From a virus, in the IMG/VR virus record IMGVR_UViG_3300031523_000001, positions 1-44,025 of that record: DNA of 44,025 nucleotides; one strand, given 5' to 3'. Position 1 is the stretch's first letter. Each line of letters opens with the position of its first letter. The notes beneath the pieces are model-generated. The model worked only from the letters and a program-made list of their open reading frames with translations, did not search any database and was not told the DNA's origin. Shown here piece by piece: positions 1 to 44,025 of this stretch. Both the position numbers and the translations under genes were made by a program.

Positions 1-130
1 AAAGCTTGGCTTAAAGCTAAGCGCCATTGCTGGCTTTTCTGTTCAGTCAGGATCTGGCGGGAAGTCTGCCCACTATTATTTCCGGCAAAGCGGCGAAGCA
101 AAACGCCTACGCCAGTCGTTGAATGACTAC
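1..130. repeat. Terminal direct repeat, left copy (genome ends overlap)
   Basis: Bases 1-126 are identical to 43896-44021. Position 127 differs (C here, A at 44022), then three more bases match before the window ends. The repeat lies inside one open reading frame that continues across the join, so it is best read as the overlap of a circular or circularly permuted genome, not as a separate element. The mismatch changes Asp to Glu and may be strain variation or an end-of-contig error. Confidence 0.9.
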
Positions 131-2020
131 CCCGGCATTGACTTCAAATCATCCGGTTTTGTTGTTGGCTGCGGATCACCACACGCAAGCGGGAACGACT
201 ACGAGAAGCTAAAAGGGTGGCCGGAAGATATCGCAGAGCCTCCGTTAAAGCTTATCGAAATGCTGGCCCAGTCTGAGCGCCTAAACGTTGTTGTCGATGG
301 TGTCACTAGGGACATAGACGTTAGCGACCTTGCCGCAGTTGTCTCGTTTATTGACCCTTCAAAGCTAAAATATGAAGAGTGGATCTATTCCGGCATGGCG
401 ATCCATTACGAAACAGGCGGCAGTGATGGCGGGCTAAAGATCTGGGATGATATGTCGCAGAAAGATTATGAGCGCTATAAGGAAGGCGAATGCGATAAGC
501 GCTGGCATGGTTTTGGCAAGACGGCAGACCCCATAAAATACGGCACACTATCCGCCATCGCTAGCCGCTTTGGTTTCGTTGAGCCGGTGACGTTTGATGC
601 GAGCGCATTTGAAGCAGTCGAAAAAGGCAAGGAAACAGAAACCGCCGAAAAGCTTGGTATTGTTTTGGCTGCTGAAGGTGTCAAGCCTTGGGACATGCCA
701 GGTTTTGCGGGTCAGCTATACAAGTGGATTGACGGCCAATGCCGCTACCCTCGTGCGTCCATTGCTGCGGGTGCAACGCTCTACGCGCTTTCCTGTATCG
801 GCGGAATGAGGCATGAAGACGACCGCGACGGTATGCCGCTTAACATGATGGTCTTTAATGTTGCTGGCACAGGCACAGGCAAGGACGCCATAAACCAAGC
901 CGTCACAGATCTGTTTTCACGCATTGGCATTGTTAGCGCTATGCACGGCAAGATCAAATCAGAGCAAGAAATATACCGGAACCTTCTGCGGAACCAAGGC
1001 GCTTTTTACAACATTGACGAGATGGGCATCTTTTTAGAGAAGCTAAGCCAAGCGGCGAAGGGTGGCGGGGCGTCTTACCTTACCGCTGTCATTGGCGCGA
1101 TTATGGAAATTTACACTAAGGCAAACGGCATACTTGCGGTGACTGGCGATCTAAAAGAAGAAATCAAAGAAGCTTTGCTGGCCGGTCTTGCAAAGATTAA
1201 CGCCAGCATTGACAAGGGTAGAACCACAGAAGAAAAGGCAGCGCCCGCCATTGAGATGCTAAAACAGGAGCTGAAAGACGCTGACGAGGGCATCGTTAAT
1301 CCTTTTTTGGCGCTGCTTGGAACGACGACGCCGGAAACATTCGATAACTCAATGACCGAAGAAAACGCAAAAAATGGCTTTATTGCTCGCGCATTGATCT
1401 TGCGGGAACAGGAAAACAACCCGCGATGGAAGCCAGGCTTTAAACCGGCGTCTATGGATATGATGACTCTGAGCAGGCTTAACATTTTGTATTGGGGCGG
1501 AAATACTCACGGATGCAGCGAGCGCGTTTGTTTTATCGGTGACAAGAAGAAAAAGATAACGACCAATTCTGAGGCAGACCACGCACTAAATGAGGTGTAC
1601 GAATATTTTTGGCTGCAAGGTGAATCACACAAGAACAGGACAGGACTGGAGGGCATAACACGCCGCGGCTGGGAGATGTGCAGCAAGATCAGTTTAATCC
1701 TGGCAATGGCTGATGGTGGCGTTCGCACCCTCGATCACGTGGCTTATGGGTTTTCGCTTGCCAAGTCTGACGTGGCCCTCAAGATTGAATACGCCTACTC
1801 TGCAAACGAGGAAGCTCAGGATTCCGTTGCTGTTCGTCTTTTAAGCCGCCTGTCGTTCGATGAGGCACTGACACGCGGGCAGGCTAACCGAATACTCAGG
1901 AGCAACACGAAAGGCACCCAAGAGCTTATAGACGCCCTTGTGAGGACTGGGCACTTGAGAAAGTACGCTGACAAGGATGCTTCGGGGAAAGATGTTGAGA
2001 TGATTATGCGGCTGAAGTGA
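2..2020 (+). CDS. Primase-helicase (PrimPol / PriCT-2 / DUF3987), 3' part; continues from 43555
   Basis: This is the C-terminal part of a replication protein whose N-terminus is encoded at 43555-44025. Joined across the genome ends it would be about 786 residues. The frame is already open at base 2. The segment at roughly 300-590 resembles a PriCT-2 primase C-terminal domain. A P-loop GTGTGKD near 868-888 and an acidic YNIDEMG motif near 1010-1026 fit the DUF3987 helicase-like ATPase domain. The inferred role is priming and unwinding at the phage origin. A TTG at 119 is only an artefact start created by the sequence end. The gene is followed by a hairpin terminator. Confidence 0.85.
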   Translation, partial: KLGLKLSAIAGFSVQSGSGGKSAHYYFRQSGEAKRLRQSLNDYPGIDFKSSGFVVGCGSPHASGNDYEKLKGWPEDIAEPPLKLIEMLAQSERLNVVVDGVTRDIDVSDLAAVVSFIDPSKLKYEEWIYSGMAIHYETGGSDGGLKIWDDMSQKDYERYKEGECDKRWHGFGKTADPIKYGTLSAIASRFGFVEPVTFDASAFEAVEKGKETETAEKLGIVLAAEGVKPWDMPGFAGQLYKWIDGQCRYPRASIAAGATLYALSCIGGMRHEDDRDGMPLNMMVFNVAGTGTGKDAINQAVTDLFSRIGIVSAMHGKIKSEQEIYRNLLRNQGAFYNIDEMGIFLEKLSQAAKGGGASYLTAVIGAIMEIYTKANGILAVTGDLKEEIKEALLAGLAKINASIDKGRTTEEKAAPAIEMLKQELKDADEGIVNPFLALLGTTTPETFDNSMTEENAKNGFIARALILREQENNPRWKPGFKPASMDMMTLSRLNILYWGGNTHGCSERVCFIGDKKKKITTNSEADHALNEVYEYFWLQGESHKNRTGLEGITRRGWEMCSKISLILAMADGGVRTLDHVAYGFSLAKSDVALKIEYAYSANEEAQDSVAVRLLSRLSFDEALTRGQANRILRSNTKGTQELIDALVRTGHLRKYADKDASGKDVEMIMRLK

Positions 2021-2057
2021 CTAACCCATAAGTTTTATAGATCAAAAAATAACCATG

Positions 2058-2078
2058 CCCGCCTAGTGCGGGTTTTTT
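2058..2078 (+). terminator. Rho-independent terminator after the primase-helicase
   Basis: CCCGC (2058-2062), loop CTAGT, GCGGG (2068-2072), then six T. An A-tract upstream suggests it could also act on the other strand. Confidence 0.8.
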
Positions 2079-2595
2079 ATTGCCTGCTTGCATTAACTCA
2101 AATAATTAATACTATGCACTCTCATGCCATCTCATGCACTCAATAGTGTGCGAGTATAATGATAATCGTTAGCGTTTAAATGGTGTGTATTGTATTTGAT
2201 TTTATTATTATTTTATTATTAGTTACCCTATAAGGGGTTGTATTATAAGGTTTTATAAAGAAGAAAGAAAAGACTACCTAATATTACTCAAACAAAAATA
2301 AAATATACAATTAATACTGAATTCATACTACGCACAAAAAACACATGCTTTTCGTTGATAGTAAATATTTTATCTATGGGTGTTTTTATTTTAGTTTATG
2401 GGTGGCAAGAGTGGCAAAAGTCACTATTTAATCAATATCGCCATGTAATCAATAAGTTATGGGAGAAAGGTCATGCACAGCTAATGAGCAGTGATGGCAT
2501 GATATAAAATATTGAGATGATAATTTATAGCTATTGACGTGTAATTGATCACTGTAGTACTATTTAAAAAATCAAAACGAATCAGAGAATTAAAA
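2079..2595. other. AT-rich gene-free region, candidate replication origin
   Basis: No credible gene is seen for more than 500 bases. The stretch is far richer in A+T than its neighbours, with runs of TTATTATT around 2203-2220. It contains a short direct repeat (TATGCACTC near 2114, CATGCACTC near 2133) and CACTA/TAGTG inverted halves around it. Its position next to the primase-helicase and its composition make it a candidate origin; no true iteron array is visible. Confidence 0.4.
2534..2563 (+). promoter_or_regulatory. Predicted promoter for the 2596-4358 gene group
   Basis: TTGACG (2534-2539), an 18-base spacer, then TACTAT (2558-2563). It lies about 30 bases upstream of the first gene of the group. 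Confidence 0.55.
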
Positions 2596-2832
2596 ATGAG
2601 CTATTTTAATTTTGTTACCGAAAAAGATGTGCCAATGCCCAAAAAAAGCGGGAAAGGCGCACCGCCAAAGTACCCGTTTTTCAAAATGGAGGTAGGCGAA
2701 AGCCTGCTTGTCCCTGGGGAGAGAGTGGGCGGTAAGGCTTACAACGCTGCCATAGCGATAGGCCGGACAAGTGGGAAGAGATTTTCAGGCCTAACGACAG
2801 AGGAAGGCGTTAGAATTTGGAGGACAAAATAA
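2596..2832 (+). CDS. Small phage protein, MEVGES-motif family (copy 1)
   Basis: A 78-residue protein of unknown function. The internal ATG at 2596 is preferred over the longer frame beginning at 2545, because the predicted -10 box (2558-2563) would fall inside the longer version. It contains YPFFKMEVGESLLVP followed by a basic stretch and ends in IWRTK. The next gene overlaps its stop as TAATG. The following product carries MEIGDSV at the equivalent place, so the two look like diverged tandem copies. Confidence 0.7.
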   Translation: MSYFNFVTEKDVPMPKKSGKGAPPKYPFFKMEVGESLLVPGERVGGKAYNAAIAIGRTSGKRFSGLTTEEGVRIWRTK

Positions 2833-3125
2833 TGAGGGCAGAGCAAAAATCTAAACAATACGTTCGCTCACCGGTTTCAGGGATTGCGGCGGGGTTGGGA
2901 ATTGAGGATATGGAAATTGGCGACAGCGTTACACTGAACGGTGTATTCGACAGTAGCCACCCTATGGCAAAAGCCGCAAGGGCGGCCGCATATACAAGGC
3001 TTTTCATTTTGGGCTTTGATTACACCGAAAAGGGGTTCGTCATAACCAGGCTAAAATACACGAAAGCCTATAAGGATAAGGCGGCCTTCGCATCTGGCGC
3101 ACAAAATAAAAACTGGGGAGAATAA
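2832..3125 (+). CDS. Small phage protein, MEIGDS-motif family (copy 2)
   Basis: A 97-residue unknown protein. The ATG at 2832 is chosen because GGAGG at 2819-2823 lies eight bases upstream, while the in-frame ATG at 2817 has no such site. The motif MEIGDSVTLNG is followed by ARAAAYTRLFILGFDYTEKG, which aligns loosely with the preceding product (Ala-rich then aromatic, ending in a basic strand). Function is unknown. The two genes are translationally coupled. Confidence 0.75.
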   Translation: MRAEQKSKQYVRSPVSGIAAGLGIEDMEIGDSVTLNGVFDSSHPMAKAARAAAYTRLFILGFDYTEKGFVITRLKYTKAYKDKAAFASGAQNKNWGE

Positions 3126-3204
3126 CATTTCCGTAACCTGGCCAAGCCCAGAACTACCGCCGATCAACCTTTACAACGCACCACCACACCACGGAGCAAA
3201 CCCC

Positions 3205-3372
3205 ATGAAAAACCCAACACTCACCGAAATCCGCAAAGCTGTTGAAGCCAGCGGCGGCGAGTACAAGAAGTTGCTTGGCCGTTTGAATGGCCAAGACGCA
3301 TACAGAATCAACGGGTCAACGTTGACGCGAAAGCAGATGATCTTGGCTTATAAGCTTGGGTTACTGCTGTGA
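3205..3372 (+). CDS. Small hypothetical protein (55 aa)
   Basis: It begins MKNPTLTEIRKAVEASGGEY and ends KLGLLL. GGAG at 3193-3196 sits eight bases before the ATG. The stop overlaps the following GTG start as GTGA, the coupling used throughout this genome. A short helical protein with no recognisable family; it could be a small DNA- or protein-binding factor, but nothing proves it. Confidence 0.6.
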   Translation: MKNPTLTEIRKAVEASGGEYKKLLGRLNGQDAYRINGSTLTRKQMILAYKLGLLL

Positions 3373-3602
3373 CCGAACCCAAGTACCCTAGGCGCTGCGT
3401 TTACATCGAAGACGAGGCAATGCACAGCCTGCGAGAAATAGGCGACACAAACGCTAGCAGAGGCATTCGTGTGGCTCTTGATTTTTACGAGCGCAACCAC
3501 CCAAAGCCATGGACTGTTGAGCCCAAGGCAACTGACAAGTGGTATCAGCCGGGAAAGCGGGTTAAGCGGGATGTGCCGTTTTCATTTGAGGGAGAAAAAT
3601 GA
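3369..3602 (+). CDS. Small hypothetical protein, possible ribbon-helix-helix
   Basis: 77 residues, GTG start coupled to the previous stop. Residues about 10-45 (a strand-like CVYIEDEAMHSL, then REIGDTNASRGIRVALDFYE) resemble a ribbon-helix-helix DNA-binding fold, with the C-terminal half basic and proline-rich. The family match is by eye only. A GGGAG site near its 3' end serves the next gene, which overlaps by ATGA. Confidence 0.6.
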   Translation: MTEPKYPRRCVYIEDEAMHSLREIGDTNASRGIRVALDFYERNHPKPWTVEPKATDKWYQPGKRVKRDVPFSFEGEK

Positions 3603-3820
3603 AAACCCTAGCTTACGACATGACCCGATGTGCAGGGCGTTACGACTTCAATCCGAAAGAAGGGTGGTGCGAAGAGCGAAACACCTGCCAGCGTTACCTA
3701 GCGTTTACCGACTGGGACGTTAAAGCCGGGGTTCCGAACTACCAAGCAATCAGCGTGACGATGGCTCGCAGGCAGTGCGGGATTAAAATTGAAGTTCAGG
3801 AGAAAAATAATGACTATTGA
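3599..3820 (+). CDS. Cysteine-containing small hypothetical protein
   Basis: 73 residues with four cysteines (positions 11, 24, 30, 60) that could hold a metal ion, although the spacing matches no classical zinc finger. It starts inside an ATGA overlap behind GGGAG, and its 3' end overlaps the next gene by 11 bases. Function unknown. Confidence 0.65.
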   Translation: MKTLAYDMTRCAGRYDFNPKEGWCEERNTCQRYLAFTDWDVKAGVPNYQAISVTMARRQCGIKIEVQEKNNDY

Positions 3821-4358
3821 CATAGAACGGTTATCGGTAGACGCGGACTATTGGAATGCGGTAGCACCTGAAGGCGCGACTCATTTAATTGATGAACATA
3901 GATTTGTCAAATGGATTTACGGGGCTGAATACGAGTTTTCGATTTATGGCCAAGACAAATGGTCGCCTGCCATGAATAGCTACTCACTAGAAGATTATGC
4001 CAATGAAAATATATGGCAAGTACTGGCCAATCCAGCCGCACCGGAATGGGAGGGGCTTGTTCCAGCTGTTGGAGATGAGTGTGAGTATCAGCCTGACCCT
4101 AAATGGAATGAGTGGTGCGGCGGGATGTTTTTGGCCGAGATAGATGGCGAATACTTCATTCTTATCAACGGCGGCAACAAAGTTGATCGAATGAGATCAA
4201 TCCCTAGTCGAATCCGCCCCATCCGCACCCCAGCAGAGCGGGTTCGAGACTCAGCAATCGATCACGCATTCAGCAAGCTAAGCGAGTTCAGAGAGGCAAG
4301 ACAGGTGCTGGGCGATCTGTATGATGCCGGGCTGCTGACAAGGGCCAAACAATCCTAA
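3810..4358 (+). CDS. Hypothetical phage protein (182 aa)
   Basis: The ATG at 3810 is chosen for the AGGAG at 3798-3802; an upstream in-frame ATG at 3789 lacks a site. The N-terminal half (DYWNAVAPEGATH then aromatic-rich strands) and the C-terminal segment (PIRTPAERVRDSAIDHAF) are the pattern of composite early proteins common in phages of Gram-negative bacteria. No enzymatic motif is visible. It closes the small-gene cluster ahead of the Rha regulator. Confidence 0.7.
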   Translation: MTIDIERLSVDADYWNAVAPEGATHLIDEHRFVKWIYGAEYEFSIYGQDKWSPAMNSYSLEDYANENIWQVLANPAAPEWEGLVPAVGDECEYQPDPKWNEWCGGMFLAEIDGEYFILINGGNKVDRMRSIPSRIRPIRTPAERVRDSAIDHAFSKLSEFREARQVLGDLYDAGLLTRAKQS

Positions 4359-4369
4359 TACACTAAACG

Positions 4370-4395
4370 CAACAGCCCGGGCATCGGTGGCACAT
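4370..4395. repeat. Imperfect 26-bp repeat upstream of rha (copy 1)
   Basis: CAACAGCCCGGG then CATC then GGTGGCACAT. It matches 5236-5261 at 20 of 26 positions. The two copies lie just after the stop codon of the gene before rha and just after rha itself, bracketing the regulator. Confidence 0.6.
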
Positions 4396-4564
4396 TCAAA
4401 TTGATAGAGAAAATGGCTAGTAACGCTCGGGTGTTTGAGAGATAATACGGTGCGGCCGTGGTGGCCGAGGGGAGTTAAAATAAGTCAGTGTATTTTTTCG
4501 GAGGCACATTCCCCTGCCAACACCACCCGATTGAGTACATTGACTTTTTTTATGGGAAATTGAA
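4396..4564 (+). other. Leader region of the Rha gene
   Basis: No gene is seen. A GC hairpin, CGGCC (4453-4457) with loop GTGGT and GGCCG (4463-4467), lies about 100 bases upstream of the start codon. The region also carries several GGTGG or GTGG runs. No clear -35/-10 pair was found. Confidence 0.4.
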
Positions 4565-5233
4565 ATGAGTAATTTAGCTTTAATCGTTGAAAGAATGACA
4601 ATGAGCAGCCGTGAGATTTCGGGATTGTGCAAAAAGGATCACAAGCACGTTCTAACCGACATCCGAAAGATGCTGGAAGAGCTCGAAATTCAACCAGCCG
4701 GTTTTTCGGCTGATTACAAAGATAGCATGGGACGCACATATCCTTGCTTCAGATTGCCTCGCCGAGAGTGCGACATCTTGATTTCCGGTTACAGCATCAA
4801 GTACCGTGCTGCCATTGTCGACCGGTGGCGTGAGCTTGAGACTCAAAACGCAAGACCAGAAAAATCGCTACTCCCAGGAAACTACATCGAGGCACTGGAA
4901 GCCTTGGTTGAATCTGAGAAACAAAAGCAGATCGCCATTGACACCAAGGCGGAGATTGGAACCAGACGCGAAGCCACGGCAATGAATACCGCTAGTCAGG
5001 CCGTAAAAAAATCCAGTCTTCTTGAAATTGAGTTAGACCAGTCGAAAAAATGGTCTACTATAAAACGTATGGAGATCTTAACAGGCCTAAAATTCAACTG
5101 GCGCGTCCTAAAATCATCCGGTGCAGACTTGAACATGACGCCTAAAGACGTTTTTGATCCAAACTTTGGAACTGTTAAAGCTTACCATCGTGACGTGTGG
5201 GCAGAGGCTTACGCTTTGGATATTTCGCAATAA
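4565..5233 (+). CDS. rha: Rha-family phage regulatory protein
   Basis: 222 residues. The N-terminal region (about 10-95) carries the pattern of the Rha family: SSREISGLCKKDHKHVLTDI, then a central GRTYPCFRLPRRECDILISG and YRAAIVDRWRELE. Rha-type proteins are phage regulators often linked with antirepressor-like C-terminal domains. Residues about 105-222 form a separate domain ending FDPNFGTVKAYHRDVWAEAY, which is not assigned here. It stands alone between two gene-free stretches and is bracketed by an imperfect 26-bp repeat, so it is probably transcribed independently. Its target is unknown. Confidence 0.8.
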   Translation: MSNLALIVERMTMSSREISGLCKKDHKHVLTDIRKMLEELEIQPAGFSADYKDSMGRTYPCFRLPRRECDILISGYSIKYRAAIVDRWRELETQNARPEKSLLPGNYIEALEALVESEKQKQIAIDTKAEIGTRREATAMNTASQAVKKSSLLEIELDQSKKWSTIKRMEILTGLKFNWRVLKSSGADLNMTPKDVFDPNFGTVKAYHRDVWAEAYALDISQ

Positions 5234-5235
5234 CC

Positions 5236-5261
5236 CAACAGCCCAGGGTGTGGTGGCGCAT
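5236..5261. repeat. Imperfect 26-bp repeat downstream of rha (copy 2)
   Basis: CAACAGCCCAGGG then TGT then GGTGGCGCAT, two bases after the rha stop codon; partner of 4370-4395. Confidence 0.6.
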
Positions 5262-5346
5262 GTAACTATGCTCAGCCAGAGCCCCGATTCCGTAGCGAAG
5301 CCTTTAGCCTGGTTGGTCAGGTGGAAAGCCAAGGCGCGGCCTAGCT

Positions 5347-5391
5347 AAAACGGGGTGATCTGGTCGACTTGCCCGCGTAAAGGGCCGTTTT
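5347..5391 (+). terminator. Possible terminator or leader structure between rha and the structural genes
   Basis: AAAACGG (5347-5353) pairs with CCGTTTT (5385-5391). A competing inner hairpin GCCC (5371-5374)/GGGC (5382-5385) is followed by CGTTTT. Either form could stop transcription from rha before the structural operon. Confidence 0.4.
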
Positions 5392-5456
5392 AATTGCAAT
5401 AGGTGGTACACTTGGCTCCAGCATCCGCAAATCGATCACAGACAGAGGCGTACACC

Positions 5457-5894
5457 ATGAAATTTGCAGCTTTTTTAATCGTTTGTTTGATGGTCACATT
5501 GGCAGCCCACGCGGCCCCGGCTGTTTCAGATCTAAGTTGGACAGCACCAACTACCCGCGAAGACGGTAGTCCACTGTCCTCCGATGAGATCAAAGAGTAC
5601 CGCGTGTACTACACGGTTGACGGCCAGACGCCGGGCGCTGATTCCCCCGTCGTCGTGAGTGGCACGTCAGAAAACGAAACGGTAACGCTGGAACTGATGC
5701 CCCGCGTAATCCCTTATGTAGTGAGCTTCGCCGTTACCACCGTGGACACTGAAGGGCTTGAGTCCATGCGATCAGAAGCGGTGAGCAAGACCTTCAACGT
5801 GGACAGCACCGCACTGCCGATGGCTCCGATGAATGTGCAGTTCACGATTGTCTGTGGTGCGGGCTGCACGATCACTGAAAAAGTGGGGCAGTAA
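5457..5894 (+). CDS. Secreted fibronectin type III-like protein
   Basis: 145 residues. The ATG at 5457 gives a clean signal peptide (basic start MKFAAF, hydrophobic core, cleavage near AHA-APAV), whereas the longer frame from 5403 would bury it. The rest reads as one Fn3 domain: DLSWTAPTTREDGSPL, EYRVYY, YVVSFAVTTVDTEG. Two cysteines near the C-terminus (CGAGC) could form a disulfide in the periplasm. It is the first gene of the structural module. Virion proteins are rarely exported through a signal peptide, so it may act in the host envelope rather than in the particle. Confidence 0.75.
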   Translation: MKFAAFLIVCLMVTLAAHAAPAVSDLSWTAPTTREDGSPLSSDEIKEYRVYYTVDGQTPGADSPVVVSGTSENETVTLELMPRVIPYVVSFAVTTVDTEGLESMRSEAVSKTFNVDSTALPMAPMNVQFTIVCGAGCTITEKVGQ

Positions 5895-5897
5895 ACT

Positions 5898-7139
5898 GTG
5901 GCCCAGTTCTACGAAGACTTCCGTGGATTAGCGCTGGGCTCGGTACCTTCAGGGTTTTCCACACCTTGGGGCAGCTTGGTCCTAACGACTATCACCGGTA
6001 ATGTTTTAATTGATAGTGGTGTATCTCTTGAGATTACCCCCGTTTCAGGGCTGGCCGATGCATCGTTTAACCGCGCCGCAGTGGAGTGGGCGGCCGGAAC
6101 TACGTCTGGGCGCACTGTCGTTCGCGCAAGAATGGGGGTAACCCTTAACACTTCTTCAACTGACAAGTGGATAGTAGGCGGGCTGGTCAGTGCAACCGGC
6201 ACGTCATCTGCCGCGAGAGGCGGATACGCTCAGTGGTCTGCCGCTACAAATACACGAATCCGTCGGTATGTTTCAGGCTCAGGCACGACGCTCTCAACTG
6301 TTACAGAGAGCTGGGCAGCTGGAGAGCTTGACCTCACTTTTGAGGTCATAAGAGATGGCGCACAGCTGGAAACTAGAACGTGGCTGTCTTCTGGCGCACG
6401 ACCTGCTGTAGCAATAGCCACAATTATTGATGCATCTCCGTTAGCTGTTGCAGGGTTTTTTGGCCTGTCTATGCTGCCCCGAGACTCAGGGTCGCCCGCT
6501 GTAAAACTCTACCAGATCGCCGTAGGCACCAACGGCGACACAGCCCCGACCGCGCCGGTTACTACGACATCTGGAGGAACAGCCAGTCCAACGCTATCCA
6601 CAACCAAAACAGCCGCGCCTAGCCCAGCTATTACCGCGGGTGCAAGTGCGCAGCCGAGCGTTGCCAGCTCAACTCAAGCAGCTTACACGCCAACAGTTGC
6701 AAGCGGTGTACAGTCCACGCCAACAACGGCAAACACTCAAGCACTGGCAACAGACCCAGCCATTGCCACAGGCGTTGTTATTTATCCACCTTGCTTCACG
6801 ACAACAGCCGAGGCGTATAACCCACAGGTAGGCGCGGCGGCATCTGTTAGACCGTCAGTGGCCAGCACAACCGCCACAAGCGCAGACCCAGTTACAACAG
6901 CCGGCGCGAGCGTTCAGCCAACAACCGCGCAAAGCAACGTTCTTGCGTTCGTTCCATCGGTACGCACAGGTGCATCGACAACCACGGCAGTCGCCAACAC
7001 TGCATCGCAATCGCCAAACCCCACAGTTGTAGCAGGCATTGAAGAATACCGCAATAAAGTGTATTTAACGGGAGTCTACAACCGAGAAAAACAGTTGTTT
7101 GCTCACGATGGTAGACAAGTTACAATTGTAGGAAGTTAA
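5898..7139 (+). CDS. Repeat-rich putative virion surface protein
   Basis: 413 residues, GTG start three bases after the previous stop. Residues about 1-210 look like a beta-sandwich with a lectin-like pattern (MAQFYEDFRGLALGSVPSGF at the N-terminus). Residues about 215-385 are Ala/Thr/Pro-rich and contain about seven degenerate repeats built on P-x-(V/I)-x-x-G-A spaced by roughly 20 residues. A short globular tail (KVYLTGVYNREKQLFAHDGR) ends the protein. The architecture suggests an exposed fibre or decoration, but no family was named with certainty. Confidence 0.65.
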   Translation: MAQFYEDFRGLALGSVPSGFSTPWGSLVLTTITGNVLIDSGVSLEITPVSGLADASFNRAAVEWAAGTTSGRTVVRARMGVTLNTSSTDKWIVGGLVSATGTSSAARGGYAQWSAATNTRIRRYVSGSGTTLSTVTESWAAGELDLTFEVIRDGAQLETRTWLSSGARPAVAIATIIDASPLAVAGFFGLSMLPRDSGSPAVKLYQIAVGTNGDTAPTAPVTTTSGGTASPTLSTTKTAAPSPAITAGASAQPSVASSTQAAYTPTVASGVQSTPTTANTQALATDPAIATGVVIYPPCFTTTAEAYNPQVGAAASVRPSVASTTATSADPVTTAGASVQPTTAQSNVLAFVPSVRTGASTTTAVANTASQSPNPTVVAGIEEYRNKVYLTGVYNREKQLFAHDGRQVTIVGS

Positions 7140-7157
7140 TTTAAAGGGGCTGTATTT

Positions 7158-7475
7158 GTGAGCATTCCAGCATTAGGGCGTATAGATATCATCAGAGGCC
7201 AGGCGCTGGACATTGTTATCTCTGTTCCAGACGCCATTGATCTTACAGGAGCAACAGCCTTATTCGGTATTGCAGGCAGCAAGTTCTCTGCTTACACGCT
7301 AACGATTACGGCAACAGTTTCAGGCCAGACATTATTGGTTCCTATGACAGGAGTGCAGTCAGCAGAGCTAATCCAAGAAGAGCATTATTACAGCTGCTGG
7401 CTAGAAATTGCCGGAGACCATACACCAATAGCACGCGGAAACATTGGCGTGACTGCAGACTCAAGGAATAGATAA
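7158..7475 (+). CDS. Small beta-rich structural protein, baseplate/fibre-N-terminus-like
   Basis: 105 residues, GTG start. The layout (IIRGQALDIVISVPDAIDLTG, then GATALFGI, then HYYSCWLEIAGDHTPIARG) is that of the small beta-sandwich proteins found at the N-termini of phage upper baseplate and fibre proteins. Its stop overlaps the next start as TAATG. Probably a virion component; its exact place is unknown. Confidence 0.6.
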   Translation: MSIPALGRIDIIRGQALDIVISVPDAIDLTGATALFGIAGSKFSAYTLTITATVSGQTLLVPMTGVQSAELIQEEHYYSCWLEIAGDHTPIARGNIGVTADSRNR

Positions 7476-7882
7476 TGGACTTTTATAATCATACTCGTAA
7501 GTTGTTCGCAAATAGTGAAGTTACCATTGCTAACATGAAGGTAGTTTTGGTTGGCGCTGGCTATACGTTTGCAGCAACTGAAACAGCCTTGACGGCTATA
7601 ACCGCGGCACAGGTATCCGGCAACGGATGGACTGTAGGTGGTATTGTTATAGCGTCGGCGGTTATTACGGTTGAAGGCGCTAACGCCAAGCTGGACGGAA
7701 CTAACATCAGCATTACTGCATCGGGTGGCGATATTGGGCCCGCTTCTGCACTGGTTGTTGTTGATGCGACTAGTAGCAAGCCTCTGTTCCACTATCAGTT
7801 CCCAAGCGCACAGACTGCGGGCGACGGTACGCCGTTTAACGTAACATGGAACGTTGCCGGCATTGCGACTTGGGCGGCTTGA
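7475..7882 (+). CDS. Phage structural protein upstream of terminase
   Basis: 135 residues, rich in Ala, Gly, Val and Thr. The pattern NSEVTIANMKVVLVGAGYTF, GNGWTVGG, KPLFHYQFP, NVTWNVAGIATW is that of a recurrent family of small phage virion proteins often encoded near terminase. Its precise location in the particle is not established from sequence. It overlaps its upstream neighbour by one base and is followed almost immediately by the terminase small subunit. Confidence 0.65.
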   Translation: MDFYNHTRKLFANSEVTIANMKVVLVGAGYTFAATETALTAITAAQVSGNGWTVGGIVIASAVITVEGANAKLDGTNISITASGGDIGPASALVVVDATSSKPLFHYQFPSAQTAGDGTPFNVTWNVAGIATWAA

Positions 7883-7883
7883 T

Positions 7884-8273
7884 ATGGCTAGGCCAACGAA
7901 GTACAATCCAGAATTCTGCGAGCGGGCATTAGAGGTTATGTCTGAGGGATACAGCACGAAAGCGTTCGCTGGATCTATCGGCGTTTCATTGTCTACGGTC
8001 TACAAATGGATGGATGAATACCCTCAGTTTTCGGAAGCCATAAAGGCTGCTCAAGCTTCTGGGGCCATGTGGTGGGAGAAGACGCTAAAGCAAGTCGCCT
8101 CAACTGGCGATGGAAATGCATCGGCGGCAATCTTTGGCGTTAAGAATCGCAGTCAGGAGGAGTGGAAGGACAAACACGACTTCGACCACTCAAGCTCAGA
8201 CGGTTCAATGTCGCCAAATGGCAAACGATTAGAGGACTTTTACGAAGACGAAGATGTACCTTCTAAATCCTGA
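7884..8273 (+). CDS. terS: Terminase small subunit
   Basis: 129 residues. The ATG at 7884 (MARPTKYNPEFC) matches the usual start of this family. The N-terminal helix-turn-helix (EGYSTKAFAGSIGVSLSTVYKWMDEYPQF, residues about 20-50, with STVYKW as recognition helix) would recognise the packaging site. The C-terminus is acidic (EDFYEDEDVP) and probably contacts the large subunit. The large-subunit gene starts inside its last 20 bases. Confidence 0.88.
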   Translation: MARPTKYNPEFCERALEVMSEGYSTKAFAGSIGVSLSTVYKWMDEYPQFSEAIKAAQASGAMWWEKTLKQVASTGDGNASAAIFGVKNRSQEEWKDKHDFDHSSSDGSMSPNGKRLEDFYEDEDVPSKS

Positions 8274-9603
8274 ATTAAAGTCTTTTTGGCGAACACGTAA
8301 GCCATATAAACTCCTTAAAGGCGGCCGCTTTTCTTCCAAGACTCAGGACGCTGGAGGTATGGCGGCCTTTTTAGCTCGCAACTATTCCGTTCGATTTCTG
8401 TGCTTGCGACAGTTCCAGAATCGAATAACCGACTCTGTCTATACGGTCGTTAAAGAGAAAATTCATGCCGCAGGCTGGCAAGACGAGTTCGATATTGGCG
8501 TGTCGACCATTCGCCACAAAAAGACCGGCTCTGACTTTCTGTTCTACGGCATAGCCCGAAACATCGAAGAAATAAAGGGCACTGAAGGCGTAGATATTTG
8601 CTGGATTGAGGAAGGCGAGGGGTTAACTGAAACCCAATGGTCAATTATTGACCCGACAATACGAAAAGAAAACTCAGAGGTGTGGATATTATGGAACCCG
8701 GACCTTCTAACCGATTTTGTCCAAGCAAAGCTCCCAAAGCTCCTTGGCGATGATTGTGTAATCCGGCACATAAACTACCTCCAAAATCCGTTTTTATCTG
8801 ATACAGCAAAGCGCAAAGCAGAACGAGTAAAGGAAGCTGACCCAGAAGCATACGAACATATTTATCTAGGGCTTCCAAGGTCCAACGATGACGCGGCTGT
8901 TATTAAGTTTGCATGGATTGAAGCCGCTATAGACGCCCATAAGAAGCTAGACAAGGACATATCAGGCGCAAGGGCAGTGGGGTATGACGTGGCTGATAGC
9001 GGGGCTGATAGTAACGCTTGCGCCGTGTTTAATGGTGCAATATGTGAGCAGATAGACGAGTGGAAAGCCCCAGAAGATGAGCTAGCCCAGTCCGCCAAGC
9101 GGGCATGGTCCATGACAAAAGGCGGCAGGCTGATCTATGACTCCATTGGCGTAGGCGCTCAGGTGGGCTCTACTTTGAAAGAGGCCGGAATATCAAGCGG
9201 GTATTACAAGTTTAATGCTGGCGGGGCAGTCATAAACCCAGAGAGAGATTACGCGCCAAAGATAAAGAACAGAGACAAATTTGAAAACCTGAAGGCTCAA
9301 GCATGGCAAGACGTTGCCGACAGGTTTAGGAATACTTATAACGCAGTGACAAAGGGCAAAGAGTATCCACCAGATGAGCTTATAAGCATTGCCAAAGAAG
9401 CGGCAAGCGAAGAACTAAAGCTAGAGCTGTCCACACCAAGAAAGCGCTACAGCAAACGTGGACTGGATATGGTTGAAACAAAAGATGAGCTTGCAAAGCG
9501 CGGGGTTTCATCCCCTAACTTGGCAGATGCATTCATTATGGGTGCGTGCCCCCATCTAGTGCATATAACAGATTTTCCGCCAGTAACGTTTAAAATGAAT
9601 TAA
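8254..9603 (+). CDS. terL: Terminase large subunit (PBSX-type)
   Basis: 449 residues. The ATPase centre shows a variant P-loop, KGGRFSSKT (22-30), where most relatives have GGRGSGKS. A Walker B VDICWIEE (113-120) carries the catalytic glutamate. The nuclease half starts near residue 240 with GYDVADSGADSNA, giving the first metal-binding aspartate. Length and motif order fit the Terminase_3/PBSX group that packages concatemers into preformed heads. It overlaps terS, and the portal gene follows 37 bases downstream. Confidence 0.92.
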   Translation: MYLLNPELKSFWRTRKPYKLLKGGRFSSKTQDAGGMAAFLARNYSVRFLCLRQFQNRITDSVYTVVKEKIHAAGWQDEFDIGVSTIRHKKTGSDFLFYGIARNIEEIKGTEGVDICWIEEGEGLTETQWSIIDPTIRKENSEVWILWNPDLLTDFVQAKLPKLLGDDCVIRHINYLQNPFLSDTAKRKAERVKEADPEAYEHIYLGLPRSNDDAAVIKFAWIEAAIDAHKKLDKDISGARAVGYDVADSGADSNACAVFNGAICEQIDEWKAPEDELAQSAKRAWSMTKGGRLIYDSIGVGAQVGSTLKEAGISSGYYKFNAGGAVINPERDYAPKIKNRDKFENLKAQAWQDVADRFRNTYNAVTKGKEYPPDELISIAKEAASEELKLELSTPRKRYSKRGLDMVETKDELAKRGVSSPNLADAFIMGACPHLVHITDFPPVTFKMN

Positions 9604-9640
9604 CTGATATACTTCGCTAAATACTTTAAGGACTCACAGT

Positions 9641-11065
9641 ATGCCGGTCCAAACGACTATACACCCAGAATACGCCGAGATGTTGCCGGTAGTAACAGCC
9701 GTGCGTGACGCCTGCGGCGGCGATCCGACTATAAAATACAAGCGAGAGCTGTACCTTCCGGCTGACTTTGCCAAAGACCCAGTAACCAAAGCTTATACAG
9801 ATCACTATATCGGATACTTAAACCGCGCCTATTTCCTTGGCGTCACTGGGCGCACCAAAGAGGCCATGATTGGCATGGTCTTTCGCAAGCCCCCAACAAT
9901 GACGTTGCCGGCGCAGTTAGAGCCATTTGCAGAGGACATTGACGGTGCAGGGCAAAGCCTTGAACAGATCAGCAAAGAGATGGTTGGCGAGCTTCTGGAA
10001 GGCGGCAAGTATTATTTGCTAGTTGACTACTCAAAATCCGAAGAGGGCACTGACAGCGAAACAGAATCGCGGCTAGGATTGCGGCCAACCATTGCCGCCT
10101 ACGGGTTTGAGAGTTTGATTAACTGGCACTTTGAGGGTCGAAAGGGCCGGCAGGTTCTGACCCGCGCCGTGCTTAAAGAGTTTGTTGACGCCAACGATGA
10201 AGACGAATTCAGCCACTTACAAGAGGCCCGCTTTCGTGTTCTTAGACTAAGGGATGGCATTTATACCCAACAGCTTTATGACCAATACGGTGCTCCTGAC
10301 GAGTACGGCGAATATATCCCGCGCATGGCAGGTGGTAAACCGTTCGATCATATCCCGCTGCACATAGCAGGCGCGAAAACAAACCTGCCAGGCGTTGATA
10401 TGCCGCCGCTGTACGATGTTTCGAGGGCAAATATCGCGCATTACCAGACCACAGCCAACGTGATGGAATCCGGCTATATCGGCACTCAGCCAATGCTACA
10501 CGTTGATGTGGGCGATACAGACATAACCGAATGGAAAGAGCACAACCCTGGCCCGATCAGTTTTGGTAATCGTCACGGTATTACAACCAAAGGCGGTAAA
10601 CTGGAAGTCGTTCAGGCTAGAGCGACGGACTATAACCGCGAAGTAAAGAAAGATATTGAATCCGAGATGGTCGCCTTGGGCGCTCAACTGGTACAACGTG
10701 GCGGTCAAGCTGAAACTGCGGAAGCAGCCCGCATCAGCGCAAGCGCAGAATCGAGCGTGCTTGATGTTGTAGTGGGTAACGCTTCAGAAGCTATTGAGGG
10801 GGCGCTGGAAGACTTTGCGTTGTTCCTTGGGGCTAATCCTAATGAGGTTGAGTACAAGCTGAATGACAGCTACTGGGAATCCGGCCTAACTGCGCAAGAC
10901 TTGCAAGCCGTAACCGCCGCCAGACAGTTAGGTAGCTTCGGTGATCGGGATGTACTGTATATGATTCGCCAGGGCCGGATTCAACTAGACCCAACCCGCG
11001 ATGATGATGACATCTTAGAGGACGCGGCAAGCGTATTACTTGAAAATTTGCCTGATAACATGTAA
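9641..11065 (+). CDS. Portal protein (DUF4055 family)
   Basis: 474 residues, behind AAGGA. Typical landmarks are TDHYIGYLNRAYFLGVTGRT near the N-terminus, IAHYQTTANVMESGYIGTQP in the middle and AETAEAARISASAESSVLDV near residue 370, the pattern of DUF4055 portals. The protein would form the dodecameric ring at one vertex and dock the terminase. Position between terL and scaffold supports this. Confidence 0.88.
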   Translation: MPVQTTIHPEYAEMLPVVTAVRDACGGDPTIKYKRELYLPADFAKDPVTKAYTDHYIGYLNRAYFLGVTGRTKEAMIGMVFRKPPTMTLPAQLEPFAEDIDGAGQSLEQISKEMVGELLEGGKYYLLVDYSKSEEGTDSETESRLGLRPTIAAYGFESLINWHFEGRKGRQVLTRAVLKEFVDANDEDEFSHLQEARFRVLRLRDGIYTQQLYDQYGAPDEYGEYIPRMAGGKPFDHIPLHIAGAKTNLPGVDMPPLYDVSRANIAHYQTTANVMESGYIGTQPMLHVDVGDTDITEWKEHNPGPISFGNRHGITTKGGKLEVVQARATDYNREVKKDIESEMVALGAQLVQRGGQAETAEAARISASAESSVLDVVVGNASEAIEGALEDFALFLGANPNEVEYKLNDSYWESGLTAQDLQAVTAARQLGSFGDRDVLYMIRQGRIQLDPTRDDDDILEDAASVLLENLPDNM

Positions 11066-11076
11066 AGGCTTATAAT
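11048..11076 (+). promoter_or_regulatory. Predicted promoter and leader hairpin for scaffold/capsid genes
   Basis: TTGCCT (11048-11053), a 17-base spacer, TATAAT (11071-11076). The leader then forms CCTGC (11095-11099)/GCAGG (11103-11107) just upstream of the AGGAG ribosome binding site at 11110-11114. It gives the capsid genes their own transcript. Confidence 0.65.
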
Positions 11077-11123
11077 CGAAACATATATCATAACCCTGCC
11101 GTGCAGGAAAAGGAGTAAGCTCT

Positions 11124-11765
11124 GTGAGCGAAGAATTAGCAAAGCCCATTGAAACAACCGAAGTAACAGAGGCCGCTAAGGCCCCAGAGTTGCCAAAGGA
11201 TATACAGGACAAGCTGGCAGAGCTTGACCGGATGAAATCGCACCACAGCAAGCTGCTGGATGAGACCAAAACCGCAAAGCAGAAAGCGCAAGACCTCGAA
11301 GACGCGCAAAGCCAAGCGGAAGAAAAGCGACAGAAAGAAAACGGCGAGTTCCAATCACTTTACGAAACCGAGCGGGAACGAGCTGAACGTTTCGATCGTG
11401 AGATCAAAGATCGGGACCGCAAAGATTCAGAGCGTGAAGTTAAAGGCGCGGCCAGTAAGCTGGTTTCTGAGCTTACGCGAGACACAAAGCGAGCAGAGCT
11501 GTTGTCCGAAAAGGCTGAACAGTTCGCCCGACACACCGAAGCCGGTGTCGTATATGAGATGGGCGGCGTACAGGTCGAGCAGGCCAAGGTAGTCGAATAT
11601 CTCAAAGAGAATTACCCGTTTCTGGCTGACGGAAGCGGCGCAAGTGGAGGCGGTGCCTTCGGCTCAGGTCGCCCCGGTGGGGCAGGCGATAGTAATGCAG
11701 CGGCTGATGCCGCAAAATCGAAAGGCGACCTTACTGGTTTCCTTACTGCCCAATTGAAAAAATAG
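11124..11765 (+). CDS. Capsid scaffolding protein
   Basis: 213 residues, GTG start behind AGGAG. A long charged helical region (about 25-130, heptad-like, many K/E/R/Q) forms a coiled coil. A Gly/Ser/Ala-rich linker (about 168-190) follows, then a basic helical tail (FLTAQLKK) suited to binding capsid protein. Composition and position between portal and major capsid protein are diagnostic of scaffold. No protease motif is seen. Confidence 0.82.
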   Translation: MSEELAKPIETTEVTEAAKAPELPKDIQDKLAELDRMKSHHSKLLDETKTAKQKAQDLEDAQSQAEEKRQKENGEFQSLYETERERAERFDREIKDRDRKDSEREVKGAASKLVSELTRDTKRAELLSEKAEQFARHTEAGVVYEMGGVQVEQAKVVEYLKENYPFLADGSGASGGGAFGSGRPGGAGDSNAAADAAKSKGDLTGFLTAQLKK

Positions 11766-11772
11766 GTGACAC

Positions 11773-12924
11773 ATGGCTATTCTCTCCCCTGATCTATCGT
11801 CCGTACTGAACGATAAGGTCATTAATGAAGCATTTGAAATTGCCCGCTCTAACCGAACAGGCATTCTGCAAGCTGTCGGCATGGGCGCTCCGCGTACCGC
11901 GTTCGAGGGCTACAAGATGGGCTGGCTGGACATGCGTGTTGACGCTACCAGCTCTGACACTACCGCTGCTGCCCTTGCTGCCGCCACCACTGTAGCAGTG
12001 GCTGACGGCTCCAAGTTCCGCGCTGGTATGACTGTTAGCCCAGCCGGTTCCGAGGAAGTGCTTTTGGTAACTGCCGTAAGCGGAAATAACCTGACAGTAA
12101 CGCGCGGCTTTGGCGGCACAACCGCTGCCGACATTGCGTCCGGCGATACAATCACCATCGACTCCGTAGGTCGTGAAGAGAACTCTACCGCGCAGAATGA
12201 CGGCATCTTTCAGCCTGAATCTGTTGAGAACTTTTTCCAGACCATGGACACCGCTGTTGAGTTTAGCCGCCGCGCACTGGCTACCATCCAGTTTGGTAAT
12301 ACAAACGATCTGGCCTTCCAGGTGTCCGAGCGCATTCGACAGCTGGCTATCCAGATGGACCGCGCCCTGGTACGAGGCCGCAAGGCAACCGCATCTATCG
12401 GCGGCGAAACTGTGACCTACACCGGCGGCCTCCGCTACTACCTGGATCAAACTGGCGCTATCAAGACTGATGCGGCCGGCGCTCTGGACTTGGATAAGAT
12501 CAACGCTATTAACGCCGAGATCGTGTCGCGCGGCGGCACTGCTAACACCATTGCCGTTGGTATCAAACAGGCTCGCGTACTGTCTGCACTGGTTGCAGCC
12601 AACTACAGTTCACAGCGCCTCGGCGAGTTTGTGGCTGATGCTGGTAGCCTGATGACCTTGCCGTCTGACCTGCCACTGGTTGGCAACGTTAACCGCATTG
12701 TGGTTGACACCAACCTGGCTGATGACGAGCTGATTATCATGGACAACTCAATGTTGAGCGTTGTTCCAATGGCCTCCGGTAATGCCGAAGCTAACGGCGC
12801 ATGGCGCACTGTTGACGCAACCCAGAACGGACAAGACGGTCAGCGCACCCGGATCATCGGCGACTTTGCCATGGAAATCCGCCAGAGCAAGACCCACATG
12901 GGCCGCCTGTACGGCCTGACTTGA
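11773..12924 (+). CDS. Major capsid protein (DUF5309/SU10-type)
   Basis: 383 residues, behind AGGTGA. The N-terminal helix region (NRTGILQAVGMGAP) leads into a domain with VAVADGSKFRAGMTV and GREENSTAQNDG, then SERIRQLAIQMDRALVRGRK and a C-terminal TRIIGDFAMEIRQSKTHMGR. This fits the SU10-like HK97-fold capsid group. GC-rich, highly biased codons compared with the flanking genes agree with the most abundant virion protein. Confidence 0.88.
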   Translation: MAILSPDLSSVLNDKVINEAFEIARSNRTGILQAVGMGAPRTAFEGYKMGWLDMRVDATSSDTTAAALAAATTVAVADGSKFRAGMTVSPAGSEEVLLVTAVSGNNLTVTRGFGGTTAADIASGDTITIDSVGREENSTAQNDGIFQPESVENFFQTMDTAVEFSRRALATIQFGNTNDLAFQVSERIRQLAIQMDRALVRGRKATASIGGETVTYTGGLRYYLDQTGAIKTDAAGALDLDKINAINAEIVSRGGTANTIAVGIKQARVLSALVAANYSSQRLGEFVADAGSLMTLPSDLPLVGNVNRIVVDTNLADDELIIMDNSMLSVVPMASGNAEANGAWRTVDATQNGQDGQRTRIIGDFAMEIRQSKTHMGRLYGLT

Positions 12925-12936
12925 TAGGAGGTTGAT

Positions 12937-13113
12937 GTGAAATTCACTGTCCCTGAAGGCTACAGCGTAGTCCATAAGGGGCAGGTGATTCACTCAAAAG
13001 GCGGCGTTATCCAGACGGAAGACGAAGCTTTAATTGAATCCCTGTCCAGTAACCCAAGGGCCGAAGCCGAGCAAGTTAAGCGCGGGCGGCCTTTCAAGAA
13101 AGACGAAGAGTAA
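12937..13113 (+). CDS. Small protein downstream of capsid gene (58 aa)
   Basis: GTG start at 12937 six bases after TAGGAGG (12925-12931). The product begins MKFTVPEGYSVVHKGQVIHS and ends in a basic/acidic tail (GRPFKKDEE). Such short proteins commonly lie after phage capsid genes and may be head-associated. A terminator follows. Confidence 0.65.
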   Translation: MKFTVPEGYSVVHKGQVIHSKGGVIQTEDEALIESLSSNPRAEAEQVKRGRPFKKDEE

Positions 13114-13132
13114 GCCGAAAGGCTGTAGAATG

Positions 13133-13154
13133 GGGTCGCTAATGCGGCCCTTTT
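13133..13154 (+). terminator. Terminator after the capsid genes
   Basis: GGGTCGC (13133-13139), loop TAAT, GCGGCCC (13144-13150), then TTTT. One G-T wobble in a seven-pair stem. It would shape transcript levels between capsid and connector genes. Confidence 0.6.
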
Positions 13155-13196
13155 CTATGTTAAACTGGCGGAAATCCGCAACGGGGGAACCTTTAA

Positions 13197-13610
13197 ATGA
13201 GCTACGCAACAGACACAGAACTACTAGCCTACGCCGCAGCGCGTGAGATTACCCTTGCGGGCTCGCCTGATACGCTGCTAACTAAGGCGCTCGACTGGCT
13301 GGACTTGCAGCCGTTCTCAGGCGCAAAGACAGATCCAGAGCAGGCGCTGGAGTTTCCGCGTAATGGCGAAACCGTAGTGCCGACCAATATCAAAACCGCG
13401 CAGATGGTGGCTGCTGTACTGGTCGACACCGGTGAAGACCTGATGGCCCCACTATCCCAAAGGGTGCTATCTGAAAGCGTGGCAGGGGCTGTCAGCGTGA
13501 CGTATAGCGACACAGGCAGGCAATCGACGTACTATCCTCAACTGGCGTACTTGCTTCGGCCATACCTTGGGTCTACGGGTGCGAATATCTTCGAGGTGCG
13601 TCGTGGCTGA
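13197..13610 (+). CDS. Head-tail connector (DnaT-like/gp6-like)
   Basis: 137 residues. The helical N-terminal half (LLAYAAAREITL, LLTKALDWLDLQPFSGAKTDPEQAL) followed by EFPRNGE is the signature of the DnaT-like connector family that plugs the portal. Position directly after the capsid block agrees. The next gene overlaps its last eight bases. Confidence 0.75.
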   Translation: MSYATDTELLAYAAAREITLAGSPDTLLTKALDWLDLQPFSGAKTDPEQALEFPRNGETVVPTNIKTAQMVAAVLVDTGEDLMAPLSQRVLSESVAGAVSVTYSDTGRQSTYYPQLAYLLRPYLGSTGANIFEVRRG

Positions 13611-13962
13611 TTTCTATTCTCGTATGCAGGTCACAAGCCAGCGCCTGCTCAAGAAGTTCAAGCAGGGAACGGTTATCTATAACGCGCCAGGCAGTGCAGG
13701 AGATCCGTTTACGCCTGCGACGGCTGAAACGCCCTATGGTGTGGATGCCGTACAAGCCCCTGCAAGCCGCAAGAAGACGTATATTGACGGGGGCTATATA
13801 ACCGCTACGGATATTCTGTTAGCCGTTGCCCCGTTCGTTGTGGAGCCTTCACAGGCTGGCACGATGAGCATTAACGGCGAGGTGTATCAGGTCGTTTTTG
13901 TCGACTCACCCACGGTTGAGCCCGCCAGCCCGCTGGTGTGGTTTGTGGGTTGTCGAAAGTAA
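13603..13962 (+). CDS. Putative head-tail connector/neck protein
   Basis: 119 residues from GTG 13603 (MADFYSRMQVTSQRLLKKF), with GAGG about seven bases upstream. The beta-rich body (YNAPGSAGDPFTPATAE, TDILLAVAPFVVEPSQAGTM, EVYQVVFVDSPT) resembles small neck/stopper proteins. Gene order capsid - connector - this gene supports that. The longer frame from 13567 would overlap the connector more deeply and lacks support. Confidence 0.65.
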   Translation: MADFYSRMQVTSQRLLKKFKQGTVIYNAPGSAGDPFTPATAETPYGVDAVQAPASRKKTYIDGGYITATDILLAVAPFVVEPSQAGTMSINGEVYQVVFVDSPTVEPASPLVWFVGCRK

Positions 13963-13974
13963 CTCGCTGCCTTT

Positions 13975-13997
13975 GCCCTCCTAGTGAGGGCTTTTTT
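13975..13997 (+). terminator. Terminator after the neck gene
   Basis: GCCCTC (13975-13980), loop CTAGT, GAGGGC (13986-13991), six T. The loop sequence equals that of the terminator at 2058. Confidence 0.85.
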
Positions 13998-14081
13998 ATG
14001 CCTGATGTTTGCGTCTACCGCTTGCGTAATTGGGTTTACCTGTGTAATGTTGGGTTGTTGTTAACTGATGAGGACGGGATG

Positions 14082-14384
14082 ATGAGTGATACAAAGTTTA
14101 CAAATGGGAAGTTAATCATTTCTAACCCGACTGAAAAAAGGGCGTCAATTTATATTGAAGACCTTTGCATTGCTGATGTGTGGGGAATACAAAATGGAGT
14201 TTGCCATAACGCTAACGCTAAACGCATTGTTAAATGCTGGAGCTACCACGAGCGGCTGGTTGAGGCTCTGAATGAGCTACTGGAATTTGAGGGTGATTAC
14301 AGCCCGAATGAAATACGGCTGGCAGATACCTGCGCAAATGCCCGCAGCGTTCTAACCGAACTGAAAAAGGACCAACCACAATGA
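14082..14384 (+). CDS. Hypothetical small protein (100 aa)
   Basis: It starts at the second of two adjacent ATGs, behind GAGGA at 14070-14074. The beta-rich start (KLIISNPTEKRASIYIEDL) and helical end (YHERLVEALNELLEFEGDY, NARSVLTELKKD) recall small accessory proteins of phage early regions. It lies in a four-gene cargo block between terminators inside the head-tail module, so it is probably not structural. Confidence 0.6.
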   Translation: MSDTKFTNGKLIISNPTEKRASIYIEDLCIADVWGIQNGVCHNANAKRIVKCWSYHERLVEALNELLEFEGDYSPNEIRLADTCANARSVLTELKKDQPQ

Positions 14385-14545
14385 CCGACCACCGCAAAGA
14401 CCTACGCATCCGCCTTCCCATATCTGCTGACGTTGCGTTCAGCCAGGCCAAGGCAAAGGCAGAGAAGGAGCTAGGCATTACACTTCGCGACAATGAGTTT
14501 GCCACGAGAGTATTGGTGCAGGGTGTTAAGGAGCAGGCGAGATGA
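14381..14545 (+). CDS. Small Arc/ribbon-helix-helix-like protein (54 aa)
   Basis: Starts in an ATGA overlap and ends in another. The strand DLRIRLPIS followed by two helices (ADVAFSQAKAKAEKELG, NEFATRVLVQGVKEQ) is the layout of Arc/MetJ-type DNA-binding proteins, with the basic DLRIRLP strand as the expected DNA contact. It could be an autoregulator of this cargo block; that is inferred from the fold pattern alone. Confidence 0.55.
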   Translation: MTDHRKDLRIRLPISADVAFSQAKAKAEKELGITLRDNEFATRVLVQGVKEQAR

Positions 14546-14757
14546 CAGAAATTGAGGCGGAGTTTAGGGCAGATCTGCAAAAACTTTTGAATAGATACGG
14601 GGCAGAGTTGGAAGCAAGTAACCACTGGGAAGGATATGCTGAATGCGGTCAGGATATAAGAATGATCGTAGATATACCTGCAAAATACGACGATGATCAT
14701 AGCTGTCTGCAAGAATATGTGCAGATTGACCTTGGAACTTTTGTTTACCACGACTAG
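14542..14757 (+). CDS. Hypothetical small acidic protein (71 aa)
   Basis: MTEIEAEFRADLQKLLNRYG is a helical N-terminus, followed by an acidic beta-rich end (IRMIVDIPAKYDDD, YVQIDLGTFVY). Coupled to the preceding gene by ATGA. No family recognised. Confidence 0.6.
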   Translation: MTEIEAEFRADLQKLLNRYGAELEASNHWEGYAECGQDIRMIVDIPAKYDDDHSCLQEYVQIDLGTFVYHD

Positions 14758-14776
14758 CCCTCACCATAGGGCTTTA
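14756..14776 (+). terminator. Weak terminator
   Basis: AGCCCT (14756-14761), loop CACCAT, AGGGCT (14768-14773), then TTTA, with only a short T run. Confidence 0.4.
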
Positions 14777-14800
14777 TTTGAAATGGATGGAGCAGGAAAA

Positions 14801-14962
14801 ATGAAAAAGGCCATAGGAATACTTTTAATATCACTTCCGTTTATTGTTCTTTTTGCAATCCTCGGCACCAAGCTTGGCTTCTGGATATCAGCCATTGCTG
14901 TTTTTGGGCCTTTAGCGGCCGTTGCTGCGATGGCGGGCGGGGCCAAGCTCTTTTTTGATTAA
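14801..14962 (+). CDS. Small two-helix membrane protein (53 aa)
   Basis: The ATG at 14801 lies behind GGAG (14789-14792). The product MKKAIGILLISLPFIVLFAI continues through a short GTKLG turn into a second hydrophobic stretch ending AAMAGGAKLFFD, giving two transmembrane helices. It lies far from the lysis genes. It could be a superinfection-exclusion or envelope protein, but the sequence does not decide. Confidence 0.6.
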   Translation: MKKAIGILLISLPFIVLFAILGTKLGFWISAIAVFGPLAAVAAMAGGAKLFFD

Positions 14963-14978
14963 CCAAACCCCTCCAGTT

Positions 14979-14987
14979 TGCTACAAT
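14979..14987 (+). promoter_or_regulatory. Extended -10 promoter
   Basis: TGC TACAAT directly upstream of the AAGGAG and ATG of the next gene; no good -35. Confidence 0.45.
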
Positions 14988-15007
14988 GACGAATAAGGAG
15001 ATCCACA

Positions 15008-15199
15008 ATGGCAGAACTAAACGCAAAGATTGAAGTTGACACCAGTGCAGCTGCCCAGAAGGCGCTGACCCAGTTTGCAAAGGACATTTACGAAAAGTAC
15101 GGCGTGACCATTGAGTCTGTGCGCTTCGACTGGATGCGGACCATGGACGGGACAGCCGTCCTCCTACATAGCGAGATGACCACTGGAAGCCAAGGATAA
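15008..15199 (+). CDS. Hypothetical small protein (63 aa)
   Basis: Behind AAGGAG with an eight-base spacing. N-terminal helix (MAELNAKIEVDTSAAAQKAL), then VTIESVRFDWMRTMDG and a short end. No family recognised. Next to the minor head protein gene, with a 12-base gap. Confidence 0.6.
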   Translation: MAELNAKIEVDTSAAAQKALTQFAKDIYEKYGVTIESVRFDWMRTMDGTAVLLHSEMTTGSQG

Positions 15200-15211
15200 A
15201 GGAGAGGGGTT

Positions 15212-16234
15212 ATGGCGATTAACCTACAAGAGATAGCAACCGCACAGCAGAGGGCCGTAACCAAAGCCTTCACCGACGCTATCCAGAGCGTTAAAGATCA
15301 AGCGGTAATGACTGAGATTGCCGCTTTACTTGACCGCGGAGATATTGAAGGCGTGGTTTCGCTGTTGCAGCTTGACCCTGCCACGTTCAGGCCGCTAGAG
15401 AACGCTACACTGGCGGCTTATGAAGTGGGCGGCACGACTGGCGCTTCACAAGTTGGGCGCATCCCTGTTGCTGCTGGAACTCTGGTGGCTCGCTTTAACG
15501 TTCGCCTGCCGAGAGCCGAAAGCTGGATCAGGACGTTATCAAGCCAGCGCATTGTTGAGATAGCGGAAGAAAGCAAAACCGTTATTCGGTCTGTGCTTAG
15601 ATCAGCACTTGCTCAAGGCCAGTCGCCACGTACTACAGCGCTTGATCTGGTTGGGCGCATAGACCCGCTTACACGCCGGCGCACTGGCGGGTTTATTGGG
15701 CTGACCGAAAGCCAGGCTCAGTGGGTGGTTAATGCACGCACAGAACTTGAAACGCTAGACCCAAACTATCTTACACGCGAACTTAGGGACCGGCGCTTAG
15801 ACGGTGCATTTAAAAAGGCTATACGCGATCAGGTGCCACTTAAAGCGCGGCAGATAGATACGGCTATTACCAGATTGCAAGCGCGCACGCTGCGTTACAG
15901 AGGTGAGAGCATAGGGCTCACTGAGAGTGTTAACGCACTTAGAGCTGGGCAGAACGAATCAATCATGCAGGCGTTAGAGATTGGAGAAATAGAGCAAGAG
16001 TTTGCAACAAAAACTTGGCAAGATACGGGAGACGGTAAAACAAGGATTGCACATTCGATTGCAGACGGCCAGACAGTTAAAATAAACCAGCCGTTCATCG
16101 TTGGCGGCGAGGCATTGGACTACCCTGGCGACCCTGCCGGAAGTGCCGGTATGATAATTCGTTGCCGATGCAGGTCTATTTATAAAATGGACTTTGTGGG
16201 CCAAGCATCTAAAAAGATACAGGGGTTCAGCTAG
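15212..16234 (+). CDS. Minor head / head morphogenesis protein (Mu F / SPP1 gp7-like)
   Basis: 340 residues. A mostly helical body ends in the characteristic C-terminal block: TWQDTGDGKTRIAHSIADGQ, PFIVGGEALDYPGDPAGSAG, IIRCRCRSIY (two cysteines). This is the PF04233-type head morphogenesis signature. It probably binds portal or scaffold during prohead assembly. Unusually, it is separated from the portal gene by over 4 kb, including capsid, connector and cargo genes. Its stop is followed directly by a promoter-RNA-HNH cassette. Confidence 0.85.
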   Translation: MAINLQEIATAQQRAVTKAFTDAIQSVKDQAVMTEIAALLDRGDIEGVVSLLQLDPATFRPLENATLAAYEVGGTTGASQVGRIPVAAGTLVARFNVRLPRAESWIRTLSSQRIVEIAEESKTVIRSVLRSALAQGQSPRTTALDLVGRIDPLTRRRTGGFIGLTESQAQWVVNARTELETLDPNYLTRELRDRRLDGAFKKAIRDQVPLKARQIDTAITRLQARTLRYRGESIGLTESVNALRAGQNESIMQALEIGEIEQEFATKTWQDTGDGKTRIAHSIADGQTVKINQPFIVGGEALDYPGDPAGSAGMIIRCRCRSIYKMDFVGQASKKIQGFS

Positions 16235-16236
16235 CA

Positions 16237-16245
16237 TGTTACAAT
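16237..16245 (+). promoter_or_regulatory. Extended -10 promoter of RNA element A
   Basis: TGT TACAAT just after the minor head gene stop. The closing stem of the RNA element starts four bases later, so the RNA would begin with the structure. Confidence 0.55.
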
Positions 16246-16249
16246 CAAT

Positions 16250-16305
16250 TTGCGCATCTAGGCTGATCCCCGAAAGCTGGAACTCCGACCAGTTGGTGCG
16301 CAATC
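16250..16305 (+). ncRNA. C4-like structured RNA, element A
   Basis: The closing stem TTGCGCATC (16250-16258) pairs with GGTGCGCAA (16295-16303), including one G-U pair. Then come TAGG (16259-16262), loop CTGAT, CCCCGAAA, and a hairpin GCTGG (16276-16280)/CCAGT (16289-16293) around loop AACTCCGA. The closing pair is followed by TC. It shares its skeleton with elements at 19437 and 35656 and 20 bases exactly with the latter, while both variable stems change compensatorily. The architecture resembles the C4 antisense RNA of phages P1/P7. It lies 32 bases before the HNH gene start. Confidence 0.65.
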
Positions 16306-16337
16306 CTTTCATTCGGTGGCTGCTATACGGTGATAGT

Positions 16338-17216
16338 GTGAAAATCTGCTCTGTTGAAGGTTGCGAAAAAAAGTTACACGTTAAAATTGGGTACTGCTCT
16401 ACTCATTATAGAAAGTTTCTAGCCCACGGAGACCCAGAAGGTGGACGGTCTGGGCCATCCCCCGGCGAACCTTTAGCTTGGATTGAGAGCGTTTTATCTA
16501 GCCATTCTTGTAAATGCTTGTTTTGGCCTTACGGTAAAAATAGAGTAGGAACTGGGTCGGTGCTCTGGAAAGGATCTTTAAAGACGGCTTACAAAGTTAT
16601 AGGCGAGCTTAGGCACGGGGAAGCTGAGCCAGGGGAAAGCTATTTCCACACGTGCGACAATCCTCGCACATGCTGCAACCCTAGCCATATTGTCTTAATG
16701 GACTGCAAGAATAGGAAGAGAAAATTAACCTCAGTCTGGAAGAAAGAAAACAAAGATAAAACTACCGTCCATAGTCGAGCCCAGTATTATAAAAACCCAG
16801 ACAAATATCGCCAATATTCAAAAGAATGGAAAAAAAATAACAAGGATTTGGTTAATGCAAAAGCAAGAGAATACAACAAGAATAGAGAGTCATATGATCC
16901 GCTTTACAGGCTTAGACGCAGGATTTCGGTGCTTATAAGGAACGGAATGGCGTCTAATGGGTTAAAGAAAAAAGGCACAAAAACGGATTCAATACTGGGT
17001 TGCACGATTTCAGATTTCAAGATTCACATTGAACGACAATTCCTTAAGGGTATGAGTTGGGAGAATCACGGGGGCTGGCACCTAGATCACATTGTTCCAA
17101 TTTCGTCAGCGTCATCAGAAAGTGAAATATACGGACTAAACCACCACACTAACTTCAGGCCGCTTTGGGCGAAAGATAATCTTTCTAAGGGCGCTAGAAT
17201 GGATTTCCTGATATGA
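16338..17216 (+). CDS. HNH homing endonuclease 1
   Basis: 292 residues from GTG 16338. An ATG at 16236 is rejected because the predicted promoter and RNA element lie downstream of it. The N-terminus holds a zinc finger (CSVEGCEKKLHVKIGYCSTH) and a second Cys cluster (HTCDNPRTCCNPSHIVLMD), followed by a very basic helical linker (about 130-220). The HNH core is WHLDHIVPIS...LNHHTNFRPLWAKDNLSKG. Such enzymes spread by cutting unoccupied alleles. It splits the head-tail operon between the minor head and tail completion genes and overlaps the latter by ATGA. Its A/T-richer, Lys/Asn-rich coding suggests later arrival. Confidence 0.85.
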   Translation: MKICSVEGCEKKLHVKIGYCSTHYRKFLAHGDPEGGRSGPSPGEPLAWIESVLSSHSCKCLFWPYGKNRVGTGSVLWKGSLKTAYKVIGELRHGEAEPGESYFHTCDNPRTCCNPSHIVLMDCKNRKRKLTSVWKKENKDKTTVHSRAQYYKNPDKYRQYSKEWKKNNKDLVNAKAREYNKNRESYDPLYRLRRRISVLIRNGMASNGLKKKGTKTDSILGCTISDFKIHIERQFLKGMSWENHGGWHLDHIVPISSASSESEIYGLNHHTNFRPLWAKDNLSKGARMDFLI

Positions 17217-17620
17217 GCTTTCAGCAAGACATACTGAGGTGGCAGCGTAAGGCTGAAGCCGCCATGACCGCTACCCTAAAGGACGCGGCTCAAGAGCTGA
17301 CTACAGATATGCTGACACCGAGGGCTAAGGGTGGGCGATTGGGAGTCGATACCGGAGCACTCCGAAACAGCTTTAATGGTGCAGTTAATTCGATTCCTAG
17401 AGGTCCATCAACGCCAGAGGGTCTGTCAACAGATTTTGATATGCAGCCACTTCTGCTGGCCATTAACCGTGTCAAGATTGGCGATAGATTGGCGATCGGT
17501 ACGGCCATGAACTACGCAAAATATCACGAATCTCAAACTGGCTTTGTTAGGCTAAGCGTTCAAAAGTGGCCGCAAATAGCCGAGAAGTCAGCACGTAAAG
17601 TTAGGAGGGCGGTAGGATGA
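17213..17620 (+). CDS. Tail completion protein (HK97 gp10-like)
   Basis: 135 residues. The N-terminal helix (QDILRWQRKAEAAMTATLKD), the central PRAKGGRLGVDTGALRNSF and late AIGTAMNYAKYHESQTGF are the familiar pattern of gp10-like proteins that complete the head-tail joint. It starts within the HNH stop codon and overlaps the next gene by ATGA, so expression is coupled to the inserted HNH gene. Confidence 0.75.
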   Translation: MSFQQDILRWQRKAEAAMTATLKDAAQELTTDMLTPRAKGGRLGVDTGALRNSFNGAVNSIPRGPSTPEGLSTDFDMQPLLLAINRVKIGDRLAIGTAMNYAKYHESQTGFVRLSVQKWPQIAEKSARKVRRAVG

Positions 17621-18009
17621 GCACCAATGACGAAATCTATACGGCACTAATAACGCTGCTCAATGACGCAGCGCTTGGCTACCCTGTAGGCTATCTAGGC
17701 TACAATTTCGAGCCGCCAGCATCCGGGCCATGGTTAGAGGTAGAGTTCTTTCCAGGCGAAGGCATAGACCGCGGCCTGCGCTATGAAGATGGGGTTTTGC
17801 CCCAAGGCATCTTCCAAGTTGGCGTTTTTGTCCGTCCAGGAGCCGGGGTTGATGAGCTCCATGCATTGGCAGATCAAATCAGAGTGGTCTATGCTAAAGG
17901 TACAGCAATAGTGGGTAGTGTTAGAGTGACGCGCACACCGTACGATATGCAAATCGAAGTAGACAGCGACCGATTGATGGTTGTTGTAACAGTGGAGTAT
18001 TCGGGATGA
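17617..18009 (+). CDS. Tail terminator protein
   Basis: 130 residues. N-terminal helix (NDEIYTALITLLNDAA), then PASGPWLEVEFFPGE, GIFQVGVFVRPGAGVDELHA, and a closing VVVTVEYSG strand. This matches small tail-terminator proteins (lambda U/DUF4128-like) that cap the tail tube. Gene order before the tube gene supports it. Confidence 0.75.
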   Translation: MSTNDEIYTALITLLNDAALGYPVGYLGYNFEPPASGPWLEVEFFPGEGIDRGLRYEDGVLPQGIFQVGVFVRPGAGVDELHALADQIRVVYAKGTAIVGSVRVTRTPYDMQIEVDSDRLMVVVTVEYSG

Positions 18010-18024
18010 AATGGAGGACTGATT

Positions 18025-18384
18025 ATGTTCGGCGAATTTAAGGTGCAGGCTGGCGACTTCGACACGATACGAAAAGGTAATTTCGTCTCAGGCAGCTTCT
18101 CTATGCCCAAAAAGGGAGCGATGATGGCCACCGATCTTTACCTGAAATCCCGAATCGAAACTCTCGAAGTGGCAAGCGAAGACTCTGTAAAGCGAGTTGG
18201 CGGAACGGCTGGCTGGGGCATTACTGGTGCAGTTCTGCTCGGCCCTGTCGGGCTTCTGGCGGGCCTTCTGGTTGGAGGCCGCGGGAAAGATGTAACGTTC
18301 ATCGTGAAGTTTGATGACGGCAAGAAAGCTCTGTGCACCGCTAGCAGAAAGCTGTACGCAAAGATGCAGTCGGCGATATTTTAG
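18025..18384 (+). CDS. Hypothetical protein with glycine-rich hydrophobic segment
   Basis: 119 residues. A charged first half is followed by a hydrophobic Gly-rich stretch (GWGITGAVLLGPVGLLAGLL, about 72-91) that resembles a glycine-zipper membrane segment, then GRGKDVTFIVKFDDGKKALC. Such proteins are more usual in bacterial chromosomes and cargo genes than in tails. It sits between tail terminator and tail tube and is followed by two terminators, suggesting an inserted accessory gene. Confidence 0.6.
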   Translation: MFGEFKVQAGDFDTIRKGNFVSGSFSMPKKGAMMATDLYLKSRIETLEVASEDSVKRVGGTAGWGITGAVLLGPVGLLAGLLVGGRGKDVTFIVKFDDGKKALCTASRKLYAKMQSAIF

Positions 18385-18508
18385 AGTGTAGCCTTATGAC
18401 ATAGAGCTTTAAGCGATGGACGATAGGCGGTTGGTGGTTGTGTCTGATGAGTATTCGGGTTAATCTACACTCACGACTCGTCGAGAGACGCTCGTTTTTC
18501 TTATCAAG
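18384..18508 (+). other. Gene-free stretch with long inverted repeat
   Basis: GAGTGTAG (18384-18391, including the final G of the preceding stop codon) is the exact reverse complement of CTACACTC (18465-18472), enclosing 73 bases. CGTC-GAGA-GACG and a T run follow near 18480-18500. It could be a folded RNA 3' end; no gene, tRNA or known motif is recognised. Confidence 0.4.
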
Positions 18509-18532
18509 GCCCTCTCATCGAGGGCTTTTTTT
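18509..18532 (+). terminator. Terminator before the tail tube gene
   Basis: GCCCTC (18509-18514), loop TCATC, GAGGGC (18520-18525), seven T. Confidence 0.85.
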
Positions 18533-18628
18533 GTTATAGAGAAATAATAGGTTATACTATCCCCTGCGGTTTCTAGAGCCACACTCGTCGTGACGACGAT
18601 ATTTTCCAAACGTTTGGAGTAATTTGAA
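18531..18628 (+). promoter_or_regulatory. Tail tube promoter and structured leader
   Basis: TTGTTA (18531-18536), a 16-base spacer, TATACT (18553-18558). The leader carries the perfect hairpin TCGTCG-TGA-CGACGA (18585-18599) and the palindrome CCAAACGTTTGG (18606-18617), whose end overlaps the GGAG ribosome binding site (18616-18619). The palindrome could mask the site or stabilise the message. Confidence 0.55.
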
Positions 18629-19078
18629 ATGAAGCAAACTTCCACAGGCGTAATTCTCTCAGTAGTCGCAGAGCTACCGGCTACTTTTGACCAAGTCGGC
18701 TATGAAGCCTTGACTTTTGTCGAGGTGGGTCAGCTTATAGATCTTCCGGAATACGGACCGACCGTAAGTGTAGTAGAATCCAACCCGCTTAAAACCGGAA
18801 TTACCGAAAAGTATGCAGGCTTTACGAACTTTGGCTCTCTGTCGCTTGGTCTTGAATGGGATCTTGCAGACGCAGGCCAAGTAATTCTGTCTGCGGCAAT
18901 CAACCCAGGCGGCGCGTTTGTGCCTCATTCCTTTAAAGTGCTTTACAACGACGGCACGATTGAATTCTTCCACGGCGGCGTATTCAGCTACACTCGCTCG
19001 GCGGGTTCGGCTAACTCAATGGTTGGTTCTACTGTACAGGTGGAAATCAACTCCGCTGTTATTAGCGTAGCAGTTTAA
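18629..19078 (+). CDS. Tail tube protein
   Basis: 149 residues: STGVILSVVAELPATFDQVG, FVEVGQLIDLPEYGPTVSVV, EKYAGFTNFGSLSLGLEWDL, PHSFKVLYNDGTIEFFHGGV. Length and the all-beta pattern fit the major tail tube (gpV-like) group. The gene has its own promoter and leader, consistent with high expression. No sheath gene follows, so the tail is non-contractile. Confidence 0.8.
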   Translation: MKQTSTGVILSVVAELPATFDQVGYEALTFVEVGQLIDLPEYGPTVSVVESNPLKTGITEKYAGFTNFGSLSLGLEWDLADAGQVILSAAINPGGAFVPHSFKVLYNDGTIEFFHGGVFSYTRSAGSANSMVGSTVQVEINSAVISVAV

Positions 19079-19089
19079 GGGGGTAAGTC

Positions 19090-19431
19090 ATGGCAACTAT
19101 CACAGCAACAAGTCTACAAGGGTCTGGCAGCCGGTCTGTAACGACGACTGTACTCGGAGCATCAGACACGTTCAGCTACCAGCCGGGTTCAATCCTGATG
19201 CTGAATAACATCACTGCCGGAGCCTTAACGCCCGTTATTGATGGGGCTGGCGGTACCACTGTTCCAGTTCGAGGCGTTGGCAGCGTTGACGTATCAGCGG
19301 GCTATGGCGTTCCATCAATTGGCGCGGGAGCTTCAGTGGCTATCCCTCTGGACTCGATCGCAAAGTACCTGAAAGGCGTCATTGCAGTTACGGGTGCAGA
19401 CGGTATTGAAGCGCAACTGCTAACACTATAA
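19090..19431 (+). CDS. Small structural protein after the tail tube
   Basis: 113 residues, rich in Gly, Thr, Ser, Val and Ala with no charged helices: MATITATSLQGSGSRSVTTT, GSILMLNNITAGALTPVIDG. Likely a beta-sandwich virion protein (tail or decoration). A GGGGGT run precedes its ATG. Its stop codon is shared with the -10 box of RNA element D. Confidence 0.6.
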   Translation: MATITATSLQGSGSRSVTTTVLGASDTFSYQPGSILMLNNITAGALTPVIDGAGGTTVPVRGVGSVDVSAGYGVPSIGAGASVAIPLDSIAKYLKGVIAVTGADGIEAQLLTL

Positions 19432-19436
19432 CCGTT

Positions 19437-19497
19437 TTGCGCTGGCTAGGATCGCATCCGAAAAGCGGGACTCATCCACCCGCCGGCCAGCGCAATC
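19437..19497 (+). ncRNA. C4-like structured RNA, element D, upstream of the tail chaperone
   Basis: A perfect ten-pair closing stem TTGCGCTGGC (19437-19446)/GCCAGCGCAA (19486-19495), then TAGG (19447-19450). Hairpin GGAT-CGC-ATCC (19449-19459) is followed by GAAAA. A second hairpin GCGGG (19465-19469)/CCCGC (19479-19483) has loop ACTCATCCA, and TC follows the stem. A TATAAC -10 box (19427-19432) ends four bases upstream. The loop base string TCATCC is complementary to GGATGA (19516-19521), which overlaps the ribosome binding site of the next gene; CATCC of the first hairpin can pair with GGATG at 19505-19509. This is the layout of C4 antisense RNA acting on its downstream message. Confidence 0.65.
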
Positions 19498-19527
19498 TAA
19501 AACTGGATGGAAAGAGGATGACTCGTT

Positions 19528-19938
19528 ATGAATGTTCTAAAGCAGTTTGATACCGTATCAGCAAGTGAAGAAGGTGCATGGCTACACCTATGTTCCCCTG
19601 GCACAGACGAAAAAGTCTACGCTGATGACAAACAAAAGAAGCCCCTGAGAATTAAGATGAAAGGCCCAGACAGTGATGTTTGGACAGCCTTCCAGCGTAA
19701 GGCAATCAAGTCTCAAGGCAGCAAGAAAGACGACCGCAGCCCTGAAGATGTTGCACTAGAAGACTCCAAACTATTCGCAAAGCTAACGACTGCATGGGAA
19801 AACATGCCGGCAGAAGTAGGCGAGCGAACCATTGAAAATGCGATCAAGCTTTATATCAACTATAAAGACATCCGTATGCAGGCTCTACGATTTGTAATGA
19901 ATCAGGAAAATTTTACACAGAAGCCGCCAGAGGCTTAA
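19528..19938 (+). CDS. Tail assembly chaperone, short form (G-like)
   Basis: 136 residues, ribosome binding site GAGG at 19514-19517. A mainly helical, acidic/basic protein (DVWTAFQRKAIKSQGSKKDD, NAIKLYINYKDIRMQALRFV). Position just before the tape measure gene and a slippery site near its 3' end identify it as the shorter of the two tail assembly chaperones. These bind the tape measure and recruit tube subunits. Translation may be controlled by the RNA element upstream. Confidence 0.85.
   Translation: MNVLKQFDTVSASEEGAWLHLCSPGTDEKVYADDKQKKPLRIKMKGPDSDVWTAFQRKAIKSQGSKKDDRSPEDVALEDSKLFAKLTTAWENMPAEVGERTIENAIKLYINYKDIRMQALRFVMNQENFTQKPPEA
19908..19914 (+). other. -1 ribosomal slippery heptamer
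   Basis: A AAT TTT in the frame of the short chaperone, of the X XXY YYZ type. The -1 frame is open from 19866 to 20387, so slippage here gives a long fusion. No stem-loop just downstream was established by eye. Confidence 0.8.
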
Positions 19939-20387
19939 AACTTTGGGCGGCTCAACTCGGGTGGCTTCATAGTGTACCCGAGCGCACACGAAAGACAGAC
20001 AGACGAAGCCGTTACGAGCAATACGGAGAAGGTCATCCATATTCAACCCTGCCAAGCACAGACGAACACGAATACATGGTGGGGCTTTTTATGGAGACGG
20101 GAATGGGGAGCCGCGCCGGCATGGGCGGTTTAACTCCGATTAGCTGGCTTGAGCTGCAATCATTTGACCAGTGCGGGCGGCTAGAGCTAAAGGCATGGGA
20201 GCTATCGCAACTGATGGAGATGTCGAGGTCTTACTGTCACTGGCAAGCAAAAGGCGGGCAACAGTCAGACATTGCCGATGATGTCCCTTACATAAACAAA
20301 GATTTAAGCGCGGCTGATTATTTATTAAGGCAGCGAGATGCAAGCGCAAAGAATGCAGAAGTGCCGAAACATGGTAAAATAGAATAA
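19914..20387 (+). CDS. Tail assembly chaperone, frameshift extension (T part of GT)
   Basis: The -1 frame continues after the slippery site with YTEAARGLKLWAAQLGWLHS and adds 157 residues to the first 129 of the short form, about 286 in all. An internal ATG at 20076 opens the same frame but lacks a ribosome binding site and would skip the conserved start of the extension. G and GT fusion chaperones made in fixed ratio are standard in siphoviruses. The extension includes SWLELQSFDQCGRLELKAWE. Confidence 0.85.
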   Translation, partial: YTEAARGLKLWAAQLGWLHSVPERTRKTDRRSRYEQYGEGHPYSTLPSTDEHEYMVGLFMETGMGSRAGMGGLTPISWLELQSFDQCGRLELKAWELSQLMEMSRSYCHWQAKGGQQSDIADDVPYINKDLSAADYLLRQRDASAKNAEVPKHGKIE

Positions 20388-20410
20388 CGCAATAATGGGA
20401 GCTTGCCGAA

Positions 20411-23221
20411 ATGGCCGCATCAATGGCTGATCTAGGATTTAATATTAATTCCGACCCATTGCGGCGGGCTACTCGTGAGCTAAACGGATTAAGTCAAGGT
20501 GCTGGACGCGCCGAAAGATCCAACAGACAACTTTCTGCGGCAAGCACTGCGTTGAAAGCGGCTTTAACCGGTGTCATTGCCTCTATCGGCGTGCGCGAGA
20601 TAATCCAGTACGCCGATATCTGGCAGAACGTTGCTAACCAGTTGCGCCAAGTTACAAGCGGAACGGCAGAGCTTGAGGCTATCCAAGTAAGGTTGGGCAA
20701 TGTCGCAAATGACACTCGGGCGAGTTTTGAATCAACTGCGAATCTGTACGCTAGGCTGGCAAGGTCGTCAACAGAGCTTGGGCTGTCTCAATCAGACTTG
20801 ATCGGTCTAACGACAACGATTAATCAGTCGTTTGCAGTATCTGGCGCGACCGCTGCAGAGACGGCAGCGTCTATTACTCAGTTGTCGCAGGGCTTGGCTG
20901 CCGGGGCGCTGAGGGGCGAAGAGTTCAACTCCGTATCAGAACAGGCTCCTGCACTTATGCGGGCCATTTCCGATAGTCTCGGGATGACAATTGGCGAGCT
21001 AAGGGCATTCGCAGCTGAAGGCGGCATCACCGCAGAAATTGTGGTTAAAGCCCTGCAGCAAGCATCTGAAGAAATTGACCGAAATTTCAGCAAAACCATT
21101 GCCACGTTCAGCCAAAACATTGAAGTAGCAAACAATAAAGTTCTTGAGTGGGTTGGCACAAACAGCGCCATATCGGAGTCTGTGGGTACCGCTGGCGCGG
21201 CCATTGTTTTGCTGTCGGACAACATCGACAACTTGGTGAACGTTGCCGGTGCCGGATTAATTGTGTTCGCGGCAAGGTTCGCAAGCGGAATGACGTCTGC
21301 AACCGCTGCCGTCATTGCAAACCAGGCGGCAACCATTAGAGCAGCACAGGCAACCGTTACGGCAACTGCCAGCGAGGCTGCATACCTGAGGGTTGTGCAG
21401 GGCTCTCTTGTTGCAGAGATGGCTTCAACAGCAAGCACAACTCGAAAGATTGCACTGCGCCAGCAGTTGGCCGCAAACACTGTTGCGCTAATCGCTGTTC
21501 AGAATTCATACACGGCAGCCCTGTCTGCCAGCACGGTAGCAGCCCGCGTATCAACCGTGGCGATGACCGCGGCTCGCGGTGCAATGGCGTTTCTTGGCGG
21601 CCCCGTTGGCGTCGCGCTGATCGCTGCCGGATCCCTGTACTACTTTCGTGATGCGCTGTTTGCGACGGACGTAGCGGCGTCTGACGCGGAAAAAGAAGTC
21701 CGTAAGATGGCTGAGTCCATCGGTGAGATGACCGTCGCCAAAACCGCAGCCCAGATGCAGGATCTGAATGAGCAGATGGCAGAGAATGCTATTGCTACGG
21801 CTACGGCGCGAGCGGAGCTTGACCGACTTCGGGAAAAGCAAAACGAAAGTCCCGCTACGCTCAAGGGTATCCCAAGTTCCGCAACCATCGACGTCTCAAA
21901 AGTAGAAGAAGAGCTCGCAGTTCTTGAAGCTACCGGCAAGGCCATGACAGAGGTTTACGACACGCTGCAGGATCGTCGTGACCAGTTGGCCGACGCCGCA
22001 GAAGAGAGTAATAAAAGACAGGCTCAAAGCGCCTCCGACGCCGTACAGAAAATAATCGACAGCCTAGATGACGAACTGTTTCAGCTGGAAGAAGGCGACA
22101 GGGCTTGGCTTGTTCGGCGGCTAAGCCTACAGGGTGCAACTGGTGATCAGATAAAATACGCGCTTTCGGTTTACGACGCCATAGACGCAGAGGAGGCGGC
22201 TATAAAGCAGGCTGAATCTCTGGCAGATATGCGTGAGCAGGCTGACCCGGGAATGGCTGAATTCAATCGTTATGCTGATCAGCTTGACCAGATTGAGGCG
22301 TATAATATTAGCGCTGCCGAGAAGGAGAGGCTTAGGGAGTTTCAGTTTTCAGACCATACGGCACGGATGATAGATATTGCCGCCGAAGGGGTAAGTAAGC
22401 GCTTCGAGGTAGAAGAGACTTATTGGCAGCAGTGGATGGAGTCAGCCGAAAGAAATCTGACTAATTTTGATGATCTCTCCAAAACGGTGATCGACAATTT
22501 CACTAGCAGTTTTGGAGACGCATTTGAATCCGTAATATTGGACTCAGAGAACACCGAAGAAGCGCTAAAGGGATTAGCGCGAACCATGATCAGGTCGGTA
22601 GTCAACGCTATTGGTCAAATGATTGCGCAGTACGCGGCACTCCAAGCGCTGAAAATGCTCGGCATCGGCGCAGAGACTTCCGCTGTCGTGGCGTCCGAGG
22701 CTACTAAATCTGCGGCCAGCGTTGCCGGGACTACTGTTGCGGCTTCGGCCAGCATTGCCGCGACCACAGCCACTACCACTGCACAGGTCGCAGCAGCAGG
22801 TACTACGGCTGCCGCATGGTTACCGGCTGCACTGGTGGCCTCGATCGGTTCGTTTGGTGCAGCGGCGGTGGTCGGTGGTGCCGCGCTGGTCGCCGCTTAT
22901 GCGCTGATAGGCGGCAGCTTTGAGGGCGGCGGTTACACGGGCAGCGGACCACGCTCTGGCGGTCTGGACGGAAAGGGCGGGTTCATGGCCATGATGCACC
23001 CACAAGAAACCGTCGTAGACCACACCAAAGGCCAAAGCACTGGCGGCGGCAGCGGGACTGTGATAAACATCAACAACGCGCCGCCAGGCACCCGCACGGA
23101 AGAGCGCACAGACAATAAGGGCCGACAGGTGGTTGACGTATTTCTGGCTGACATATCAACTGGAGGGCCAATGTCTAAAGCTATGCAAGGCACATATGGA
23201 CTCAAAAGGCAGGGACGATAA
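20411..23221 (+). CDS. Tail tape measure protein
   Basis: 936 residues. The N-terminal region holds the tape-measure pattern (TSGTAELEAIQVRLGNVAND, GLAAGALRGEEFNSVSEQAP, about 80-200). Hydrophobic segments occur near 275-300 and 390-410 (GPVGVALIAAGSLYYF). A coiled-coil region follows (about 430-600), and an Ala/Thr-rich hydrophobic C-terminal part ends with GGFMAMMHPQETVVDHTKGQ. Length sets the tail length. It overlaps the next start codon by one base. Confidence 0.93.
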   Translation: MAASMADLGFNINSDPLRRATRELNGLSQGAGRAERSNRQLSAASTALKAALTGVIASIGVREIIQYADIWQNVANQLRQVTSGTAELEAIQVRLGNVANDTRASFESTANLYARLARSSTELGLSQSDLIGLTTTINQSFAVSGATAAETAASITQLSQGLAAGALRGEEFNSVSEQAPALMRAISDSLGMTIGELRAFAAEGGITAEIVVKALQQASEEIDRNFSKTIATFSQNIEVANNKVLEWVGTNSAISESVGTAGAAIVLLSDNIDNLVNVAGAGLIVFAARFASGMTSATAAVIANQAATIRAAQATVTATASEAAYLRVVQGSLVAEMASTASTTRKIALRQQLAANTVALIAVQNSYTAALSASTVAARVSTVAMTAARGAMAFLGGPVGVALIAAGSLYYFRDALFATDVAASDAEKEVRKMAESIGEMTVAKTAAQMQDLNEQMAENAIATATARAELDRLREKQNESPATLKGIPSSATIDVSKVEEELAVLEATGKAMTEVYDTLQDRRDQLADAAEESNKRQAQSASDAVQKIIDSLDDELFQLEEGDRAWLVRRLSLQGATGDQIKYALSVYDAIDAEEAAIKQAESLADMREQADPGMAEFNRYADQLDQIEAYNISAAEKERLREFQFSDHTARMIDIAAEGVSKRFEVEETYWQQWMESAERNLTNFDDLSKTVIDNFTSSFGDAFESVILDSENTEEALKGLARTMIRSVVNAIGQMIAQYAALQALKMLGIGAETSAVVASEATKSAASVAGTTVAASASIAATTATTTAQVAAAGTTAAAWLPAALVASIGSFGAAAVVGGAALVAAYALIGGSFEGGGYTGSGPRSGGLDGKGGFMAMMHPQETVVDHTKGQSTGGGSGTVININNAPPGTRTEERTDNKGRQVVDVFLADISTGGPMSKAMQGTYGLKRQGR

Positions 23222-23688
23222 TGGCAACCAAATATTACCCGAGCTACCTACCGGATCCGCTGCGTGACAATTACGACATTCAGCACACAAGCCCCTTTGT
23301 TCGAACCACAATGTCAACCGGCAGGGCAAGACAGCGCAGGACGTTTACTTCTACGCCTTCGATGGTGACGCTGACCTGGTACATGAAAGGCGACACGCAA
23401 GCGCAACTGTTTGAGGCGTGGTTTAAATATGAAATCACAGACGGCGCGGACTGGTTCAATATTGATCTGAAAACGCCAGTTGGCAACTTTGTGCCTTATG
23501 AGTGCCGGTTCATGGAGATGTATTCAGGGCCAACCATTGACGACGCACGGAACTGGCGATTCAGCGCACAGCTTGAAATTCGCGAGCGTCCGGTATTGTC
23601 GAAGAATTATTGGCTGTATGGTCAAGAGTTCATTCAGGGCGCCGGCATCATCGACATAGCCCTTAACCGAAATTGGCCCGAAGCATGA
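23221..23688 (+). CDS. Minor tail protein
   Basis: 155 residues: YYPSYLPDPLRDNYDIQHTS, TRRTFTS-like region, QAQLFEAWFKYEITDGADWF, WRFSAQLEIRERPV. Typical of the distal-tail minor proteins that follow the tape measure. It ends IIDIALNRNWPEA, a string echoed twice in the short reading frame that follows. Confidence 0.75.
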   Translation: MATKYYPSYLPDPLRDNYDIQHTSPFVRTTMSTGRARQRRTFTSTPSMVTLTWYMKGDTQAQLFEAWFKYEITDGADWFNIDLKTPVGNFVPYECRFMEMYSGPTIDDARNWRFSAQLEIRERPVLSKNYWLYGQEFIQGAGIIDIALNRNWPEA

Positions 23689-23777
23689 GCAATAACGAAA
23701 TAATCGACATGGCCATTAACTGGCCGCAACGTTACGCAGTGATCGACCTTGCGCTGTGCAAGTGGTGGCCTGCATGA
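23685..23777 (+). CDS. 30-residue coupled reading frame
   Basis: It starts by ATGA overlap with the previous gene and ends by ATGA overlap with the next. It reads MSNNEIIDMAINWPQRYAVI and ends DLALCKWWPA. Two segments (EIIDMAINWPQ, AVIDLALCKWWPA) repeat the last residues of the upstream tail protein (IIDIALNRNWPEA), so it looks like duplicated tail sequence kept open to pass ribosomes on. A real short peptide is possible. Confidence 0.45.
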   Translation: MSNNEIIDMAINWPQRYAVIDLALCKWWPA

Positions 23778-24259
23778 GCATCATACAAACAGTCTACGCT
23801 TCAGCACCTGCTCAATACGTTATCTTGCCGACTCTTGAAATATTAGTGCCCAATGAAGATGCTATAAGGGTAGTGGCCGCTTATGAAGATGTAACCGTCA
23901 CACTGGAAACAGCCGAAACCGTTACGTTTCTAGCGGGCCCGTTTGAGTTTAAGCGTCCCGAGAAGTCAACACGCGGAAACCAGACGCTTAGCATTGCGAT
24001 TGCTAACGTGACAGGCGAGGCTCAGAAGGCCGTACAAAGCGCGATGGAGTCAGACCTAGAAGTGCCTGTAATCTATCGCGAGTACCTGTCTACAGACCTC
24101 ACAGCGCCTGCAATAACGCCTATCAAGATGACGCTAAGAGGCGGAACATTTGAAGGTATCATGGTGCAGATTGAGGCCGGTTATTATGACTTGCTTGGCA
24201 CTGCATGGCCGCGCAAACGTTATGTGTCTGAAGACTTCCCAGGGTTGCGCTACTTATGA
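23774..24259 (+). CDS. Tail protein, DUF1833-like
   Basis: 161 residues from ATG 23774, coupled by ATGA. Landmarks: MSIIQTVYASAPAQYVILPT, GPFEFKRPEKSTRGNQTLSI, VPVIYREYLSTDLTAPAITP, MVQIEAGYYDLLGTAWPRKR. This is the usual DUF1833 partner encoded between the distal tail protein and the NlpC/P60 gene. Likely tail-tip component. Confidence 0.78.
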   Translation: MSIIQTVYASAPAQYVILPTLEILVPNEDAIRVVAAYEDVTVTLETAETVTFLAGPFEFKRPEKSTRGNQTLSIAIANVTGEAQKAVQSAMESDLEVPVIYREYLSTDLTAPAITPIKMTLRGGTFEGIMVQIEAGYYDLLGTAWPRKRYVSEDFPGLRYL

Positions 24260-24654
24260 CACTCGATGACCTATTAGCCATACCGTATATCTCAAATGGC
24301 CGCAGCGCAGAGGGTGCTGACTGTTACGGACTCGTGCGCATGGCCCGCGTTTACCTGTTTGATAAGCCTTGGATGACAAATCACGGGGCCGTTGAAGGCA
24401 TGGACAAGCGAGCCCTGACCAGTGCAGTGGCCGAAGAGTCAAAGCGTTACAGACAGGTCAGCCCCTACCCTAGCGCGATTGCCACAGCATGGCGCGGGTT
24501 TCTGTGTACCCATATTGCAATCGTTGTGGATGTTGACGGCCGGCGAATGATCTTGGAAACTGATGAGCCTGGAAAGGGCGGTAATGGCCCGCGTCTGGTA
24601 AACTTGCGTCACTTTGAGCAACGATTCCTGAAGGTTGTCTATTATGACGATTAA
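24256..24654 (+). CDS. NlpC/P60-type tail peptidase
   Basis: 132 residues. ADCYGLVR supplies the catalytic cysteine (C23) and CTHIAIV the histidine (H86), the Cys-His pair of NlpC/P60 endopeptidases. At the tail tip such enzymes cut peptidoglycan cross-links for DNA entry or help tip assembly. Overlaps its neighbours on both sides. Confidence 0.85.
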   Translation: MTLDDLLAIPYISNGRSAEGADCYGLVRMARVYLFDKPWMTNHGAVEGMDKRALTSAVAEESKRYRQVSPYPSAIATAWRGFLCTHIAIVVDVDGRRMILETDEPGKGGNGPRLVNLRHFEQRFLKVVYYDD

Positions 24655-27277
24655 AGTCTATTCAAGCATTATGCCGGGCGAGCCGGATGATGTTTATAGT
24701 GACCATGATATAACCATCGAGCAGTGGGTGTTAGGCCAATCGCCAGAGTATAAGCGCGGCGAAATACAGCCGGTTAGTTGCTCTGTGAATGGCGTGATCA
24801 TAAAGCCGATTGACTGGCCGCTTGTCGTTATTCGCAAAACAGATAATGTTGAGTTTCGGGTGGTTCCGAGGGGGGGCGCGCTTGGAAGTGTTTTGAGCTT
24901 TGCGTTTCCGGTTTTTTCTTTAAACATTGCTGGGGTTCAGGCGGCTTCAGCTCTTTTCTCACCATCAATACCAGGCCAACAAGGCCAAGGCCAGCAAGGC
25001 GCAAGGTCTAATCCAGCAGACGCAAAAGCCAACGTCGCCCGCTTAGGCGAAGGCGTCTCAGAATTGTTAGGCCGATATATCCGTTATCCTGATTACCTGA
25101 ATGCGCCGCGCAGGCTTTATCAAAATACAACCACTCAGGTTCTACGCTTGATGTTGTGTGTGGGCGTTGGGCGTTACGAGATCAACCCTTCAAATATTCG
25201 AATTGGCGAGACAGCCATAGGCGATATAAGCGGGGCGTCTTATCAACTATTCGAGCCAGGTGTTAGCGTTGCTGGAAATCCGGCGCATGAAAACTGGTAT
25301 ACAGCGCCAGAGGTGGGAGGCACATCGTCTAGCTCAGGGTTGCGGCTCAAGGGCGTTACATTTGACGAGCGCAGCTACAGCGGCTCCGGTGCTTCAACAT
25401 CTGGCGACGTGCTAAGTTCAATCGTAGTTAAAGGCCGCTGGAGCGTCGGAATATCTGGCATCGTTAATATCGAGCAATCGGTTAGCGCGGCTGGCAACGT
25501 TATTACTGGAGCCTTTCAGCACCTTGTTGTGGGGCAAACTGTTAATGTTGAATCAACGCTTGCGGTAAACGGGACTTACGTTGTCGCAACACTTAACGCC
25601 GCAAAAACAGAGCTTGAACTGGAAACCGTTGGCGCTGTGGCGGTTACACCCACTGCCGGCGCTGGTTTTATGACGATTGACAAAGCCGGAACAGAATATG
25701 TTTTGTCTGAAATCATAAGCACCACGGCTATTCGGCTGGAGCGCGTATTGACGGGTGGGGATGTGGACCCAGATTGGGCCAATACATTGCCGCAGCTTGG
25801 CAGCGCGTCTGTTGATATAGCATGGATAGCCGGCGATCTTGTCAGCGAAATTATCGGGCCGTTTGCTGCCTGCCCAAATGGAGAGGAAACACAGGCGGTT
25901 GAGATTGATGTATTCGCACCTCAGGGGCTTGGCACGATTGATGGAGATGCCGTTAATTATCGAAGCAGGACAGTAAGAATACGGTGGAGAGAAATTGGAA
26001 CCACAACATGGACCGTACAAGACCAAACGGTTTCAGGCGCAACACGCGATCAGCTGGGCTGGACGTTTTCCGTCTCTATGCCTGCATCGATAAGGCCAGA
26101 GATTGAGGTGGTACGGGTCGGCGCTGAAGACACGGCACTGGAAGCGCTTGACCGCCTAGAGCTGACAGCCATGCGCTCTAAACTGCCAACAGTCACCAGC
26201 TATCTAGGCGTCACAACCATAGCCGTCACGATAACAGGCGCTGACGACATTGGTGGGCAATCTAAAAATAAGATCAACTTGGAGGCAACACGCAAGCTTG
26301 AGCCGGTGGCGGGCGGAACAGAAACGGCTACCCGATCCATTTCAAGAGCCGCGGCATACGTTGCCAAGTCGCTTGGCTATGGCCTAGACCAGATTGACGT
26401 TAGCGAGCTTGAAAGGCTTGATACGCTTTGGATTGGTCGCGGTGATACGTTCGATTACGTGTTCAGCTCAGGCACAGCAAAGGACGCCATAGACACGATA
26501 CTGCGGGCAGGCTATGCAGAGATGACGCTCGACAACGGTGTCATCACTCCCGTACGCGACGAGACTCGCACCCAGTATGAGCAGGGCTATAGCCCTGAGA
26601 ATATGACCGCACCACTGCAACGGACTTTCACAGGTAAGCAGCCAGGCGAACCGGACGGTGTAGAGGTTGAGTATACCAAAGCTGGGACATGGACCACTGA
26701 AACGGTGAACTGCTTTCTGCCTGGCGATCAAGGCATAAAGATGGACAAGATCAAGCTTGAAGGCGTCACCGATGAAACGAAAGCTTGGCGTATCGGAATG
26801 CGCCGTAGACGCGCACAACGTTACCGCCGCTGGTCTTACAGTTTTAGCACTGAGCTGGACGCCTTGAACAGCAGTTATATGTCGTACGTGCCGCTGGTTG
26901 ATGATGTTCCGAGCTATGGCAATGTGGCTATTCTGGAATCTATCAGCGCTGACCGTATAACCGTATCAGAGCCGCTAGTGTGGGAGTCTGGCGTTAGCTA
27001 TGTCGTGGCTTACAGAGACGAGGCAGGCGACACGGTAGGGCCGTTTACTGCAACGCAAGGCGGCAGCGACTATGAAGTGCTGGTGAGCATTCCGCTGCCA
27101 TACCCGTTGGTTAACCCTGGCGACAGAGAGCCGACACATGTTTATTTTGGGCCGGTTGACCGCTGGAACTTTCCGGCTTTGATAACTGAAATATCGCCAC
27201 GTAACCAGCTTGAAGTTGCTGTCACTGCAATTAATTACGATGCACGTGTATACTTGTCCGATGACGAAAGCTTATAA
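24644..27277 (+). CDS. Tail tip / host specificity protein (J-like)
   Basis: 877 residues from ATG 24644 (MTIKVYSSIMPGEPDD); the TTG at 24635 adds nothing. The N-terminal part carries the J-type pattern with a hydrophobic segment (LSFAFPVFSLNIAGVQAASA) followed by a Gln/Gly linker and LLGRYIRYPDYLNAPRRLYQ. The middle and C-terminal parts include SRAAAYVAKSLGYGLDQIDV and ADRITVSEPLVWESGVSYVV. It would form the tail tip that contacts the receptor. Confidence 0.85.
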   Translation: MTIKVYSSIMPGEPDDVYSDHDITIEQWVLGQSPEYKRGEIQPVSCSVNGVIIKPIDWPLVVIRKTDNVEFRVVPRGGALGSVLSFAFPVFSLNIAGVQAASALFSPSIPGQQGQGQQGARSNPADAKANVARLGEGVSELLGRYIRYPDYLNAPRRLYQNTTTQVLRLMLCVGVGRYEINPSNIRIGETAIGDISGASYQLFEPGVSVAGNPAHENWYTAPEVGGTSSSSGLRLKGVTFDERSYSGSGASTSGDVLSSIVVKGRWSVGISGIVNIEQSVSAAGNVITGAFQHLVVGQTVNVESTLAVNGTYVVATLNAAKTELELETVGAVAVTPTAGAGFMTIDKAGTEYVLSEIISTTAIRLERVLTGGDVDPDWANTLPQLGSASVDIAWIAGDLVSEIIGPFAACPNGEETQAVEIDVFAPQGLGTIDGDAVNYRSRTVRIRWREIGTTTWTVQDQTVSGATRDQLGWTFSVSMPASIRPEIEVVRVGAEDTALEALDRLELTAMRSKLPTVTSYLGVTTIAVTITGADDIGGQSKNKINLEATRKLEPVAGGTETATRSISRAAAYVAKSLGYGLDQIDVSELERLDTLWIGRGDTFDYVFSSGTAKDAIDTILRAGYAEMTLDNGVITPVRDETRTQYEQGYSPENMTAPLQRTFTGKQPGEPDGVEVEYTKAGTWTTETVNCFLPGDQGIKMDKIKLEGVTDETKAWRIGMRRRRAQRYRRWSYSFSTELDALNSSYMSYVPLVDDVPSYGNVAILESISADRITVSEPLVWESGVSYVVAYRDEAGDTVGPFTATQGGSDYEVLVSIPLPYPLVNPGDREPTHVYFGPVDRWNFPALITEISPRNQLEVAVTAINYDARVYLSDDESL

Positions 27278-27307
27278 ACAAGCAAACGATTCACAGAGGT
27301 TTACTGT

Positions 27308-29206
27308 ATGACTACTTATAACACCGGCAACCCGATTGGCTCAACAGAACCGCGTGATCTTTCGGACAACTCAGAAAACTTTGATAACTTGATTAATGGC
27401 GTTAACTCTAGCTATAACGACCGGCTTGGCATCGCACGCAAAAGCTGGGCAGGCATAGAAGCGCAGGTATCAGAATTTTTCATTGGCAGCGCTTACGAGT
27501 TTGTGGGTGACTATGCAGCCGGAATTGAGTTAACACGTTATTCGCAACTTGTGCGCGATGCAGGCGAGTTTTGGCGCGTGTCTGGGTCTGTCACGCTGCC
27601 GTATACTACGACCGGCGCAGGGCTTCCAGAGGGTGGTTCATTTGTTGCTGTTGGTGATGCATATCTTAGGCAATCCCTTGCATCCCAGACAGCAGGCCAA
27701 GGCGCATCCCTAGTAGGAATGGAAGGCGGGCCAACGGTTGAGGCTGCTGTTACTCAGGCGGAGGAAGATATTCTTGAAAGAGTTATTCGTAAAGCTACGG
27801 TTGCAGAAATAGAAGCGCTAACAGGAACGTCCAACCACCAAGTTAGCTTGTCTGGAAGTAGGGCGGGCATATTTAAATTTGACGCATCCAACCTATCGGC
27901 AAAAGTTACAGAAGACCCACAACAAGGCATTTACATTGCGCCAAGCTCTGGCGCAACTGGCGCAAGCGGAGCTTTTGTTAGACAAGAAATTGACTTTTCA
28001 AACATCCGGGCAGAATGGTTTGGCGCTTTAATTAACAACAGCGCCGATGATTACACTGCATGGCAAGCTGCTATTAACTGGGCGGCACAGGCATTTAATG
28101 GGTCGCAGGGCGCAACTGTAAGAGGCGGAACCGGCGTAAGTCTTATTTCGCAACAATTAAATGGACCGAATAGAGTGGCTATTTCTGGCCCTAACGGACG
28201 CGGTTTGACCTTTCGCCCATTCGCCGGTTTTTCATCCCCGTATATGTTCCAGTTTTCAAATGGCACAAGCTCTATGTTTGGTTCGAGGCTTGAAAACTGT
28301 TATGTAGATGCCCGTGGTTTTAACATGAGCGCAGTAATCTTTACCCAAGCTTGGCAAGAAACATGCGGGGCTGACAAAATTGTAATTCAGTATGATGGAA
28401 CAACCCCATATGGAATTCTTTATGATGATGGTTTCGGTGGTGCTGCTTATCTTCCATTTAGAGACATAGAGATATTCTCTAATTCTACTGCAATACTTAA
28501 CGCGGGAATTAGAGTTCTTGAAGTTAGTCTTGTTGGTGGTTTTGTTCTAGATGTTCATGGGTACACTGCCGCTGGTACTATTGGTAACCCTATGAATTCA
28601 GCAATCCTAATGGATAACGACTCGCTTTGTGTTAAGGGTTTGCATATCGAGTATTGTATAAGCGCCGTTACAATGTCCGGATCTGGATCACTTTCAGCGG
28701 ATACACTCACCGGTTCGGCGAATGCGGTTAACAACCTAATTTCACTAGGATCGGGATTTACGGGCAAAGTTTCAGGTAGAAATCTTATTCCTAATGGCGC
28801 GTCTAGCGACACTATAAGGAACAATATAACAGGCGCTAACGTCCCCGCTAGTGCCGGGATGATTCCTGATTATGTCTATCCCTCTATTAGATCTGAAAAT
28901 GCCGCCCTTGCTTGGGTTGTATTTGACGGGGCTAATGGAACGATTTTAAAATCATTCAATGTATCTTCAGTTACAAGAGCATCTGCCGGAGAATATACCC
29001 TTACCTACAGCACATCTTTTCCAAACGTTGAGCGCGCAATTTCTTGGTCAACCAACGTCGATAGCGCGGACGCTGTAATTGTTACGAGCACAGGTGGTAC
29101 GACTAGCACCGAACTGATTAAAGTAAGGCGTTTAGGCACTTACTCTGGAGCCTATTTCGATGCTCAGAGAGTGAAAATAACTGTGTTTGGAAATTCTGTA
29201 GTCTAA
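27308..29206 (+). CDS. Tailspike / tail fibre with beta-helix
   Basis: 632 residues behind AGAGG. The N-terminal anchor reads TGNPIGSTEPRDLSDNSENF, then the adaptor segment AYEFVGDYAAGIELTRYSQL. A Gly/Ala region precedes IRAEWFGALINNSADDYTAW, the usual entry to a pectate-lyase-like right-handed beta-helix that fills residues about 235-530. The C-terminal domain is beta-rich. It probably binds or cleaves a surface polysaccharide; catalytic residues could not be placed. Confidence 0.8.
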   Translation: MTTYNTGNPIGSTEPRDLSDNSENFDNLINGVNSSYNDRLGIARKSWAGIEAQVSEFFIGSAYEFVGDYAAGIELTRYSQLVRDAGEFWRVSGSVTLPYTTTGAGLPEGGSFVAVGDAYLRQSLASQTAGQGASLVGMEGGPTVEAAVTQAEEDILERVIRKATVAEIEALTGTSNHQVSLSGSRAGIFKFDASNLSAKVTEDPQQGIYIAPSSGATGASGAFVRQEIDFSNIRAEWFGALINNSADDYTAWQAAINWAAQAFNGSQGATVRGGTGVSLISQQLNGPNRVAISGPNGRGLTFRPFAGFSSPYMFQFSNGTSSMFGSRLENCYVDARGFNMSAVIFTQAWQETCGADKIVIQYDGTTPYGILYDDGFGGAAYLPFRDIEIFSNSTAILNAGIRVLEVSLVGGFVLDVHGYTAAGTIGNPMNSAILMDNDSLCVKGLHIEYCISAVTMSGSGSLSADTLTGSANAVNNLISLGSGFTGKVSGRNLIPNGASSDTIRNNITGANVPASAGMIPDYVYPSIRSENAALAWVVFDGANGTILKSFNVSSVTRASAGEYTLTYSTSFPNVERAISWSTNVDSADAVIVTSTGGTTSTELIKVRRLGTYSGAYFDAQRVKITVFGNSVV

Positions 29207-29207
29207 C

Positions 29208-29276
29208 ATGGGCAGAAATACTGGACAGCTAAGAGAGTACGTAATCAGGTCGGTATTGCACCGGCTAGGAGGTTAA
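29208..29276 (+). pseudogene. 22-codon remnant, LREYVI-type phage protein
   Basis: An open frame starting one base after the tailspike stop: MGRNTGQLREYVIRSVLHRL then GG. The string LREYVI...VL..LG recalls the start of a recurrent phage protein (LR.YVI.PTL..LG) that normally runs beyond 100 residues. Here it stops after GG, exactly at the AGGAGG that serves the endolysin gene. It may be a truncated relic or a leader peptide. Confidence 0.4.
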
Positions 29277-29744
29277 ATGCAACTTGAATATTTCAGCGCA
29301 GAAGAATTCAGAGACTGGTCAGACGAAATGTCACCTAGGCTTCTGACAATGCTTGACGTGCTACGCTACCAGCTTGGTCGGGCAGTCATTATCAGCCCTA
29401 ATCTTAAAAGCTTGGGCCGTAACCTTGGGCGTGACGACATGTCCGCTCATAACATTGACCATTGGGGGGAGGTATTGGCGGTTGACTTCTTTGTTGATGG
29501 CGCGACACACAGGGAGGCAGTGGAAGATGTTGCGCACAAAATGAAGCTGATTGGATTTACGGGCATTGGCGTGTATTCTGATACGCATTACCTTGACGGT
29601 CCTCACCCAATGTTCCATGGTGACGTAAGGCCGAACGAAAATATGGGCGATCCGGCAACATGGGGTCGCGTTGAAGGAAGGTACACCAGCCTAATGGCTG
29701 CAATTCAATCTGTTAAACCTGGAGTTGATAATGGAAACCAATAA
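29277..29744 (+). CDS. Endolysin, peptidase M15-like
   Basis: 155 residues behind AGGAGG. Metal-binding candidates are SAHNIDHWGEVLAVDFF (H58 or H62 and D70) and a late HYLDGPHPMFHGDVR (final H-x-D), the order seen in M15A D-Ala-D-Ala-type peptidases used as endolysins. No signal peptide, so release would depend on the holin encoded next. The 3' end overlaps the holin gene. Confidence 0.78.
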   Translation: MQLEYFSAEEFRDWSDEMSPRLLTMLDVLRYQLGRAVIISPNLKSLGRNLGRDDMSAHNIDHWGEVLAVDFFVDGATHREAVEDVAHKMKLIGFTGIGVYSDTHYLDGPHPMFHGDVRPNENMGDPATWGRVEGRYTSLMAAIQSVKPGVDNGNQ

Positions 29745-29928
29745 AGAATGGTATAAGTCAAAGACAATCTGGGGCTCAATCGTTGCGATCCTGGCGCTCG
29801 TGGCTGGGGCATTCGGTTATAGTGTTGGGCAAGAAGCACAGGCCGAGATAGTGAGCGCAGCCATTGGTGTTGTTGGTGGCCTGTTTGCGATCTATGGCCG
29901 GGTCAAGGCTGTGGAAAGCGTAAAGTGA
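29731..29928 (+). CDS. Holin-like membrane protein
   Basis: 65 residues from ATG 29731 (GGAG seven bases upstream). Two hydrophobic helices: IWGSIVAILALVAGAFGYSV and EIVSAAIGVVGGLFAIYGRV, separated by a short polar turn, with a charged C-terminus. Size, topology and position between endolysin and spanins indicate a two-helix holin. Confidence 0.75.
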   Translation: METNKEWYKSKTIWGSIVAILALVAGAFGYSVGQEAQAEIVSAAIGVVGGLFAIYGRVKAVESVK

Positions 29929-30140
29929 TTGATAGAGTAATCTACTTGCTGGCGGCGCTTATGCAGGCCGTCAAGCGGGCATTACGCAAGAAAGAGCAAC
30001 GCGAGGCCCAGAATGAGCGCGATCAGATTGACTCGGACTCTGCTCAGTACGCTGCTAATAAGTTTGGCGATGGTCGGGTGCAGCGGATCGATGCCGACAA
30101 AGCCGACGACACCGAGCGGCCTGACGGTGATGGCCGGTAA
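29925..30140 (+). CDS. Inner-membrane spanin (Rz-like), short
   Basis: 71 residues, GTG start coupled to the holin stop. A hydrophobic N-terminus (VIYLLAALMQAV) is followed by a highly charged helix (KRALRKKEQREAQNERDQ) and an Asp/Arg-rich tail. It is short for Rz, but the o-spanin gene is embedded in it in another frame, which is the diagnostic arrangement. Confidence 0.6.
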   Translation: MIDRVIYLLAALMQAVKRALRKKEQREAQNERDQIDSDSAQYAANKFGDGRVQRIDADKADDTERPDGDGR

Positions 30141-30228
30141 TGGTATGGTGTGTTATTCGGAGTCTGATAATGCTCAGCTGATGGTTTATATTCTTGAGCT
30201 TGAACGCGGCTATAATATATTGCAATGA
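30013..30228 (+). CDS. Outer-membrane spanin lipoprotein (Rz1-like)
   Basis: 71 residues, in the +1 frame relative to the Rz-like gene and overlapping most of its 3' half. The signal peptide LLSTLLISLAMVGC ends in a lipobox with C23 as the lipidated residue. The proline/threonine stretch SMPTKPTTPSG after it is typical of Rz1. Together with the Rz-like protein it would fuse inner and outer membranes at lysis, so the host has an outer membrane. Confidence 0.75.
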   Translation: MSAIRLTRTLLSTLLISLAMVGCSGSMPTKPTTPSGLTVMAGNGMVCYSESDNAQLMVYILELERGYNILQ

Positions 30229-30234
30229 ATAAAA

Positions 30235-30243
30235 TGATATAAT
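30235..30243 (+). promoter_or_regulatory. Extended -10 promoter
   Basis: TGA TATAAT between the spanins and the DUF3761-like gene; no clear -35. Confidence 0.45.
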
Positions 30244-30289
30244 CTGGCCAACTTATACTTAACACACCGACACGCAGCAAGGGCTTAAC

Positions 30290-30775
30290 ATGCCAGGAAA
30301 TGAAGACATGGCCGATATACATGAAAGAGTGGGGAAGTCTGAACAAGAGTTTCATACTTTAAGTTATCGCGTTCATCGACTTGAAGAATGGCCCCCGCGT
30401 GTTACAGATCTTGAGCGCACAGTTCAGGACTTAAATAACAATATGCATCACCTACAAGTCGCACAAACCGAAACTAGAGACGAAATGCGTTCCGGGTTTG
30501 AGGCTATTAAAGAAGAAATTAAAACCGGCTTCAGAGAATTTAGAGCGTCGGCAGATTTAAACCAGGGGCGTCGGGTAGGTTTGTCCAGAGGCTTCCAGAT
30601 AGCAATTGTCGTGCTTACAATCGGCGGTGCTGGTGCGGGCGGTTTGTTGTGGTGGAATGAGCAGCCAAAAGAAACGGTTAGCATCTCGGCTAAATGCAAG
30701 AACGGTACGTATAGCGAAAGCCACGGCCAGGGAACTTGCTCTGGCCATGGTGGTGTTGATAAATGGATTAATTGA
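30290..30775 (+). CDS. Coiled-coil membrane protein with C-terminal DUF3761-like domain
   Basis: 161 residues. Residues 1-90 form a coiled coil (HERVGKSEQEFHTLSYRVHR, DLERTVQDLNNNMHHLQVAQ). One transmembrane helix follows (FQIAIVVLTIGGAGAGGLLW, about 103-122). The last 30 residues (CKNGTYSESHGQGTCSGHGG then VDKWIN) match the short cysteine/histidine DUF3761 motif of exported proteins. The motif would lie in the periplasm. Placement after the spanins suggests an envelope role late in infection, or superinfection exclusion. Confidence 0.7.
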   Translation: MPGNEDMADIHERVGKSEQEFHTLSYRVHRLEEWPPRVTDLERTVQDLNNNMHHLQVAQTETRDEMRSGFEAIKEEIKTGFREFRASADLNQGRRVGLSRGFQIAIVVLTIGGAGAGGLLWWNEQPKETVSISAKCKNGTYSESHGQGTCSGHGGVDKWIN

Positions 30776-30824
30776 GGTTATCTTGTCAGATCCAAAATCG
30801 CTGAAAGCTATACCTTTCCTTCGC

Positions 30825-31025
30825 TTACCGATGGTTTCGACTGTACACGCTGTACCACCGCCCATCCCACTTGAACTCTAGATAACCCTTCGTCTTTACG
30901 ATGTACTTAGTGACCATCGCTACACAGACGACTCCGAGCAGTACGCCGAGCATAAAGACCCCGCTAATTAGTCCTATCATCATTATGCGCCCTCCCTCGG
31001 AGCTTTCACACTTTGATGGGCTCAT
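30825..31025 (-). CDS. Small single-helix membrane protein
   Basis: 66 residues from ATG 31025, which overlaps the upstream stop by ATGA behind GGGAGGTGG. A second start at 30983 with its own GGGAGG would give 52 residues beginning MMIGLISGVFMLGVLLGVVC. Either way the protein has one transmembrane helix and a basic/aromatic cytosolic or periplasmic tail (YLEFKWDGRWYSVYSRNHR). It is the last gene of the minus-strand cluster. No family recognised. Confidence 0.6.
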   Translation of the reverse strand: MSPSKCESSEGGRIMMIGLISGVFMLGVLLGVVCVAMVTKYIVKTKGYLEFKWDGRWYSVYSRNHR

Positions 31026-31420
31026 ACACCACCTCCCGCCTTGTCGGCCACAATTTCGCAGTCATCATCATGCCCGCAGTCATTGCACTGTTCGCAATGC
31101 TCACAAAGAGGCCACTTGCCTTCGTATTCTGCCTTGCCGCACATAGCACAGCGGTCGTCACCTTCCATTATCCAGCCCATTTCTCGGAAAATAAAATCGT
31201 CCCAAATAATGTAGGCACCGGTTCGGCCTATTTTTTCAAACAAATGGTCATGCTCAGGCGCTCGAATAACGCGAGCACTCATATATTCTCCATCGCACTC
31301 GTCCGAAAGGTTGCCGTATTTCCACAGGATTCGTTTTGCCTCCTTTACGTTCGATGCAAAGCAAGCGGCGACAAAATCAGATTCGCCTGGCTCAGTCGAG
31401 CCCCCGTAATAGCATTTCAT
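31022..31420 (-). CDS. Cysteine-rich putative zinc-binding protein
   Basis: 132 residues. The first part (STEPGESDFVAACFASNVKE, AKRILWKYGNL) and YIIWDDFIFREMGW are of unknown fold. The C-terminus has paired Cys motifs CAMCGKAEYEGKWPLCEHCE and QCNDCGHDDDC, a likely zinc ribbon. Coupled to both neighbours by ATGA. Confidence 0.65.
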   Translation of the reverse strand: MKCYYGGSTEPGESDFVAACFASNVKEAKRILWKYGNLSDECDGEYMSARVIRAPEHDHLFEKIGRTGAYIIWDDFIFREMGWIMEGDDRCAMCGKAEYEGKWPLCEHCEQCNDCGHDDDCEIVADKAGGGV

Positions 31421-31944
31421 TGAACGCCTCCCGCCTTGCCGGCCCCATCCTGAAACTCACTCTCCTGAAGCACTGACGCATCCGCCGTTATAGCCGCACG
31501 AGCAAGGACTCTGGCCAACTCATCGGGCATGAAGTTTTCAAGGTTGCTCAGTTCGCGGTTAAACAGTCTGCGGAAGTATCTCATATCCAGGCCGTAGCGA
31601 TTCGTTCCGCGTTCATCCGGCATCACGGCGCTGTACTCCTGTGCTCGGGCTGCCTGCTCAACAGGCCCAGCAACGCAATCATCAAGCCACGTAACTCGGC
31701 CTAAGTTGTGCACCGCTGCCAGTCCACCGGCTTCGTTCTGGACTAAGAAGCCAACGGGCTTTCCGATCTGTTTTGTTTTGCTATGGCACAGTGCTGTGAA
31801 CTGCGGGCAGTTGATCTGCCATGCCCACCACATTCCGTCAAGAATTTCATCTACATAGTCCCCGCTTGCTGCCCGCTTTAGGCTGTAGCTGTCGCTCCAT
31901 GTTGCCGTTACTGTGCGCTCGAATGTTTCTCTGCTATCGCTCAT
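31417..31944 (-). CDS. Hypothetical phage early protein (175 aa)
   Basis: ATG 31944 (MSDSRETFERTVTATWSDSY) is taken as the start. The body includes DEILDGMWWAWQINCPQFTA and a C-terminal ELARVLARAAITADASVLQE. Proteins of this composite pattern are common in early clusters of phages of Gram-negative bacteria. No catalytic motif is seen. Confidence 0.6.
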   Translation of the reverse strand: MSDSRETFERTVTATWSDSYSLKRAASGDYVDEILDGMWWAWQINCPQFTALCHSKTKQIGKPVGFLVQNEAGGLAAVHNLGRVTWLDDCVAGPVEQAARAQEYSAVMPDERGTNRYGLDMRYFRRLFNRELSNLENFMPDELARVLARAAITADASVLQESEFQDGAGKAGGVQ

Positions 31945-31945
31945 C

Positions 31946-32389
31946 TTAGTAATACCCCTCGCAAATCCCAAAACTAACCACCGGTGCCGTCAAGAACCGG
32001 CGAACATAATCCACTTTCTCGCTGGCTTTCGGCGCAGCTTCTTTGAACAGTCCATAGCTCCCAATCGCACGAATGCGCCCAATTTTTATGCCCGTATCCA
32101 GCGATATAGCGCGGGCGTTGTCAACAGCGGATAGAGATTCGTATTTCTTTCGCTGGTCAAGGTCAATCTTGATAGCCTTCAGCGTTTCTACAGAGATCTC
32201 CTTAGATGGGTTTCGGCATGGCACAAACTCATATCCGCGACGTGCCAGGCGGTAGATGGTAGCCTTGCTGACGCCGTGTTTCTGGCCCAGAACCTCATCG
32301 CTAAGGTCTGCGGCCAGAGTAGCGTATGAGCGGCTCAGGGCGTATCGTGTTTCGATGTATGCGCGTAGTTCTGGGGTGATCTTGCTCAT
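31946..32389 (-). CDS. HTH-domain protein
   Basis: 147 residues. Two HTH-like segments: RSYATLAADLSDEVLGQKHG with VSKATIYRLARRGYEF (residues about 22-52), then a charged helical C-terminal half. A DNA-binding role is inferred. It starts in an ATGA overlap and ends one base before the next start codon. Confidence 0.6.
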   Translation of the reverse strand: MSKITPELRAYIETRYALSRSYATLAADLSDEVLGQKHGVSKATIYRLARRGYEFVPCRNPSKEISVETLKAIKIDLDQRKKYESLSAVDNARAISLDTGIKIGRIRAIGSYGLFKEAAPKASEKVDYVRRFLTAPVVSFGICEGYY

Positions 32390-32715
32390 TTGTTTTTCCT
32401 TTCAAACTGCGCGGCTTCTAGCAGTGGGGCGGCTTCAACAATCTCTTCAATAACCTTAGCAAGCAGCAGCCCCATCTTGTGCGTGGTGTCTTTGCTTGGG
32501 TAAACGGTGTGCTTGTAAGTCAGTTCTGGATTTTTATTAATCATCCAATCTGCCACAAAACCACAATCTATCTGCCATCGATCATTAGGGCCAAAGATCA
32601 AATCGTAATCTTCGCCCTCAAGTATCGCCTCCTCAATCTCTAGCCCAATCGTTTCAGCCCGCGCCTCAATTTCTGCGGCGTCGTCAATATATTTCTGGTT
32701 CTGTGCTGCGTTCAT
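32386..32715 (-). CDS. Hypothetical acidic helical protein (109 aa)
   Basis: N-terminal acidic helices (YIDDAAEIEARAETIGLEIE, EAILEGEDYDL), then RWQIDCGFVADWMINKNPEL and another helix (LLLAKVIEEIVEAAPLLEAA). Unknown function; part of the coupled minus-strand cluster. Confidence 0.55.
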   Translation of the reverse strand: MNAAQNQKYIDDAAEIEARAETIGLEIEEAILEGEDYDLIFGPNDRWQIDCGFVADWMINKNPELTYKHTVYPSKDTTHKMGLLLAKVIEEIVEAAPLLEAAQFERKNK

Positions 32716-32716
32716 G

Positions 32717-33007
32717 TTACGGATTCCTTGTTGCGTGTGGGTAGCTGTTGGGGCAGAAGCCTTCTGAGTTCATCTGCATATCAAGTCTGTCTGAAGGCTT
32801 CCTAAATCTCTTATGGGAAGTAATCTGTCGGCATTCCCAGAAATAAACTGGTATTAATTTGTATACCGCTTGAAAAGCCGTGTTAAAGGCATCATCTTGC
32901 ACGGCTGCTTCGTGCTTCCATGCGTCATCTGGAGTATTCACATTACCCAAAACAGCCCGCCACTTAGTCATAAACGCCTTATACTCTTTGCGTGTCATTT
33001 GCTGCAT
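32717..33007 (-). CDS. Hypothetical protein (96 aa)
   Basis: The start at 33007 (MQQMTRKEYKAFMTKWRAVL) is preferred because AGGAG lies nine bases upstream. An alternative ATG at 32998 overlaps the upstream stop by ATGA. Helical and basic N-terminal half, aromatic middle (VYKLIPVYFWECRQITSHKR). No family recognised. Confidence 0.55.
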   Translation of the reverse strand: MQQMTRKEYKAFMTKWRAVLGNVNTPDDAWKHEAAVQDDAFNTAFQAVYKLIPVYFWECRQITSHKRFRKPSDRLDMQMNSEGFCPNSYPHATRNP

Positions 33008-33168
33008 TCAATATCGCTCCTGTAATCCGGCCAGCCAAACTCGCCGTTGGTGTCTTTGTGAATCTGTCGCATGTCGCAATAAATGCGGGCCTGGTAGTCG
33101 TCTGGCTCGCTAAAAATAAGCGCCAAAAGAACAATGCCAACTGACATGCCCATGACGAACTTAAGCAT
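32995..33168 (-). CDS. Small membrane-anchored protein (57 aa)
   Basis: ATG 33168 behind AAGGAG with a seven-base spacer; the longer frame from 33192 lacks a site. One N-terminal transmembrane helix (MLKFVMGMSVGIVLLALIF) followed by a soluble tail with two cysteines. No family recognised; overlaps both neighbours. Confidence 0.6.
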   Translation of the reverse strand: MLKFVMGMSVGIVLLALIFSEPDDYQARIYCDMRQIHKDTNGEFGWPDYRSDIECSK

Positions 33169-33367
33169 CTGACTGCTCCTTGCAGAGTTCAAGCGCGGCT
33201 GTCCGGGTGATCATGTCCAGCAGACGGCGGTTGCCTTGCATAGTATTGCGTAGCGCAATGGGGAAAGCTTCGTTCTTAGCGACTCTGCGAGCCACGTCTT
33301 CGAAAATTATTGGAAGGTCGCAAAAGCCTGTGTCGATTAGCTTTTGCGCTTGCTCTTTGTAGTCCAT
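33161..33367 (-). CDS. Hypothetical small helical protein (68 aa), first of the minus cluster
   Basis: MDYKEQAQKLIDTGFCDLPI with following helices (FEDVARRVAKNEAFPIALRN). GGAG upstream. It is the first gene after the divergent promoter at 33398-33427, so it is likely expressed early. Function unknown. Confidence 0.6.
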   Translation of the reverse strand: MDYKEQAQKLIDTGFCDLPIIFEDVARRVAKNEAFPIALRNTMQGNRRLLDMITRTAALELCKEQSDA

Positions 33368-33397
33368 GCCGTTCTCCGTTCCGTTGTTGATGTGCTA

Positions 33398-33427
33398 ATA
33401 CTAATCCTTCTCTAATCGCTTCGTCAA
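33398..33427 (-). promoter_or_regulatory. Promoter of the 33367-30825 minus cluster
   Basis: On the minus strand TTGACG (33427-33422), an 18-base spacer, TAGTAT (33403-33398). Three CTAAT direct repeats (33395, 33401, 33412) overlie the -10 and spacer and could bind a regulator. Confidence 0.6.
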
Positions 33428-33429
33428 GC

Positions 33430-33458
33430 TTGCTTACACTTTTATTCACGTTCATACT
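33430..33458 (+). promoter_or_regulatory. Promoter of the 33488-35631 plus cluster
   Basis: TTGCTT (33430-33435), a 17-base spacer, CATACT (33453-33458), divergent from the preceding promoter. Confidence 0.5.
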
Positions 33459-33487
33459 GTGGGCCTTGGTAACGAAAGGAGAGGAAA

Positions 33488-33742
33488 TTGGAAACTATAG
33501 AAGAAGTGCTAGAACTGGCGAGGCTGTCCAGGGTTACGATTACGGAGGCTTGCAGGTGCGCTGGCGTCAGCAACAACACTATTAGCAGGTGGCGTAAGGG
33601 AGTGCAGGCTAGGCCTGTCAAGTTCTTTGCGTTTCGGAATGAGGTAATAACTTTGGCATTTGATCAAAACGCATTGCCAGTTAGGAACTATCGAGAAGCG
33701 CACAAACTTGGCGTACGCAAACTTTTGGAGATGATGAAATGA
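33488..33742 (+). CDS. Small HTH regulator
   Basis: 84 residues. TTG start at 33488 directly behind AAGGAGAGG. The helix-turn-helix is SRVTITEACRCAGVSNNTIS with recognition helix NTISRWRKG (about 13-38), followed by a basic tail. Its place beside two divergent promoters makes it a candidate regulator of that switch. It overlaps the next gene by ATGA. Confidence 0.7.
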   Translation: METIEEVLELARLSRVTITEACRCAGVSNNTISRWRKGVQARPVKFFAFRNEVITLAFDQNALPVRNYREAHKLGVRKLLEMMK

Positions 33743-34251
33743 ACAAAAGACTAGAATTTCTTGCGAGAAAAGTTTCTGAGTGGCGGGAGCTGATGGGCGC
33801 GAGCACAACGGTGCTTATCTGGAACGACAGACTGGGCGGGCCCGAGTGGCTTAATCTGAAATACTTCCCAGACAGCGACGGCATTACGCGGGAGCAATGG
33901 CAAGCCGCCCGCAATGAACTTGGCCTCCTAAGCCCATTCATGACGCCCGAGGAGGAAGCGCTACCTGCAACAGAATACAGGCGCACTGCCGAGCAATTCC
34001 TATTGCAAGCTGGCAACCTGTTAACCGAGCGCGGTAAGCAATACGACCAGCCTGCAGGGGAGCGCAGCATGGGGCGCACTGTGGAGGCGTTCAACGCCAT
34101 TACTGGATATGACATGAGCGAGGCTGAAGGGTGGCTGTTTATGAGCATCATTAAGCGCGTCAGGCAGACTAACGGGTACCACAAGGACAGCGCAGAGGAT
34201 GCTGTGTCTTATGCGGCGCTGGAAGCTGAAGCACTGGAGCGTGGGTTGTGA
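33739..34251 (+). CDS. Hypothetical protein with MazG-neighbour-type C-terminus (DUF6378-like)
   Basis: 170 residues. The C-terminal 80 residues (LLTERGKQYDQPAGERSMGR, TVEAFNAITGYDMSEAEGWL, IIKRVRQTNGYHKDSAEDAV) form the recurrent phage domain with an R-G-K-x-Y-x-x-P start and a DS.ED....A end. The last part recalls metal-binding helices of nucleotide pyrophosphohydrolases, but the full EExxE set is missing. The family name is tentative. Confidence 0.6.
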   Translation: MNKRLEFLARKVSEWRELMGASTTVLIWNDRLGGPEWLNLKYFPDSDGITREQWQAARNELGLLSPFMTPEEEALPATEYRRTAEQFLLQAGNLLTERGKQYDQPAGERSMGRTVEAFNAITGYDMSEAEGWLFMSIIKRVRQTNGYHKDSAEDAVSYAALEAEALERGL

Positions 34252-35027
34252 TTAAATTAATGCAAGGTGATTGCTCAAAGGTGATGGCGGATATTACAGA
34301 TTGTAGTATTGACCTGACAGTGACTAGCCCTCCATACGACAACCTGAGAGCTTACAACGGCAACAACGAACAATGGGGGGAGCATGTATGGAAGGCGGTT
34401 CTTCAGGAGTTATACCGAGTCACTGCCAAGGGCGGGGTTGTGGTTTGGGTAGTTGGTGATGCGACTATAAAAGGAAGCGAAACCGGCACGTCATTTCGCC
34501 AGGCTCTTTGGGCTATGGAGTGTGGATTTAACTTGCACGACACAATGATTTACCAAAAGGCTCAGGCTTGTTTTGGGTCAAACAAATGCTACCTTCAGGC
34601 ATTTGAATACATGTTTGTATTTAGTAAAGGGGCCCCGAAAAGCCTGAACTTCATCCGAGACAGGAAAAACGTGCGGGGTGGCGTCAAGGAAAGCACGGTC
34701 CGCAACGGGCTAAAGCCGTGCGGTGAAAAATCAGATCGTGTATACAAAACAGCGGGTGAATTTGGAAAACGGAAAAATATATGGGAGTACGGCGTTGGCG
34801 GGGGGTCCACGGGTCATCCTGCGGTATTTCCTGAAACCCTAGCCCGCGATCACATTATAAGCTGGAGCGGCGAAGGTGACACTGTCTTAGATCCATTTAT
34901 GGGCAGCGGAACAACCGGCGTAGCTTGCGTCAACGCGGGCCGAAAGTTTACAGGCATAGAGCTAGATCAAGGCTATTTTGATATTGCAAAAAAACGTATT
35001 AATGAATCTTTAGAGGCTAGAGTATGA
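34248..35027 (+). CDS. DNA methyltransferase (N4-cytosine / N6-adenine type)
   Basis: 259 residues, GTG start in a GTGA overlap. Catalytic motif IV TSPPYDN (about 28-34) precedes the SAM-binding motif I DPFMGSGTTG (about 217-226): the beta-class order. A FVFSKG strand and a central target-recognition region of about 100 residues lie between them. No restriction gene adjoins, so it is probably a solitary phage methylase that protects phage DNA from host restriction. Confidence 0.9.
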   Translation: MIKLMQGDCSKVMADITDCSIDLTVTSPPYDNLRAYNGNNEQWGEHVWKAVLQELYRVTAKGGVVVWVVGDATIKGSETGTSFRQALWAMECGFNLHDTMIYQKAQACFGSNKCYLQAFEYMFVFSKGAPKSLNFIRDRKNVRGGVKESTVRNGLKPCGEKSDRVYKTAGEFGKRKNIWEYGVGGGSTGHPAVFPETLARDHIISWSGEGDTVLDPFMGSGTTGVACVNAGRKFTGIELDQGYFDIAKKRINESLEARV

Positions 35028-35215
35028 GCGACATAATCGACATAGCAAACGAAACAGCAGAATGGCAGCGGGCAATGGGGATCAGGGAGGCGCTGTTTAA
35101 TGCGCGGAAGTTGCGGCCTATTCGGCGGTGTTATAACTGTGATGAGCCGCTGGATAGTGGGCTGTATTGTGACAAAGAATGTGGGGATGACTTTGAGAAG
35201 AGGATTGGCAAGTGA
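35024..35215 (+). CDS. Small zinc-finger protein (DksA/TraR-like)
   Basis: 63 residues. A helical N-terminus (IIDIANETAEWQRAMGIREA) precedes RRCYNCDEPLDSGLYCDKEC, a four-cysteine zinc finger of the DksA/TraR phage type. It may bind RNA polymerase; that is inferred from the family. Coupled to both neighbours. Confidence 0.72.
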   Translation: MSDIIDIANETAEWQRAMGIREALFNARKLRPIRRCYNCDEPLDSGLYCDKECGDDFEKRIGK

Positions 35216-35631
35216 CCATCAAAATAAAACTCCTACACCAGTACGAAACCCAACCCACACGTGGCACAGAAGGCAGCGCGGGGTTCGATCTGTACGCAAC
35301 TGAGAACCACACCGTATGGCCTGGCGCTCGTGTGAAGATACCGACAGGGGTATCGCTTGGCATCCCTGCCGGTTACGCGGGTTTCATCTGGCCACGGTCT
35401 GGGATGGCGATTAAGTACGGGTTTGATATTCTAGCAGGTCTAATTGACGCGGATTTTACGGGAGAAATTATGGTGGCGGGCATGAACCACGGCGACCAAT
35501 CTATCGAGATCCGGCGCGGTGAACGTGTGGCGCAGATTGTGTTTAGTCCGGTTAATGTGCTGTGCGAGATGGTGCAGGAGTTGGATGATACGGATAGGGG
35601 TTCTGGTGCGTTTGGCTCTACTGGGGTTTAG
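35212..35631 (+). CDS. dut: dUTP diphosphatase
   Basis: 139 residues. The trimeric dUTPase motifs are all visible: SAGFDLYA (motif 1), WPRSGMA (motif 2), GLIDADFTGEI with catalytic Asp (motif 3), RRGERVAQIVF (motif 4) and the C-terminal RGSGAFGSTG (motif 5). It removes dUTP to keep uracil out of phage DNA and supplies dUMP. GTG start coupled to the zinc-finger gene. Confidence 0.95.
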   Translation: MTIKIKLLHQYETQPTRGTEGSAGFDLYATENHTVWPGARVKIPTGVSLGIPAGYAGFIWPRSGMAIKYGFDILAGLIDADFTGEIMVAGMNHGDQSIEIRRGERVAQIVFSPVNVLCEMVQELDDTDRGSGAFGSTGV

Positions 35632-35641
35632 CCAGACGTTG

Positions 35642-35650
35642 TGATACAAT
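35642..35650 (+). promoter_or_regulatory. Extended -10 promoter of RNA element B
   Basis: TGA TACAAT shortly after the dut stop; the RNA closing stem starts five bases later. Confidence 0.55.
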
Positions 35651-35655
35651 TTTTC

Positions 35656-35709
35656 TTGCGGCTAGGCTGATCCCCGAAAGCACATACACCCGGATGTGTT
35701 GCCGCAATC
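35656..35709 (+). ncRNA. C4-like structured RNA, element B
   Basis: Closing stem TTGCGGC (35656-35662)/GCCGCAA (35701-35707), then TAGG, CTGAT, CCCCGAAA. Hairpin GCACAT (35680-35685)/ATGTGT (35694-35699) surrounds loop ACACCCGG; TC follows. The first loop equals that of element A base for base, while the closing stem and second hairpin have changed on both sides. Downstream, loop segment ACCC could meet GGGT of the ribosome binding site near 35729, but this is only four pairs. It precedes the PAPS-reductase-like gene. Confidence 0.65.
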
Positions 35710-35738
35710 AAAAAACGGGCTTGTTACAAGGGTAAACA

Positions 35739-36503
35739 ATGACTTATCAAATTAGTTTTTCTGGTGGTATGGGTTCCGCAATTTCTGCACTTGTTGCTTA
35801 TGAACAGGGTTTAGATTTTAACCTTATATTTGCAGATACACTTATTGAAGACGAAGATCTTTATAGGTTCAACAAAGATATTGCAAATGCCGTTGGCAAA
35901 GAAATAATTGCATTAACTGACGGAAGAACGCCTTGGGACGTTTACCTTGACAAGCGATGGATAGGAAACACAAGGACAGCGCACTGCTCAACAGAACTAA
36001 AAACAAAGCCGGTAATGCGCTGGCTTGCGGATAATTCAAAAGAATCAGATCCGCTCGTTCTTGGCATGGACTGGAGCGAGCAAGACAGAATTGATAGGGC
36101 GTCTGTGAATTGGCAACCAAGGCCAGTTGTAAGCCTTCTAAACAAGTTTAAAATAACCCGACCTATGTTTGAACCTATACTAAGAAAATATGGCATAAAG
36201 CGCCCAAGGCTTTATGACCAGGGGTATGAGCATAACAACTGTGGCGGGTTTTGCTGCAAAGCCGGTCAGGTTCAGTTTGAAAGACTTTACAGAACAAACC
36301 CAGAGCGCTACGCCTACCATGAAAAAGAAATGGAGCGGGTAATGAGTAGCATCGGCGATACTGCAAGGCCATTTTTAAGGGTAACAATTGAAGGAGAGTT
36401 AAGATATTTAACTCTGAAGCAATATAGGGAAAAAATTGAGCAGGGAACTATGGAGCTTCCGATGTTTGACAGCTCTGGCTGCGGTTGTTTTACAGATGAA
36501 TAA
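35739..36503 (+). CDS. PAPS-reductase-like protein (N-type PP-loop)
   Basis: 254 residues. The PP-loop SFSGGMGSA (about 6-14) binds ATP/PAPS-like substrates. FADTLIEDEDLYRF follows, as in the phosphoadenosine phosphosulfate reductase/DndC superfamily. Cysteines occur in ARTAHCSTELKTKP-like and NNCGGFCCKAGQ segments and a final GCGCF, enough for a metal or Fe-S site. Phage members are often suspected of nucleic-acid modification or sulfur transfer; the substrate here is unknown. It has its own promoter and RNA leader, separate from the dut cluster. Confidence 0.78.
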   Translation: MTYQISFSGGMGSAISALVAYEQGLDFNLIFADTLIEDEDLYRFNKDIANAVGKEIIALTDGRTPWDVYLDKRWIGNTRTAHCSTELKTKPVMRWLADNSKESDPLVLGMDWSEQDRIDRASVNWQPRPVVSLLNKFKITRPMFEPILRKYGIKRPRLYDQGYEHNNCGGFCCKAGQVQFERLYRTNPERYAYHEKEMERVMSSIGDTARPFLRVTIEGELRYLTLKQYREKIEQGTMELPMFDSSGCGCFTDE

Positions 36504-36525
36504 CTTTAAATAACACCAACAAAAC

Positions 36526-36548
36526 AGCCCGCACTAGCGGGCTTTCTT
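36526..36548. terminator. Terminator between convergent clusters
   Basis: AGCCCGC (36526-36532), loop ACTA, GCGGGCT (36537-36543), followed by TTCTTTT. It lies between a plus-strand and a minus-strand stop codon and may serve both. Confidence 0.75.
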
Positions 36549-36776
36549 TTGCCTCCGAATCAGCATCAACCGCTTACACTCTTCGCGCACCAAGTCCCGT
36601 ATCTCTACCGGCAAACCTTCTGCGGCCTGGGCCATCTCAGAGCGTGGAAGCTCTAGCATGGCTGAGGCTCTTAGGTAGATGGGCAGGCGGATTGCGGAAC
36701 GTTCTGCTGTGGTGAGCGAGGCTAAAGGAATGGTTCCGGCTAGGGCTTGGGCTATGTTTTGGTTTGGTCCAGCCAT
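36534..36776 (-). CDS. Small hypothetical protein, last gene of the recombination operon (80 aa)
   Basis: ATG 36776 is chosen: GGGAGG lies nine bases upstream, and this frame overlaps the nuclease gene 3' end. MAGPNQNIAQALAGTIPLAS, ERSAIRLPIYLRASAMLELP, RDLVREECKRLMLIRRQKKA. Helical and basic; no family recognised. The stop lies inside the terminator. Confidence 0.6.
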   Translation of the reverse strand: MAGPNQNIAQALAGTIPLASLTTAERSAIRLPIYLRASAMLELPRSEMAQAAEGLPVEIRDLVREECKRLMLIRRQKKAR

Positions 36777-37168
36777 GTTTGCAGCGCCTCCCATGCGCCT
36801 TTCCAGCCTAGCGCTACACAGGCAAACCCTCCGGCTTCGTGTACGGCTTTTAGATAGTCCAGCTGCCCTGGCTGCCACTTTGACAGCATGTGATTTTTTC
36901 GCTTCATCTCGCAACAGAAACCCATGGGTATCACAATATCACTAGCGCCTGGCTGTAACCCCATGGCCTTATCCATAGCCAGTTGCTGGAACTGCGCACC
37001 GCTTCGCTTGCCTTCGTTCTTTGGATGAACCGCGAGCCGGCCCCATGTGTCGGGGTACTCATCACGCAGCTTGCGGAAGAATGTTATCTGCTCTGCGCTT
37101 TCTTGTGGGCAGTTGCCCCTGTAGGTGGTGTCGCCGAATACTTTTAGCCATGGTTCATTAAACTTCAT
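36752..37168 (-). CDS. VRR-NUC-like nuclease
   Basis: 138 residues. The PD-(D/E)xK core is visible: QITFFRKLRDEYPDTWGRLA, ASDIVIPMGFCCEMKRK (catalytic D and E-x-K) and WQPGQLDYLKAVHEAGGFAC with the conserved Q. Such nucleases process branched DNA. ATGA overlap with the helicase gene points to joint action in recombination-dependent replication. Confidence 0.82.
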   Translation of the reverse strand: MKFNEPWLKVFGDTTYRGNCPQESAEQITFFRKLRDEYPDTWGRLAVHPKNEGKRSGAQFQQLAMDKAMGLQPGASDIVIPMGFCCEMKRKNHMLSKWQPGQLDYLKAVHEAGGFACVALGWKGAWEALQTWLDQTKT

Positions 37169-39024
37169 GCCCTTAACCTCTCGCTAAATTCATTAACCGA
37201 ACAGCCGATATTCTGCTGCAATATTTCCTCATCAGTTAGCCTGTTGAATGCGTACACGTCATAGAATCCGGTACTTTTATTTTTCTGGTAGGTTATCGTC
37301 CTTGGTACCGCTTCGCCATTTTGTGTTGCTTCTAAAAACGTATCTGTTTTTGCTTTGATGAATTGCTTTTCACTACCCAAAACATAAAACAACGAGAACC
37401 TACGGTATGCCGTTTGAACTTCAACGCGCAACATATCAGCGCCTGACCTGCTAACCGTTTTAACCGTGCTGAGGTTTATTACCTCATCGGTGTTTTTTTC
37501 GTGCGGGCTTCGCTTCTGCCTTTTAAAATCGGCCACTAGCTTTTCATTCGGATCTATTAATTCTTCTTTGCATATTTCGCAATACCTGGCGGTTATATCG
37601 TTCTTATGTTCGCAAGATGGGCAATCCTTTCCTGTCCAGTAGTAATCGCAACGCTCATAAACCGGACCTCTCTTAACCTCGTTTGTGCAACGTCTACCAT
37701 AATGCGCAGGCATGTTCCTCTCTGGCTTTTCTGGGTTTGTTTCCGTGTCGATCCTTTCGCCTGCCAAGTCAACGAAATAACCCCACTGGTCAACGTCTAG
37801 CCCTTCGTCGTTTGGCCTTGCGGTAAACATATTAATCCCGCTGCAAAACTCGCAAACTGCCTCTATAAGCGGTTTTTCACCCCCTTGGTAGGATGCTTTA
37901 ATAGATGGGTTGAATATATCTCCGTCTTTCGCATGCCTCTCAAAATTGAAAGCATAGTCCAAGAGAAGAACGTTTTCCTTTCCATCGGATAAACGAAGCC
38001 CTCTTCCTATTATCTGGGCAAGCAGTCTTGCTGATTCCGTAGCTCTTAGTAGAGCTATACCGTCAACCCTCGGGCAATCCCAGCCAACAGTTAAGACGTT
38101 TACATTTATCAGAACACGAAGCTTTCCGCTGTCAAATCGTGAAAGAATTCCAGCCCTATCTTTTGTTGACCCTGTTATAATTGCCGCAGTGTCAGGATGA
38201 AAGCTCGCGTGTATTTCTTCTGCGTGTCTTATCGTAGCTGCAAAAAACACAATAGATTTTCTGTCCTTCATTCGCTCCATTGCGTCGGCAACAATTAGGG
38301 ACGTTTTCCTTCCGTGACCAACAAAAACTTTATCAACATCTGCGGGGTTAAACTTACCTCCCCTGTTCGGTTTTATTTCTAACGCTTCGTAACTGTCTTG
38401 CCCTATTTCTCCGACGACAGCAGGAGTTAAATAACCAGCGTCTAGTAACTCCCTTGTCGTAACCCTATGTAGGTTTTTAGTGTAATAAGGATCTCTTGCC
38501 ATAGAGTCGCTTACTGGATTGTCGTGTTCGTCCAGTCTAAAAACATACCCGCCATCCGTTGTGAATGGCGTCCCGGTGGTTCCTATGACTCGAAGGTTAG
38601 GGCTTCCTTCTTTCATGTCTTCTATTATGCTGATTATGGTAGGCGTCGTGCCTTCGCATTCGTCAATTATTACAGCGGCAAACTCGCCGCCTAGGCGCTT
38701 GGCAACTCTTCTAAATGTCATTGGTGTAGCGAATACAACAGGATGCCTAAGGCTTTTCTGTCCAGCTGAAGCGCTATATATACTGCAAGGATTACCAAGC
38801 GCTTTGTATTTTGATGCATTCTGAATTACAAGCTCAGAGCGTGGAGCGATACAAAGAACTCGCTTTCCCCCACTCATCTTATGGATTATCCTGGCAACCT
38901 CTGCAATGTATATTGATTTGCCAGCCCCTACAGACATCTCTACCAGCGCTGGAGATATTGTTTTTTTTACCCACTCGATTGTTTTATCAACGGCGGTTTG
39001 CTGATATGGGCGGAGTGTTATCAT
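37165..39024 (-). CDS. SF2 DNA helicase with zinc-ribbon insert
   Basis: 619 residues. Motif I SVGAGKS (about 31-37), motif II IIDECEGT (about 119-126), motif III-like VIGTTGTPF, motif VI AQIIGRGLRLSDG (about 333-345): a superfamily 2 helicase/translocase. After the core a cysteine cluster (CEFCSG) and a double zinc ribbon (CDYYWTGKDCPSCEHK, YCEICKEEL) occupy about 385-490. Probably unwinds or remodels recombination intermediates for the adjacent nuclease and exonuclease. Start overlaps the HNH stop by ATGA. Confidence 0.88.
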   Translation of the reverse strand: MITLRPYQQTAVDKTIEWVKKTISPALVEMSVGAGKSIYIAEVARIIHKMSGGKRVLCIAPRSELVIQNASKYKALGNPCSIYSASAGQKSLRHPVVFATPMTFRRVAKRLGGEFAAVIIDECEGTTPTIISIIEDMKEGSPNLRVIGTTGTPFTTDGGYVFRLDEHDNPVSDSMARDPYYTKNLHRVTTRELLDAGYLTPAVVGEIGQDSYEALEIKPNRGGKFNPADVDKVFVGHGRKTSLIVADAMERMKDRKSIVFFAATIRHAEEIHASFHPDTAAIITGSTKDRAGILSRFDSGKLRVLINVNVLTVGWDCPRVDGIALLRATESARLLAQIIGRGLRLSDGKENVLLLDYAFNFERHAKDGDIFNPSIKASYQGGEKPLIEAVCEFCSGINMFTARPNDEGLDVDQWGYFVDLAGERIDTETNPEKPERNMPAHYGRRCTNEVKRGPVYERCDYYWTGKDCPSCEHKNDITARYCEICKEELIDPNEKLVADFKRQKRSPHEKNTDEVINLSTVKTVSRSGADMLRVEVQTAYRRFSLFYVLGSEKQFIKAKTDTFLEATQNGEAVPRTITYQKNKSTGFYDVYAFNRLTDEEILQQNIGCSVNEFSERLRA

Positions 39025-39860
39025 TTTTTAACCCCATTAAAAAACCACCCTTTATGCTTTGATTGCTTACCGTTTAACAACCTTGCAATGCTTGCCCTTC
39101 CTAATAGGTACATTATTATGAAGTCAGACCTATACCCTGTATATTCTTCCCCAGACTCATGCTTAAATGCAAGTATCCTATTATCAGCATTGTGGTTTTT
39201 TATTCCAACTTGTGCGTAACTTATTTTTCTTGCATGGTCTGAGCTTAATGGTTTTCCGTAGTTGTTGTTTAGCTCACCTTTTTGTGAGTTAGATATTTTA
39301 TTCTTAGCTTCCTCTGTGTGCTTCTTCCCTAGCATTGGGTGTAACATGCCATCCGCGTAAAGTATTTTTAACTTTCTTGATATATCTTTTCTCTGCTGTT
39401 CTGTAACCTTTGTTCCTTTTGATGGCGCTACGTACCCATTTCTATACTTAGATATTAAGGTGCTTGATATTTTATCTTTTACCTTAAAACACCTATTTTT
39501 ACCATAATAGTGATGGTTCTCACCGCTTCTTGTTTCTGTTATATGCTTAGCCCTTGCTTCTCTTGCTATAGATACGGATCTACTGCTAACAATTAATTTA
39601 ACGCCGTGCCTTTTTGCTCTTACGGCGGCTGCTCCGTTTACCATCATCCAATACGCATAATACATTGGGCCGCCGTGTATCTTAGATAGAAGCGCATGAG
39701 CAAAGACATGCTCTCTGGCGGTAAGTAATGCTATGTTTGAAATACAATCGCTTCCGCCGAGTGATCTAGGCAAAATATGATGGGACTCAAGGTAACCTTC
39801 TGGGGCGGGCCTAGATTTTGATTTTGACATTAAATTGTCGTAAATGATTTTGTGATTCAT
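39021..39860 (-). CDS. HNH homing endonuclease 2 with NUMOD3 repeats
   Basis: 279 residues from ATG 39860. The nuclease part lies near the N-terminus: GYLESHHILPRSLGGSDCIS with ...REHVFAHALL. Three NUMOD3-like DNA-binding repeats follow: GENHHYYGKNRCFKVKDKIS, HPMLGKKHTEEAKNKISNSQ, NNNYGKPLSSDHARKISYAQ, then an ending GRASIARLLNGKQSKHKGWF resembling NUMOD1. It lies between exonuclease and helicase genes and is A/T-richer than both, consistent with insertion. A structured leader precedes it. Confidence 0.88.
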   Translation of the reverse strand: MNHKIIYDNLMSKSKSRPAPEGYLESHHILPRSLGGSDCISNIALLTAREHVFAHALLSKIHGGPMYYAYWMMVNGAAAVRAKRHGVKLIVSSRSVSIAREARAKHITETRSGENHHYYGKNRCFKVKDKISSTLISKYRNGYVAPSKGTKVTEQQRKDISRKLKILYADGMLHPMLGKKHTEEAKNKISNSQKGELNNNYGKPLSSDHARKISYAQVGIKNHNADNRILAFKHESGEEYTGYRSDFIIMYLLGRASIARLLNGKQSKHKGWFFNGVKK

Positions 39861-39898
39861 ATCTTTAACCTTCAGCAAGGCCAGCACTAATGGGGGTT

Positions 39899-39952
39899 AA
39901 AAAACGGTGCGGGGTGCTGATTCCCAACGTGACCGCTAAGCCACTCACCGCA
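39899..39952 (-). promoter_or_regulatory. Structured leader / attenuator-like element C of the HNH 2 gene
   Basis: Read on the minus strand: TGCGG (39952-39948) can pair with CCGCA (39912-39908), enclosing two hairpins, GTGGC...GTCAC and GTTG-GGAAT-CAGC. Alternatively CGGTG (39950-39946) pairs with CACCG (39909-39905), followed at once by six T, a terminator-like form. The two stems exclude each other. Layout relative to the -10 box matches the C4-like elements, but the conserved TAGG and CCGAAA are missing. Confidence 0.45.
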
Positions 39953-39957
39953 TCGTA

Positions 39958-39966
39958 ATTATAACA
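39958..39966 (-). promoter_or_regulatory. Extended -10 promoter of element C and HNH 2
   Basis: On the minus strand TGT TATAAT, immediately after the exonuclease stop and five bases before the leader stem. Confidence 0.55.
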
Positions 39967-39970
39967 GTAT

Positions 39971-40885
39971 CTAGCTTAACCGCCAGCTTTCGCTTTCCTT
40001 CCCGCGGTATTTTTCACCGTCTTTGGGGTCGATACCTTTCGCTTTTAGAAACTTGGCATAATTAACATTCCCTTTTCTCTTGACCTTTGTAAGTTTTCGC
40101 CCACAGATATCCGCGTTTTTTCCGCCTGCCATTTCGATCAATTCATCAATCGCCGCCTTTCGCGCCTCTGTAACCATCGCCATCTTATCGTCGAGTTCGC
40201 TTATATGGTCAATCCATAACTGATGCTGTGGCTCGTTTAAGATCACCCGCAACGGCTCAAGGTGAACAGGGTTATCAATTTCAGACAAAAACCGCTCGTA
40301 AAATGCTTTCAGCTTCGGGATGTTTTCTTCTAGCCAGTCGACGCTATCGTGTACGGCTTCAATTTCTATAACTTCGGGGTGATAATTGTCGCTGAAAACA
40401 TCACCAATAGCAGGACGGTATTGCGCAAAGTATGCTTTGCTCTTTCCTGCCGCCAACATCTCTAAGTGAACTTGTACTTCATAGTGTGGCTGATCTGCTA
40501 ACCGCTTAAATTCAGGCGCTATATCATTCCGTTTTCCGAATGGGCATTTTAATTCAAGAACAGCATCGTCACTGGTGATACCGTCAGGGCTTGCGCCGCT
40601 CCAGGCGTGAATAGGAAGAAACCCGACTGCATGAACGTCTAGGCCAGTCTTGCGCATAAACGCAAGCTCTGCGGCTTTCTCGTGTCGGTTGCCGTGCTGG
40701 ATTGCTGGATTTCCGTCGAGATTGTTTTCGTCTGGCAATCCGTGATGCTCACGCACCATCTGGCGAAGCACTTCATCTGGCTTACGCCATGGGCATAGGC
40801 CAATTGCCGCACCTGCTACTGAGCCTGTCAGGCGGCTTCTTCGGTCTTGAAACCATTGCGCAGTTCTTTGTAGGTCTTCGATCAT
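39971..40885 (-). CDS. YqaJ-type viral exonuclease (lambda Exo-like)
   Basis: 304 residues. RTAQWFQDRRSRLTGSVAGA at the start, IQHGNRHEKAAELAF, then SGASPDGITSDDAVLELKCP with the catalytic D and E-x-K, and HYEVQVHLEMLAAGKSKAYF: the YqaJ fold of 5'-3' exonucleases. The C-terminal 90 residues form a helical domain. It resects DNA ends for the adjacent SSB and Sak4-like annealing ATPase. Confidence 0.9.
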   Translation of the reverse strand: MIEDLQRTAQWFQDRRSRLTGSVAGAAIGLCPWRKPDEVLRQMVREHHGLPDENNLDGNPAIQHGNRHEKAAELAFMRKTGLDVHAVGFLPIHAWSGASPDGITSDDAVLELKCPFGKRNDIAPEFKRLADQPHYEVQVHLEMLAAGKSKAYFAQYRPAIGDVFSDNYHPEVIEIEAVHDSVDWLEENIPKLKAFYERFLSEIDNPVHLEPLRVILNEPQHQLWIDHISELDDKMAMVTEARKAAIDELIEMAGGKNADICGRKLTKVKRKGNVNYAKFLKAKGIDPKDGEKYRGKESESWRLS

Positions 40886-40891
40886 TATCTA

Positions 40892-41128
40892 TTACTCCGT
40901 TGCCTTGATCATTAAAGGGTGCGAGTGTTCGTGATATGGCTCCAGGCATACAATGTTGTATTTTGTTAACGATACTCCGGCATCACGTAACGAACTTTCA
41001 AACGCATCAATAATGCAACAGTTTTTGTAACCACCCGTCCACTGTATAGCTTTAGTGAATTGCCATTTTCCGCCTGGCTTAAAAAAATCCACCCTTATGC
41101 TTGATTCGTTTTCGCTGTAATTTCCCAT
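40892..41128 (-). CDS. Small hypothetical protein in the recombination operon (78 aa)
   Basis: ATG 41128 behind GGAG (MGNYSENESSIRVDFFKPGG). Strand-rich (KWQFTKAIQWTGGYKNCCII) with DAFESSLRDAGVSL and a His-rich end. Unknown function; conserved placement between SSB and exonuclease is plausible but not shown. Confidence 0.6.
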   Translation of the reverse strand: MGNYSENESSIRVDFFKPGGKWQFTKAIQWTGGYKNCCIIDAFESSLRDAGVSLTKYNIVCLEPYHEHSHPLMIKATE

Positions 41129-41170
41129 GGTTCTCTCCGAATAGGGGCGCAAGCGCCCCATGTTTAAGCG

Positions 41171-41725
41171 TCAAAATGGAATATCGTCGTCAAAATCATC
41201 GACTGGGTCCGGTGCGGCAGCGGGAGCTGCCTGAGCCTTTGGAGCGCTCATTGGGTTAACCGGAGCATCGCCTGCTTTTTTGTTGTATGGACCTACCTGA
41301 GCAACCCAGTTTCCGGTCTTGCTCTTATCGTCAAGCTCCCAGACTTCCAGTTTTAGAACCATTGGCCGGTTAGCCAGTGCCGCAATAAGGGATTCATCCG
41401 TTGGCTCAACCCCAGACGCTACAAGCTTGCCGCCAGCATTCGCGTCAATTGCCGCAAGCATCCGCAGTGCCTTGTCGCGCTTCTGCATGTCCGGCTCGTT
41501 AACTTTAACCTTCTGGAAGATCTTGCGGTTTGCGTACTCATCGGGCCGCGCAATGGTCCAACGTAAATCAATGTATCTTTGGCCTTCGTATTCGGACCAC
41601 TTCGCCTGGTCAATGCTGGAGAGTACTTGGGTTCCTTTTGGAATCGGTGGCATATCGCCGCCGCCTGAGTCGAATTTACCGTCTGTGTTGATCTGCTGGC
41701 CGTCACTCGTGCTAAAAAAGCTCAT
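41171..41725 (-). CDS. Single-stranded DNA-binding protein (DUF669-type)
   Basis: 184 residues. OB-like core: PIPKGTQVLSSIDQAKWSEY, GQRYIDLRWTIARPDEYANR, IFQKVKVNEPDMQKRDKALR. A Pro/Ala linker ends in the acidic tip DDFDDDIPF, the classic SSB C-terminal partner-binding peptide. Located between the ATPase and exonuclease genes. Confidence 0.82.
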   Translation of the reverse strand: MSFFSTSDGQQINTDGKFDSGGGDMPPIPKGTQVLSSIDQAKWSEYEGQRYIDLRWTIARPDEYANRKIFQKVKVNEPDMQKRDKALRMLAAIDANAGGKLVASGVEPTDESLIAALANRPMVLKLEVWELDDKSKTGNWVAQVGPYNKKAGDAPVNPMSAPKAQAAPAAAPDPVDDFDDDIPF

Positions 41726-41728
41726 ATT

Positions 41729-42643
41729 TTACGCCTCATCACTTTCGTTGGTTTTTGGTTCGGTTACTTCTGGCTCAGCGGTTGGTGCTGACTTAGAGTA
41801 AAACGGAATGTATTGCAGCATTGGGTTAGTCCCAATCGGCAACGGTATTTCTGATGGCGAAGGGTAGCGAGACTTTGCCGAAACGTACCCTAGCAAGCCG
41901 TCACCTGAGGTTATCAATACCCGCTGCCCAGTCTGCATGGCGCGGCCAAACTTTGTTGTCTGGCCTCTACGGTTGGTTTCTGCCCCTGTTACAAGTTCCT
42001 CTTTTTTGATGTAAATAACCGCGTCACTGTTGTTGATGTAAACAGCCGCAGATTTGTGATTCATATCTAGCGAGTGCACTGTGTATTCGCTGCCTTGGTC
42101 TGGGCTATTTTTAATTTTTTGGACACCGCTGTGGCCCAGCAGGACAATCGCCATCCCTTTTCTGTTTCTTAAAATTCCGCAAGCTGCCATAAAATCAGAA
42201 TGCAGGGACGCTGACTCATCATATCCCTTAAAAAAACCACCCGCTGCGTCAGCTACAGAGGTGACTCCATATTTCTTGCAAGTCTCATGCTCAAGCTTCA
42301 AATTTAGTGCTGTAATACTGTCGACAACCAGTGTTTTAAAATCATGGTCTGCCGTGGCTAACTCCCTCAACTGAGACATCAAAACATCAAATGTGCTTAC
42401 TTTTAATTTTCCTGCCAAGCCCTCTTTTTCCGGTACTGCCTTAGGAAGCACTGGAAGCATGGTTGGCTGTACGCTCTCATCCCAAGACTCGAACACCGTA
42501 CTAGCGTCTTCAGCTTGGATAAAAATAGCGTTAGGGAACGTGCCTGCAAAGCTTGTCTTGCCAGATCCTGGCGAACCTATGACAGTTATTATCGGCGGCT
42601 TGGTTTGGCTTGCTGGCTTCTTGGCTTGACTTAAAAAGCTCAT
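41729..42643 (-). CDS. Sak4-like / AAA_24 recombination ATPase
   Basis: 304 residues from ATG 42643, chosen for AAAGGAG eight bases upstream. Walker A ITVIGSPGSGKTSF, Walker B FKTLVVDSITALN, then GMAIVLLGHSGVQ: a RecA-core ATPase of the Sak4 type. Sak4 proteins act with a phage SSB and a 5'-3' exonuclease in annealing, and all three genes adjoin here. First gene of the minus-strand operon. Confidence 0.83.
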   Translation of the reverse strand: MSFLSQAKKPASQTKPPIITVIGSPGSGKTSFAGTFPNAIFIQAEDASTVFESWDESVQPTMLPVLPKAVPEKEGLAGKLKVSTFDVLMSQLRELATADHDFKTLVVDSITALNLKLEHETCKKYGVTSVADAAGGFFKGYDESASLHSDFMAACGILRNRKGMAIVLLGHSGVQKIKNSPDQGSEYTVHSLDMNHKSAAVYINNSDAVIYIKKEELVTGAETNRRGQTTKFGRAMQTGQRVLITSGDGLLGYVSAKSRYPSPSEIPLPIGTNPMLQYIPFYSKSAPTAEPEVTEPKTNESDEA

Positions 42644-42676
42644 GTTCACTGCTCCTTTCCGTTTTTGATGTTGCCC

Positions 42677-42705
42677 ATACTATCCATCACATGTTAAGGT
42701 GTCAA
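42677..42705 (-). promoter_or_regulatory. Strong promoter of the recombination operon
   Basis: On the minus strand TTGACA (42705-42700), a 17-base spacer, TAGTAT (42682-42677); the best sigma70-type match in the window. Confidence 0.75.
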
Positions 42706-42709
42706 CACC
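42698..42709. promoter_or_regulatory. Palindromic operator
   Basis: GGTGT-CA-ACACC, ten of twelve bases symmetric, covering the -35 box of the minus-strand promoter. A small HTH gene starts 41 bases away on the other strand and is the likely binder. Confidence 0.6.
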
Positions 42710-42750
42710 AAACAGGGGAAAAATTAACATAAACCGAAAGGGCGCAAAAA

Positions 42751-42945
42751 ATGCTAGAAATAAATGAGATCCAGAAGCGACTTAAATTGGTGAATGTAAT
42801 GGCGTTTTCTAAGCTTGCCGGAGTTCACCCGAACAGCCTTTACAGAGTAAGGGACGGATCATCAAAAGAAACTGTGAGCTATGCGACCATTAAAAAAATA
42901 TCTGACGCATTAGAAAAGATAGGTGGCAGCGGTGAAATTGACTAG
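42751..42945 (+). CDS. Cro-like HTH protein (64 aa)
   Basis: MLEINEIQKRLKLVNVMAFS then KLAGVHPNSLYRVRDGSSKE: a five-helix HTH of the Cro/XRE type with recognition helix PNSLYRVRD (about 27-35). It is divergent from the recombination operon and probably autoregulates and represses it through the palindrome at 42698. The next gene overlaps its 3' end. Confidence 0.75.
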   Translation: MLEINEIQKRLKLVNVMAFSKLAGVHPNSLYRVRDGSSKETVSYATIKKISDALEKIGGSGEID

Positions 42946-43558
42946 CAGAGAAGATGCCATAACCCTTGGTCTTAATAAATATTTTACAGGTAAAGAATGC
43001 CCTAAAGGGCATACATCTGAGAGGTATGTAAAAGGATACTGTTGCGCCCAGTGTGCCGTCGACCGGATGGCAAAGAAGCGCTCAGATAAGTGCCCTAAGC
43101 TTGCAGCCTATAAAGCCAAACACTACAGGAAGTTTAGGGATAAATACGCAGAGTATAACAGCGCTTACGTTGAGAAAAACAAGGCATCAAAATCTGAGTA
43201 TGACGCAGAAAGGTATAAGATAATGCGCGAAGAAATAGGGGGAAAGGTTGTAGAGTGGCGGCGCGAAAATCCAGAAAAACTAAAGGCACAAAGAACCAAT
43301 AGAAAAGCTCGAATAAGGGGTGCTGATGGCTCACACACTAGCAAGGATATAGAAAGAATACTTTCACTTCAGAGCAATAGGTGTGCGTGTTGCTTGGTCT
43401 GCGTTAAAAAAAGTTACCATGTCGACCATATTTTTCCTGTTAGCAAAGGCGGGTCTAACTACCCAGAAAACCTACAAATTCTTTGCCCGACATGCAACAT
43501 TAAAAAATCAAACAAAATGCCTGAAGAATGGGCAATGCAAAACGGGAAGCTATTATGA
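42932..43558 (+). CDS. HNH endonuclease 3
   Basis: 208 residues. GTG 42932 is preferred: AGGTGG (42921-42926) lies five bases upstream; an in-frame GTG at 42923 is possible. N-terminal zinc finger (GKECPKGHTSERYVKGYCCA plus QC), a highly charged helical middle, and the HNH core CACCLVC...YHVDHIFPVSKGGSNYPE with NLQILCPTCNIKKSNK. It sits between the HTH gene and the primase gene, which it overlaps by ATGA. Probably a free-standing homing enzyme. Confidence 0.87.
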   Translation: MKLTSREDAITLGLNKYFTGKECPKGHTSERYVKGYCCAQCAVDRMAKKRSDKCPKLAAYKAKHYRKFRDKYAEYNSAYVEKNKASKSEYDAERYKIMREEIGGKVVEWRRENPEKLKAQRTNRKARIRGADGSHTSKDIERILSLQSNRCACCLVCVKKSYHVDHIFPVSKGGSNYPENLQILCPTCNIKKSNKMPEEWAMQNGKLL

Positions 43559-44025
43559 GGAGTGCACCATTCACATCAATAGAAGATGATTCTGATTTAA
43601 TGTATAGGCAATACATTGATGCAGGGTTAAGAGTAATTCCTTTAAACAAAATAATAAAGACAAATTCAGAGCTTGTGTGCGGGTGTGCAAACCAAGAGTG
43701 TAAAGCAGTTGGCAAGCATCCGGTTGCTATCGGGTGGGGAAATACACCCTTCTGGGATGATGAACAGATCGAGTTCATGCGTACGTTCAAAGGCGAGCTT
43801 TATCCTGCCTTTGGCGCACTGATTGATAACGGCGTACTGGTTGTTGATATTGACGAGCGCAACGGCGGGGCGGAATCACTGGAGCGGCTGGAATCAAAGC
43901 TTGGCTTAAAGCTAAGCGCCATTGCTGGCTTTTCTGTTCAGTCAGGATCTGGCGGGAAGTCTGCCCACTATTATTTCCGGCAAAGCGGCGAAGCAAAACG
44001 CCTACGCCAGTCGTTGAATGAATAC
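43555..44025 (+). CDS. Primase-helicase, 5' part (PrimPol domain); continues at base 2
   Basis: 157 residues of the N-terminus before the window ends. Zinc-binding-like CGCANQECKAVGKHP (42-56), the catalytic DxD in VLVVDIDERNGG (D98, D100) and SGSGGKSAHYYFR (130-142) identify an archaeo-eukaryotic PrimPol domain. The frame runs without interruption into the segment starting at base 2, which supplies PriCT-2 and helicase-like domains. Start by ATGA overlap with the HNH gene. Confidence 0.9.
   Translation, partial: MRSAPFTSIEDDSDLMYRQYIDAGLRVIPLNKIIKTNSELVCGCANQECKAVGKHPVAIGWGNTPFWDDEQIEFMRTFKGELYPAFGALIDNGVLVVDIDERNGGAESLERLESKLGLKLSAIAGFSVQSGSGGKSAHYYFRQSGEAKRLRQSLNEY
43896..44025. repeat. 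Terminal direct repeat, right copy
   Basis: Matches 1-130 with a single difference at 44022 (A versus C at 127). Confidence 0.9.

Follow-up and report, generated by a model that had tools for sequence, protein, structure and literature searches.

Three int-alpA-type RNA elements with loops complementary to two downstream sites precede unrelated genes in a 44-kb virus record

The stretch of DNA analyzed here, called the window, is the whole 44,025-nt virus record IMGVR_UViG_3300031523_000001, for which we found no closely related named phages. Its + strand carries three three-way-junction RNA elements, each in front of a different kind of gene. Element 1 (16250-16303) precedes a gene for an HNH/endonuclease VII-like protein that begins with GTG (16338-17216; PHROG 1035 and 3593), element 2 (19437-19495) precedes a tail assembly chaperone gene (19528-19938; PHROG 313), and element 3 (35656-35707) precedes a PAPS-reductase-like gene, a phage accessory gene (35739-36503; PHROG 424, E = 1.3e-37). 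In element 1, the closing stem P1 (16250-16258/16295-16303) is followed by TAGG/CC helix P2, by CCGAAA, and by P3 (16275-16280/16289-16294), which carries the loop AACTCCGA (16281-16288). Element 2 has P1 at 19437-19446/19486-19495 and P3 at 19465-19469/19479-19483 with the loop ACTCATCCA (19470-19478); element 3 has P1 at 35656-35662/35701-35707 and P3 at 35679-35685/35694-35700 with the loop ACACCCGG (35686-35693). The order given in the preliminary description (stem, TAGG, hairpin, CCGAAA, hairpin, stem) is present in all three, and its positions held for each of them; the end of element 3 was corrected to 35707.

An exact search for the core CTAGG-N7-CCGAAA hit the window three times, always at one of the elements and always on the same strand, whereas the reversed control gave no hit. 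We then built a covariance model that excluded the window and its relatives, using 30 elements found in other phages, and its matches in the window were exactly the three elements and nothing else, starting at 16251 (46.4 bits, E = 1.7e-8), 35655 (41.7 bits, E = 2.3e-7) and 19439 (36.3 bits, E = 4.6e-6). This left-out model also recovered the element copies of two relatives of the window, L300 and L301, and gave a weak match to the copy in a third, L299 (E = 0.025). RNAfold returned the same three helices in each of elements 1, 2 and 3, with stability z-scores of –1.7, –3.65 and –1.3, respectively, so that single-sequence stability alone would be insufficient proof of the elements.

The elements had previously been taken for C4-type RNAs. 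When the Rfam C4 model (RF01695) was run over the window, it matched nothing up to E = 10, while it recovered its positive controls, the C4 RNA of phage P1 (68.8 bits) and the CI RNA of phage P4 (74.9 bits), and we conclude that the elements are not C4 RNAs. By sequence and predicted structure they belong to the int-alpA-type RNAs (Rfam RF02996). Element 2 scored 47.5 bits with the RF02996 model, above the curated cut-off of 35.8 bits, and element 1 fell just below it (32.7 bits, E = 0.0047); element 3 escapes the Rfam model, with no match up to E = 10. All 14 family loci that we sampled matched RF02996 at E < 0.5, nine of them above the cut-off, and we therefore regard the elements as int-alpA-type RNAs. 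The three-way junction, its CUAG...CGAAA core and the complementarity of the 3' tail to the P3 loop were all evident from alignment and covariation, and the Rfam consensus, with a loop of CCuU and a tail of AgGG that is included in the model, holds the same complementarity. None of the window elements lies at an integrase-alpA location, the genes behind them being of the HNH, tail chaperone and PAPS-reductase-like types; that location is the source of the family name and not a structural criterion. The many C4-like sRNAs described in Acinetobacter (PMC5320573) belong to a different family by their reported Rfam match. A hammerhead-like core (CUGAU...CGAAA) in one subgroup was rejected, as the loop varies to UAGC, UCGC, CAUU and others.

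Pattern scans of viral contigs and bacterial genomes, filtered for structure in Python, yielded at least 226 distinct family elements. The initial broad scan gave many chance matches, so only structure-checked elements were used; the listed matches are samples, and frequencies among them are not estimates of abundance. Among these matches, the genome records were mostly of beta- and gammaproteobacteria, and the few matches in other phyla may reflect binning errors or chance. An alignment of 103 distinct copies had 97.3% of its cells paired, and both sides change in 12 of the 14 pairs. The covariation score was 0.83, against 0.17 for shuffled alignments; the alignment was itself fitted to the structure, but the score drops to about 0.1 when it is slid. 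Helices 1 and 3 covary strongly across relatives, which bears out the earlier observation of closing stems and second hairpins that vary and yet stay paired. Across viruses of diverse bacteria, the C-TAGG and CCGAAA segments and one closing pair hardly change, in contrast to the freely varying loops and helices. The window carries three copies and the other virus records one or two each (at least 50 records among the matches listed). The "unusually broad deployment" that had been proposed for this genome thus stands as to copy number; the placement before unrelated genes is normal for the whole family. One group of phages of about 45-50 kb (L124, L133, L129, L140, L158 and similar) has one or two elements per genome with a near-identical core, and an HNH-type gene stood behind the element wherever that gene was read.

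Of 220 elements among the matches listed, 201 are followed within 80 nt by a Shine-Dalgarno sequence (SD), a start codon and an open frame. For 88% of the 220 elements this arrangement lay 20-45 nt downstream, compared to 5.8% of random positions drawn from the same loci. The upstream gene usually ends near the element (median 17 nt). Among the matches listed, the downstream genes were mostly accessory, with HNH proteins (about 20 of 109) followed by antirepressors (KilA-N, Rha, AntA and P22_AR_N) and AP2-domain proteins and, further, by T5orf172-domain (GIY-YIG-type) proteins, methyltransferases and DUF6387 proteins. Few were structural (the major capsid gene in L275, a head morphogenesis gene in L242 and a tail chaperone gene in L085).

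The preliminary description had placed a –10 box 4-5 bases before each stem. We recovered this for element 1 (TACAAT, 16240-16245, + strand, with TGT just before it and ending 4 nt before the stem) and element 3 (TACAAT, 35645-35650, + strand, with TGA just before it and ending 5 nt before the stem). The candidate for element 2, TATAAC, shares bases with the upstream stop codon and is less convincing; a promoter there is doubtful. Across the family, a strong –10-like hexamer was present in 36 of 206 distinct upstream sequences, compared to four in a control stretch. In 20 of these 36 it ended 6 nt ahead of the stem, the most frequent spacing, from which we infer that transcription would begin at the closing stem. 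The original proposal of a promoter-proximal structured RNA family in front of unrelated genes is supported. Several terminator-like hairpins were also seen in the window. One at 18500-18580, which resembles an intrinsic terminator (CCCTCTCATCGAGGG and then T), is located past 18384 and ahead of the major tail protein gene at 18629, with a TATACTAT stretch coming shortly after it; together these suggest that the tail genes are on a separate transcript. Two strong ones, at 2050-2081 behind a primase-like gene and at 36520-36550 behind the PAPS-reductase-like gene, gave weak Trp_leader/isrK matches below the cut-off, and the latter would end the element-3 cassette, making it a separate unit of transcription.

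Comparison with relatives bore on the mobility of the elements. In L299, the neck gene directly follows the head-morphogenesis gene, and the HNH gene and element 1 are both absent, which suggests that the two were inserted together as a single cassette (about 16235-17212). An element also precedes the chaperone homologue in L299 and the chaperones at the same place in L300 and L301, so that element 2 appears to be conserved and fixed at the tail-chaperone position. The PAPS-reductase-like and dUTPase-like genes had no match in the relatives, and no syntenic comparison therefore bears on the insertion of element 3 with its gene. A more distant relative has at the tail-chaperone position (L306:3266-3335) CTAGG, a long GC-rich hairpin and CCGAA with no evident P1 or P3, which may be a decayed or a different leader.

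Our central new result, a feature absent from the preliminary description, is a family-wide complementarity between the P3 loop and two segments downstream of it. Site 1 mostly starts 6-11 nt past the closing stem, and site 2 mostly lies 6-9 nt beyond site 1, at or adjoining the SD of the next gene. In the window, on the + strand, element 2 has the longest potential pairings, with 6 bp between the loop and both site 1 (TGGATG, 19504-19509) and site 2 in the SD region (GGATGA, 19516-19521). The loop of element 3 can form 4 bp with CGGG (35716-35719) and 4 bp with GGGT in the SD region (35730-35733). That of element 1 can form 4 bp with TCGG (16313-16316) and only 3 bp with CGG near the SD (16328-16330), the weakest of the three.

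To compare loops with their own and with other flanks, we de-duplicated loops and downstream flanks before permutation, leaving 105 non-redundant elements, although related ones among these are not fully independent. The longest complementary run between a loop and its own site-1 region averaged 4.26, compared to 2.72 (sd 0.08) when permuted, and that between a loop and its own SD region averaged 4.65, compared to 3.44 (sd 0.08), excesses of about 19 and 15 sd, respectively. Both sites reached at least 4 bp in 67 of the 105 elements, against 13 in permuted sets and a maximum of 23 in 1000 permutations. Upstream and coding sequences used as controls gave runs of 3.0-3.1, and when permutation was restricted to loops of equal length and C content the excess was still 11 and 9 sd. 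As far as these comparisons of sequence go, the loop matches to both sites are gene-specific. Close relatives showed the same on a smaller scale. L321 has the loop CACCCC with the sites AGGGGG and GGGGTG, and its close relative L393 has CACCTC with AGAGGG and GAGGTG, a triple compensation; loop and both sites likewise change together between L133 and L129. At the tail-chaperone position, the loops of the window, L299, L300 and L301 are all different, and each matches its own site 1.

The geometry of the site-1 pairing was also consistent across elements. In 62 of 74 cases the match to site 1 runs right up to the loop's 3' end (41% when permuted), usually leaving two to three free bases on the 5' side. 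Flush pairing at the 3' end of a loop with free 5' bases is the standard geometry of an H-type pseudoknot, here one stacked on P3. The linkers are U/C-rich, with 3% G, and P1 length was inversely correlated with linker length, a measurement that is partly confounded and does not serve as proof. Some family members, such as L218, have kept site 1 and lost site 2.

We think it fairly probable, from these sequence patterns, that the elements are cis-acting int-alpA-family 5' leaders that control translation of the gene directly behind them. Transcription would start roughly where the closing stem begins and the mRNA would thus open with the three-way junction, and the P3 loop would then pair with either site 1 or site 2. 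Pairing with the SD would block the ribosome, whereas pairing with site 1 would form an H-type pseudoknot coaxial with P3, removing the loop and leaving the SD open. The balance between site 1 and the SD would set a low or conditional output, and the core would stay constant while the loop is re-matched to each new gene. We consider site 1 somewhat likelier to be a decoy that gives the ON state than a second repressing contact as in C4. Regulation through base pairing, as originally claimed, is probable, and the gene-specific complementarity of the loop to two downstream sites supports it. Some observations count against a leader of this kind: in the window, elements 1 and 3 have only short pairings (3-4 bp), site 2 is lost in some family members, the promoter of element 2 is doubtful, and simple SD masking would not require a core (TAGG...CCGAAA) as strongly conserved as this one. 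In addition, the same complementarity would be expected of an RNA that is cut from this transcript and acts in trans.

Such an RNA, a C4/CI-like antisense of about 55-60 nt that, once released from the leader, targets site 1 and the SD of further copies of its own mRNA, seems to us rather unlikely, as does the outcome that it would entail, autorepression or immunity against a related phage. The annotation of phage P1 does show the same layout (C4, a2, and b2 at the icd SD), the CI RNA of P4 acts in trans on seqA and seqC (PMC4825925), Rfam types int-alpA as an sRNA gene, and the specificity of each loop for its own gene would fit. However, nearly all elements have a gene at a fixed distance and there are hardly any orphans, the pseudoknot geometry favors pairing in cis, and a processing signal or terminator after the stem was not identified. 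The loops of elements 1 and 3 also have no match of more than 6 nt at any other gene start in the window. An action of the window loops on other phage genes was likewise rejected for element 2, whose only 7-nt match, at 17617, overlaps a start codon and not an SD. C4 is an analogue in layout and not the same family. The C4 RNAs of P1 and P7 and the CI RNA of P4 also have a closing stem with two hairpins, and their targets follow closely, with the second one at the SD of the gene behind; antisense complementarity of this kind, a C4 trait, is seen here as a likely functional analogue. In the C4 of P1, by contrast, the separate segments a' and b' pair with a2 and b2, whereas here one loop matches both sites; the core is distinct, the upstream a1b1 element is missing here, and processing by RNase P in P1 contrasts with an apparent start at the stem.

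The conservation of the core raises the further prospect that the three-way junction binds a small molecule or a phage or host protein, which would set the choice between site 1 and the SD. A core that hardly changes from virus to virus although loops and helices do, and two mutually exclusive pairings resembling an expression platform, speak for such a sensing leader, but the downstream genes have no common metabolic theme and a tight junction fold could account for the core without a ligand; we rate this reading below the trans-acting antisense RNA. Least of all do we expect the elements to be only a stable 5' end, a paired start protecting the mRNA from decay with loop-SD complementarity as a by-product of C-rich loops. 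The stem would indeed begin at +1, but the complementarity is gene-specific even in composition-matched permutations, and compensatory changes separate close relatives, making this explanation highly improbable.

The cis-acting leader that we favor resembles known regulators in part. The preQ1-I and SAM-II riboswitches are compact H-type pseudoknots that mask the SD, and the pseudoknot proposed here would be similarly compact and able to cover the SD; the elements differ in having a second, competing site and a three-way-junction core, and have no known ligand. RBS-sequestering structures have been described for the phage homing endonucleases I-TevI, I-TevII, I-TevIII and SegB of T4 and MobE of Aeh1, in which a promoter-linked RNA structure controls the RBS of a free-standing or intron endonuclease gene (PMC2988022). 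Those hairpins are gene-specific, whereas a single conserved module is shared here by many types of gene, and the SD would be hidden by the proposed pseudoknot. As for int-alpA RNAs themselves, the scanned family loci match or nearly match RF02996 in sequence and structure. Rfam types that family as an sRNA, whereas in our set it precedes genes of the HNH, antirepressor, tail and capsid types, and we add two loop-matched sites, one of them at the SD.

We know of no mechanism for RF02996, and the leader model offers a testable one. Because the module unites promoter, structure and SD, it would travel with cargo genes and leave each under a control of its own, which would account for unrelated cargo (homing-type endonucleases, antirepressors and accessory enzymes) arriving with ready-made expression control, the same control being fixed before the tail chaperone. 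The occurrence of the same RNA before many different phage genes probably reflects portable on/off control of translation. More tentatively, int-alpA RNAs may act widely in phages and satellites as a portable translational switch with two states, in which the loop chooses between decoy and SD and the junction core serves as sensor or timer. The module is about 90 bases long, its base pairing can be rewritten, and it is amenable to study in a reporter strain. Elements also stand before DUF6387 and other genes in satellite-like E. coli islands (L189, L192, L193, L210, L235 and L248). At least 212 E. coli genomes carry such an element, and their natural alleles, differing in the loop and both sites, form a ready-made set for reporter work.
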